In this document: piece by piece, positions 1 through 35,326 of the stretch
How positions within the stretch are numbered: position 1 is the stretch's first letter
Layout of the letters: each line of letters opens with the position of its first letter
Source of the DNA: a virus
Direction: 5' to 3' (one strand)
IMG/VR virus record: IMGVR_UViG_3300033150_002117
Location: 1 to 35,326 of that record
DNA length: 35,326 bases
The notes under the pieces: generated by a model
The model's input: the letters and a program-made list of their open reading frames with translations, nothing else
What the model was told of the DNA's origin: nothing
The model's database searches: none
Translations under genes and position numbers: made by a program

Positions 1-175
1 TGTATGCAAAGGTGCCCATCGGGAAGCGATCAACAGACGCTGATGTAAGCACATCTTCGCACTCAGCGCGTTCTCGGGCCGTAAGCGGCCTGAAGACGAA
101 GACGGTCGGCTCTTTGCTGTTCCGGTCCTCTCTCAAAACGTATTCCAGCTTGTCCTTCCTGCTGATTACGATCAT
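1..175 (-). CDS. Partial tail gene, tail-assembly-chaperone position
   Basis: Only the first 58 or so codons lie in the window; the gene continues past the left edge. The protein starts MIVISRKDKLEYVLREDR and includes a TARERAE segment. The start at 175 is chosen because GGAGG lies 6 bases upstream and because an ATG at 180 runs into a stop after two codons. It follows the tail tube gene directly. In long-tailed phages the gene after the tube is usually the tail assembly chaperone (often with a frameshifted second product) and then the tape measure. The chaperone assignment rests on position only; no family signature is recognised. Confidence 0.6.
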   Translation of the reverse strand, partial: MIVISRKDKLEYVLREDRNSKEPTVFVFRPLTARERAECEDVLTSASVDRFPMGTFAY

Positions 176-199
176 GCCATTCCTCCTTTCGATTGCCGA

Positions 200-1135
200 T
201 TACACGTGATCAATCATAAGCTCGTCATCGCCGCTGTCAGCCCTGAGCTTAAAAGTGATCGTATCAACCGCAACGCCATCCCTATCGCCGTCTTCCCGCC
301 CGATGACTTGGAATTTGGGCGCGCTGAACGACAACTTATTGCCGGTGCTTGTGCCAAGGTCAAAGGAAAAGGTGCCCGTTGTAGGCGTCGTTATATGGCT
401 GATCCAGTCCTGGGTCGCAACAAGTACCTTGTCCGGATCAATCGTTCCACCAGGGTCACGCGCGGTGATGATCGCGTAAGAGAGACCAGTAGCGGCGTTT
501 GCATCCTGCCGAATGGTCACCTCGTTGTTCATGTCGATCGTAAGCGCGCTTACTACCGCAGTTGTCCACGAAGCCCCGAAATTGAAGCTGATTGAGGCGT
601 TTTTCCACGTTACCGGAATGGTCGATTCATACGTCGGGGACCACATGGAAGAGTCCGTCGTATCGTCGAAGATTCCCGTGAAGGTAAACGTGGCGTAGGC
701 AACCTGGTTGGCTGCAAACTCAAAAGAAACGTTTCCTCGGGCTCCGTAGATCAGATCAAGCCTGCCGTCGTTGTTGACCCCAATGGTAAGCGTCGGGATT
801 GAATCCTCGTCACTTGTCGGCGTGTAGTAAACCGAATCGGCGTCTGTAGTCTCCTCAAAACCGCAGGCCCGAAGCAGCTTGCCCCAAGAGGGCGCGGTTG
901 TGGCGGTGCCTGAGCCTTTAAGCTCCACCCTGCAGGTGATCGTCCCGATCTTCGCGCCGGGTAGAGAGACAAGCGGTGAAATCGAAGACCGTAGTGGGTC
1001 CCTCACCACCTCTTCCGGGCTGAATGAGACGGAAATCTCATCGCAGAGAATGTTGGCGTCAGCATCTGCGAGGGTCTCCTTGGTCCCCTTGGTGCTTTCG
1101 ACCTTCGCAGCGAGCTGTTTCTTCCTGCTGAGCAT
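200..1135 (-). CDS. Major tail tube protein
   Basis: A 311-residue protein that probably polymerises into the tail tube through which DNA passes. It has the composition of phage tube proteins: rich in Thr, Ser, Gly and Asp with predicted beta strands, including FTFTGIFDD near residue 150 and ASISFNFGA near 180, and no cysteine-rich or membrane segments. A typical tail-tube phrase, the residues after CRVELKGSGT followed by WGKLLRACGF (about residues 67-93), is present. The ATG at 1135 has AGAGGAGG upstream. It lies between the tail terminator-like gene and the partial gene at 1-175, the usual place for the tube gene. Its size and the lack of a sheath gene favour a siphovirus tube over a myovirus one. 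Confidence 0.85.
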   Translation of the reverse strand: MLSRKKQLAAKVESTKGTKETLADADANILCDEISVSFSPEEVVRDPLRSSISPLVSLPGAKIGTITCRVELKGSGTATTAPSWGKLLRACGFEETTDADSVYYTPTSDEDSIPTLTIGVNNDGRLDLIYGARGNVSFEFAANQVAYATFTFTGIFDDTTDSSMWSPTYESTIPVTWKNASISFNFGASWTTAVVSALTIDMNNEVTIRQDANAATGLSYAIITARDPGGTIDPDKVLVATQDWISHITTPTTGTFSFDLGTSTGNKLSFSAPKFQVIGREDGDRDGVAVDTITFKLRADSGDDELMIDHV

Positions 1136-1149
1136 TTCGATGCCTCCTC

Positions 1150-1599
1150 TTATACAGCGGTGTACGGGTCACCCAAACGGTGCCTGTAAATGACCTCGAC
1201 TTCAAGGTTACAGGCCCCAAGCGGGGCGACTTCCTCCGATATATCGTAAACAATGCCGACGACGCGAGTGTCCAATGCAAGCCCGCCGCGGGTCGGGTCC
1301 ACATGTAACGCTTTTGTTATATCCGCAGCGAGCTTATGCACTGCATCCACCGTATCGTCGGCATCACTTGCTATGCCGAGAACCGAAATCGTTGCTTTCG
1401 ATTCCTTAACCTGCACCGCCAAGTCCGTTTTCTCTTCCGAAACGGCTGCCATGAAAACGGCGTCATATTGCGGCTGCGCAGGCATGAGGCTCATTCGGGA
1501 GGTTGTGCGCACGGTCCGCTCGTACCCGTTCGTCGGGCTGATCTGGCCGATTGCAGTCACCATGTTGTCCATAATCTGCGTAAGCAGCGGATCAGCCAC
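1150..1599 (-). CDS. Tail terminator-like (minor tail) protein
   Basis: A 149-residue protein in the place where long-tailed phages encode the tail terminator or completion protein that caps the tube at the head-proximal end (lambda gpU type). The length fits that family, and the C-terminus ends in a strand-rich stretch (CNLEVEVIYRHR) common in such proteins. The start is GTG at 1599, preceded by GGAGGAGCTGAGAG, and overlaps the end of the gp10-like gene by 8 bases, so the two are probably translationally coupled. The assignment uses gene order, length and general resemblance; no catalytic motif is expected. Confidence 0.65.
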   Translation of the reverse strand: MADPLLTQIMDNMVTAIGQISPTNGYERTVRTTSRMSLMPAQPQYDAVFMAAVSEEKTDLAVQVKESKATISVLGIASDADDTVDAVHKLAADITKALHVDPTRGGLALDTRVVGIVYDISEEVAPLGACNLEVEVIYRHRLGDPYTAV

Positions 1600-2173
1600 C
1601 TCTCAGCTCCTCCCTTGCGCGCTTGGCAAGCTCGGTTACAAGCGGTCTGAGCCTCCCCTCAACGTGTTTGCGGAACCTAAGCTGCGGCCGGACCCTTGCC
1701 TGTGGGACAAGAAGATACCACGGTCGCGGAGGACGCTTGCGAATATCAGCCAAAAAGGCATACCCGGAGCTCGATCTCCAGAGCTTAATATGCTTGGGCA
1801 ACGTCCGGCGCAGAGGCGATCGGAATACTTTCCGGTGCTTAATTCTGTCCCAAATGGGAATCGCCAGGGCTTTGGCCTTTACCGGCCTGACTATGCCGCC
1901 GTACTCAAGCAACCGGGCCTGCACTGCATCGCTTTGCAACGCCACCGATAAAGTGCCTATCCTGTTGGTCCCTTTTACAAGGTAGGTAAAACTCCTTGCC
2001 AAAGACCCGCTTCGGCTATGCACCGTGCCCCTGCCGGCTCCCAGCTTAGCCCTGAAGAGCTTAAGCGTGCGTCGCGCCCAAAAACCAAGACCCTTTCTGA
2101 ATCCCCTTGCAAGCCGCTCAGGCGCTTTGATAACGCCGTTTATGTGTCGCCATTTGATCGTTGCGATGATCAA
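1592..2173 (-). CDS. HK97 gp10-like head-tail joining protein
   Basis: A 193-residue, very basic protein resembling the HK97 gp10 / phage minor tail Z family, which joins the head connector to the tail. The family signs are a segment RSGSLARSF (about residues 54-62) followed by LEYGGIVRPVKAKALAIP (about 90-107), a common pattern in this group. It carries many Arg and Lys. The ATG at 2173 overlaps the stop of the upstream connector gene as ATGA, and the C-terminus overlaps the terminator-like gene. The order connector, gp10-like, terminator, tube is the standard one for HK97-type siphoviruses. Confidence 0.8.
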   Translation of the reverse strand: MIIATIKWRHINGVIKAPERLARGFRKGLGFWARRTLKLFRAKLGAGRGTVHSRSGSLARSFTYLVKGTNRIGTLSVALQSDAVQARLLEYGGIVRPVKAKALAIPIWDRIKHRKVFRSPLRRTLPKHIKLWRSSSGYAFLADIRKRPPRPWYLLVPQARVRPQLRFRKHVEGRLRPLVTELAKRAREELRGG

Positions 2174-2751
2174 ATCTGGGGCCTCCTATGGCTCAGAAGG
2201 GCCCTTCTCACCTCCGGCAGCCATTCAACGCCGGCTACAATCTCCAAAGTTTGGCCGCTGAGTGTCGTGGAAGCCACCTGGCCTAAACGCTTTCGCGTGT
2301 TCCAGTAATAGATAACCTGCCGGGCCACCGCGTGGCTTACGTCCGGCATCGCCGTCTTGAACGACGACGTGTCCGACGCAACCCCGCCTGTGTAGACGAT
2401 CCTGAGCGCTTGGCGGCCATGTGTGAGCGTGTTGGTATAAAATGTGACGATACCCAATTCGTCGTTTGTGATGTAATCATCGGTATCCATGTCGTCCGTG
2501 TTGTCCCAGTCCCAAGTGGGGTCATTCTTGACACTTGTTATGCTTGAGACCGGGTAAGCCTTCAGAGCGAAGACAAGCTGCCCGGGGAAGACATCGAAAA
2601 TCTCGGTGTAGCTTCCCGTTTCCAGGGTCCGCCCCATGAACTGCTCGGCTTCCTTGGACACAGCGCTTATAAGCAAACCGAGCTCCGTATCGTAGTCGTT
2701 GCTCGTTATTCCAAGGAGCGATTTAACGTCCGCAAGAGGGCAAAGATCCAC
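2170..2751 (-). CDS. Head-tail connector (gp6-like adaptor)
   Basis: A 193-residue protein of the gp6 / phiE125 gp8-like connector family, which forms a ring under the portal. The N-terminus (LADVKSLLGITSNDYDTELGLLISAVSKEAEQF, quoted from about residue 6 in two parts: LADVKSLLGI and DTELGLLISAVSKEAEQF) is the usual helical opening of this family, and residues after ALRIVYTGG lead into AVARQVIYYWNTRKRLG, another common connector pattern. The start is GTG at 2751; the previous stop shares its last base (TAGTG), with GAGGAGG upstream. It sits after the capsid gene, as expected. Confidence 0.85.
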   Translation of the reverse strand: MDLCPLADVKSLLGITSNDYDTELGLLISAVSKEAEQFMGRTLETGSYTEIFDVFPGQLVFALKAYPVSSITSVKNDPTWDWDNTDDMDTDDYITNDELGIVTFYTNTLTHGRQALRIVYTGGVASDTSSFKTAMPDVSHAVARQVIYYWNTRKRLGQVASTTLSGQTLEIVAGVEWLPEVRRALLSHRRPQI

Positions 2752-2993
2752 TACTTGGCCTCCTCAGGGGCTATGAAAGCGGTACACCGCTTGGGTCCTT
2801 TCATGGCTCGTGTCACAGGCTTCGGCTTTCTCTGCCTTTTCGGCACCAAGTCGAAGGGAAGCTCGTCGAGCAGGTATCTAAGTCCTGACTTATTCACATC
2901 CTCCTCGTCCATATAAAATTCTTCCCACGGACCACGGAAAAAGCTAAGCCTGAACGAGCTTCCCTTTTTCACGCGCCATTTCTTAAGCGCCAT
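2751..2993 (-). CDS. Small basic protein between capsid and connector, unknown
   Basis: An 80-residue protein, not recognised. It begins MALKKWRVKKGSSF and has a central acidic, aromatic stretch (GPWEEFYMDEEDVNK) and a lysine/arginine-rich C-terminal half. The ATG at 2993 is preferred over a longer upstream form because AAAGGAG lies 8 bases before it and because the longer form would start inside the capsid gene. It lies between the capsid and the head-tail connector and is coupled to the latter through a TAGTG junction, so a minor head or neck role is possible. This is inference from position only. Confidence 0.7.
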   Translation of the reverse strand: MALKKWRVKKGSSFRLSFFRGPWEEFYMDEEDVNKSGLRYLLDELPFDLVPKRQRKPKPVTRAMKGPKRCTAFIAPEEAK

Positions 2994-3072
2994 GAGCTGC
3001 ACTCCTTTCGTTACAAAAGGGGCCGGAAGGGGAGGCCGGAGCCTCCCCTCCCAGTCCTGTGCTCCGCCGACT

Positions 3073-4359
3073 TTACGTTGTGGTGTCCTTACACACACAC
3101 ACGGACTCCGGATTGATCAATCCAACGTCCATGGTGTAAACCGCCTTCACTTCAACGAGGTGCTTGGCCCACGCATCGCCACCGACTGAAGTCGAGGCAA
3201 GTTCCAGGCCGCCCCATTCGCAGAGGATGATATCAGGCACACGGGCGAGAATTATTGTCGCTTCATTGTTGCCGGTCCCGCCGTCCACGGTGATGTTAGA
3301 GGTCGTGTACACCGGGATGCCGTATAGCCTGGGAGCGTAAGCCTCCTGCTGTGTCGGGTTGATCACGAAATTGTTGGACTCGGAGTTCTTCACGAACCCG
3401 AGAATACCGTACCAGGTCCGCGGGTGCATGAACCAAGCACACCCTTCCAGCGGCACATTGTCGATCTCAAGCTCCTTCATGAAGTCGCGGAGCTTATCAA
3501 ACGTTATTGCCGCTGAACCAGCCGTAACGGAGTTGACACCAGTGACGTTTGCGATTCCACAGGGTTGGCCGCCAGAATCGCTTCCTTCGAGGATGGCGTC
3601 ATCAACGGCCCGCGCCAGCTCCTCGCCAAGGATCCTGCGTACAATGGTCTCAGCAGCAAGCTCGCTCGACCGGACGAGGAATTGAGTAAGCTGCACCCTG
3701 CCAACACACCAGTGCGGGTTGAGCTGGAGCTGGGCGGTCTTCATGGCCGTATCGGCATTGATGGCATCGCCCTCGTTGTTCAACCATTCTGTGCTCGGCG
3801 CATCGGTGACCTTAGGGATCTGGACCGGGGCACCGGTCGCTTGAAGAACCGTGCAGCCGGCCTTCCTGGCAACGACTTTTGCACCGTAGTAGGTGAAGAA
3901 TTCGTCAGCCAGAAAATCACCGGCTACAAAGTCCGAGCCTTCAGCGGTTCCGCCGCCGTAGCTGAGGGTCTTGTAGTACCCCTCCTTCTGAGCGATCTCA
4001 GCGCTGGCTTCAAGCGCCATCTTCTCAAACGGCGCATGCTTCCAGTCACCTGTCATCTTCGCCCGGATATACCGCACGAAGGAGAACTCGTCATAAGGAA
4101 TCTTGCCGCTCTTACGGATCTTCTCAAGAAACTTAGCCTGCATTTCCTTTGTGCGTTCGGCCACTTCCTCAGGATCATAAGAGCTCCAGCTCTGCACCAC
4201 TTTGGCGATCTTGGAGTCCGACCGCTCTTCAGCCTCAGCTTTTGCCTTGGCCTCGGCGAGAACAGTCACCTTCTGCGCAAGCGGCTTTACCGCTTCCTCA
4301 ACGGCCTTGTTTATAAGCTCGTTGAGCTGCGTTTGAGTAAGCTCAATCGTCTTGCTCAT
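3073..4359 (-). CDS. Major capsid protein, HK97 fold, with N-terminal scaffold
   Basis: A 428-residue capsid protein of the HK97 gp5 type. The first 100 or so residues form a charged, probably coiled-coil delta/scaffold region (repeated Ala, Glu and Lys, such as LAEAKAKAEAEERSD) that the prohead protease would remove. The rest has the family pattern: an early AGDFLADEFFTYYG, then LEGSDSGGQPCGIANVTGV near residue 265, a WFMHPRTWYGI segment in the P-domain, and LYGIPVYTT. The ATG at 4359 has GGAGGGAG upstream and overlaps the protease gene by 17 bases. No separate scaffold gene is present, in keeping with the built-in delta domain. Confidence 0.95.
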   Translation of the reverse strand: MSKTIELTQTQLNELINKAVEEAVKPLAQKVTVLAEAKAKAEAEERSDSKIAKVVQSWSSYDPEEVAERTKEMQAKFLEKIRKSGKIPYDEFSFVRYIRAKMTGDWKHAPFEKMALEASAEIAQKEGYYKTLSYGGGTAEGSDFVAGDFLADEFFTYYGAKVVARKAGCTVLQATGAPVQIPKVTDAPSTEWLNNEGDAINADTAMKTAQLQLNPHWCVGRVQLTQFLVRSSELAAETIVRRILGEELARAVDDAILEGSDSGGQPCGIANVTGVNSVTAGSAAITFDKLRDFMKELEIDNVPLEGCAWFMHPRTWYGILGFVKNSESNNFVINPTQQEAYAPRLYGIPVYTTSNITVDGGTGNNEATIILARVPDIILCEWGGLELASTSVGGDAWAKHLVEVKAVYTMDVGLINPESVCVCKDTTT

Positions 4360-5944
4360 GGTCGTTATCTCCCTCCATTTTGATTCTGATGGTCATTTCT
4401 TCGTTCCGTTCATCCGATGGGGGATCGTCCGCTACGATACGAAACCTAAGCGGAGATTTATCTTGGCCTTGCTCCTGCTTCTGCCTTTCGTTCTCCCCTT
4501 GGGGAGTCGATTCGGCTTTCCGCTCGGGAGCGAATGCCTCGATAAGTTCCACCCAAATGTCGTCTACAAACTTCAGCAAGTCAGGGTGATCCTTCACCCA
4601 CTTCTTCGCCTTGTCAATGGTCCAGCCGTCGTCCTTCGGGAACCGAAGGCTTTGAATTTTGGTGGTGTCCTGCCCCTTGGGCCTGCCTATTACAGCGAAA
4701 ACCCTTGGCTTGGATTTCTTAAGCGTTATCCTGCGGAAGCTGTCCTTCTCAAACTCATCCGGGTCGCGGACACGATACTTGATCTCGGTCCAGCTTTCCG
4801 AGTCTTCCCAACCCGGCTTTGTCACAACCTCGGGTGCTTCTTTGAACTCAGGGGGCTCTTTCCCGAACTGCTTGTAATGCTGCGCCAGGTGGTTGTAAAC
4901 GCCTTTGCGGTCCTTCTCCGGAATATCGGTCTTTCCCTGCATGAGTCGGGCCATGGCCGCAGCAACCCCGCGCCAGACAACAGGCTGGGCACCGTCGCCT
5001 TTGTGATGCGGCAGCTTATACCATTGCCGCTCTGCAGGATCAAAGCCGTCTGCAGAGGAGTTGACCCAAGCGTGCATTCGACGCAGCTTCTTGGCGTCGC
5101 CGGTTGCCTTCTTCAGCTCTTCACCTGCATTCCAGGGCGTATCTTCAGGAGCTTTCGGCCCGTCGCTGTGTACCGAGTAGGGAATCGCCCCCTTTATCTC
5201 GACTCCTTCGTAGGGGTCTTCCTCAGATGTCGGCGGCGGCGTTTCCTCCTCTTTCTTCTCCTCCGCTTCACTTTTTTTGCCCTGCTCCTCAAGCTGCTTC
5301 TTTATCCGGGCTGTTGTGTGAAGCGCTTCGTATGACTGGATCAAGTCCAGGTGGGCCATTGCAAGCTCAACCTCACGCGGGACTTCCACCTGGCCGTTTG
5401 AGATGGCCTTGCGCAGGGCCTGGGGATTCGCCGGGACCGGGCAAATCGAAAGCTCCCAGAGCTCCTTCTTCTCGAATTTAAGCCCGGGTCTTAAGTCCGG
5501 ATTCTCCTCAAGGCGCTTTTCGAGCTCTTCCTCGCTTTCCTCGATCGGCTTTGACTTCAAGCTCTGGAAGCCGACGGAAACGGCGTTGAGAAAGCCCCCG
5601 TCCACCAACTTGCGTATCTGCTCTGCAAAAGGATTGGCATCTTCCGGGGCGAACTCCACCTCAAAGACCCAGCCGTAGTTGCCGTCCGGGGTTTTCCCTT
5701 TCTTGATCTGCAGCGTCCTTCCCACAGGCGGCAGATCGTATCTATGAGCCCACAAGACGACGGGGTTACGCAGGTAATTGTCAAACTGCCAGCCGTCAAG
5801 CGGGATCTCATCGCCCATTCGGTCCCGGATCGCGGTTGTGCCGATGAACCTGTACACACGGTCCTTGTCCGGTACGGACCGCACCTGGCAGAAAAGCGTT
5901 CCTCTGTCCAACTTGGCAATGTCGGGTTTGCTCTGGTTACCCAT
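4343..5944 (-). CDS. Prohead protease with long C-terminal extension
   Basis: A 533-residue protein. Residues 1-210 match the HK97 gp4-type prohead serine protease: catalytic His67 in LWAHRYDLPP and Ser123 in AVSVGFQ, with the family ending ELSICPVPANPQA near 195. It cleaves the capsid delta domain inside the prohead. The remaining 320 residues are unusual. They include a Glu/Lys-rich linker, a conserved-looking block with MHAWVNSS, WYKLPHHKGDG and VYNHLAQHYKQFGKEPPEF (reminiscent of DUF6582-like blocks often fused to such proteases), and a second block DGWTIDKAKKWVKDHPD. The start at 5944 overlaps the stop of the upstream gene and has GGAG 9 bases before it; an upstream in-frame start is possible. 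Confidence 0.9.
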   Translation of the reverse strand: MGNQSKPDIAKLDRGTLFCQVRSVPDKDRVYRFIGTTAIRDRMGDEIPLDGWQFDNYLRNPVVLWAHRYDLPPVGRTLQIKKGKTPDGNYGWVFEVEFAPEDANPFAEQIRKLVDGGFLNAVSVGFQSLKSKPIEESEEELEKRLEENPDLRPGLKFEKKELWELSICPVPANPQALRKAISNGQVEVPREVELAMAHLDLIQSYEALHTTARIKKQLEEQGKKSEAEEKKEEETPPPTSEEDPYEGVEIKGAIPYSVHSDGPKAPEDTPWNAGEELKKATGDAKKLRRMHAWVNSSADGFDPAERQWYKLPHHKGDGAQPVVWRGVAAAMARLMQGKTDIPEKDRKGVYNHLAQHYKQFGKEPPEFKEAPEVVTKPGWEDSESWTEIKYRVRDPDEFEKDSFRRITLKKSKPRVFAVIGRPKGQDTTKIQSLRFPKDDGWTIDKAKKWVKDHPDLLKFVDDIWVELIEAFAPERKAESTPQGENERQKQEQGQDKSPLRFRIVADDPPSDERNEEMTIRIKMEGDNDHEQDD

Positions 5945-6236
5945 TTTTAGCCGCTCCGTTTCCATTGAGCTTGTCAACTTTCTGTTCAAGAAGCCGAACG
6001 CTCACGATCAGCTCACCGAGTTTCTCGTTGAGCATATTCTGTATCTGGGCGAAACGCTCGACCATTTCTGTATGCCATGAAGCCTCGCGTTCGCGCTGTC
6101 TGTCAAACTGCGTCTCTATTTCTTTCAGCCGCATTTTCAGGTTTCTCACTGCAAGACCCAAGTTCGCTGCGTAAGCTATGGCCGCAGCGGCCGTCGCAAA
6201 AACAGCCACCAAACTCTGAAGTTCCCCTATCTCCAC
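5937..6236 (-). CDS. Small membrane / coiled-coil protein, unknown
   Basis: A 99-residue protein with one probable membrane segment near the N-terminus (LQSLVAVFATAAAAIAYAA, about residues 6-24), followed by a long amphipathic, charged helix that looks like a coiled coil (residues 30-90). The start codon is GTG at 6236 with GAGGAAAG upstream. The stop overlaps the protease start by 8 bases. It lies between portal and protease, where some HK97-like phages carry small accessory proteins. The layout also resembles XhlA-type membrane-associated lysis proteins, but the place inside the head operon argues against a lysis role. Function unknown. Confidence 0.75.
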   Translation of the reverse strand: MEIGELQSLVAVFATAAAAIAYAANLGLAVRNLKMRLKEIETQFDRQREREASWHTEMVERFAQIQNMLNEKLGELIVSVRLLEQKVDKLNGNGAAKNG

Positions 6237-6256
6237 TTCTCAGCTTTCCTCTCAAC

Positions 6257-7990
6257 TCAAAGTTGCACATCCAAAGCTGTCTCCACCATGTCCTTCAAAG
6301 CTCGCCTGGCAGCCTTAACGCCGTCGGCAAGGCCGCGTTCGGCGATTTCTTTTCTCAACTGCCTGTAAATCTCGCTTGCAAACTTCCCCGGGGTCCATGC
6401 CGGCCTGGCACCGTTGCCCGTGGCTTCCTTCACCGCAAGCTCAAAGGATTCAAACAGCTCGGCCACCCTCTGCTCAAACGCTTCACAAGCCTGGGCCGGG
6501 ATCTCAATGGTATCCCCTGGCTTGGCCCGCTCAGCTTGCTTTCTGAGCCTGAGCTTGACCTTCTGGAAAAAGCCCCTCGTGGCGGTGAGAAGCTCCGCTT
6601 TGTAGGGCCTTGCAAGGTCCATTAAGAAATCAAGGCTGGGACCGGGTGTAGCTGAAGGCCGCTCCTGAAAATGCTGCCATTCGTCGGCAGGCGTGGCGTC
6701 ACTGCGTTCCGCGGGCGCTGAAACCGGATGGGTCCTGGCAGAGACAAGGGGCTTCCCATAGGGAGCCACGTTCACAGGTACAAAGGAGGTATCACCAACA
6801 CCAGGTAAGTTAGGGAAACCCAGCCCCAGCCTCTCGTTGATCACATTAAAAGGCACTCCCATGTTCCAGAGCTTAACCGCACGGGCAAGCTTGGCATCAA
6901 GAAGCTCCTGAAGCGCTGAGACCTCCGTAAGGTCAAAAGCCCCACGGGGACTTGTAGGCTCCACCTTGAGCGGGTCGTCCTCAATCGGAGCCCAAAGCTG
7001 CGAGTCAAGCGTGGCCTCAATCAGCCTTATAAGCGGAAGGACGGTGCCCTCCCAGAACTGGCGGTGAATAGTGTCAGCCGTCGCCTTGTACACCCGCTCC
7101 ATAACGCCGAGAAGCGAGCTCGGCACGTTGAAAACAGCGCAGATCTCTTCCCTTGTGAGCTTCCTCTGGTCAATGAAGAGCATGTCATCATGGCTGATCG
7201 TGAAGGGGTCGTAACTTACACCGCCTTCAAGGAAGATCGTGCGGAAGGCCTTTTGCAGCCCCTCGTACTTTGCGCTGAACTGCTCTTCTATGAGTTTCTT
7301 TTCCTCTGGAGTCAGGAGGCGATCGACCTTCAGGACCCCGCCCGGGTTGGCTGAGTTCTCAAAATAGCTCTTGTTGAAAAGCATTGCAGCCCAGTCCATT
7401 TGGACCGACAGCTTGGCCGCCTCAAGCGGGCTGAGACCCCAGTCAAGAGGGCCGCCGTAGGGGTTGTAAAGCCTGCACCAGACGATCTGATAGGGAGCAA
7501 GCTCAATGGGAGGCTCAGAGGGCCGGTTCGGGGGGCGATAGATCCAGCTTTTAACCGTGTTGGACTTCTTATCCGTAACAAGCTGGAACCTCTTGTGGCT
7601 CAGAACCACAATCCGCTTGGGCGCTTCGCGCCAACTGCGGCGGTCAAGCACCCAAATGGCGTTTCCGTTGAGGAGAAGCGTGGTAACCGTGGCGGACCAC
7701 AGGTCCCCGTGGTTCCAATACTGGTTCGGCTGCCTGAAAACACGCCACCAGGGGCCGCTTGTTATAGGCCCGCTTCCTGAGAAAAGCCTGTAGGGGACAG
7801 AGGCCACACGGCTGCTTATGGCGTTTACCGCAGCGTAAACCCAAGGATGCTGCGCATACGGCTTGTCAATATCAGTGCCTGCGACCTTGATGGGGTTTAC
7901 AACGGCCCAGGATTTCTCAAGGTAGTTGTCAAGAGCCGTCTTGGTCCTTCCCCTCTGTCGCCTGAAAAGCTCAAGGATCCTGCGAAACAA
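6257..7990 (-). CDS. Portal protein, HK97 family
   Basis: A 577-residue portal that forms the dodecameric ring at the capsid vertex. Family signs: AQHPWVYAAVNAISSRVASVP near residue 45-65 (quoted in part as HPWVYAAVNAISSRVASVP), a GNAIWVLDRR strand, WGLSPLEAAKLSVQMD (about 190-205), the stem-helix region DMLFIDQRKLTREEICAVF, and FNVPSSLLGVMERVYKATAD (in part PSSLLG). The C-terminal 170 residues are a helical extension rich in Arg, Lys and Glu, longer than in HK97 itself. The start is TTG at 7990 with GGAGGG 8 bases upstream; no better ATG is seen. It follows the large terminase, as is standard. Confidence 0.95.
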   Translation of the reverse strand: MFRRILELFRRQRGRTKTALDNYLEKSWAVVNPIKVAGTDIDKPYAQHPWVYAAVNAISSRVASVPYRLFSGSGPITSGPWWRVFRQPNQYWNHGDLWSATVTTLLLNGNAIWVLDRRSWREAPKRIVVLSHKRFQLVTDKKSNTVKSWIYRPPNRPSEPPIELAPYQIVWCRLYNPYGGPLDWGLSPLEAAKLSVQMDWAAMLFNKSYFENSANPGGVLKVDRLLTPEEKKLIEEQFSAKYEGLQKAFRTIFLEGGVSYDPFTISHDDMLFIDQRKLTREEICAVFNVPSSLLGVMERVYKATADTIHRQFWEGTVLPLIRLIEATLDSQLWAPIEDDPLKVEPTSPRGAFDLTEVSALQELLDAKLARAVKLWNMGVPFNVINERLGLGFPNLPGVGDTSFVPVNVAPYGKPLVSARTHPVSAPAERSDATPADEWQHFQERPSATPGPSLDFLMDLARPYKAELLTATRGFFQKVKLRLRKQAERAKPGDTIEIPAQACEAFEQRVAELFESFELAVKEATGNGARPAWTPGKFASEIYRQLRKEIAERGLADGVKAARRALKDMVETALDVQL

Positions 7991-8011
7991 TCGAGCCGCC
8001 CTCCACAGGGA

Positions 8012-9409
8012 TCAGCCAAGCAGCGTAACCCGCACCCCAATGCCGCTTCCCACTTGGCGGACTTGAGAAACGGCGTAGCAAAGTGCGTCCGCCAGGTCGT
8101 CATGCCGGCCGTGCGGGTACTCCAAAAGTTCCTGCACAAGTTCCTTGAGCTGTCCCTCCACAGGTCTCTTTAATACCACCAGTCCGGACTCAAGTAAAGA
8201 AGCAAGCCTGCAAAGCCTAAGTTCCTTGGGGAGATTACCGGTACTTTGGGGATAAATGGGAAGGCTCAAAGTTGACGCAAGTTCCCGCACGATCTCAGCT
8301 TGCGCCTGGACGCTTTCTATGAAAATGGCCCGAAGTCCCGGGGCGAATCTCTTGGCGTATTCCGGCAAGAACCGCTTCAAGTACGTAATGCTGACCCCAC
8401 GCCTGGCCCAAGCGTCCACCACATAAGCCTTCGGACCATGCTGGCAGACCGTCACAATGGCAGTCCTGTCGCTTCCAGGCTTCGCACTGAAGGCCAAGTC
8501 CATGCCCATGTAGTAAATGAAAGGGCCTTCAGAAGGCAGGTCCTCTTCGCTTATGTATTCCTCCTTGAAAAGGAGCTCTTCGGAGGAGACCGGCTTGCAG
8601 TGAAACGCACGGGCAAAAGCGTGGGAACCTATGGCCTGCTGCTGCTGGATAAGCCTTTCCTTGGGCCAGACCTCGGGCCAGAGCGGCTTGAGGTCCTCGG
8701 TTATCCTGCGCTCAAAAACGGCAAAAGAGCCGCTCCTTCGCATGCGCATTAAAGCGTCGTCAGAATGCCAGGGCGTTCCGATCCACCAAATCCTGCCGCC
8801 TGCGGGGTGAAGGAGGTTGAACCACTTATTCACAACGGTTTCGTGCACTTCGTCCCGCCTGCGTTTTGAAAACAGGCTGTTTCGGTCGTCCGTAACGTCG
8901 TCAAGGACAAGAAGATCGCACCTGTCCCCTGTAGCTGAGGTCGTAACGCCGTAGGCTTCAACCGAAGGGTCAATCGCCCCTGACTGTCGCACAACCGTGA
9001 TAGAGCGGGCAGACCAGTTGCCCGGGGCCGGTCGAAGGCCGGGGAAGACTTCCCTGACCTGCCGGGCCGAGATTATTTCCCGGAGCAGCTTGACCCGCTT
9101 TCTTGCCAGGTCCTCTCTGGCGCAGACCACCTTCACTCTGAGCTCGGGATTTTTGCCCAGCTCCCAAAGAATCCGGCCGAGGATCTGCGTGGTCTTGCCG
9201 TGATAGCGGGGAAAAATCACAAGAGCGCGGTTGTATTTGCTTAGGTGCGCTTGCAGGTCCTTGTGAATCTGAGCCTGACGCAGCGGCTGACCTGCCTGGT
9301 CCCGCATGACGTACATGAGAAAAGCGTTGGGGTCATGCCGGGCCTGGCGTCGTAAAAGCTCCTTGGTAAGGAGTTTAAGCCGCCTTACCGCCTCGGCCCT
9401 CCCTATCAT
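8012..9409 (-). CDS. terL: Terminase large subunit
   Basis: A 465-residue DNA-packaging motor. The ATPase domain has a Walker A-like loop FPRYHGKTT (residues 66-74), Walker B CDLLVLDD (164-171) and a coupling segment IWWIGTPWHSDD (208-218). The RNase H-like nuclease domain shows Asp304 in GMDLAF, Glu364 in IFIESVQ and the acidic pair in GRHDDLADAL (434-443). All expected catalytic residues appear intact. The ATG at 9409 shares its A-T with the stop of the small subunit (TAATG), with GGAGGCG upstream, so translation is coupled. It would work at the portal to cut and package concatemeric DNA. Confidence 0.96.
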   Translation of the reverse strand: MIGRAEAVRRLKLLTKELLRRQARHDPNAFLMYVMRDQAGQPLRQAQIHKDLQAHLSKYNRALVIFPRYHGKTTQILGRILWELGKNPELRVKVVCAREDLARKRVKLLREIISARQVREVFPGLRPAPGNWSARSITVVRQSGAIDPSVEAYGVTTSATGDRCDLLVLDDVTDDRNSLFSKRRRDEVHETVVNKWFNLLHPAGGRIWWIGTPWHSDDALMRMRRSGSFAVFERRITEDLKPLWPEVWPKERLIQQQQAIGSHAFARAFHCKPVSSEELLFKEEYISEEDLPSEGPFIYYMGMDLAFSAKPGSDRTAIVTVCQHGPKAYVVDAWARRGVSITYLKRFLPEYAKRFAPGLRAIFIESVQAQAEIVRELASTLSLPIYPQSTGNLPKELRLCRLASLLESGLVVLKRPVEGQLKELVQELLEYPHGRHDDLADALCYAVSQVRQVGSGIGVRVTLLG

Positions 9410-9930
9410 TAAGACGCCTCCTTAAGGTCCTGGAAAAGGCCAAGGGTATGCTCAATCTCCTGCTTCAGCGCTTCGTCTGAAAGCATAAGCTCAGCCGACC
9501 CGGCCTTCCCTGCCGCCTCAGAGCTTTCCGAGACCACCTCAAGCAGCTTGCGCTCCGCTTCCTGCGCTCTTACAAGCGCAAGGCCGAGATCGGCAAGCGC
9601 TTTGGCCTTCTTGCAGGGGTCTATTTCCTCGCTGCGAAGCTCCGCTATGGTCTCCTGCACCTCGCCTGCAAGCTCAAGCCATGCCTGGTCGATAATCTGC
9701 CGCCTTTGAAGCGCAGTGCGGCGGTATTGCTCCATGGCCTCGCGGCGGACCTCGGTTGAGCTTTCAGCCTTAAGGCGGTCCCAAGAGAAATTCTCCTTCC
9801 AGGTGAGAAGCTCGGAGCGGGGGACCCGAAGGACACGGGCGATTTCAGCAAGGGAAGAGCCGTTGCAGTACATGGCAAGCGCCTTGGCCCGCAAGTCGTC
9901 CTGTCTTTGAGCAATGTGGCGAGTTTGCAT
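9409..9930 (-). CDS. terS: Terminase small subunit
   Basis: A 173-residue DNA-binding packaging subunit. Residues 27-55 form a helix-turn-helix of the kind found in phage small terminases (SSLAEIARVLRVPRSELLTW), followed by a long helical, oligomerisation-type region rich in Glu, Arg and Ala. It would recognise the packaging site and load the large subunit. The start is ATG at 9930 with CAGGAGG upstream. It is the first gene of the leftward head operon, and only 44 bases separate it from the rightward gene at 9975, so the promoter for the head operon is either inside the neighbouring coding sequence or not recognisable by eye. Confidence 0.85.
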   Translation of the reverse strand: MQTRHIAQRQDDLRAKALAMYCNGSSLAEIARVLRVPRSELLTWKENFSWDRLKAESSTEVRREAMEQYRRTALQRRQIIDQAWLELAGEVQETIAELRSEEIDPCKKAKALADLGLALVRAQEAERKLLEVVSESSEAAGKAGSAELMLSDEALKQEIEHTLGLFQDLKEAS

Positions 9931-9974
9931 GGTTCGGTCCTCCTGGCTATCGTTATAGCTGAGGAGGGACAGCC

Positions 9975-10301
9975 ATGGTAGGAAAACTTTACACCCTAAT
10001 CTGGCCGGATGGCTCCCTATGCCTGGCCCCGCACCTGAAAGCGCAGCCTTTCCCGGACGAAGAAATCAAGACCTCCAGCCTGCTTGAGCCGATCGTGGGG
10101 TGGTCGGACGTTGTTACGGCGCTCAACGATCTTGCGCTGTATGCCCGGCTCGGAGGGCAGCTTCCCGAAGTCTGGGAGCTTGAAATCCTTGCAGGAGCCA
10201 CCGAGCTTGTCCCGCAAGGAGCCGTAAAAGGCGGCCTGTGGCGACATCCACACTTCATTGCCTGCAAAAAAGCCCGATTTGTAAGGAAAATAGCCCCTTG
10301 A
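9975..10301 (+). CDS. Divergent member of the PGKW paralog family, unknown function
   Basis: A 108-residue protein with GAGGAGGGACAGCC before its ATG. It starts VGKLYTLIWPDG, has a middle LPEVWELEILAGATELV and ends CKKARFVRKIAP. This follows the layout of the repeated family described for 11233-11682 and 17730-18155: an opening hydrophobic-Lys-Val strand, a central helix, then E-V/L-W-E, then a basic final strand. It lacks the PGKW and LFAF motifs, so its membership is tentative. Its TGA stop lies inside the -35 box of promoter P1. It is divergent from the small terminase gene. Confidence 0.7.
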   Translation: MVGKLYTLIWPDGSLCLAPHLKAQPFPDEEIKTSSLLEPIVGWSDVVTALNDLALYARLGGQLPEVWELEILAGATELVPQGAVKGGLWRHPHFIACKKARFVRKIAP

Positions 10302-10339
10302 CAAGTGGGAAGAGAATGTGGTATAATAATAGGTAGAGA
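10298..10339 (+). promoter_or_regulatory. Promoter P1 (TTGACA / TATAAT / GTAGAGA)
   Basis: The -35 TTGACA is at 10298-10303 and the -10 TATAAT at 10322-10327, with an 18-base spacer and TGG just before the -10 (extended -10). GTAGAGA at 10333-10339 lies 5 bases after the -10, at the expected transcription start. The same downstream box at the same distance follows P2, P3 and P4. The first RNA bases can form a hairpin, AGAGAAGT / ACTTCTCT at 10335-10356. Confidence 0.85.
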
Positions 10340-10390
10340 AGTTGAGGGACTTCTCTTTGGGAGTGTGAGCACTTTACAAGGAGGTGCACC

Positions 10391-10594
10391 ATGGCAAGGG
10401 ACGCAAAATCCGGAGCAAACAGGCATAGCATGCCTCATGTCGGCTCCCACTGTCCGGGAGGAGAAATCGATTACCTGATCGATACCGAACATGGGACGCG
10501 AGCGTTCCATATGCCGGTACATGACCCGGCAGCTCCCGGAAGCAGGGAAGCTCTAAGGCAGATACTTGACCGACTGAGGGAAAAAGGTTACTGA
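10391..10594 (+). CDS. Small hypothetical protein, first gene after P1
   Basis: A 67-residue hydrophilic protein starting MARDAKSGANRHSMPHVGSH and ending ILDRLREKGY. CAAGGAGG lies 7 bases before the ATG. It has several His residues and one Cys (SHCPGG), which are too few and irregular for a clear metal site. No family is recognised. It is the first gene of the P1 transcript, separated from P1 by a 5' hairpin, and is followed by a large inverted repeat at 10604-10693 that may end or structure the transcript. Confidence 0.75.
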   Translation: MARDAKSGANRHSMPHVGSHCPGGEIDYLIDTEHGTRAFHMPVHDPAAPGSREALRQILDRLREKGY

Positions 10595-10603
10595 AAGCAC
10601 GGC

Positions 10604-10700
10604 GGGGCCGGATGTCCTTGCTTGTGTAAATCTTGACTCCTCCAGAATGTAGCGATCTTGACTCCCTCTTTAACCTGCCTACCATCCGGCCCCCATTTTT
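10604..10700 (+). terminator. Long-armed stem-loop with T-run, terminator or structured RNA
   Basis: GGGGCCGGATG at 10604-10614 is perfectly complementary to CATCCGGCCCC at 10683-10693, followed by ATTTTT at 10695-10700. The stem of 11 bp plus T-run looks like an intrinsic terminator, but the 68-base loop is far longer than usual. The loop contains the direct repeat ATCTTGACTCC (10630 and 10655 area), whose CTCC/CCTCC parts are complementary to ribosome binding sites. It could be a terminator or a small regulatory RNA. Confidence 0.5.
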
Positions 10701-10777
10701 CTCAAAAAAAGAGATTGACAATAAAATATGTCTGCGAAGTCACTTACAGGAACAAAGAAGATGCGGAAGGTGACGCC

Positions 10778-11236
10778 ATGAATACCAGGATCGCTTTTAA
10801 GGCCGTTCGGAGAGAACAAAGATTGAAGTCCTTGTGGGCGGGGTGCTGGCATATCGCACCCGTTGAATACATTCCCGGCAGGTGGGTTTTCCCGAAAATT
10901 CCGGCCACTCCGCTTTTGTGTTTCGACCGGGCAAGCCTTGCCAGGCTGTGGCTTGACGAACTGTGGCCCGTAGTCGGACCGATTGAACTTTGGATGGTCG
11001 AAATGATTCCTGATGAGGATTACGGCAATTCGGTTCAGCTTTTGCTTGACCGGGGCGCGGATTACGACCAGATGCTCATAAAAGCGTTCTGGAGCTATTT
11101 TAGGGAGCCGAGGGAGGTCATTCCGACTCCAGGGGATTGGATCTTTCTTGCAGGACGGGAAGTTTTGGTCATGGGAGCGCCTGTAGGGACCGCAGGAGCT
11201 AAAGCTGTAAAGCTGATTGAGAGGATCGGACCATGA
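10778..11236 (+). CDS. PGKW paralog family member A
   Basis: A 152-residue protein. The five family motifs are visible in order: FKAVRRE (about residue 6), YIPGRW (34-39), PLLCFDRASLARLW (48-61), IELWMVEM (72-79), and KAFWSYF (about 107), then APVGTAGAKAVKLIERI at the end. The start at 10778 is preferred over the longer open frame from 10658 because the extra part would run through the terminator-like loop; a GAAGG-type binding site lies upstream but is weaker than most here. Its stop overlaps the next start (ATGA). Function unknown. It is adjacent to two further paralogs, which suggests tandem duplication. Confidence 0.75.
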   Translation: MNTRIAFKAVRREQRLKSLWAGCWHIAPVEYIPGRWVFPKIPATPLLCFDRASLARLWLDELWPVVGPIELWMVEMIPDEDYGNSVQLLLDRGADYDQMLIKAFWSYFREPREVIPTPGDWIFLAGREVLVMGAPVGTAGAKAVKLIERIGP

Positions 11237-11682
11237 AAAAAGGAATTGTTTGGAAGGTGGTGGAAAACAGAGGAGGACGCCTAATCTCAGCCATTATGAA
11301 ACACCCTTATATGGTCGAATATGCGCCAGGAGAGTGGACTGAAGGTAAGGCAGGACCGCTTTTTGCTTTTGACAATCCGCAAGACGCGCGGGATTGGATA
11401 GGTGACGACGATAAATATGCTGAAATATGGGAATGCGAAGCGGAAGAGATACGGCGAGTCGACTCTGCACTCTGCACAGTGTCTATGTATTGCGTAGAGC
11501 CCAAAGATGTCAAGGAATGGTGGAACGAACATCTCGCGTTGGGAACGGAAGTGGGATGTCTTTCTGGGACGGTTGTCTGCGAAAGGATCAAGTTGATAAG
11601 GAGGATCTGGAAATGGAACAGCTCAACGGACAGTTGGACGAATGGTCGATCAGTTACTACACCGGAGCGCTCGAAGCAATGA
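11233..11682 (+). CDS. PGKW paralog family member B
   Basis: A 149-residue protein with all family motifs: WKVVENRGGRL at the start, EYAPGEW (about residues 32-38), GPLFAFDNPQDARDWI (43-58), AEIWECEAEEIRRV (65-78), VKEWWNEHL (about 95) and LSGTVVCERIKLIRRI near the end. It overlaps gene A by 4 bases (ATGA) and runs 70 bases into the next gene, so the last 20 or so residues lie beyond the conserved core. No catalytic motif is seen. The alternation of short strands with one helix suggests a small single-domain fold of the kind seen in DUF7666-type phage proteins, but that similarity is only one of layout. Confidence 0.8.
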   Translation: MKKGIVWKVVENRGGRLISAIMKHPYMVEYAPGEWTEGKAGPLFAFDNPQDARDWIGDDDKYAEIWECEAEEIRRVDSALCTVSMYCVEPKDVKEWWNEHLALGTEVGCLSGTVVCERIKLIRRIWKWNSSTDSWTNGRSVTTPERSKQ

Positions 11683-11957
11683 AGCGGGAGTTTGAGGACC
11701 TCAAGCGGTCGTTGAACTTTGCAATGCGAACGCTCCGATGGTTTGAGTGCAGGTTCAAGCAGTTTGAGACCTTGTTTAAGCACCTTGCCGCCGGGACCTG
11801 GAAGCCTATGGCCACAGCTCCCACGAACGGAAAGCCGGTGCTCCTTAAGCTGTCAAGTGGAGAGTTTGTCGTTGCCAGGTGGGAGAACGACAGGTGGGAG
11901 GTCATTTCGGAAGACGTTGAGCTTAAGCCGATAGCTTGGGCGGAGCCCCTGGAATGA
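11613..11957 (+). CDS. DUF551-like C-terminal domain protein
   Basis: A 114-residue protein. The ATG at 11613 has AAGGAGG 8 bases before it; a longer frame from 11427 has no binding site and is rejected. Residues 1-60 are helical and probably coiled coil (EAMKREFEDLKRSLNFAMRTL). Residues 65-114 read WKPMATAPTNGKPVLLKLSSG (in part WKPMATAPTNGKPVLL), then FVVARWENDRWEV and PIAWAEPLE. This matches the DUF551 pattern of W-x-P-M, A-P-x-x-G, a valine/leucine strand, and a final W-x-x-L/P. DUF551 proteins are common in phage accessory regions and have no known function. The stop overlaps the next start by ATGA. Confidence 0.75.
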   Translation: MEQLNGQLDEWSISYYTGALEAMKREFEDLKRSLNFAMRTLRWFECRFKQFETLFKHLAAGTWKPMATAPTNGKPVLLKLSSGEFVVARWENDRWEVISEDVELKPIAWAEPLE

Positions 11958-12349
11958 AGAAGAAACGTACCGTCTGGAAAGTCGTTCGCAGATGCAAGGA
12001 CGGGCTGCTTCGGTCGGCCTGGGTGCTTACAGCGCAGGTGGTTTATGTCCCCGGAAAGGTGACCGCCACCTTCACCGGGCCGCTCTTTGCTTTTGAGAGC
12101 CTGAAAGATGCCGAATGGTGGAGGACAAGCTGGCACGCAAGAGGGTGGCCTCTTGAGGTCTGGAAGGCTTACGGAGCAGGGATAAGGAAAGTCCCGGCCA
12201 TTTTGGATCTACCCCTTGATCACTCGGTTCATGGATATGAAATCGCTGAGTGGTGGGCTGGGAGGAGAAAGCCGCCAAGCAAGCTGGTCTTTCCGCCGGT
12301 CGGGACGGTTATCTGCGATAAGTTGGTGCTTCTAAGGAGATACGCCTGA
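11954..12349 (+). CDS. PGKW paralog family member C
   Basis: A 131-residue protein. Motifs in order: WKVVRRCKDGLLRSAW (about residues 6-21), VYVPGKV (32-38; here Val replaces the usual Trp), TGPLFAFESLKDAEWW (42-57), LEVWKAYGAGIRKV (68-81), IAEWWAGR (about 100) and PPVGTVICDKLVLLRR at the end. The ATG at 11954 overlaps the previous stop; a longer frame starting TTG at 11936 is rejected because it lies inside the DUF551-like gene. The stop overlaps the next start (TGATG). The change of the W in the PGKW motif is the main departure from the family. Function unknown. Confidence 0.8.
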   Translation: MKKKRTVWKVVRRCKDGLLRSAWVLTAQVVYVPGKVTATFTGPLFAFESLKDAEWWRTSWHARGWPLEVWKAYGAGIRKVPAILDLPLDHSVHGYEIAEWWAGRRKPPSKLVFPPVGTVICDKLVLLRRYA

Positions 12350-12765
12350 TGAGTGGGAAGAAGAGAGATCTGCTCCGGGTGCTTGTTGACCTTGACGCTC
12401 CTGCAAATGTCTACAACGCAGGGTGGCTTATCTCCTGGGTCAAGAACGGGTGGACCTCAGGTCATGCCGAAATATCTGAGGGTGAGGATCCTGAGAATCC
12501 ATCAAGGGCTACCGCTGAATGGTACTACGACCAGCAGGCCGGAGGCTGGTGGCAGCTTGATTGGCTTACAGGCGGGAAGCATTGGGTCAATTTCTGGGGC
12601 GAATACAAACGAGGAAGGGCGATCGTGACAGAGGTCATCCTCGGCTGCGATAAGTCCAAGAGGTTCTACCCCAGGGTGAGAGAAGTCCTGAAACAGTATG
12701 GAATAAAGTTCCGAAGAAGAAAGGAGGCAGAAAATGAGAAAGCTACTACAAATCGCGATCTGTAG
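12349..12765 (+). CDS. Tryptophan-rich hypothetical protein
   Basis: A 138-residue protein with no recognised family. Residues 10-60 read LRVLVDLDAPANVYNAGWLISWV and GWTSGHAEISEGED in parts, and the middle is very rich in Trp and Gly (GGWWQLDWLTGGKHWVNFWGEY, quoted in parts GGWWQLDWL and HWVNFWGEY). The C-terminal 40 residues are basic. No membrane segment or signal peptide is seen. It is coupled to gene C by TGATG and its end overlaps the lipoprotein gene by 32 bases, so it is part of the same transcript. The Trp-rich core could bind a peptide, sugar or nucleic acid, but nothing in the sequence decides this. Confidence 0.75.
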   Translation: MSGKKRDLLRVLVDLDAPANVYNAGWLISWVKNGWTSGHAEISEGEDPENPSRATAEWYYDQQAGGWWQLDWLTGGKHWVNFWGEYKRGRAIVTEVILGCDKSKRFYPRVREVLKQYGIKFRRRKEAENEKATTNRDL

Positions 12766-13252
12766 TATGTTGGCCGGGTGCCAGGCTCGTTATATGACCT
12801 CGGAGGTTCCCGAACGACTGACTTCTGAAACCGGGCCGGGATGGGGACAAGTCACAAAGCCGATAAGGGAAATCCGGGTGCCGGAAGTGAAGAGAAAAAG
12901 CCAGGAGGCCGAGCTTGTCGAAAAGCTGCTCAGCTTGGGGTGGAGTGTGCAGGAAGCTAAGCCTAAATACGTCATAGCTGAAAAGCTCATGACGCCGGAA
13001 GAGGCCGCCGTGATCTTCGCCTCTGACCTGCCCGGAGAACCCCAAAGACTTAAGCTGGAACTGCACCTTATCAGGTGGAAAAACGGGAAGTGGAGCATCG
13101 AAGGAATAGTTGCCGAAAAACCAAGAGGCCAAATACCCGTCGCTGTGCTCTCAGGACTTAAAGCCGAAAAGGTCGCAGACCTCGTGCAAGAGCAGCTTGA
13201 CAGGGCTGAACGAAGAGAAAATCCACCCCAGAACAAAGCGGTCAAATTTTGA
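12734..13252 (+). CDS. Phage-encoded lipoprotein, possible superinfection exclusion
   Basis: A 172-residue protein with a type II signal peptide: MRKLL, a hydrophobic stretch, and the lipobox MLAGC, with the lipidated Cys at residue 16. The mature part is hydrophilic with a WKNGKWSIEGIVAEK strand pair near residues 116-130 and a charged C-terminus. AAAGGAGG precedes the ATG. Lipoproteins made outside the lysis cassette are known from T5 (Llp) and other phages, where they block receptors against a second infection; that role here is inference from the signal peptide and its accessory location. It ends the P1 operon. A dyad (GGTCAAATTTTGACC) overlaps the stop codon. Confidence 0.8.
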   Translation: MRKLLQIAICSMLAGCQARYMTSEVPERLTSETGPGWGQVTKPIREIRVPEVKRKSQEAELVEKLLSLGWSVQEAKPKYVIAEKLMTPEEAAVIFASDLPGEPQRLKLELHLIRWKNGKWSIEGIVAEKPRGQIPVAVLSGLKAEKVADLVQEQLDRAERRENPPQNKAVKF

Positions 13253-13258
13253 CCACTT
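13235..13258. repeat. Dyad operator-like repeat, copy 1
   Basis: A 24-base element containing GGTCAAA-T-TTTGACC (13240-13254). It recurs at 13496-13519 with two mismatches. It overlaps the stop codon of the lipoprotein gene. Confidence 0.55.
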
Positions 13259-13495
13259 CGAAAATTCCGGTCACTGGTTCGTTCACAGGTTTCTTCGCGT
13301 GTCTCTTGCTCCCCCCTATAACCCCCCTTAGGGGCCTTATATAAATCCGAACGCCCTCTGGTGGATGGAGGAGGGTCTGGGGGGAACCATGAACAGTTTC
13401 ACATGTCATTCCGGCAGGAAGAGAATCTAAAAACCGGCCTCTATTTGGCCAAGCCACCAAAGATGCCTGCCAAATTGGCATTGAATAGAAAATCG

Positions 13496-13519
13496 AAAGC
13501 GGTCAAAATTTGGCCACTT
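13496..13519. repeat. Dyad operator-like repeat, copy 2
   Basis: Second copy of the 24-base element of 13235-13258, with the dyad GGTCAAAATTTGGCC at 13501-13515. The two copies are 261 bases apart and in the same orientation. Conservation in non-coding DNA suggests a protein-binding site. Confidence 0.55.
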
Positions 13520-13680
13520 TGTCCGTTCAAGAGGCCGACCCCTCCCTGCAAAAGGCCCTTTTACCTACCTGAGCAGAATGGGACCGGGCCTTCTGTGACT
13601 GCCACCGACGGCTTTCTACACCCCACCCACCCTCCCGAACCAACGCTGAGTAGGAAAAGAGCCTTCTTCTACCAAGCCGA

Positions 13681-13756
13681 GGTCGCTACGCTCCCAGGAG
13701 CTCGCTAACGCTCGCGGAAGGTCGTTACACTCGCGGAAGCTCGCTAACGCTCGCGG
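13681..13756. repeat. Short tandem repeat, about 20-bp unit
   Basis: Four imperfect copies of a unit close to GGAAGCTCGCTAACGCTCGC lie head to tail. A diverged fifth copy (GAGCTGGCTAATGCTCC) is near 13953. No function is apparent. Confidence 0.7.
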
Positions 13757-14940
13757 GCCAAAAACCCACCAAAAAACCAAAAGGCCGTCAGAAGCCGCCA
13801 GAAGCCGCCTGATCGCTCCAGAGCTCAAAATCAACCCTACCCACAGGCCCACCCCAGAAAAACGATCAGAACGCACGAGACGCGACGAGAGGGGCTGTTA
13901 CAAGGTGAGAAGCCTCCCTAAATGGCAAAAAAGCAGAAAAACACCCCACTAAGAGCTGGCTAATGCTCCCGAAGGCGTGATAGGAGAAACAGCAGGACGA
14001 GGAAGGGAGGGAGGAAATTTGGTCACAGCTTACACCAAGCGGGCGCGCGAAACATGACCGTGGGAGGCCTTATCCCTCGGCTCGGGAGCCGATCCGGGAG
14101 CGGGAGAGTCGATCCGCCGGCGGGGAGGGGAGCCGAGGCCGAGGCAATCCTCCCGGCGGGGAGTTGGGGAGTCCGGGAGTCTCTGAAGCGGGGAGTCCGA
14201 ACTCTGGACTCAGAGTCTTAGTCTCTGAGCTATCCAGACTCGGAAGCCTAAGGAACTATAGAGCGCCTCTTAGACTCTATTACTATCGAAGGCCTTAGGA
14301 ACACTCAAGGCCTTATTAACATCTAAAGGCCTCCGATTCAGAGGTATATCAGCTATCGGAGGCCGAGAGACTATATAGCGCGGAGTGACACAAGGCCCTC
14401 AGAGGCTCTCTCGTCCGCTCTCTTCGCTTTTCTCTGCACTCGACCGATGATATTCAGAGGGAGGCGGAAAGCGAACACAGAGCCTCTCATGCGGTCAATA
14501 TGTTGACTATGAACGCACGTTAACCGCGGTTAGGTCTATGTTAGTGCTTCGGGAAGCCGCAAGGCCGTCGAATCCGCCTCTTGTTTGTACGGACTCCGGG
14601 AGGGACTCCTGAACCGAGCTGTCTACGGACTCCCGCAGAGTCTCCCGCAGGAACTCGGGAAGGCGCTCCCGGAGAGTCTCCCGTAGGGAAGCGGGAACCG
14701 AGTCCGGAACCGAAGCGGGAACCGAGTTGGGAAGCTTCTCGGCCTTATTTCTCTTCGCACTCGGAAGGCGGTTTTTGACTCCCGAAGCGGGAAGAGAGGC
14801 GACAAGACTCTGGCGCAGAGTGCAGGGGAGTCAAGGCCGAAGAGGCCGAAGAAGAACAGACGAAGAGAATAAGCGCCAGATAGTTGGGGGGGTAGAGGCC
14901 TTATTTCTCTTCCCACTTGAGAGACGTCGGCGTCACAACA

Positions 14941-15028
14941 GTATCACAACGTGATACACAACGCGTCCGCTCCGGAGTGTGTCATTTTAGTCACACTCGG
15001 GTTGCGGGAAGGCGGGTCTGAACCCGCC
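14941..15028. repeat. Cluster of three inverted repeats
   Basis: Three dyads follow each other: GTATCAC-aac-GTGATAC (14941-14957), GAGTGTG with CACACTC (14975-14998, 10-base centre) and GGCGGGT-ctga-ACCCGCC (15011-15028). None has a T-run, so they are not obvious terminators. They lie directly before the 48-bp repeats and P2, which makes operator or origin roles plausible. Confidence 0.65.
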
Positions 15029-15031
15029 GCT

Positions 15032-15145
15032 CCCCATCTATATATAGATGTATATAGGGAGCGCCTTCGGAGTGCCTCTCCCCATCTATATATAGATGTA
15101 TATAGGGAGCGCCTTCGGAGTGCCTCTCCCCATCTATATATAGAT
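15032..15145. repeat. 48-bp tandem repeats, each with a 14-bp palindrome
   Basis: Two complete identical 48-base units (15032-15079 and 15080-15127) and a partial third (15128-15145). Each copy contains the perfect palindrome ATCTATATATAGAT. Flanking GCTCCC and GGGAGC can form a larger stem around it in the full units. Direct repeats of a palindromic AT-rich site just before a promoter (P2) are typical of operators or origin iterons. Confidence 0.85.
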
Positions 15146-15151
15146 CGCTCC

Positions 15152-15225
15152 CGGATTAATTTTCGTTCAGTGCGCATTTTTTCTGTTGACGATCGGCCGC
15201 GGGAGCGTATAATAAAATGTAGAGA
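15152..15225 (+). promoter_or_regulatory. Promoter P2 with upstream element shared with P4
   Basis: The -35 TTGACG is at 15186-15191 and the -10 TATAAT at 15208-15213 (16-base spacer). GTAGAGA at 15219-15225 is 5 bases after the -10. The 34 bases before the -35 (15152-15185, beginning CGGATTAATT) match those before P4 (21811-21844) at 25 of 34 positions without gaps, suggesting an UP element or activator site. Confidence 0.85.
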
Positions 15226-15232
15226 CAAGAGA

Positions 15233-15264
15233 AGAGTCTGGGGAGCGCTCCCCTCCCGGACTCT
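15233..15264 (+). promoter_or_regulatory. 5' leader hairpin of the P2 transcript
   Basis: The outer arms AGAGTC (15233-15238) and GACTCT (15259-15264) enclose the perfect palindrome GGGGAGCGCTCCCC (15240-15253). The structure begins about 18 bases after the predicted start and ends 20 bases before the ribosome binding site. It may stabilise the RNA or tune translation. Confidence 0.6.
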
Positions 15265-15294
15265 GTAGGCAAGAGGGAGCAGAGAGGAGGAGGC

Positions 15295-15582
15295 GTGAGA
15301 GTCAAACTCAACTCCAACAAAGAGGCACTCCTTAACGCAAGACTCTTTCTGTCTCCGTATCAGGAGGAGTCTTTTTTCGTATGGAAGGCTCTCGATCGGA
15401 TTTCCCGCTTTGTCCGATCGGGAGGTTGGGAATCCGATACTGAGGTCAAGCTTTTTCTTTGGGAGCTCGCCAACCTCGGTCAAGGTGCCTGGGAAGCCGG
15501 AGACTCGGTCGGTGCCCAAGCGATTGCCGATTGCGTTGAGTCCGCTTGCCGAGCGCTCGGCCTTGAATCTCCGTGGAGCTAA
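15295..15582 (+). CDS. Orphan gene 1 of the 15.3-17.1 kb operon
   Basis: A 95-residue, mainly helical and mildly acidic protein with no recognised family. It starts with GTG after AGAGGAGGAGGC; no in-frame ATG lies close to that site. It contains EESFFVWKALDRISRFV and FLWELANLGQGAW, which look like amphipathic helices. It is the first gene after P2. Base use differs from genes on either side: frequent TCC/TCT Ser, CGA/CGG Arg and the words GAGTC and CTCCG. The whole operon shares this. Small helical acidic proteins in early phage operons often act against host functions, but nothing here shows a target. Confidence 0.75.
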   Translation: MRVKLNSNKEALLNARLFLSPYQEESFFVWKALDRISRFVRSGGWESDTEVKLFLWELANLGQGAWEAGDSVGAQAIADCVESACRALGLESPWS

Positions 15583-15595
15583 GGGAGGTTGAGCT

Positions 15596-15868
15596 ATGCG
15601 TCGCGTCAAGCGAGTTAGTTGGATTGATTGGAGGCGCTATGGGTGGAAAGCCTTCGGAGGCCGCAACGTTTCCGCAATCGGGGAGGCGGGAAACGGCACC
15701 TATCTATCGGTCGAGTCTCAGGGAGGCCTTTACAAGCTTAAGGCCTCGTTGGTCCTGAACGGTCGTGTTGTGCGGGAGCTGGAGTCTGAAGCTTCCCGTA
15801 ATTGTTGGACTTGGGAGGCGATTGCGTTGATCGATCAGCTCGGGAGGTTGAGCTATGGACTATCCTGA
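15596..15868 (+). CDS. Orphan gene 2 of the 15.3-17.1 kb operon
   Basis: A 90-residue basic protein, not recognised. It begins MRRVKRVSWIDWRRYGWKAFGG and has a likely beta hairpin at residues 34-60 (GTYLSVESQGGLYKLKASLVL). GGGAGGTTGAGCT precedes the ATG; exactly the same 13 bases precede the next gene, so the translation signal has been duplicated or kept under selection. The C-terminus overlaps the next start by 14 bases. The Arg and Trp-rich N-terminus could bind nucleic acid, which is speculation. Confidence 0.75.
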   Translation: MRRVKRVSWIDWRRYGWKAFGGRNVSAIGEAGNGTYLSVESQGGLYKLKASLVLNGRVVRELESEASRNCWTWEAIALIDQLGRLSYGLS

Positions 15869-16109
15869 ACGTAGGCAAGCACTCTTGAAGGCGTACGAAT
15901 CCCTTTTGCTTCCCGCTCGGGATTCAAGCCGTTGTGCGGAGGCTTGCGCTATCGTACGCAAGGCCTTACGCAGAGGCGATTACTATTCCCGATCCGCTTT
16001 TGCTTCCGTAGTGGATCGGCTCCGGACTCTTGTGCGGGAGTGTCGCTACAAAGCGTCCTATGTGGATCTTCGGAAGGCATTAAGGATTTTAGAGGGAGGT
16101 AAGCTATGA
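15855..16109 (+). CDS. Orphan gene 3 of the 15.3-17.1 kb operon
   Basis: An 84-residue helical basic protein, not recognised. It includes RQALLKAYESLLLPARD, ACAIVRKALRRGDYY and VVDRLRTLVRECRYK, a series of probable short helices of similar length. The ATG at 15855 has GGGAGGTTGAGCT upstream, the same sequence as gene 2. The stop overlaps the next start by ATGA, so translation is coupled. No signal peptide or membrane segment. Confidence 0.75.
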   Translation: MDYPERRQALLKAYESLLLPARDSSRCAEACAIVRKALRRGDYYSRSAFASVVDRLRTLVRECRYKASYVDLRKALRILEGGKL

Positions 16110-16588
16110 ACGCTACAACACGATTAACAGTAGCTGACATTGGTCCTTGGTTCAGCACCCATCACCATACCGAGTCCGAGTTTGCCGAGTACTTGGCCGA
16201 TTTGCTCAAGGAGATATTTCCGACTCCGCCTCAGAGTCTTCTCGACGATCTTCGGGATTCGGACTCGGAGTTCTTGTCCGAAACGATCTGGGAAGCGATT
16301 GACAAGCTTCAGGAAATCGCTCCCGAGAATACGTACTTTGGGATTTCCGAGTCATACGGGGATTTCGGCCTTTGGTACAACTCTGAGGAGTTGGACGGTT
16401 TCCTGCGATTTGCTCTTGACCGATCGGACCTCCCGGCTTCGGTTAAGGCGATTCTCGAGAGTCTTCTTGAGGATCCGGAGCCATGGTTTTCTCTTCCCGA
16501 TCGGATTCGCCAGCTTCGGAAAGCCGGAGTCAAAGGCCTTGCCAACGAACTGCAGGATTTTTTGGTTAAAGAAAGGAGGGAGTCATGA
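16106..16588 (+). CDS. Orphan gene 4 of the 15.3-17.1 kb operon
   Basis: A 160-residue strongly acidic protein, the longest of this operon and not recognised. The N-terminus contains WFSTHHHTE; the middle is rich in Asp, Glu and Ser (LDDLRDSDSEFLSETIWEA, with GISESYGDFGLWYNSEEL after it); the C-terminus is helical. AGGGAGGTAAGCT precedes the ATG. The high acidity resembles DNA-mimic and anti-host proteins in some phages, but this is not evidence of function. It is coupled on both sides by ATGA overlaps. Confidence 0.78.
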   Translation: MNATTRLTVADIGPWFSTHHHTESEFAEYLADLLKEIFPTPPQSLLDDLRDSDSEFLSETIWEAIDKLQEIAPENTYFGISESYGDFGLWYNSEELDGFLRFALDRSDLPASVKAILESLLEDPEPWFSLPDRIRQLRKAGVKGLANELQDFLVKERRES

Positions 16589-16908
16589 AATCCTTGAGTT
16601 ACCAAGCGAAGCTTGAGGCCTTCGACGCTTTTGCGCAGGCAAGGCGGGAAATCTTACTAAACTATCGAGGCGTTTCCGATCCAGACAAGCTTGACGATCG
16701 AATCGCCTTTGACAGTGCAGTATCGAGTCTTGAGGATTTATTCTATTCCGTTCGGCTCTCAGACCAAGAAAAACTCCAGAGACTCCGTTCTTGGCTTCCC
16801 GCTTTGGGAGAATGGGAGTGCCACTATCAAGGGGAGCAGAGAGCGGAAGAGTGCGTATGGCGCCTTGCCGATTTGGTCGAGGAACTCATTGCAATCTTGG
16901 AAGCTTAA
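16585..16908 (+). CDS. Orphan gene 5 of the 15.3-17.1 kb operon
   Basis: A 107-residue helical acidic protein, not recognised. It opens MKSLSYQAKLEAFDAFAQAR and ends in RLADLVEELIAILEA, a probable amphipathic helix. A middle segment LYSVRLSDQEKLQRLRSWL-like (from FYSVRLSDQEKLQRLRSW) separates two helical parts. GAAAGGAGGGAGTC lies before the ATG at 16585, which overlaps the stop of gene 4. Confidence 0.78.
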   Translation: MKSLSYQAKLEAFDAFAQARREILLNYRGVSDPDKLDDRIAFDSAVSSLEDLFYSVRLSDQEKLQRLRSWLPALGEWECHYQGEQRAEECVWRLADLVEELIAILEA

Positions 16909-16919
16909 GAGGTGAGACT

Positions 16920-17090
16920 ATGCGGATCGACGAACGCATTGCCAAGGCCGTACCGATTGACCGCTACCGGTGCTTGGTGCTTGTTTGGCACGATTCCGCC
17001 TGGTGGGTCGTGGGGATCTATTCCCGCAAAGGCCTCAGCAAGGCTCTCAGACGCCTTGCGTACTATGGATACCGCTATTCGGATCGATAG
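16920..17090 (+). CDS. Orphan gene 6 of the 15.3-17.1 kb operon (short)
   Basis: A 56-residue basic protein starting MRIDERIAKAVPIDRYRC and containing LVLVWHDSAWWVVGIYSRKG, which reads as a pair of beta strands, followed by a basic helix (LSKALRRLAYYG). AAGAGGTGAGACT precedes the ATG; a second open frame that starts at 16912 is rejected because it lacks a site of its own. The pattern of a strand pair with Trp and a basic helix is compact enough for a small domain, but no family is recognised. It is the last gene before the attenuator-like element. Confidence 0.65.
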   Translation: MRIDERIAKAVPIDRYRCLVLVWHDSAWWVVGIYSRKGLSKALRRLAYYGYRYSDR

Positions 17091-17118
17091 CCTTTTGGCC
17101 TAACTCCTTTTCTTTCAA

Positions 17119-17168
17119 GCCCTTAGGTTTTCCTGCAGAGTCCTAAGGGCTTTCCTTATGCCCTTAGG
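17119..17168 (+). terminator. Three-arm element with two exclusive hairpins (terminator/attenuator-like)
   Basis: GCCCTTAGG occurs at 17119-17127 and again at 17160-17168, with its complement CCTAAGGGC between them at 17142-17150. The middle arm can pair with either flank but not both. The first hairpin is followed by TTTCCTT, a weak T-run. This may just end the P2 operon, or switch between two structures. Confidence 0.6.
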
Positions 17169-17324
17169 TTTCCCGCCTCTCGGGAAGCTTTCCTTGCCTA
17201 TTTCTCTCTCAGAGGCTCTGTAGTGGCCTTTGTTCCCTCCCGATCGGATCCGTAGGGGAGACTACGTTTAGGACTCCAGAGCAGCAGAGCGCGCTTCAGA
17301 GCCGTTAAGAGGCCGTACTATATG

Positions 17325-17351
17325 TTGTGTGTGCGGAAACGCACACTACAA
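17325..17351 (+). repeat. Perfect hairpin with GAAA tetraloop
   Basis: GTGTGCG-GAAA-CGCACAC (17329-17346), extended by TTGT/ACAA outside a one-base bulge. GAAA is a GNRA loop, which favours a stable RNA hairpin. It stands 12 bases before the iteron array. Confidence 0.6.
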
Positions 17352-17362
17352 GATATAGTTCT

Positions 17363-17476
17363 CACATTGTGCTATAGCACATTGTGCTCTATGCCTCCCT
17401 CTTGTGGCACAATGTGATATGACACATGGTGGTATGGCACTATGTGCTGCAGCACATTGTGATATGTCACGTGGTG
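17363..17476. repeat. Iteron array: CAC-NNN-GTG every 15 bp
   Basis: Nine-base dyads of the form CACNNNGTG start at 17363, 17378, 17408, 17423, 17438, 17453 and 17468, each followed by a 6-base spacer (often ATATGN or CTATAG). The missing step at 17393 keeps the phase but has lost the sequence, so the array is eight units with one decayed. The fixed 15-bp period, rather than 10.5 or 21, would place successive sites on different faces of the helix. Arrays like this bind replication initiators or repressors. Confidence 0.85.
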
Positions 17477-17529
17477 CCACGGCCTTGGGATTTCGGCAAG
17501 CCGGCCGTCCCGGGAAGAGCTGATTCAGC

Positions 17530-17569
17530 AAAAGGGGAATTTACCTATCTTACAAAAGGCGGAATTACC
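17530..17569. repeat. Two copies of the 16-base AAAAGG-N5-TTACC motif
   Basis: AAAAGGGGAATTTACC at 17530-17545 and AAAAGGCGGAATTACC at 17554-17569, 24 bases apart. Further copies are at 13550-13565, 17696-17711, 20883-20898 and 21207-21222. All are outside genes. Confidence 0.65.
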
Positions 17570-17650
17570 CAGGTGGGGGAATAAAAAGGGGGAGGTTTCG
17601 TTTCTTGTTTGTGGCGTTTGTTTTCTGAGCAACTTTTCACCCAATTTCTC

Positions 17651-17691
17651 TTGACTTTTCTCTTCTCGTGTGGTATAATATAATGTAGAGA
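17651..17691 (+). promoter_or_regulatory. Promoter P3
   Basis: The -35 TTGACT is at 17651-17656 and the -10 TATAAT at 17674-17679 (17-base spacer, TGG before the -10). GTAGAGA at 17685-17691 is 5 bases after the -10, as in P1, P2 and P4. Copies of the AAAAGG-N5-TTACC motif flank it upstream (17530, 17554) and downstream (17696). Confidence 0.87.
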
Positions 17692-17695
17692 CAAC

Positions 17696-17711
17696 AAAAG
17701 GCAGGTTTACC
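17696..17711. repeat. AAAAGG-N5-TTACC motif inside the P3 leader
   Basis: AAAAGGCAGGTTTACC lies between the P3 start and the ribosome binding site of the first gene. A protein bound here could block transcription from P3. Confidence 0.6.
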
Positions 17712-17729
17712 AAGCAAGGAGGTGTCACT

Positions 17730-18155
17730 ATGCAGCTCGTCTACAAAGTCGTCTGTCGTCCCAGTTTCGGAGATCGCAAGCTTCGCAGCGTCATGCACCC
17801 GTTTGACGATTCAGCGGTGATCTATGAGCCCGGTAAGTGGACCCGGGCTCCTTTTGGAATGCTGTTTGCCTTTTCGTTTCGGGATCAAGCGGAACGGTTC
17901 CTATGGGGTGTTGCAGACGGTGAAGCTGAATATGAGCTCTGGGAGGCGGAAACTCCCTTTACCGCCCAGGTGGGACTAATCGTAAGTCCTGCCGAAAGTT
18001 ACACTTCGCTTTTTAAGGAGTTCTGGGAGAGATACTTTGCTGATATGGACGTCTTCCACTTGCCTATAGTTTCCGCCCCTGAGGGCACGGTGGGAGCTTA
18101 CAAGCTCCGCCTTACCCGCAAGCTGCTTTCAAGCGTAGAGGAACCGGAGGACTAA
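17730..18155 (+). CDS. PGKW paralog family member D, first gene after P3
   Basis: A 141-residue protein and a clear example of the family. Motifs: LVYKVVCRP (residues 3-11), IYEPGKWTRAPFGMLFAF (31-48), then ALERFLW-type helix (QAERFLWGV, 52-60), YELWEAETPF (about 69-78), FKEFWERYF (about 94-102) and APEGTVGAYKLRLTRKLL (116-133). CAAGGAGG precedes the ATG by 8 bases. The open strand-turn-strand then helix layout resembles DUF7666-type phage proteins in general shape; this is not a demonstrated homology. It is the leading gene of its transcript, as the family also is near P1. Confidence 0.85.
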   Translation: MQLVYKVVCRPSFGDRKLRSVMHPFDDSAVIYEPGKWTRAPFGMLFAFSFRDQAERFLWGVADGEAEYELWEAETPFTAQVGLIVSPAESYTSLFKEFWERYFADMDVFHLPIVSAPEGTVGAYKLRLTRKLLSSVEEPED

Positions 18156-18158
18156 GCC

Positions 18159-18482
18159 ATGCGAGTGTATGAAGAGGGCACCTTCATCATTGAGATCCCC
18201 TGGGACGAGGAGCAAAAGGTAAAGGAGTTCTGGGAGCTTCTCCGATCGGAGCTTAAAAGAGCCAAAGAAGAAAAGAACTCACGGGTTTGCAGCGATCTTG
18301 AGCAGCTTCTTTTGCTCCTTGATAACTTTTACGCCTGGCGGAAGGGGGATCACTCAAAGGGCAGGGAAGCGGAGATCTACTTTGCAGACGCTTATGAAGA
18401 GCCTGGGCATTTCCGCCTTGTAATTGAGGACCCCATCACCTTGGAAATCCGCAACTGGCTCCGCAAGCACGAAAGGAGGTAA
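18159..18482 (+). CDS. Hypothetical acidic protein
   Basis: A 107-residue protein, not recognised. It opens with a strand (MRVYEEGTFIIEIPW), then a long charged helix (EQKVKEFWELLRSELKRAKEEKN) likely to form a coiled coil or bundle, then a second half with HFRLVIEDPITLEIRNWL. CCGGAGG precedes the ATG. It lies 3 bases after gene D and 5 bases before the next gene, so it belongs to the same operon. No metal-binding or catalytic motif is visible. Confidence 0.8.
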   Translation: MRVYEEGTFIIEIPWDEEQKVKEFWELLRSELKRAKEEKNSRVCSDLEQLLLLLDNFYAWRKGDHSKGREAEIYFADAYEEPGHFRLVIEDPITLEIRNWLRKHERR

Positions 18483-18487
18483 TACCC

Positions 18488-19039
18488 ATGGGCGAATACG
18501 CAGTTAGAGATGACGGCGTCACGATTAAAATCGGCACCTGCGAAACAATGTACTATTTACGCTTTGAGAACCGGGAAAAGGTCCGCCCAACAGAAGGCTC
18601 AGCTTTCGGGGCCTTTTACCGCCTGCCCTATCCCGACGAGGACAACGTAAAGCCCGGTGAATACGAGCCTTACGACAGGTTTGAACCCCTGCCGGGCTTC
18701 ACCCCTGAAGGAATCGATCCCGAAGAGAACGCCGGGATTATTCAAGCGAAGGCTCCGGGCGGGGTGCTTATTTCCCTTCATTGCTATCACGGTCTTAAGC
18801 TGCCTTTGAGTACAAACGAGGTCCGGATTTTCTGGAACGGCAAGGATCCGGATTACTTTGTGCTCAGGTGGGTGAGACTCCTGCCCGGCCCGGTTCTCAA
18901 ACCGGTTGTGGGCTGCAAGTATTGCGGCGCACTTTGGCGTTGCGAATGGGACGAGGTCCTTCCCTACGTTCAGAACCCGGAACTCCGCCATCGTCTGGAA
19001 GTTTATAAGACCTTGAGCCTTAAGCACGAAAGGGGGTAA
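18488..19039 (+). CDS. Conserved-looking phage protein with C-x2-C, unknown
   Basis: A 183-residue protein. It contains VTIKIGTCETMYYLRFEN (about residues 11-28), a motif I associate with a widespread but uncharacterised phage family, then RLPYPDEDNVKPGEY, an ALSLHCYHG-like core (GGVLISLHCYHGLKLPLS), RIFWNGK, and a CKYCGALWRCEWDEV segment near residue 143 in which two or three cysteines could bind zinc. AAAGGAGG precedes the ATG. The operon position gives no more clues. Identification as a recurring phage family is from memory of the motif, not a search. Confidence 0.8.
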   Translation: MGEYAVRDDGVTIKIGTCETMYYLRFENREKVRPTEGSAFGAFYRLPYPDEDNVKPGEYEPYDRFEPLPGFTPEGIDPEENAGIIQAKAPGGVLISLHCYHGLKLPLSTNEVRIFWNGKDPDYFVLRWVRLLPGPVLKPVVGCKYCGALWRCEWDEVLPYVQNPELRHRLEVYKTLSLKHERG

Positions 19040-19044
19040 CAGCC

Positions 19045-19461
19045 ATGGCAGACAAAGAAATGCAATACCCGATCCATTGGCATCACGTTTTTGAACTCGT
19101 ACTCACAAAACCCGGGCAGGTGTTGCCGCTTATCCGGCGGGCGGTTGACGATTTCCTATGGCTCCTTAACCGCTCCTGGACCGGAGACGCCCCGCATGAG
19201 CAGCTCGGGAACCTGAATCTTCTTCTCCAAGCGTATAAGCTGCTTGCCCCGGAAGGGCGGGAGTGCAAAACGCTTTCGCCCTGTGTAGACAAAATCTACC
19301 TTGAGCACCGGGAGGAGGGGGTTTTCCTGAAAATTGAAGGCAACTGCCGCTTTCTGACTCAGTACATACACGAGCGGTGCGGCGAGTTCCCGGAAGAGGA
19401 GCCCTACCCCGGGCCGGATCCCGAGGAAACTGCAGAAGAGGGAACGGAAAATGCTCTATAA
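19045..19461 (+). CDS. Hypothetical acidic protein with helical core
   Basis: A 138-residue protein, not recognised. The first 75 residues look like a helical domain (HHVFELVLTKPGQVLPLIRR, then VDDFLWLLNRSW and LGNLNLLLQAYKLLAPEG). A second part has VDKIYLEHREEGVFLKIEG, likely strands. The C-terminal 25 residues are almost all Glu, Pro, Asp and Gly and are probably disordered. AAAGGGGG precedes the ATG. Its end overlaps the next gene by 11 bases. Confidence 0.8.
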   Translation: MADKEMQYPIHWHHVFELVLTKPGQVLPLIRRAVDDFLWLLNRSWTGDAPHEQLGNLNLLLQAYKLLAPEGRECKTLSPCVDKIYLEHREEGVFLKIEGNCRFLTQYIHERCGEFPEEEPYPGPDPEETAEEGTENAL

Positions 19462-19741
19462 GCTGACCTACCGCGTAAAAAGCCGAAAAACGGCCTCGGT
19501 TCTCTTCTTCGCTTCCAACGACGCCGAAGCGATCCGGGTAGTGAGGTTTTCGGCGCTGTCACAAGCGGTGCCCAAAAAGGTTCTGGATCAGCTCGGGGGT
19601 GAGCCTGAGGAAGTGGAACTTCTCTTCACAGGCATCACCGCCCCGCACGCCTTTTTTGGCCTGAAAAACCTGCCACCGCCTGAAAAACCTGAGAAGAGAC
19701 TTCTAACGCTTTTCATATCTGAAGGCCTCGGCCCCTGCTAA
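19451..19741 (+). CDS. Small protein, paralog of the minus-strand gene at 20406-20696
   Basis: A 96-residue protein starting MLYKLTYRVKSRKTASVLFF. Residues 23-55 read NDAEAIRVVRFSALSQAVPKKVLDQLGG in pattern and share spaced identities (D, EA, L, VP, VL, LG, P, EL) with residues of the gene at 20406-20696, TDVEAVQKAALIL then GVVPSGVLNDLGV. A common origin is likely but rests on this short region. The start at 19451 has GGAACGG upstream and overlaps the preceding gene. The N-terminus (KLTYRVKSRKTASVLFFASNDAEA) resembles single-strand binding or minor phage accessory domains only loosely. Function unknown. Confidence 0.75.
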   Translation: MLYKLTYRVKSRKTASVLFFASNDAEAIRVVRFSALSQAVPKKVLDQLGGEPEEVELLFTGITAPHAFFGLKNLPPPEKPEKRLLTLFISEGLGPC

Positions 19742-19754
19742 AGGAGTTGGAGCC

Positions 19755-20234
19755 ATGCGCATAGCTTACAAGCTCTTTCGCAGGATTGGAGGGGAGCTCA
19801 GACCCCTTGTCTACCCGCACCTACCGAAGAAGTACGCCGTGATCTATCACCCAGGCAAGTGGATCTCAGCGCCTGGTAAAAGTCGGTTTTTCCTGTTTGA
19901 TACATTGGATTCAGCCAAAACCGCTTTTGAGGATTGGGCTTTTGACCGACCGGTTGAGCTTTGGCAAGTGGCTTATTTAGGCAAGCTGCTACGTACCGAT
20001 TTGGTGGCGTTTATTGGAGGAGAGGACGGGTTTTCCCCTGTAATATGTAGTCGCAGATTCGCGACTTTCTGGAGGATCTTCCCGCCACGTAATTCCGACC
20101 GCCTATTTGAAGCCCTGCCCGCTCAATTGAGTTATGCCCCCTGGGGAACAATGACCGCCAAAAGGATAAAGCCGCTCAAGCTGCTTAAGAAAGGAGGACA
20201 AAAGCATGAAGGACCTACACTTGAGCAAAGATGA
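19755..20234 (+). CDS. PGKW paralog family member E
   Basis: A 159-residue protein with motifs YKLFRRIGGELRPLV (residues 5-19), VIYHPGKWISAPG (about 31-43), FFLFDTLDSAKTAFEDW (47-63), PVELWQVAYLGKLLRTDL (68-85), FATFWRIFPP (about 110) and APWGTMTAKRIKPLKLL near the end. AAGGAGTTGGAGCC precedes the ATG. It is the most complete member besides D. It overlaps the next gene by 29 bases. Function unknown. Confidence 0.83.
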   Translation: MRIAYKLFRRIGGELRPLVYPHLPKKYAVIYHPGKWISAPGKSRFFLFDTLDSAKTAFEDWAFDRPVELWQVAYLGKLLRTDLVAFIGGEDGFSPVICSRRFATFWRIFPPRNSDRLFEALPAQLSYAPWGTMTAKRIKPLKLLKKGGQKHEGPTLEQR

Positions 20235-20421
20235 ATGGGAAAAATTATCGGAGCTGTACCGGCAGGCCCAAAACACCCCGCTTATTCTGATCGGGGGAAG
20301 AGACTTATCACAAACGGCCTGGGACGCTGTCCGGAACTATATGCGCGAGCTGGGGCGCAAGTACCGAGTAGATCCCAGGCAAACACGTTTCAAACCGCCG
20401 AAAAATCAAGCCTCCCAGTGA
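20206..20421 (+). CDS. Small hypothetical protein, last gene of the P3 operon
   Basis: A 71-residue protein, not recognised: MKDLHLSKDEWEKLSELYRQ, then LILIGGRDLSQTAWDAVRNYMRELGRKYR and a basic disordered tail (KPPKNQ). AAAGGAGGACAAAAGC precedes the ATG. The end overlaps the end of the convergent minus-strand gene by 16 bases. The middle looks like a single helix-helix domain. Confidence 0.78.
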   Translation: MKDLHLSKDEWEKLSELYRQAQNTPLILIGGRDLSQTAWDAVRNYMRELGRKYRVDPRQTRFKPPKNQASQ

Positions 20422-20696
20422 ATCAATCGGGCAAAAAATCGGCCCCGGAGCAGGATTTCCTCCTTCGGGGCTTCTTTTTCAGTCCTTACAGCCTTAAGCT
20501 CAAGCCAGTTTGGGACCCCGAGGTCGTTTAAAACACCGCTTGGCACGACACCGTCTTTGAGAATCAATGCGGCCTTTTGGACAGCTTCCACGTCCGTGGC
20601 AGGCTGATATGTCATACCCATAGCGTCAAGCCTGACTTGCAGCCGTTCTTGGTCGTTGAAGTAGACAAGCCAATACGTCCCGCGCTTTGCTTTCAT
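20406..20696 (-). CDS. Isolated minus-strand small protein, paralog of 19451-19741
   Basis: A 96-residue protein beginning MKAKRGTYWLVYFNDQERLQVRL and containing EAVQKAALILKDGVVPSGVL and NDLGVPNWLELKAV. It shares its core with the gene at 19451-19741 (see there). AAGGAGAAAGC precedes the ATG and a well-formed promoter lies at 20803-20831, so it is read alone and against its neighbours. The terminator of the P3 operon is inside its coding sequence. A gene with its own operated promoter between two operons is a classic place for a regulator, but no DNA-binding motif is visible. Confidence 0.8.
   Translation of the reverse strand: MKAKRGTYWLVYFNDQERLQVRLDAMGMTYQPATDVEAVQKAALILKDGVVPSGVLNDLGVPNWLELKAVRTEKEAPKEEILLRGRFFARLIHWEA
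20442..20479 (+). terminator. Intrinsic terminator of the P3 operon
   Basis: GCCCCGGAG (20442-20450) pairs with CTTCGGGGC (20463-20471) with one G-U, followed by TTCTTTTT (20472-20479). It lies 20 bases after the stop of the last P3 gene, within the antisense coding sequence of the minus-strand gene. Confidence 0.85.
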
Positions 20697-20802
20697 GCTT
20701 TCTCCTTGGAACTTGACCGGACCGCAATCCTTTTGAATGGGTTGTTGTATGCTCCCTTTGGGAGCTTAACGCCACGCACCACACCCCCACCCGCCTTCAC
20801 CA

Positions 20803-20831
20803 ATTTTACCGGTAAACTGGCCGGTCGTCAA
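20803..20831 (-). promoter_or_regulatory. Minus promoter with palindromic operator over the -10
   Basis: On the minus strand the -35 is TTGACG (20831-20826) and the -10 TAAAAT (20808-20803), 17 bases apart. The perfect 12-bp palindrome TTTACCGGTAAA (20805-20816) covers most of the -10. A bound repressor would block it. The transcript leads to the gene at 20406-20696 and has a small hairpin, GCTCCC/GGGAGC, at 20751-20765. Confidence 0.8.
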
Positions 20832-20882
20832 GGTTTTCTCTACATGTGGCCCTTCACGCCTTTCTTCGCTCTAAGTCCTTAT

Positions 20883-20898
20883 AAAAGGCGAACTTACC
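20883..20898. repeat. AAAAGG-N5-TTACC motif
   Basis: AAAAGGCGAACTTACC. It lies just after CTAAGTCCTT. A degenerate copy follows at 20950-20966. Confidence 0.6.
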
Positions 20899-21206
20899 GA
20901 TCAAGCAGCGAAGAGAAACACTTGGCTTTCCGGTTTAATTTCCCTTCACAAAAGGCCGAAATCGCCCACTTGGGGTATCACACTGTGAAAAATCGCAGGG
21001 AAAAACTTCTTACGTGCCGATTTTCTGCTTTTACGGATGTCGCAAGTCCTTATGTGACACAGATTTAGGGCGAATCCCCTAAGTCCTTACGCTGTAGGAA
21101 CTTCTATAGTTGTGAACTTTCAGCGCAATCGTGTCACTGCTGCAAGTTCTGCTTTGGCAAGGACTTAGAGAAGTCGTGACATGCGGCACGTAGGCTTGTC
21201 GGTCAT

Positions 21207-21222
21207 AAAAGGCGAATTTACC
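21207..21222. repeat. AAAAGG-N5-TTACC motif
   Basis: AAAAGGCGAATTTACC, the copy closest to the consensus of all six. Confidence 0.6.
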
Positions 21223-21410
21223 CAGACTTATGTAACATGAATGCAATAACATGCGGCGGTGTAGAGCGAAGAGAAAAAGAAAGCCCGGGGCTTTTACTGA
21301 CCGGTTCCAGGTGGGAAAAGTCGCCAAAAGACACGGGTAGGTTTTCGCGAGGTGAGCCCCGGGCGTTGGAGGCTTTTTAGCGTAAAAGGTGCGATTTGCA
21401 GCTTTTCATG

Positions 21411-21626
21411 CTAAGTCTTCTTTTGGTTCGTGGTTACCTTGTTCTTTTTCCTGTCCCAAGGGCGAAGAGGCTTTCTGTTTTTCAGTTCGCTCAGTTGTAT
21501 GGCCCAGAGGCCCTCTATCTTCTCAGCTCGGAGAAGTTTATCGTGGATAAGTTGGTAGACTCTTCGCTTGGAGACGCCGAGCACTTTAGCGGCTTCTCCT
21601 GCAGGGATCCAGTTATTCTGAGTCAT
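21411..21626 (-). CDS. Helix-turn-helix protein, excisionase / MerR-like
   Basis: A 71-residue protein with a winged helix-turn-helix of the HTH_17 type: WIPAGEAAKVLGVSKRRVYQLIHDKLLRAEKIEGLWAI (quoted in parts: GEAAKVLGVSKRRVYQLI, then DKLLRAEKIEGLW, about residues 9-45). Such domains occur in phage excisionases and small regulators. The last 20 residues are basic. AGGGAGGAACAGGTC precedes the ATG. It has its own promoter (21759-21787), and a large folded leader. It faces away from P4 and is the only recognisable transcription regulator in the window, so it is the best candidate to bind one of the repeated motifs. Confidence 0.85.
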   Translation of the reverse strand: MTQNNWIPAGEAAKVLGVSKRRVYQLIHDKLLRAEKIEGLWAIQLSELKNRKPLRPWDRKKNKVTTNQKKT

Positions 21627-21655
21627 GACCTGTTCCTCCCTTTGGCCAAGATAAT

Positions 21656-21748
21656 GGGCGGCGGCTTTAGAAACACAGGCATGGGTTTTGGCCTTGGTGG
21701 CAGAGACCGTCTCTGCCGATTTATATACGCAGGCGACTGCCGCCGCCC
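21656..21748 (-). promoter_or_regulatory. Folded leader of the helix-turn-helix gene
   Basis: The leader RNA has two nested stems. Outer arms GGGCGGCGGC (RNA sense at 21748-21739) and GCCGCCGCCC (21665-21656) are perfectly complementary, and inside them is the perfect inverted repeat GGCAGAGAC-G-GTCTCTGCC (21717-21699 in RNA sense). The binding site follows the outer stem. This might be a riboswitch-like switch, a translation block, or a DNA operator for the inner palindrome. Confidence 0.6.
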
Positions 21749-21758
21749 GAGGGTATGT

Positions 21759-21787
21759 ATTGTACAGTAAAACGCAGAGAAATACAA
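21759..21787 (-). promoter_or_regulatory. Promoter of the helix-turn-helix gene
   Basis: On the minus strand: -35 TTGTAT (21787-21782), 17-base spacer, -10 TACAAT (21764-21759). It lacks the GTAGAGA box of P1-P4. It is divergent from P4, whose -35 is about 60 bases away, so a protein binding between them could control both. Confidence 0.75.
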
Positions 21788-21810
21788 GATTTTATACGCC
21801 GGACTCTTCT

Positions 21811-21886
21811 CGGGTTAATTCTTATTCAGGGTGCACTTTTGCACTTGACAAGAGGGCATAGACTATGGTATAAAGATATGTAGAGA
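21811..21886 (+). promoter_or_regulatory. Promoter P4 with the element shared with P2
   Basis: The -35 TTGACA is at 21845-21850 and the -10 TATAAA at 21869-21874 (18-base spacer, TGG before the -10). GTAGAGA at 21880-21886 is 5 bases after the -10. The preceding 34 bases (21811-21844) match the P2 element. A small hairpin, GGGC-aag-GCCC, lies at 21895-21905 before the ribosome binding site. Confidence 0.86.
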
Positions 21887-21918
21887 CTTACACAGGGCAA
21901 GGCCCAAAGGAGGCAGGA

Positions 21919-22173
21919 ATGATTGAACCGCAACCGGTTTACTGGGTGGAAGTCGGACAAAAAGAGCAAATCCTGGCCGATCTCGGTCCCTATTATTCGG
22001 AAGCTGAAGCAGACCGGGCCGGCTGGGAGGTCTTGGTCGATCTCCTACGGGAGGGGTTTCTCGGTGAAGAGCCCCTTCGGATTTACCGGCAAACAGGCGA
22101 TGAAGGCGCAGCCGTTTGGGCGGCTGACGCCTGGGTTGACGTTCGGGAGGAGTTCGAGGTTCCGGCGCTTTGA
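21919..22173 (+). CDS. First gene of the P4 operon, hypothetical acidic protein
   Basis: An 84-residue protein, strongly acidic, not recognised. It begins MIEPQPVYWVEVGQKEQIL, has AEADRAGWEVLVDLLREGF and ends WVDVREEFEVPAL. CAAAGGAGGCAGGA precedes the ATG; the frame from 21923 in another phase is rejected as it has no site. It follows P4 directly. Strand-helix-strand content suggests one small domain. Confidence 0.78.
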   Translation: MIEPQPVYWVEVGQKEQILADLGPYYSEAEADRAGWEVLVDLLREGFLGEEPLRIYRQTGDEGAAVWAADAWVDVREEFEVPAL

Positions 22174-22189
22174 GAAAGGGGGAGCAGAT

Positions 22190-22480
22190 ATGGAGCACAA
22201 ATACATCTTCAACGAGGGTGACGCCAAATTCTACGATTACAAAGAAGCCCTGGGGTTGGTGGCCAAGTATGAGCAGAGCAGGGAGCTTAAAGCGTACTTG
22301 GCTTTCCTTGAAGCCTGGGAGAGCGAGAAGACTAAGCCTTGGGAAGATTCGGCCTTACCTCCCGGGATTCAAGCTGACATAATCGGCTTTCTCCAGCGGT
22401 ATACCAACCCTCAAATGTATTGGGTCTCTGGCTATTACGGGGCGCATCTCAAACAGAGGATATGGAGGGCAAATGGCTAA
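22190..22480 (+). CDS. Hypothetical protein, P4 operon gene 2
   Basis: A 96-residue protein, not recognised. It begins MEHKYIFNEGDAKFYDYKEA and is helical through the middle (ALGLVAKYEQSRELKAYLAFL), ending MYWVSGYYGAHLKQRIWRANG in parts. The ATG at 22190 has AAAGGGGGAGCAGAT upstream, which decides against the longer frame beginning at 21923. It overlaps the next gene by 8 bases. Confidence 0.78.
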   Translation: MEHKYIFNEGDAKFYDYKEALGLVAKYEQSRELKAYLAFLEAWESEKTKPWEDSALPPGIQADIIGFLQRYTNPQMYWVSGYYGAHLKQRIWRANG

Positions 22481-22919
22481 GAAGAAAAGAACGAAGAAAG
22501 TCAAGGACGAGGAGCTTCAGAAACTTCCGCCTGTCCGGGTGGCGATCGCAGGGGAGGGAATCCCCGCGAATTTAGCCGAGTGGGGAATCACCTGGGAGCC
22601 AGAGGAGGAGATCCAGAAGCGGCTCCCGCTGCTTTGCAAGGTGCCCCGCCGGATGGGCTATTACGAGGCGTGGTTTCGGACCCGCAAGCAGGCTCAGGAG
22701 ATTGCAAACCTGCTTTGGAAGTACCGCTACGAGGTGGGGATTATTACGGCCCAATTGCCTTTGGCTTACCGCCTGATCCGGATGCTGCACAAGCGGGGCT
22801 TCCTGGTGCTGTTGCCGATCTTTGCAAGCGGGTTTCAGCTTGTGGATCTGATCCCGGCATATAGGGAGGACGTTGAGAAATGGGAGCTGATAAAGAGACA
22901 GTTATTAGGGAAACGCTGA
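22473..22919 (+). CDS. Hypothetical basic protein, P4 operon gene 3
   Basis: A 148-residue protein, not recognised. The N-terminus is very basic (MAKKKRTKKVKDEE). The body contains CKVPRRMGYYEAWFRTRKQA, a helix EIANLLWKYRYEV, and hydrophobic stretches LPLAYRLIRMLHKRGFLVLLP that are too short and too broken to be clear membrane segments. GGAGGGCAA precedes the ATG and the end overlaps the next gene by 40 bases. Confidence 0.78.
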   Translation: MAKKKRTKKVKDEELQKLPPVRVAIAGEGIPANLAEWGITWEPEEEIQKRLPLLCKVPRRMGYYEAWFRTRKQAQEIANLLWKYRYEVGIITAQLPLAYRLIRMLHKRGFLVLLPIFASGFQLVDLIPAYREDVEKWELIKRQLLGKR

Positions 22920-23116
22920 AGGAATTGCTGCTTGGAGCAAAACGGCTTGCGCCGGGCCGCTCGGCAGCCGTGTTGCTGCGGGAGGCGTGCCTAAAAGCGA
23001 TAACTACCGGCTACAAGCCGGAGAAGTTTCAAGAGGCGTGGGAACTTGTGGACGTTGCCGATCTTGAAGAGTTGACCGCTTTAATGGAAAGCTGGATCGA
23101 GGAGGAACAGCAATGA
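22880..23116 (+). CDS. Small helical protein, P4 operon gene 4
   Basis: A 78-residue helical, mildly acidic protein, not recognised: MGADKETVIRETLKELLLGA, AAVLLREACLKAITTGY and LVDVADLEELTALMESWIEEEQQ. GGGAGGACGTTGAGAA precedes the ATG. The stop overlaps the start of the annealing-protein gene by ATGA, so the two are co-translated; a partner role in recombination is possible but only inferred from that coupling. Confidence 0.75.
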   Translation: MGADKETVIRETLKELLLGAKRLAPGRSAAVLLREACLKAITTGYKPEKFQEAWELVDVADLEELTALMESWIEEEQQ

Positions 23117-24075
23117 GCGAAGCTGAAAAGGATACCAGAACCGAGCAGGAGGAGAAAGCCCTGGTTCTGAGTCCCGAGGACGTTGTGCAGCTTGAGCATA
23201 TCGAGCAGGCGGGGCTCTCAAAGCTCCTGCTGCCTCAGGAACCCCTTGGGCCGCAGACCCTTGAGCGGGCCAAGGAACGGCTCCAGATCCACCAGGGGCT
23301 CAAGCGGCTGGCCCTGCAGGCTACAAATCCCGGCGACTGGGTGATCTTCGGGGATAAGCCCTACCTTACCGACAAAGGCTGTCAGAAGTTCGCTGAGATT
23401 TACGGAATCTCGTTCCCTAAGATCGAGATTGAGGCAATGAGCTATCAGGACGAGAAAGGGCCGGTGGTTGAATTTTTCGCCACCGTGACGGCTGTTTACC
23501 AAAACCGGATTGAGACCGACAGCTCAAGCGCAGCTACAAGTGAGATTTTCTTCAACGGCGTTGACAAAGACGGCAAACCCCGCAGACTGCCGCTTAGCCT
23601 TATCAACCGGGCCGATGTCCGGAAAAAGGCCATCACGGGGGCCAAAGCACGGGTGGTGCGCAGGCTGCTTGGACTTAACTTTGAGCTCAGAGAGGTGGAG
23701 GACGCTCTGAAGGCTGCGGGGAAAGATCCCACCAAGATCCCCCGCGTGAGCTTCAAGGAGGGCAAAAAAGGCGGTAAGAAGCGCTCTAAAGGGAAAGAGA
23801 GCAAGGAAGAGAAAAACTACCGTGCCGAGATCGCCCGAATGCTCCTTGAGCTTACAGGCGGCGATAAAGAAGAGGCCGCCAACCTGCTTGAGCAGCTAAG
23901 CGCGTTTACAGCCTCAGACGGGCAGCCTGTAGCCGGCGTGCGTAGTCCTAAGAAACTTACCGATAACTGGGCGAGGATTACCTACGCCCGGGTCAAGGAT
24001 TACTACAACGAGAAGAAAGGAGCCCCTGCCGATGAAGGAAAACCTGCTTCAGAAGAGCCTGACACGCCATTTTAG
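23113..24075 (+). CDS. Putative single-strand annealing (recombination) protein
   Basis: A 320-residue protein that is probably a phage annealing protein of the Rad52/Erf/RecT-like group. Evidence: a core from about residue 76 (WVIFGDKPYLTDKGCQKFAEIYGI), a beta region with PVVEFFATVTAVY, then the helix DVRKKAITGAKARVVRRLLGL (168-188) of the type in such proteins, followed by a lysine-rich linker (215-235) and a helical C-terminal domain ending acidic (PADEGKPASEEPDTPF). The nuclease gene at 24354 lies downstream, the usual pairing of annealing protein with exonuclease. It would anneal single strands during recombination-dependent replication. The family is inferred, not shown by a search. Confidence 0.65.
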   Translation: MSEAEKDTRTEQEEKALVLSPEDVVQLEHIEQAGLSKLLLPQEPLGPQTLERAKERLQIHQGLKRLALQATNPGDWVIFGDKPYLTDKGCQKFAEIYGISFPKIEIEAMSYQDEKGPVVEFFATVTAVYQNRIETDSSSAATSEIFFNGVDKDGKPRRLPLSLINRADVRKKAITGAKARVVRRLLGLNFELREVEDALKAAGKDPTKIPRVSFKEGKKGGKKRSKGKESKEEKNYRAEIARMLLELTGGDKEEAANLLEQLSAFTASDGQPVAGVRSPKKLTDNWARITYARVKDYYNEKKGAPADEGKPASEEPDTPF

Positions 24076-24364
24076 CTGGGCATACCTTGAGCTCTGTGAA
24101 GCCGGAGCCCCTGAGAAGCTCTTAGAAGCCGCCTCAGAGCTTACAACAAGGTCGGAAGTGTCAGGGGCTTGGCGGGACGAAGCGCTGCTTAGAACGCTTC
24201 AGACGGACGCTGAAGACCTAAGCCTGGCAGTGGAAAACTACCTGAAGGATCACAATGTGACAGAGGAGCAGAATGCGTCTTACAGGGAGGTGCGGATCCT
24301 GCTTGAAGGCGCTCTTAGGCTGATTGAGGCTATGCAGCGAAAGGAGGCAACCAATGGACATTGA
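24032..24364 (+). CDS. Small protein between annealing protein and nuclease
   Basis: A 110-residue, helical, acidic protein, not recognised: RHFSWAYLELCEAGAPEKLL, DAEDLSLAVENYLKDHN and LEGALRLIEAMQRKE. The ATG at 24032 has GAAAGGAG 9 bases upstream and overlaps the annealing gene by 44 bases; its end overlaps the nuclease gene by 11 bases. The position between the two recombination genes suggests an accessory factor. Confidence 0.75.
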   Translation: MKENLLQKSLTRHFSWAYLELCEAGAPEKLLEAASELTTRSEVSGAWRDEALLRTLQTDAEDLSLAVENYLKDHNVTEEQNASYREVRILLEGALRLIEAMQRKEATNGH

Positions 24365-25310
24365 CCTGGTAAGGCAGGTGTACAAGTGGGTGGAAGATGA
24401 GCGGCAAAACTGGCCTGTGAATTCCAACCGGGCAAGTCAGCTTGGGGACGATTGCGAGCGGAAGCTGGTCTATTGGCGAACCCGCTGGCAGGAGGCTGCG
24501 CTTCCCAGTGTGGAGCTTTCGCTTATCTTCCGGGAGGGCCGCTACGCTGAAAAAGCGGTGCTTGATACGCTCAGGCAGGCAGGTGTGGAGGTGATAAGGG
24601 AGGGAGAACCGCTTTCCTGGCCTGAGTACCAGATCACCGGAAAGATCGACGCGATTGTGGCTGTGGATTCCAAGTACTATCCCCTTGAGATAAAGAGCTC
24701 AAGCCCGAACATCTGGCGCACCATAGCGTACATGGGGCCTGGAGTATATTCCTGGGAAGAGGTTAAGGAAGCCTTTGAGCGCAAGCCCTGGCTTCGGCGT
24801 TATCTTGCCCAGATCACCCTTTACATGCTCTGCTCTGAGCTTGAAGAGGGGATCATGCTTTTTAAGAACAAGTCAACCGGGGCGCTGTGTCAGATCAACG
24901 TGAACCTTGATTACGAGTACGCTGAGGGGCTTGTCAAACGCGCGGAGAGGATCAACAAGCACGTTGCAAACGGCACGCTTCCTGACCGGATCGAGTTTGA
25001 CCCTGAAGTGTGCCCCAAGTGCCCGTTCTTTCACCTCTGCCTGCCTGGGCATGACGCAAACAGCCCGTTGAAATACGTCTCGGACCAGTTCGCGGCCGAA
25101 AAGATCAAGCAGCTTCTCAAGCTCAAAGAGGCGTCGCAGGAATACAAGCGGCTTTACGAGTGGGTCAAAGAATGGGTTTGGGAAAAGCACCCTGAAGCTG
25201 ACAGGGTCACAGTGGGTGGAGATGTGATCATAGAGAAAAAACGCAGCAAGTCCGGAGCCAAGCTCATGAAGATCTCGGCGGCAACAGAGGAGGGCGAAAA
25301 TGGCAGTTGA
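24354..25310 (+). CDS. Cas4/RecB-like nuclease with probable Fe-S cluster
   Basis: A 318-residue PD-(D/E)XK nuclease. Asp99 in GKIDAIV, Glu112 and Lys114 in LEIKSS and Gln153 in AQITLY form the active-site pattern. Cys34 (GDDCERK) and Cys220, Cys223 and Cys229 (CPKCPFFHLC) fit the four-cysteine iron-sulfur site of Cas4 and AddB-type nucleases. It would resect DNA ends for the annealing protein. AAGGAGGCAACCA precedes the ATG at 24354; the longer frame from 24324 lacks a site. The C-terminal 90 residues are a helical extension with a basic end (KKRSKSGAK). Confidence 0.9.
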   Translation: MDIDLVRQVYKWVEDERQNWPVNSNRASQLGDDCERKLVYWRTRWQEAALPSVELSLIFREGRYAEKAVLDTLRQAGVEVIREGEPLSWPEYQITGKIDAIVAVDSKYYPLEIKSSSPNIWRTIAYMGPGVYSWEEVKEAFERKPWLRRYLAQITLYMLCSELEEGIMLFKNKSTGALCQINVNLDYEYAEGLVKRAERINKHVANGTLPDRIEFDPEVCPKCPFFHLCLPGHDANSPLKYVSDQFAAEKIKQLLKLKEASQEYKRLYEWVKEWVWEKHPEADRVTVGGDVIIEKKRSKSGAKLMKISAATEEGENGS

Positions 25311-25386
25311 GCTCCTGGACGAGCTGATAGCGGGCGTTAACGAGTTGGAAAAGGAGCTTGCGGATGCCAAGGAAACCGAAGACTAA
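25300..25386 (+). CDS. 28-residue microprotein
   Basis: MAVELLDELIAGVNELEKEL followed by ADAKETED: one acidic, probably coiled-coil helix. GAGGAGGGCGAAA precedes the ATG, 10 bases inside the end of the nuclease gene. Its own end overlaps the start of the next gene. It may be real or a by-product of the next gene's binding site; the good Shine-Dalgarno sequence favours real. Confidence 0.55.
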   Translation: MAVELLDELIAGVNELEKELADAKETED

Positions 25387-25651
25387 GTCACGCAGGACCA
25401 ACCGTTACCGGGTAGTGGCCATAAAGACCCGGCAGCAGGCTTGGATTGAAGCTCACGGCTTTATCATGGCCTCCATGCGGGGGGAGAATAGCTGGAAGAC
25501 CCGGGACGAGTACCTGGCTACGGCTGTTACTCTTGAACGGGTGGCGCAAGGCTGGGACAACCTGAAAAAAATGCGAATCCCGGCTGGGGAAACGGGCTTT
25601 GTTGAATGGAACGGCTCGGCATATATCCTAAGAACAAAGCTGCCGGAATAG
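25364..25651 (+). CDS. Small basic hypothetical protein
   Basis: A 95-residue protein, not recognised. The N-terminus is basic (MPRKPKTKSRRTNRYRVV), followed by TRQQAWIEAHGFIMAS, a central helix (EYLATAVTLERVAQGW) and a last strand pair (VEWNGSAYILRT). AAGGAGCTTGCGG precedes the ATG at 25364; an in-frame TTG at 25358 is less likely. It overlaps the microprotein gene. Confidence 0.78.
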   Translation: MPRKPKTKSRRTNRYRVVAIKTRQQAWIEAHGFIMASMRGENSWKTRDEYLATAVTLERVAQGWDNLKKMRIPAGETGFVEWNGSAYILRTKLPE

Positions 25652-25661
25652 GAGGAGCTCT

Positions 25662-26102
25662 GTGTATCAGCGCGCCTTTAAGGTCTGCTTCCTGCATAGG
25701 GGAAAACTTTACAGCGAGTTGGCCGCCCATCCGCGTAATCCGCTTAAAGCCGGAGAATGGATGGCGGCCCCGCGGGACGGATACTGGGTAGCTGTAAAGA
25801 CGCTAAGGCAGGCCCGTTATTGGCTGCATGAACTCCTGCCGAATGCTTATAAGATAAGGGTACCAGTGCCGAAGGTATACATCTCAAACACCGAAAGCTC
25901 ACCGCCTTGGAAGACTGATTTGAGGTACGTCACCTATAGACCGCTTATTGTTGAAGTGGAAAGTCCCAAGCCGTGGACCACGGTGGGTGCTCTTTTCGAC
26001 CGGACGGTTTCCGACGGCGAACTTATGTGGGCGAAAAGGCTGGAGTCCCTTGCCGTGTTTGCTTCGATCATGAGGGTGAAAAGGTTCGCTGAGATAGCGT
26101 AA
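25662..26102 (+). CDS. Divergent PGKW paralog family member F
   Basis: A 146-residue protein that keeps part of the family pattern: FKVCFLHRGKLYSELAAHP (residues 6-24), LKAGEWMAAP (about 28-37, matching PGKW), TLRQARYWLHELL (46-58), and a final MRVKRF. The E-L-W-E and GTV motifs are absent or changed (IRVPVPKVY, WTTVGALFDRTV). The start is GTG with GGAGGAGCTCT upstream. It is the only family member in the P4 operon. Membership is probable, not certain. Confidence 0.75.
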   Translation: MYQRAFKVCFLHRGKLYSELAAHPRNPLKAGEWMAAPRDGYWVAVKTLRQARYWLHELLPNAYKIRVPVPKVYISNTESSPPWKTDLRYVTYRPLIVEVESPKPWTTVGALFDRTVSDGELMWAKRLESLAVFASIMRVKRFAEIA

Positions 26103-26114
26103 GGAGAAAAGGCC

Positions 26115-26309
26115 ATGGATTATCACCGCATTCGACTTAACGGCAAGTCAATGTCGCAGTTTAAGCAGAATGATATCGATCTTCTTATCAGCTTACTGCT
26201 TAAGTTTGAGCATGACTGGAAGCAGGCCGAGAAAATCATGGCCGGACATATCGTCCTGATGGTTCTTTTCGTTTTCGTCCAGTTGGTGCTTGTGCTGCTT
26301 TCCGGGTAG
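26115..26309 (+). CDS. Small single-pass membrane protein
   Basis: A 64-residue protein with one C-terminal membrane helix (HIVLMVLFVFVQLVLVLL, about 45-62) after a hydrophilic N-terminal part rich in charged residues. AAGGAGAAAAGGCC precedes the ATG. It could be a membrane-anchored inhibitor or a lysis-related protein, but it is far from the lysis region. Confidence 0.75.
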   Translation: MDYHRIRLNGKSMSQFKQNDIDLLISLLLKFEHDWKQAEKIMAGHIVLMVLFVFVQLVLVLLSG

Positions 26310-26322
26310 CAAAGGAGGTGTT

Positions 26323-26610
26323 ATGCAATACGAGATGACCAAAACAATTGTCAGCAAGGAAGATGTCATGGCCGGGTTTGTTGCAACGTTGCTTGCAATG
26401 GTGAAAGCCGAAACCGAGGTGCAACGGGGCTATATACAAGCGGTGGCTGACGGTCTGGTTGAGCTTGCCAAACGGTACGACGAGGTCAAAAACACCGATA
26501 AAAAGATCGAGATGCGCCTGAAGGGCGAACACTTCGGCGTGATTCAATGGGAAGACGGGCAATTCGTAATGCACTGCTTGCCGAAGGAGGACAAAGAGAA
26601 TGACGAATGA
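26323..26610 (+). CDS. Hypothetical acidic protein
   Basis: A 95-residue protein starting MQYEMTKTIVSKEDVMAGFV with a helical N-terminal half (LLAMVKAETEVQRGYIQAV) and a short strand region (GVIQWEDGQFVMHCL). AAAGGAGGTGTT precedes the ATG at 26323. The longer frame from 26290 would begin inside the membrane-protein gene and is rejected. Its end overlaps the next small gene by 11 bases. Confidence 0.78.
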   Translation: MQYEMTKTIVSKEDVMAGFVATLLAMVKAETEVQRGYIQAVADGLVELAKRYDEVKNTDKKIEMRLKGEHFGVIQWEDGQFVMHCLPKEDKENDE

Positions 26611-26737
26611 TCAAAAGCCGCTTGTCAAAGGAGGTCAAGGGCGAACGGCCGAAGAGATTGAAGACTACGCTTGGGGCTGCCTTCTCATCGGAATCGGGGT
26701 GTTGGTGATTATCGGTCTGCGATTGCTTTTGGGGTGA
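26600..26737 (+). CDS. 45-residue membrane microprotein
   Basis: MTNDQKPLVKGGQGRTAEEI, a short acidic stretch, then one membrane helix, CLLIGIGVLVIIGLRLLL, at the C-terminus. GAAGGAGGACAAAGAG precedes the ATG, which overlaps the previous gene. It has the same layout as the protein at 26115-26309: a hydrophilic head and a C-terminal anchor. It stops 4 bases before the methylase gene. Confidence 0.7.
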   Translation: MTNDQKPLVKGGQGRTAEEIEDYAWGCLLIGIGVLVIIGLRLLLG

Positions 26738-26741
26738 CCGA

Positions 26742-27719
26742 ATGCAATATATCGAGTCAATTTTCGGCAACCCGATTGATAAGCTGCCGGACGAGGCTTC
26801 TGACGAAGAAGTCCTGGATGCTTTGGACGAGGCGATCGTTGACCGAATCAAGCCGGCAAAAAAGATCACCGGACCTGTCTGGTGGTACGGTGGTAAAGGC
26901 ATATTAGCCCGGAAAATTGTTAAGTTGCTGCCTAAGACTGCTCGAATTTATGTAGAGCCTTATTGCGGAGGAGCTTCGGTCTTCTGGCACTTGCCCAAAC
27001 CTTTTCCGGTCGAGGTTCTGAACGACTTGGATAAAAGAATCGTGACGCTCTTTCGAGTGATGCAAGACAAGGAAAAGGGGAAAGAGCTCATTCATAGGAT
27101 TCGCTGGACGCCGTATTCATACAGCGAATTTGCAAAGGCTGTCCAGATCGTAAACGAATGGCAAAGCGACGATATCACCCTCGCGTGGGCCTTTTTCGTT
27201 ACACAAACTATGGGGTTTTCGGGGGTGGCACGTACACCCGGAAGATGGGGTCGAGCATTTAAATCTGTTGGGGGCATGAGTTTGCGTACAAGTGGGTGGA
27301 GAAACCGTATAAAGCTGCTTTCCTGGTGGCATGACAGGCTTACACGGGTGCAAATTGACTGTCGCGACGCTTTGGAAGTGATCGCATATTGGGACACGGA
27401 AGACACCGTGTTTTACATTGATCCTCCCTATATAGCTGACACCCGTGTAGACAAGAAAGTCTACCAGCATGAAGTGGACAGGACCCATCACGAAAAACTT
27501 GTCGCTTTACTCCTTCAGCTTAAAGGTCAAGCGGTTGTCTCCGGATATGATCATGAGCTTTACCGTCGGTTGGAAGAAGCCGGCTGGCAGCGGGAAGAGA
27601 TCGAAACCGTCTGTTCTGCAGCAGCTCGCACCCGCGAAACCGGAATTCAAGGTGCAGGCGCTGCGCGTAAACGTGTACCAAGAGTTGAAATCTTATGGAT
27701 CAAACGGAAGCACAAATAA
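26742..27719 (+). CDS. DNA adenine methylase, D12 (Dam) class
   Basis: A 325-residue N6-adenine methyltransferase of the Dam/D12 class. Motif I-like WWYGGKG (47-53), SAM-binding VEPYCGGASVFWHL (71-84) and the catalytic DPPY (227-230) are intact, as are TQTMGFSG and a late SGYDHELYRRL. A 40-residue N-terminal extension precedes the core and is not part of the family norm. GGGGTGA precedes the ATG weakly. It could protect phage DNA from host restriction or control GATC-dependent events. The target cannot be read from the sequence. Confidence 0.93.
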   Translation: MQYIESIFGNPIDKLPDEASDEEVLDALDEAIVDRIKPAKKITGPVWWYGGKGILARKIVKLLPKTARIYVEPYCGGASVFWHLPKPFPVEVLNDLDKRIVTLFRVMQDKEKGKELIHRIRWTPYSYSEFAKAVQIVNEWQSDDITLAWAFFVTQTMGFSGVARTPGRWGRAFKSVGGMSLRTSGWRNRIKLLSWWHDRLTRVQIDCRDALEVIAYWDTEDTVFYIDPPYIADTRVDKKVYQHEVDRTHHEKLVALLLQLKGQAVVSGYDHELYRRLEEAGWQREEIETVCSAAARTRETGIQGAGAARKRVPRVEILWIKRKHK

Positions 27720-27737
27720 AACAAGGAGGAGATGGCA

Positions 27738-28661
27738 ATGGACGAAGTACCGATCAATGAAATCATAGTTAAAGACCGCTACCGGAAAGACCTCGGAGAC
27801 CTGGAAGAGCTCAAACAAAGTATTGAACGTACCGGGCTTATGCACCCGGTTGTGCTTAACGCCAACAAGGAGCTGATCGCCGGACACAGACGGCTTGAAG
27901 CGTGTAAGCGGCTCGGATGGAAGACCATTCCCGCCGTGCTGCTTGAAACCGACAACGAGCTGCTTGCCCAGTACGAGGAGAATATCTGCCGCAAGGATTT
28001 CACCCCCTCTGAGGCTGTGGCCATACGGAGGGCGTTACGCGGAACCGGGCTGGATATCAAGGAGCTTACAGGTTACTCCGATCAGCTTCTTGCCAAAGCT
28101 GAGAAGGTGGTGGAAGCTGCGGAAAGGGATCCCGCCAAATACGCCCATATCAAAGAACAGATGGACGAAGAGCGGACGGTGACCCGCTTCTATGAGCAAA
28201 TCTACGGGAAGAAGGTCAAGCAGGAGCTCTCGCGGGAAGAAAAGACGCTGCTTAAGCGGGCGCAGGATATGTGGAACAGCCTGCCTCCCATTGTGCAGTT
28301 TGAGCTAAAAAAGTGGATCGAAAGGCAGAAACTGAAGCCGGTCTGGTCGGTGCCTGAAGACCTGCAAGGACTTGAGCTTTATGAGGCCGACCTCATGCTT
28401 TGCACCCACTGGGAGACGCTCAAGAACAAAATCATTGAGCTATATCCTGGAATTGACCCCGCTGCTGAGATCAAAAAGGCCCACGCTTGGGAATGGGTCC
28501 AGCCGCGCCGGCGCAAAAAAGACCGGATCAAGTTCTTCTTCAACTGGTGTAAGAAGGCTTACCAGATCCAAAAACAGAATGCCGGGCGCAAAAAGCGACA
28601 GTCCAAGAAGGAGAAGATCATAACGCTCAATCGGCAGGATAAGGAGGAAACGCCGTGGTAA
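27738..28661 (+). CDS. ParB/Srx-domain protein with basic C-terminal region
   Basis: A 307-residue protein. Residues 1-90 form a ParB/sulfiredoxin-type N-domain: a helix with LEELKQSIERTGLMHPVVLN (in part), then ELIAGHRRLEACKRLGW (48-64, with GHRR), which holds the nucleotide-binding GxxRR-type motif. A helical region and a very basic C-terminus (RRKKDRIKFFFNWCKKAY, then KNAGRKKRQSKKEK-like KRQSKKEK) suggest DNA binding. AAGGAGG lies 8 bases before the ATG at 27738 but only 3 before the ATG at 27732. Phage ParB-like proteins control partition, or act as regulators or nucleases next to methylases; here it directly follows a methylase. Confidence 0.85.
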   Translation: MDEVPINEIIVKDRYRKDLGDLEELKQSIERTGLMHPVVLNANKELIAGHRRLEACKRLGWKTIPAVLLETDNELLAQYEENICRKDFTPSEAVAIRRALRGTGLDIKELTGYSDQLLAKAEKVVEAAERDPAKYAHIKEQMDEERTVTRFYEQIYGKKVKQELSREEKTLLKRAQDMWNSLPPIVQFELKKWIERQKLKPVWSVPEDLQGLELYEADLMLCTHWETLKNKIIELYPGIDPAAEIKKAHAWEWVQPRRRKKDRIKFFFNWCKKAYQIQKQNAGRKKRQSKKEKIITLNRQDKEETPW

Positions 28662-29305
28662 ACGTCAAGCAGCGCAAGCGGTTTATAACCAAGTATGAAG
28701 CGCGGTGGGGAGCATGGCCGGGGTGGGAAGATGAGAATATAGCCCTGGAATGGTACAAGCTCATAGATAAGCTGAAACGGGATGAGATAGATCAGCTATT
28801 TGAAATCGTCGCCTCAACGCAGGAAGGGTCCTGGAAGCCCAGGCTACAGGAGTTCGAGCGGGGCTATCGAGAGCTTTTGATCGATCAAGGCCGCATGACC
28901 GGGGAACCGCCGGCTTGCGGGTGCATTTACTGCAACGATACGGGCTGGCTTTGGTGCCTGGCCGTCTGGGAAAACGGCACTCCAACGGTTACCACAGATC
29001 CCGAACGCGGCAAGCTGGTAAGAACTGCTCTGCCCTGTATTTGCCCCCGGGGAAGGCTCAGAGAAAAGGGCACAAGAATCAAGTCGGAGGTCCTCCAGGC
29101 AGGAAGGGAGCAGAGAAGGGGAGAAATCGAGCGCCTTGCCTCTGAATGGGAAAAGGGGAAAGCCCCCCAGTGGTTCAGCGAGTTCAATGCTCAAAGAGGG
29201 GGACGCCAAAGGGAAACCGTAAGTCCTGAGGTTGTCTGCAAGGCGCTTATCTGGAGATCGGAAAAACTCAGAGAGGAGGACGACGGATGGTCCGTGGATA
29301 CCTGA
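28655..29305 (+). CDS. Zinc-knuckle protein, possible helicase-loader-like replication protein
   Basis: A 216-residue protein with GTG start overlapping the ParB-like stop; AAGGAGG lies before it. The N-terminal part, LEWYKLIDKLKRDEIDQLF and WKPRLQEFERGYREL, resembles the helical N-terminus of small phage helicase-loading proteins (G39P-like), which is a weak similarity. A cysteine group CGCIYCNDTGW (about 88-98) with CICP at about 130 looks like a zinc site of the C-x-x-C type. No Walker motif is seen, so it is not a DnaC ATPase. If it is a loader, it acts on the host helicase, since no phage helicase is visible. Confidence 0.7.
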   Translation: MVNVKQRKRFITKYEARWGAWPGWEDENIALEWYKLIDKLKRDEIDQLFEIVASTQEGSWKPRLQEFERGYRELLIDQGRMTGEPPACGCIYCNDTGWLWCLAVWENGTPTVTTDPERGKLVRTALPCICPRGRLREKGTRIKSEVLQAGREQRRGEIERLASEWEKGKAPQWFSEFNAQRGGRQRETVSPEVVCKALIWRSEKLREEDDGWSVDT

Positions 29306-29910
29306 TCGCAAAGTATAGAGGAGCTACGCCTGCAGAAGTGAAGGAGAATATCCGGCTTGCCGAGGAGGCCACAGAAAGCCTCTGGAAGCTCGGTGTGGCC
29401 TGCTATTGCCGCCACCTGCTTACAGCCTTCTTCGAGGACGAGGGCAACTGGGAAGCGCTCCAGCGGGGCCACAGGACCTGGCTTGCCTACGCTGAGGTGG
29501 CCTATTGTCTGGAGGGGTGGGGTGACGATCCGGATTGCATGACCGAGGTTGAAGCCGCCCGGGAGCTTGAAATCCCGATCGTCACCTCCCACACAGACCT
29601 GCTCCTGGTCCTGCAGAAGATCAAAGAAGGCCGGATCAGCGACATAGAACCCGCTCAGAAGGCCCAAGACCCCTACGTCGGGAAAACCTTCGCCGTGTGG
29701 GTCGGTCGGCAGGTTGTGCCGGTTCAGATCATAGCCGAGCGGTTGAACGGCGGCTGGTACGGGATAAACCTGAAAAGCGGCCGCAGGCTGACTATCACAA
29801 ACCCGCAAAGACTGCTCTACAGATGGAACGCAGGGAAAGAGCCGAAAAGGAAGGGAGAACGCAAAAATGCGCCGCGCCGAGCCCATTCTAATGCTCAGGT
29901 TCAAAAGTAA
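29287..29910 (+). CDS. DUF4406-like (nucleoside deoxyribosyltransferase-like) protein with extra C-terminal domain
   Basis: A 207-residue protein. Residues 1-100 follow the DUF4406 pattern, a relative of nucleoside 2-deoxyribosyltransferase: IAKYRGATPAEVKENIRLAEEA, LWKLGVACYCRHLLT, then LEGWGDDPDCMTEVEAARELEIPIV near residue 76-100, where the conserved Gly-Trp and Glu lie. Residues 130-180 form an added domain with AVWVGRQVVPVQIIAERL and WYGINLKSGRRLTI, likely an SH3-like or chromo-like barrel. The C-terminus is basic. The protein may modify or salvage nucleotides, or bind nucleotide-like signals; the family assignment is by pattern only. Confidence 0.65.
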   Translation: MVRGYLIAKYRGATPAEVKENIRLAEEATESLWKLGVACYCRHLLTAFFEDEGNWEALQRGHRTWLAYAEVAYCLEGWGDDPDCMTEVEAARELEIPIVTSHTDLLLVLQKIKEGRISDIEPAQKAQDPYVGKTFAVWVGRQVVPVQIIAERLNGGWYGINLKSGRRLTITNPQRLLYRWNAGKEPKRKGERKNAPRRAHSNAQVQK

Positions 29911-30196
29911 GTACGAGGAACGATACGCCCAAAGGCTCGAAGTGCTTAAAAGGGCCGGGGAAATCCTCGATTGGATCTACGAACCGCTCAGCCTGCATAT
30001 CGGCGAGGGAGCCTGGTACAAGCCGGACTTCCTGGTCCTGCTGCCCGATAACAAGGTTGAACTGCACGAGGTCAAAGGCCGCCCGCGGGAGGCCGGCATC
30101 GTGCGGTACAAGGTCGCTAAGCGACTGTATGGCCATATATGGACGTTTCGATACGTAACGTGGGACAGCAAACACAAAAGCTGGTCGTTCAGATAG
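29867..30196 (+). CDS. DUF1064-like PD-(D/E)XK nuclease
   Basis: A 109-residue nuclease-like protein. It contains YEERYAQRL (residues 16-24, the family's first Glu), YKPDFLVLLPDNKVELHEVKG (51-71 in parts: YKPDF and ELHEVKG), with D and E/K of the PD-(D/E)XK site, and the final WTFRYVTWD. This is the DUF1064 pattern, thought to be a phage Holliday-junction-like endonuclease. The start at 29867 has GGAGAACGCAAAA before it and overlaps the previous gene by 44 bases. Confidence 0.85.
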   Translation: MRRAEPILMLRFKSKYEERYAQRLEVLKRAGEILDWIYEPLSLHIGEGAWYKPDFLVLLPDNKVELHEVKGRPREAGIVRYKVAKRLYGHIWTFRYVTWDSKHKSWSFR

Positions 30197-30211
30197 GAAA
30201 GGAGGAATAGC

Positions 30212-30481
30212 ATGAAGTACAGTGAACGCGACCTGGTAAAAGATGTCCCTCTCGGTCTTATGCTGCAGCAGGCTGCAAAATGCCTGGAATGGGCATACGA
30301 CGCCATGGAAGAGGCCCACTGCGAGGCGCTACGGCAGAAAAGACCTGCCAGCTTCATAGCCGAAATCAAACGCAGAGCCAAGAGCTTCCAGAAATCCGCA
30401 GGAGCGGTACATACCCTGGCGCATGCAGTGCTCAACGGAATGCATAAGGTACACAGGAAAAGGAGCAAGAAGAGCCGATGA
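30212..30481 (+). CDS. Small helical basic protein
   Basis: An 89-residue protein, not recognised: MKYSERDLVKDVPLGLMLQQ, then CLEWAYDAMEEAHCEAL and a basic, His-rich tail (HKVHRKRSKKSR). AAAGGAGGAATAGC precedes the ATG. It overlaps the next gene by 4 bases (ATGA). Confidence 0.78.
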   Translation: MKYSERDLVKDVPLGLMLQQAAKCLEWAYDAMEEAHCEALRQKRPASFIAEIKRRAKSFQKSAGAVHTLAHAVLNGMHKVHRKRSKKSR

Positions 30482-30759
30482 TCGTACCAGCCTATAAGGA
30501 GCTGATCAAAACCCCGAAAGACGCCCGAAAGAGACTTCAACTGCTAAAAACGATCAGAACCAAAGCCCCTTTCATCTCAAGCCTGCTTGATACCGAGCTT
30601 ACTAATCTTGAAATGGCATTCATGCTGATCACTAAGTGGGAAAGGGAGAACCTGCAGGAGGCAATTGTCCATGTGGGAAACGTCACGATTGAAAAGACTC
30701 CAGAAGGCTGGACAGTCAAAGCATTTTGCAATGTCATCCCGCCGGCTGAGCTCAATTAA
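30478..30759 (+). CDS. Last gene of the P4 operon, hypothetical
   Basis: A 93-residue protein, not recognised. The first half is basic and helical (MIVPAYKELIKTPKDARKRL), the second has a strand-rich region (EAIVHVGNVTIEKTPEGW). The ATG overlaps the stop of the previous gene (ATGA). After it the convergent minus-strand terminator begins. Confidence 0.75.
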   Translation: MIVPAYKELIKTPKDARKRLQLLKTIRTKAPFISSLLDTELTNLEMAFMLITKWERENLQEAIVHVGNVTIEKTPEGWTVKAFCNVIPPAELN

Positions 30760-30791
30760 AAGCGGAAGCCCCGCAATGGCAGAGCTTCCGC
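30758..30791 (-). terminator. Minus-strand terminator of the tail/lysis operon
   Basis: On the minus strand GCGGAAGC (30791-30784) and GCTTCCGC (30769-30762) form a perfect 8-bp stem with a 14-base loop, followed by TTTTAATT. On the plus strand the same dyad has no T-run. It lies between the convergent ends of the P4 operon and the leftward lysis-region genes. Confidence 0.7.
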
Positions 30792-30812
30792 AGACACGAA
30801 AGGAGGAACAAC

Positions 30813-31025
30813 TCAGGACTTGCGTCCGCTCGCCGCCTTCCCCCCTTTGAGGGCGCGCAGTCCGTCCTCAACGGCGACGGTGGCCGCACCGCCCAGAGCT
30901 ATGGCGACAAGCAGCTTGATTGTCTCTGAGTCCAGTTTCAAAACGTCCTTCAACGCTACAAGAATAAGCACGATGATCGTCAGGAGAAACTTCCTTCCCC
31001 CGGCGTCGTAAATGAACTCCCGCAT
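30813..31025 (-). CDS. Holin-like two-helix membrane protein
   Basis: A 70-residue protein with two membrane helices (about residues 12-31, FLLTIIVLILVALKDVL; and 37-55, KLLVAIALGGAATVAVEDG) and a short basic tail (ALKGGKAASGRKS). Size and layout fit a phage holin. AAGGAGGCGAGTCC precedes the ATG. It lies in a cluster of small genes after the tail fibre, the usual lysis place, although no endolysin is visible in the window. The call is by layout only. Confidence 0.7.
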   Translation of the reverse strand: MREFIYDAGGRKFLLTIIVLILVALKDVLKLDSETIKLLVAIALGGAATVAVEDGLRALKGGKAASGRKS

Positions 31026-31037
31026 GGACTCGCCTCC

Positions 31038-31334
31038 TTACTTTGTAAGCGCTTTAAGGGCCAGCTTCACAGCCAGCGTGAAAAGATCGGCCAGAAGCAT
31101 AGCCGTGTCCTCACCGGCAGCTATAGCATGCCTCACCGCAAGAAGCTTTGCCTGCGCTCTAAGTAGCGTCAGCTCCTTGTGCACGTCTTCGCCTGCCTGT
31201 GCCCGTAACATGACAAGCTGGAGATTCTTCGCAATCTCGTGAGCATAAATGCCCAAGTCGGTAGCCTGCGGTCCGGCCAGCTTCGCGGCAATGTCCTGGA
31301 CGATCTTCTCCAGTTCTTCACGGCTGTTGCTCAT
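31038..31334 (-). CDS. Helical protein of the lysis region
   Basis: A 98-residue, predominantly helical protein: REELEKIVQDIAAKLAGPQ, YAHEIAKNLQLVMLRAQ and the C-terminal ALLADLFTLAVKLALKALTK-like helix (LLADLFTLAVKLALKAL). The last helix is amphipathic and could touch the membrane. GGAGGCTACAG precedes the ATG, which overlaps the upstream lipoprotein-like gene by 17 bases. It may be a spanin or holin partner by position, but no motif decides. Confidence 0.75.
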   Translation of the reverse strand: MSNSREELEKIVQDIAAKLAGPQATDLGIYAHEIAKNLQLVMLRAQAGEDVHKELTLLRAQAKLLAVRHAIAAGEDTAMLLADLFTLAVKLALKALTK

Positions 31335-31551
31335 CTGTAGCCTCCTCTAACAAAAGCGTAAGCTGCTTCGCAGTGTCAAGCCTGATCTGCTTCTGCAGCT
31401 CGTCCAGGTTCGGATCAGCCTCAACGTAGGCTTGATACTCCGGGCCGATCACCGACCAAGCCTCTTGCACGGCTTCGGCAAACTGCCGGTTCACAACGCA
31501 GCCGAAAGAACAAAGCAGGACCAGCGATGCACAAAAGCGCAAACAGCGCAT
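31318..31551 (-). CDS. Small lipoprotein-like secreted protein (spanin-like)
   Basis: A 77-residue protein with a signal peptide (MRCLRFCASLVLLCSFGC). The cleavage site would be a lipobox-type -SFGC, with Cys at residue 18, though the -3 residue is not the usual Leu. The mature part is mostly helical (LDELQKQIRLDTAKQLTLL) and contains YQAYVEADPNLD, a phrase I associate with small phage proteins of the lysis region. AAAGGAGGTGCTCTT precedes the ATG. A role like an outer-membrane spanin (Rz1) is possible from its size, its signal and its place. Confidence 0.7.
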   Translation of the reverse strand: MRCLRFCASLVLLCSFGCVVNRQFAEAVQEAWSVIGPEYQAYVEADPNLDELQKQIRLDTAKQLTLLLEEATDEQQP

Positions 31552-31564
31552 AAGAGCACCTCCT

Positions 31565-31909
31565 TTAGGAAACGTTGGTTAGATTCACAACGTAAAAGGA
31601 CAATTCGTCCTTAAGGGGCAAATTCGACCCCTTATCGCTATCGTAGGTCGCCTCAACCGTTAGAATTCGTTGCCCCACGTCTGACTCTGAAGCCTGTAAA
31701 GCAAGGTCGTCGCCTCTGAGCACAATGGAGACACTGCTTGCGGGGCTTATGGACACGTCTTGCCTGCTGTTTATGACATTGCCAGCGCTGTCCGTTAATG
31801 TCCACTTAATGCTATTGGGCGACACAGAGTTGCCATCCTCGTCTTTAAACGTGAGGGTGACAATGTAGGTGCTCTGTTCGATGGCTGGTATCGTTGCTTT
31901 TATCGGCAT
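31565..31909 (-). CDS. Ig-like beta-sandwich protein, virion accessory
   Basis: A 114-residue protein with a pattern of immunoglobulin-like strands: TYIVTLTFKDEDGNSVSP, IKWTLTDSAGNVINS (about 40-54) and ILTVEATYDS. Such domains occur on phage tails and capsids. Its ATG shares bases with the stop of the frame-shifted upstream gene (TAATG) and has no strong ribosome binding site, so it relied on translational coupling. If that gene is broken, expression here may fall. Confidence 0.75.
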   Translation of the reverse strand: MPIKATIPAIEQSTYIVTLTFKDEDGNSVSPNSIKWTLTDSAGNVINSRQDVSISPASSVSIVLRGDDLALQASESDVGQRILTVEATYDSDKGSNLPLKDELSFYVVNLTNVS

Positions 31910-32353
31910 TAGCTACTCGACGCTGTAATGTCATATTGCACGTTAAGGGTATCACCGCTCTGCAATGACCTGTCGCCTCCGGTAAAGGCTCCAGCCGCAA
32001 GCAATGTGCCGCTTGTCCCACCTTTGGTGGAATCGCTGCGAAGAATTGGATACTGTCTGGCCACTACGGGAACCACTATAAGCCGGCCTGGCGGTTTCGC
32101 TATAAGCCGTCACTTCAGACCACCCCGAATGCGAACTCATTGTATCTCCAGCGGCCACGCTCGGGGTCCCGTCAGTGAGCCCGACATACCACGAAGTAAT
32201 TTGGGTACCGCTCAAGAGCCCGACATCAAGGAAATAGTCGAGCCCTGCGTTTACGACGAGGTTTTCAAACTCGTCTTCCCATTTCAACTTCCCATCGGGG
32301 CCAAAACACTGGACCTTGAATTTGCCTTGAAGTTTTGTTGCGTCCTTTCTCAT
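31909..32353 (-). pseudogene. Tail-associated gene, internal deletion with frameshift
   Basis: The N-terminal frame (start ATG 32353, AAGGAGGACC upstream) gives MRKDATKLQGKFKV, then NLVVNAGLDYFLDVGLLSG and YVGLTDGTPSVAAGDTMSSH, a familiar phage tail-fibre-neighbour pattern, up to SGQTVSNSS. It then loses sense and stops at 31952. The proper C-terminus is in another phase: SDSTKGGTSGTLLAAGAF, then SLQSGDTLNVQYDIT, ending at the TAA at 31909-31911. About 50 bases normally found between (SASKATFTINA-like) appear missing, near 32038-32046. This is a real lesion or an assembly error. Confidence 0.8.
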
Positions 32354-32381
32354 CTCGTTCGGTCCTCCTTGAAAACCGTTC

Positions 32382-35326
32382 TCACTGCTCGATGCTCCTG
32401 ATAGTTATAACAAGTGCGGGCTTATTAAAGGCCGCCTGCATTTCCGGCCTCGCAACCGCAATTGTAAGAAACAGTTGTCCGCTTACAAGTGTTATTCCCG
32501 AAGAACTTGACTCAGCGAAGTGCAGAGAAACCCCTGTCATGCCAGCGGCCACAAGCGCTTCAGCCAACGTCTCAGCGAATGCGAGAGGACTGGCACTTGT
32601 ACATACCGCCAAGGCAGCACCGCCAGCTTCGCCCAACGCAAGAAGGGAGCTCGAAAGCTGTTTAGCGACGGTGACTGTTCTACTGGTTATCGATTGAGCG
32701 GAAAACGCCTGTTGCGTACCTTGTTCTATAGTCGCTGTCCCGCTGACATCTTCCGAGAAAGCCGCAGCAGCAGCGACAGCGTTTATTGCTTGGAGCGCAC
32801 TTCCGATTGCGGTTTGCGCCACAAAACCGCCTACACGGGAAGCATGGACAACGCCTACGGAGTTGATTTGGCTGGCAAGCTGCAACTGTACTTCCGTTAA
32901 AGCCGATGCCAAGCCCTCCACTGCCGCCGTTTGCGCAGAGGTGAATGCAAGGCTGCCCAAAACATCAGAGCCGCCGACTATGAATGCAGTCTCCTGCGAT
33001 CCTATCGCTGCATCGGAGGTTGATTGAGCTACTAATGACGCCTGGTCTGAAGATGTCCCAGTTACATCAAGTGCTGAAATGTTTGACTTTTCGGCCACCA
33101 AAGAGCCAGACAAGGCTGCAGCTTGCATAAAAGCAGAAGAAAGCGAGGATGAAGTTGTAAGCGATCCGGTCTCCTGCGTGGTTTGACTGAAGGATGAACC
33201 GCCACTGAGTGCCAGCAATAAGCGGGAAATTTCCTGTTCGGATAGCGCAACAGCGCTCGACCGAGACATTACGGTAGAAAGAGCACCGCCATCTGATGTA
33301 GCTTCGCTGAATGCATCTGTCACATCAGCACCAGCGAGCAAAACACTCTGACGCCCCTCACCGAGGAGAGCGGAAGACACCACAGCGCTGTCATAGATTT
33401 GCCCAGCAGAAACCAAGATCTCTTGTGGCTGAAAAATTTGCCAAGGATCATTAGCAAGAGCAGCAATCTCTGCGTCAGTTAGAGCTCGATTATATATGTA
33501 GACAAGATGAATCTTGCCAAGGTAATAATCTTGTACCACGTCAGGGGCGTTTCGTCTGGCACCTATTAGCGTTGGCGTTTCAACCATCGCTGGGTCTGGT
33601 AAGCCGGAAGCCGTTGTTGAGATTCTGCCATCAAGATAGGCTTTAACATCACCTGCAGAATTCCGCGAAAAGGCAATTGCGTACTTTTCTCCTGCAGTAA
33701 GCGTTTCTGACAGCGCTATGTTATGGTCAGAATCGTCAGGTTCTTCGTACCATAGTCCAGCCGTATCAGGCCCACTTGAGTGGTTTATCCTGACGATGTA
33801 TTGCGCTTTATCGTCCGTCCAATCTTCCCCTCGCCCAATAACTGCACGGATATCGCTACTTACATCGTCGGGCTCAATTACCGCAAATAGAGTGTAAACT
33901 TTTATATTGAGCGTCCCATTATCCTCGATCTGTAAATACCCATTGCTGCCGTTAAAATCAAGAGCAGGACCAGTTGGTGTCATCACCCAGTTAACGCCTC
34001 CTTGAAAAGATGCGCGATTCTGGGCTCCCGAAAGGTCCCAAGCAAGTTTGCCGCCCGCTTCATTGAATGGAAGACATAATACCAGTCCATAAGCCAGGGG
34101 ATGTTCTGAATTAAGAAGCCAGCCTCGAACTGGCTTTCTAAGACTTCTAATCTCAAGTGGTTTTACGGCAGATGGCGTTGCTGGATACGCCGTCGATGAG
34201 CCGAGCACCAGACTCTCTGAAACAGTTGCGGCCATAGGGCCAACAGCTGTTACAGAGGTTGTAAGCGTCGCGGTATCCTCAAGTCGCTCTGCCCAGCAGT
34301 ATCTAAAAGCAGTAGTGGTATAGCTGCCAGCCTCCCTGACCAGAACCATGCGAAATGCGCCCTGGGAGTGTTCGAAAGCTAATCCCTCGACCTGACCTTC
34401 GAGTTCGTGTTGAAATTTAGAAAGTACTGCTCCATCGGGTAGAGAAATCTGAAGAACGCATCTTCGGTCCGCTGTGCTGTCGCGGGTAAGAAGAAAAATC
34501 GAGTTTGGGAGCTTATAAGGATCGGGCAGCAAAGAGCCGTGGCAAAGATCAGCTAATGAAACTGGCGACGCAACGCCATCAGCGCCATCTACGATCCCAG
34601 CGCCGGTGTAGGTAAAGAGACGGTTCTGTACGGGATTACCGTTGTCGTTGGTCTGATTGATATCAACCTCCCAGATCCCGACATCACTTTCCGTATCTGA
34701 TTGGTTGGACACATAAAAGAGATCTTGCAAGGGATCGTATGTCAATCCTTCACAACCTTCGCCCCCGTATGTGCCTGAATAACGCGGAATCTCGTCCAGA
34801 GTATAACTTGTAACGTCTCCTGCGTCTAAACTTGTCTGGCCGGCAGAAAAAGGAAAGAGATGCAACTTTGCATAAGCGCTTGTAGACCCTTCGTCCAGAA
34901 CGGCGTAGTCGTAAGAAGTCAACCAATCACCAACATACTCGATACCTTCCGTGTCACTAAAAACGCTGCTTGGCAAATTAACCGCCGAGGTCTGAACATT
35001 GTTAAAATCTGCGTCGTACTCGCACATTTGTAGACCATCGTCTACAACGGCGATGGTCTTACGATCGGGGGCATAACATGCACCGCTGGCTTCGTCCATT
35101 GCGGACCCGATACGAAGATCGGTTGCAAGCTCTTCTCGAAAACTAAGGGAGTTAAAAATCTCTGGGTCGCTGGTGAAAGGCGTTTCAAGATACGTATCGT
35201 TGGTCTTAATCATGAAGTAATCATCGGACCCAGAGCCGTTATAGAAGCGAAATTCAATGGCTAATCGGTCACTGAACGAGGTTCCTGTCCAGCTACTGGG
35301 ACTAAAGGTCCAGCTATAGGAGTTAT
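32382..35326 (-). CDS. Large tail fibre / tail-tip protein with propeller-like and LamG domains, partial
   Basis: The open frame runs to the right edge, so the first ATG (35213) is internal and the real start is outside the window. Before it come SWTFSPSSWTGTSF and RLAIEFRFYNGSGSDDYF. Then there is a region of repeated strands with CEGLTYDPLQDLFYVSNQ, like an SdiA-regulated-type propeller; a LamG/concanavalin-like domain from about LVLCLPFNEAGGKLAWDLSG to IYNRALTDAEIAAL, which could bind host sugars; and about 340 residues of Ser/Ala/Leu-rich degenerate repeats (for example SSALLGEGRQSVLLAG). The end is TGA near 32382. Probably a receptor-binding tail fibre. Confidence 0.85.
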   Translation of the reverse strand, partial: NSYSWTFSPSSWTGTSFSDRLAIEFRFYNGSGSDDYFMIKTNDTYLETPFTSDPEIFNSLSFREELATDLRIGSAMDEASGACYAPDRKTIAVVDDGLQMCEYDADFNNVQTSAVNLPSSVFSDTEGIEYVGDWLTSYDYAVLDEGSTSAYAKLHLFPFSAGQTSLDAGDVTSYTLDEIPRYSGTYGGEGCEGLTYDPLQDLFYVSNQSDTESDVGIWEVDINQTNDNGNPVQNRLFTYTGAGIVDGADGVASPVSLADLCHGSLLPDPYKLPNSIFLLTRDSTADRRCVLQISLPDGAVLSKFQHELEGQVEGLAFEHSQGAFRMVLVREAGSYTTTAFRYCWAERLEDTATLTTSVTAVGPMAATVSESLVLGSSTAYPATPSAVKPLEIRSLRKPVRGWLLNSEHPLAYGLVLCLPFNEAGGKLAWDLSGAQNRASFQGGVNWVMTPTGPALDFNGSNGYLQIEDNGTLNIKVYTLFAVIEPDDVSSDIRAVIGRGEDWTDDKAQYIVRINHSSGPDTAGLWYEEPDDSDHNIALSETLTAGEKYAIAFSRNSAGDVKAYLDGRISTTASGLPDPAMVETPTLIGARRNAPDVVQDYYLGKIHLVYIYNRALTDAEIAALANDPWQIFQPQEILVSAGQIYDSAVVSSALLGEGRQSVLLAGADVTDAFSEATSDGGALSTVMSRSSAVALSEQEISRLLLALSGGSSFSQTTQETGSLTTSSSLSSAFMQAAALSGSLVAEKSNISALDVTGTSSDQASLVAQSTSDAAIGSQETAFIVGGSDVLGSLAFTSAQTAAVEGLASALTEVQLQLASQINSVGVVHASRVGGFVAQTAIGSALQAINAVAAAAAFSEDVSGTATIEQGTQQAFSAQSITSRTVTVAKQLSSSLLALGEAGGAALAVCTSASPLAFAETLAEALVAAGMTGVSLHFAESSSSGITLVSGQLFLTIAVARPEMQAAFNKPALVITIRSIEQ

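Follow-up and report, generated by a model that had tools for sequence, protein, structure and literature searches.

A dispersed family of divergent single-domain paralogs in an uncultured tailed phage, with a predicted fold resembling DUF7666 and the rIIB C-terminal domain

Introduction

What does a phage gain from several strongly diverged copies of one small orphan protein? The question is raised by an IMG/VR fragment, 35,326 bases long, from an uncultured tailed phage; the whole of it is referred to here as the window. Its structural module (terminase, portal, capsid, tail) runs leftward (200-9930) and faces a small-gene module that runs rightward (9975-30759). A sequence-only reading of this DNA saw, scattered over the small-gene module, five to seven paralogs with a common motif order and a DUF7666-type layout. 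They were assigned to three operons under coordinated promoters, and diversifying selection, as in anti-defence or receptor-directed families, was proposed to maintain them. The family, its predicted fold, its setting and its variation in a sister phage are described below, and lead to a tentative model for its function.

Members of the family

Profiles were built from any five of six complete members, the window proteins A to E (Table 1) and X, a copy from a sister contig, and used to search for the one left out. All six were recovered, with E-values from 2e-11 to 1e-21 (2e-17 for X). E stayed > 0.1 for the shuffled members and, F excepted, for all remaining six-frame ORFs of the window; the shuffle controls rule out a low-complexity artefact as the cause of the likeness. 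In an all-against-all BLASTP of the window proteins, E-values below 0.003 occurred solely within A-E (3e-13 for B and C). By these profile and pairwise comparisons, A-E are true paralogs, as had been proposed for the genes starting at 10778, 11233, 11954, 17730 and 19755. No two of them form a recent duplicate pair: pairwise identity is 22-33% among A-E, and lower, down to 20%, with X. A plausible ribosome-binding site precedes each of the five ORFs, and the reading frame of A is nested in a longer ORF starting at 10658.

Table 1. Family members, promoter-like sites and the exchanged stretch in the window
Feature	Position	Strand	Description
Paralog A	10778..11236	+	152 aa; leave-one-out HMM E 1.9e-12
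Paralog B	11233..11682	+	149 aa; 4-nt overlap with A; leave-one-out HMM E 1.2e-21
Paralog C	11954..12349	+	131 aa; leave-one-out HMM E 5e-17; AlphaFold model pTM 0.72
Paralog D	17730..18155	+	141 aa; first gene 3' of P3; leave-one-out HMM E 3.5e-19; AlphaFold model pTM 0.76
Paralog E	19755..20234	+	159 aa; closes the P3 operon; leave-one-out HMM E 2.4e-11
F, probable divergent member	25662..26102	+	146 aa; likeness confined to the N-terminal half
G, partial case of the sequence-only reading	9975-10301		candidate only; membership rejected
Promoter P1 (putative)	10298..10339	+	TTGACA-18-TATAAT + GTAGAGA; upstream of A-B-C; conserved in sister contig (L007)
Promoter P2 (putative)	15186..15225	+	same promoter set; followed by 15295-16908, a stretch without family members
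Promoter P3 (putative)	17651..17691	+	same promoter set; upstream of D...E
Promoter P4 (putative)	21845..21886	+	TATAAA variant; precedes the gene run 21919-26102, of which F is the last
Swapped stretch	12375..12601	+	227 bp of the window; sister (L007) has 461 bp with X (L004:9187-9630) instead

Two further proteins had been counted as partial members. F was the top non-member in every leave-one-out run (E 0.004-0.12) and with the full profile, and hhalign aligned its first 60 residues to the family with 55% probability (E 1.2e-4); it is probably a divergent or truncated relative. G was not recovered by the leave-one-out profiles and reached 1.8% in hhalign. Thus five copies stand, the gene at 25662 is a probable sixth, and the one at 9975 drops out.

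The members do have a common motif order, although a less strict one than had been described: of the six complete members, three have LFAF and two have PGKW. The invariant columns are a lysine in strand 1, Y-x-(P)-G, the last phenylalanine of "LFAF", a helix alanine, E-x-W, a tryptophan in the second helix, and GT; no catalytic pattern was found among these residues in the six-member alignment.

Searches with the models of Pfam, PHROG, NCBIfam and PADLOC gave no match to the family members, the PADLOC profiles including known anti-phage defence proteins, and the PDB gave no match by sequence. Only chance matches resulted from tblastn with B, D, X and the consensus against phages (matches in Pbunavirus and Noxifer were inspected and rejected as chance) and with the consensus against plasmids. 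Degenerate DNA patterns in IMG/VR retrieved the sister contig and otherwise cupins or chance frames. Neither B plus C nor the terminase retrieved a relative in scans of genome contigs, and viral scans with D and with the gene at 23113 found nothing.

Predicted fold

AlphaFold2 models of D (pLDDT 77) and C (pLDDT 75), computed from alignments of nine sequences each, show an identical order of elements; the two models agree. In both, a variable insert (about residues 77-118 of D; near 80-115 in the models) is poorly modelled, with pLDDT < 50.

Compared with viral proteins by Foldseek, the C and D models match the same set, consisting of DUF7666 proteins, rIIB proteins and unnamed single-domain proteins, with moderate TM-scores (0.4-0.56) and E-values mostly above 0.001. 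For DUF7666 the probability is as high as 1.00, but E is 0.01-0.6 and TM 0.35-0.44; for rIIB, which is among the oldest unsolved phage genes, the probability is 0.72-0.93. In the PDB, no match by fold had E < 0.3; the recurrent class with the best overlap was that of bacterial ADP-ribosyltransferase A subunits, whose overall topology is very weakly similar (TM ~0.36).

The family resembles DUF7666 in its invariant aromatic-Lys strand, in a glycine before the turn and possibly in its predicted fold, the DUF7666 strand "GFHxC" standing where the window family has "PLFAF". It differs in lacking the CxxGFHxC cysteines and in its long insert, which includes an FW helix. The C-terminal domain of T4-like rIIB likewise has a WKxVR strand, PG, a GLH strand and then a hydrophobic strand. 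However, the window proteins are stand-alone single domains of 131-159 aa, and the rIIB architecture of an N-terminal helix-turn-helix joined to a C-terminal WKxVR...GLHV domain is absent from them. Sequence comparison does not bridge these gaps: DUF7666 (PF24703) gave no match above Pfam's curated cut-off, none in a search of the window with PF24703, and 0.5% in hhalign, and rIIB reached no significance (hhalign 1.4%). Since the sequence tests fail, any relation to DUF7666 and rIIB would be one of fold only; the DUF7666-type layout noticed earlier is supported by the fold comparison of two members and by none of the sequence tests. The models suggest a DUF7666/rIIB-C-like fold for the family.

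A parallel expansion in phage XacN1

The best Foldseek matches of the two models (E 3.8e-5 and 2.2e-3) are proteins that seem to belong to one family, PHROG 13450. The better of these, the 172-aa protein A0A292GJ11, appears to be a paralog from the Xanthomonas jumbo phage XacN1, because its length and those of its siblings (152, 145 and 226 aa) exactly match four XacN1 ORFs that have the same motifs and all belong to PHROG 13450. The UniProt accessions taken in this way as putative XacN1 proteins are A0A292GJ11, A0A292GJF4, A0A292GA32 and A0A292GJ49. A profile search of XacN1 (AP018399) found six divergent PHROG 13450 paralogs, 23-34% identical. Five lie in tandem at about 307,945-310,449 (L071:15445-17949) and the sixth in a stretch that occurs twice in AP018399. 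With one of these paralogs, tblastn found no other phage, so that a second, unrelated phage has a private expansion.

Like the window family, the XacN1 proteins are small, mostly single-domain, private to one phage and present in tandem multiple copies, with the layout YKV ... G(L/I/F)H(S/A)(F/Y) ... A ... (S/T)xxL. The PHROG 13450 and XacN1 profiles do not match the window family (hhalign 1.2%); the hhalign score of 18.7 compares with at most 16.0 in 60 column-shuffled controls. XacN1 thus looks to hold its own, parallel expansion of apparently the same fold, and copying this fold again and again may be a strategy common among phages.

Promoters and gene neighbourhood

Four near-identical sigma70-type sites (P1-P4) have a TTGAC(N) box, separated by 16-18 bp from TATAAT or TATAAA, with GTAGAGA further downstream. 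A Markov control predicts 0.05 such sites per window, the pattern itself being derived from these four sites. Three of the four, P1, P3 and P4, precede the three operons that hold family copies, which bears out the coordinated promoters noticed before. Because of their sigma70 form the sites are read as putative early promoters; they are consensus matches.

Several other features lie nearby. A palindromic repeat array (17363-17476) with ~15-bp spacing (CACAnTGTG...CACATTGTG) lies 175 bp upstream of P3 and is possibly an operator, iteron or partition site; a ParB-like protein is encoded at 27732 in the same phage. Just 5' of P2 is a 48-bp tandem repeat of 2.6 copies (15026-15169). The 2 kb between the A-B-C operon and P2 (13250-15290) are dense in short G+C-rich repeats and contain no convincing gene. 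Other genes encode a Cas4-like exonuclease (24324-25310; PHROG 1990, E 1e-28), a D12-class adenine DNA methyltransferase (26742-27719) and a DUF7768/nucleoside deoxyribosyltransferase-like protein (29287-29910).

Cassette exchange and selection between sister phages

The sister contig IMGVR_UViG_3300033156_001193 (L004/L007), from the one sister phage with these loci, is 98% identical to the window over the structural genes. It holds A, B, C and, directly 3' of C, the additional copy X, which was found by the five-member profile at E 2.4e-18. The stretch with X is bounded by short flanks common to both phages, between which it is swapped for 227 bp of the window, X taking the place of part of a neighbouring gene; gene content thus varies by cassette replacement.

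A, B and C are the three copies for which selection could be estimated, from this one phage pair. Their pN/pS values are 0.27, 0.47 and 0.11, respectively, and 0.23 when pooled (binomial p 2e-6 against neutrality), versus a pooled 0.06 for the structural genes. The three genes are under purifying selection between the sister phages; they are functional and under weaker constraint than the virion genes. Their synonymous divergence is 8.6%, against 3.8% for the structural genes, which suggests mosaic exchange. The pair shows no sign of positive selection on the amino acids of A-C. The diversifying selection proposed earlier is therefore unsupported at the amino-acid level, pN/pS being well below 1, and the variation seen is in gene content.

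Possible functions

The identity of the family is well supported. The function that we infer for it, with a probability of roughly 0.4, is that of non-enzymatic, early-expressed binding proteins that serve host takeover or counter-defence, built on the predicted DUF7666/rIIB-C-like fold. The proteins are phage-private, stand-alone, single-domain paralogs, with a predicted beta sheet that opens with the aromatic-Lys strand; after it come the "Y-x-PG" loop, the "LFAF" strand, the helix with the invariant alanine, the "E-x-W" strand, the variable insert with the FW helix, and the final "GT...K" strand. They would be expressed early and do their work in the cytoplasm, without enzyme activity. The common core would be kept and specificity placed in the variable insert, so that each copy would bind a different host or defence factor and thereby promote takeover. 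Copies would be gained and lost as cassettes, not by rapid point change.

The fold comparison adds a possible precedent. T4 rIIB, with rIIA, is required for growth on lambda lysogens carrying RexAB (PMC9391042), and the DUF7666/rIIB-C fold therefore occurs in a counter-exclusion protein. The link to counter-defence is indirect, because rIIB has also been interpreted as a transcription factor (PMC7824862), a description that fits the main rival, in which the proteins have an accessory part in DNA metabolism or gene regulation of the phage itself (recombination, replication, the early-late switch) and are not directed at the host. The gene run that ends with F points the same way, as it includes the Cas4-like exonuclease and the product of 23113, which we take to be a putative single-strand annealing protein; so does Doucette gp39 (identified by its length of 209 aa), a weak match in the fold search, which adjoins RecE/RecT. 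This rival is nevertheless somewhat unlikely: A-E lie outside the recombination gene run, the Pfam search found a DNA-binding domain in no member, and five to six diverged copies with presence/absence in the sister would be expected of dispensable accessory genes more than of core replication factors.

A further candidate is a family of active ADP-ribosyltransferase-like enzymes that modify host targets in the way of T4 Alt and Mod. It is suggested by the PDB matches with the best overlap, in which ADP-ribosyltransferase A subunits are the sole class to recur, and by one DarT annotation among the viral Foldseek matches, but the Foldseek probability for this class is at most 0.21, strand 1 has an invariant lysine in place of the catalytic Arg or His, and neither the R-S-E or H-Y-E residues nor an S-T-S or E-x-E pattern is conserved, which makes it very improbable. 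Copy number, paralog divergence and gene-content change could reflect positive selection for anti-defence or receptor-directed functions. The low pN/pS in all three testable copies makes this explanation improbable, and a receptor-directed role is unlikely because the copies' operons lie behind sigma70-type promoters, apart from the structural module. An anti-defence role of the copies is possible, and pN/pS below 1 is also compatible with roles other than an arms race. Least probable is a lineage-specific expansion of copies with little function, kept mainly because cassettes are gained neutrally or selfishly; the replacement between short common flanks and the excess synonymous divergence count in its favour, but pN/pS of 0.11-0.47 and intact reading frames show maintained function.

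A wider version of the binding-protein model, in which unrelated phages independently expand the small, non-enzymatic DUF7666/rIIB-C fold into private sets of diverged early proteins, each copy with its own host or defence target, is speculative and on the whole unlikely. If true, the fold would be a general phage "adaptor scaffold", accounting at once for rIIB, DUF7666 and these orphan families. Two unrelated phages each have a multi-copy orphan family, and the finding connects both with the rIIB fold and DUF7666. Should this fold prove to be a binding scaffold that phages reuse, host-takeover or counter-defence roles would become testable for a large class of phage proteins that lack annotation.
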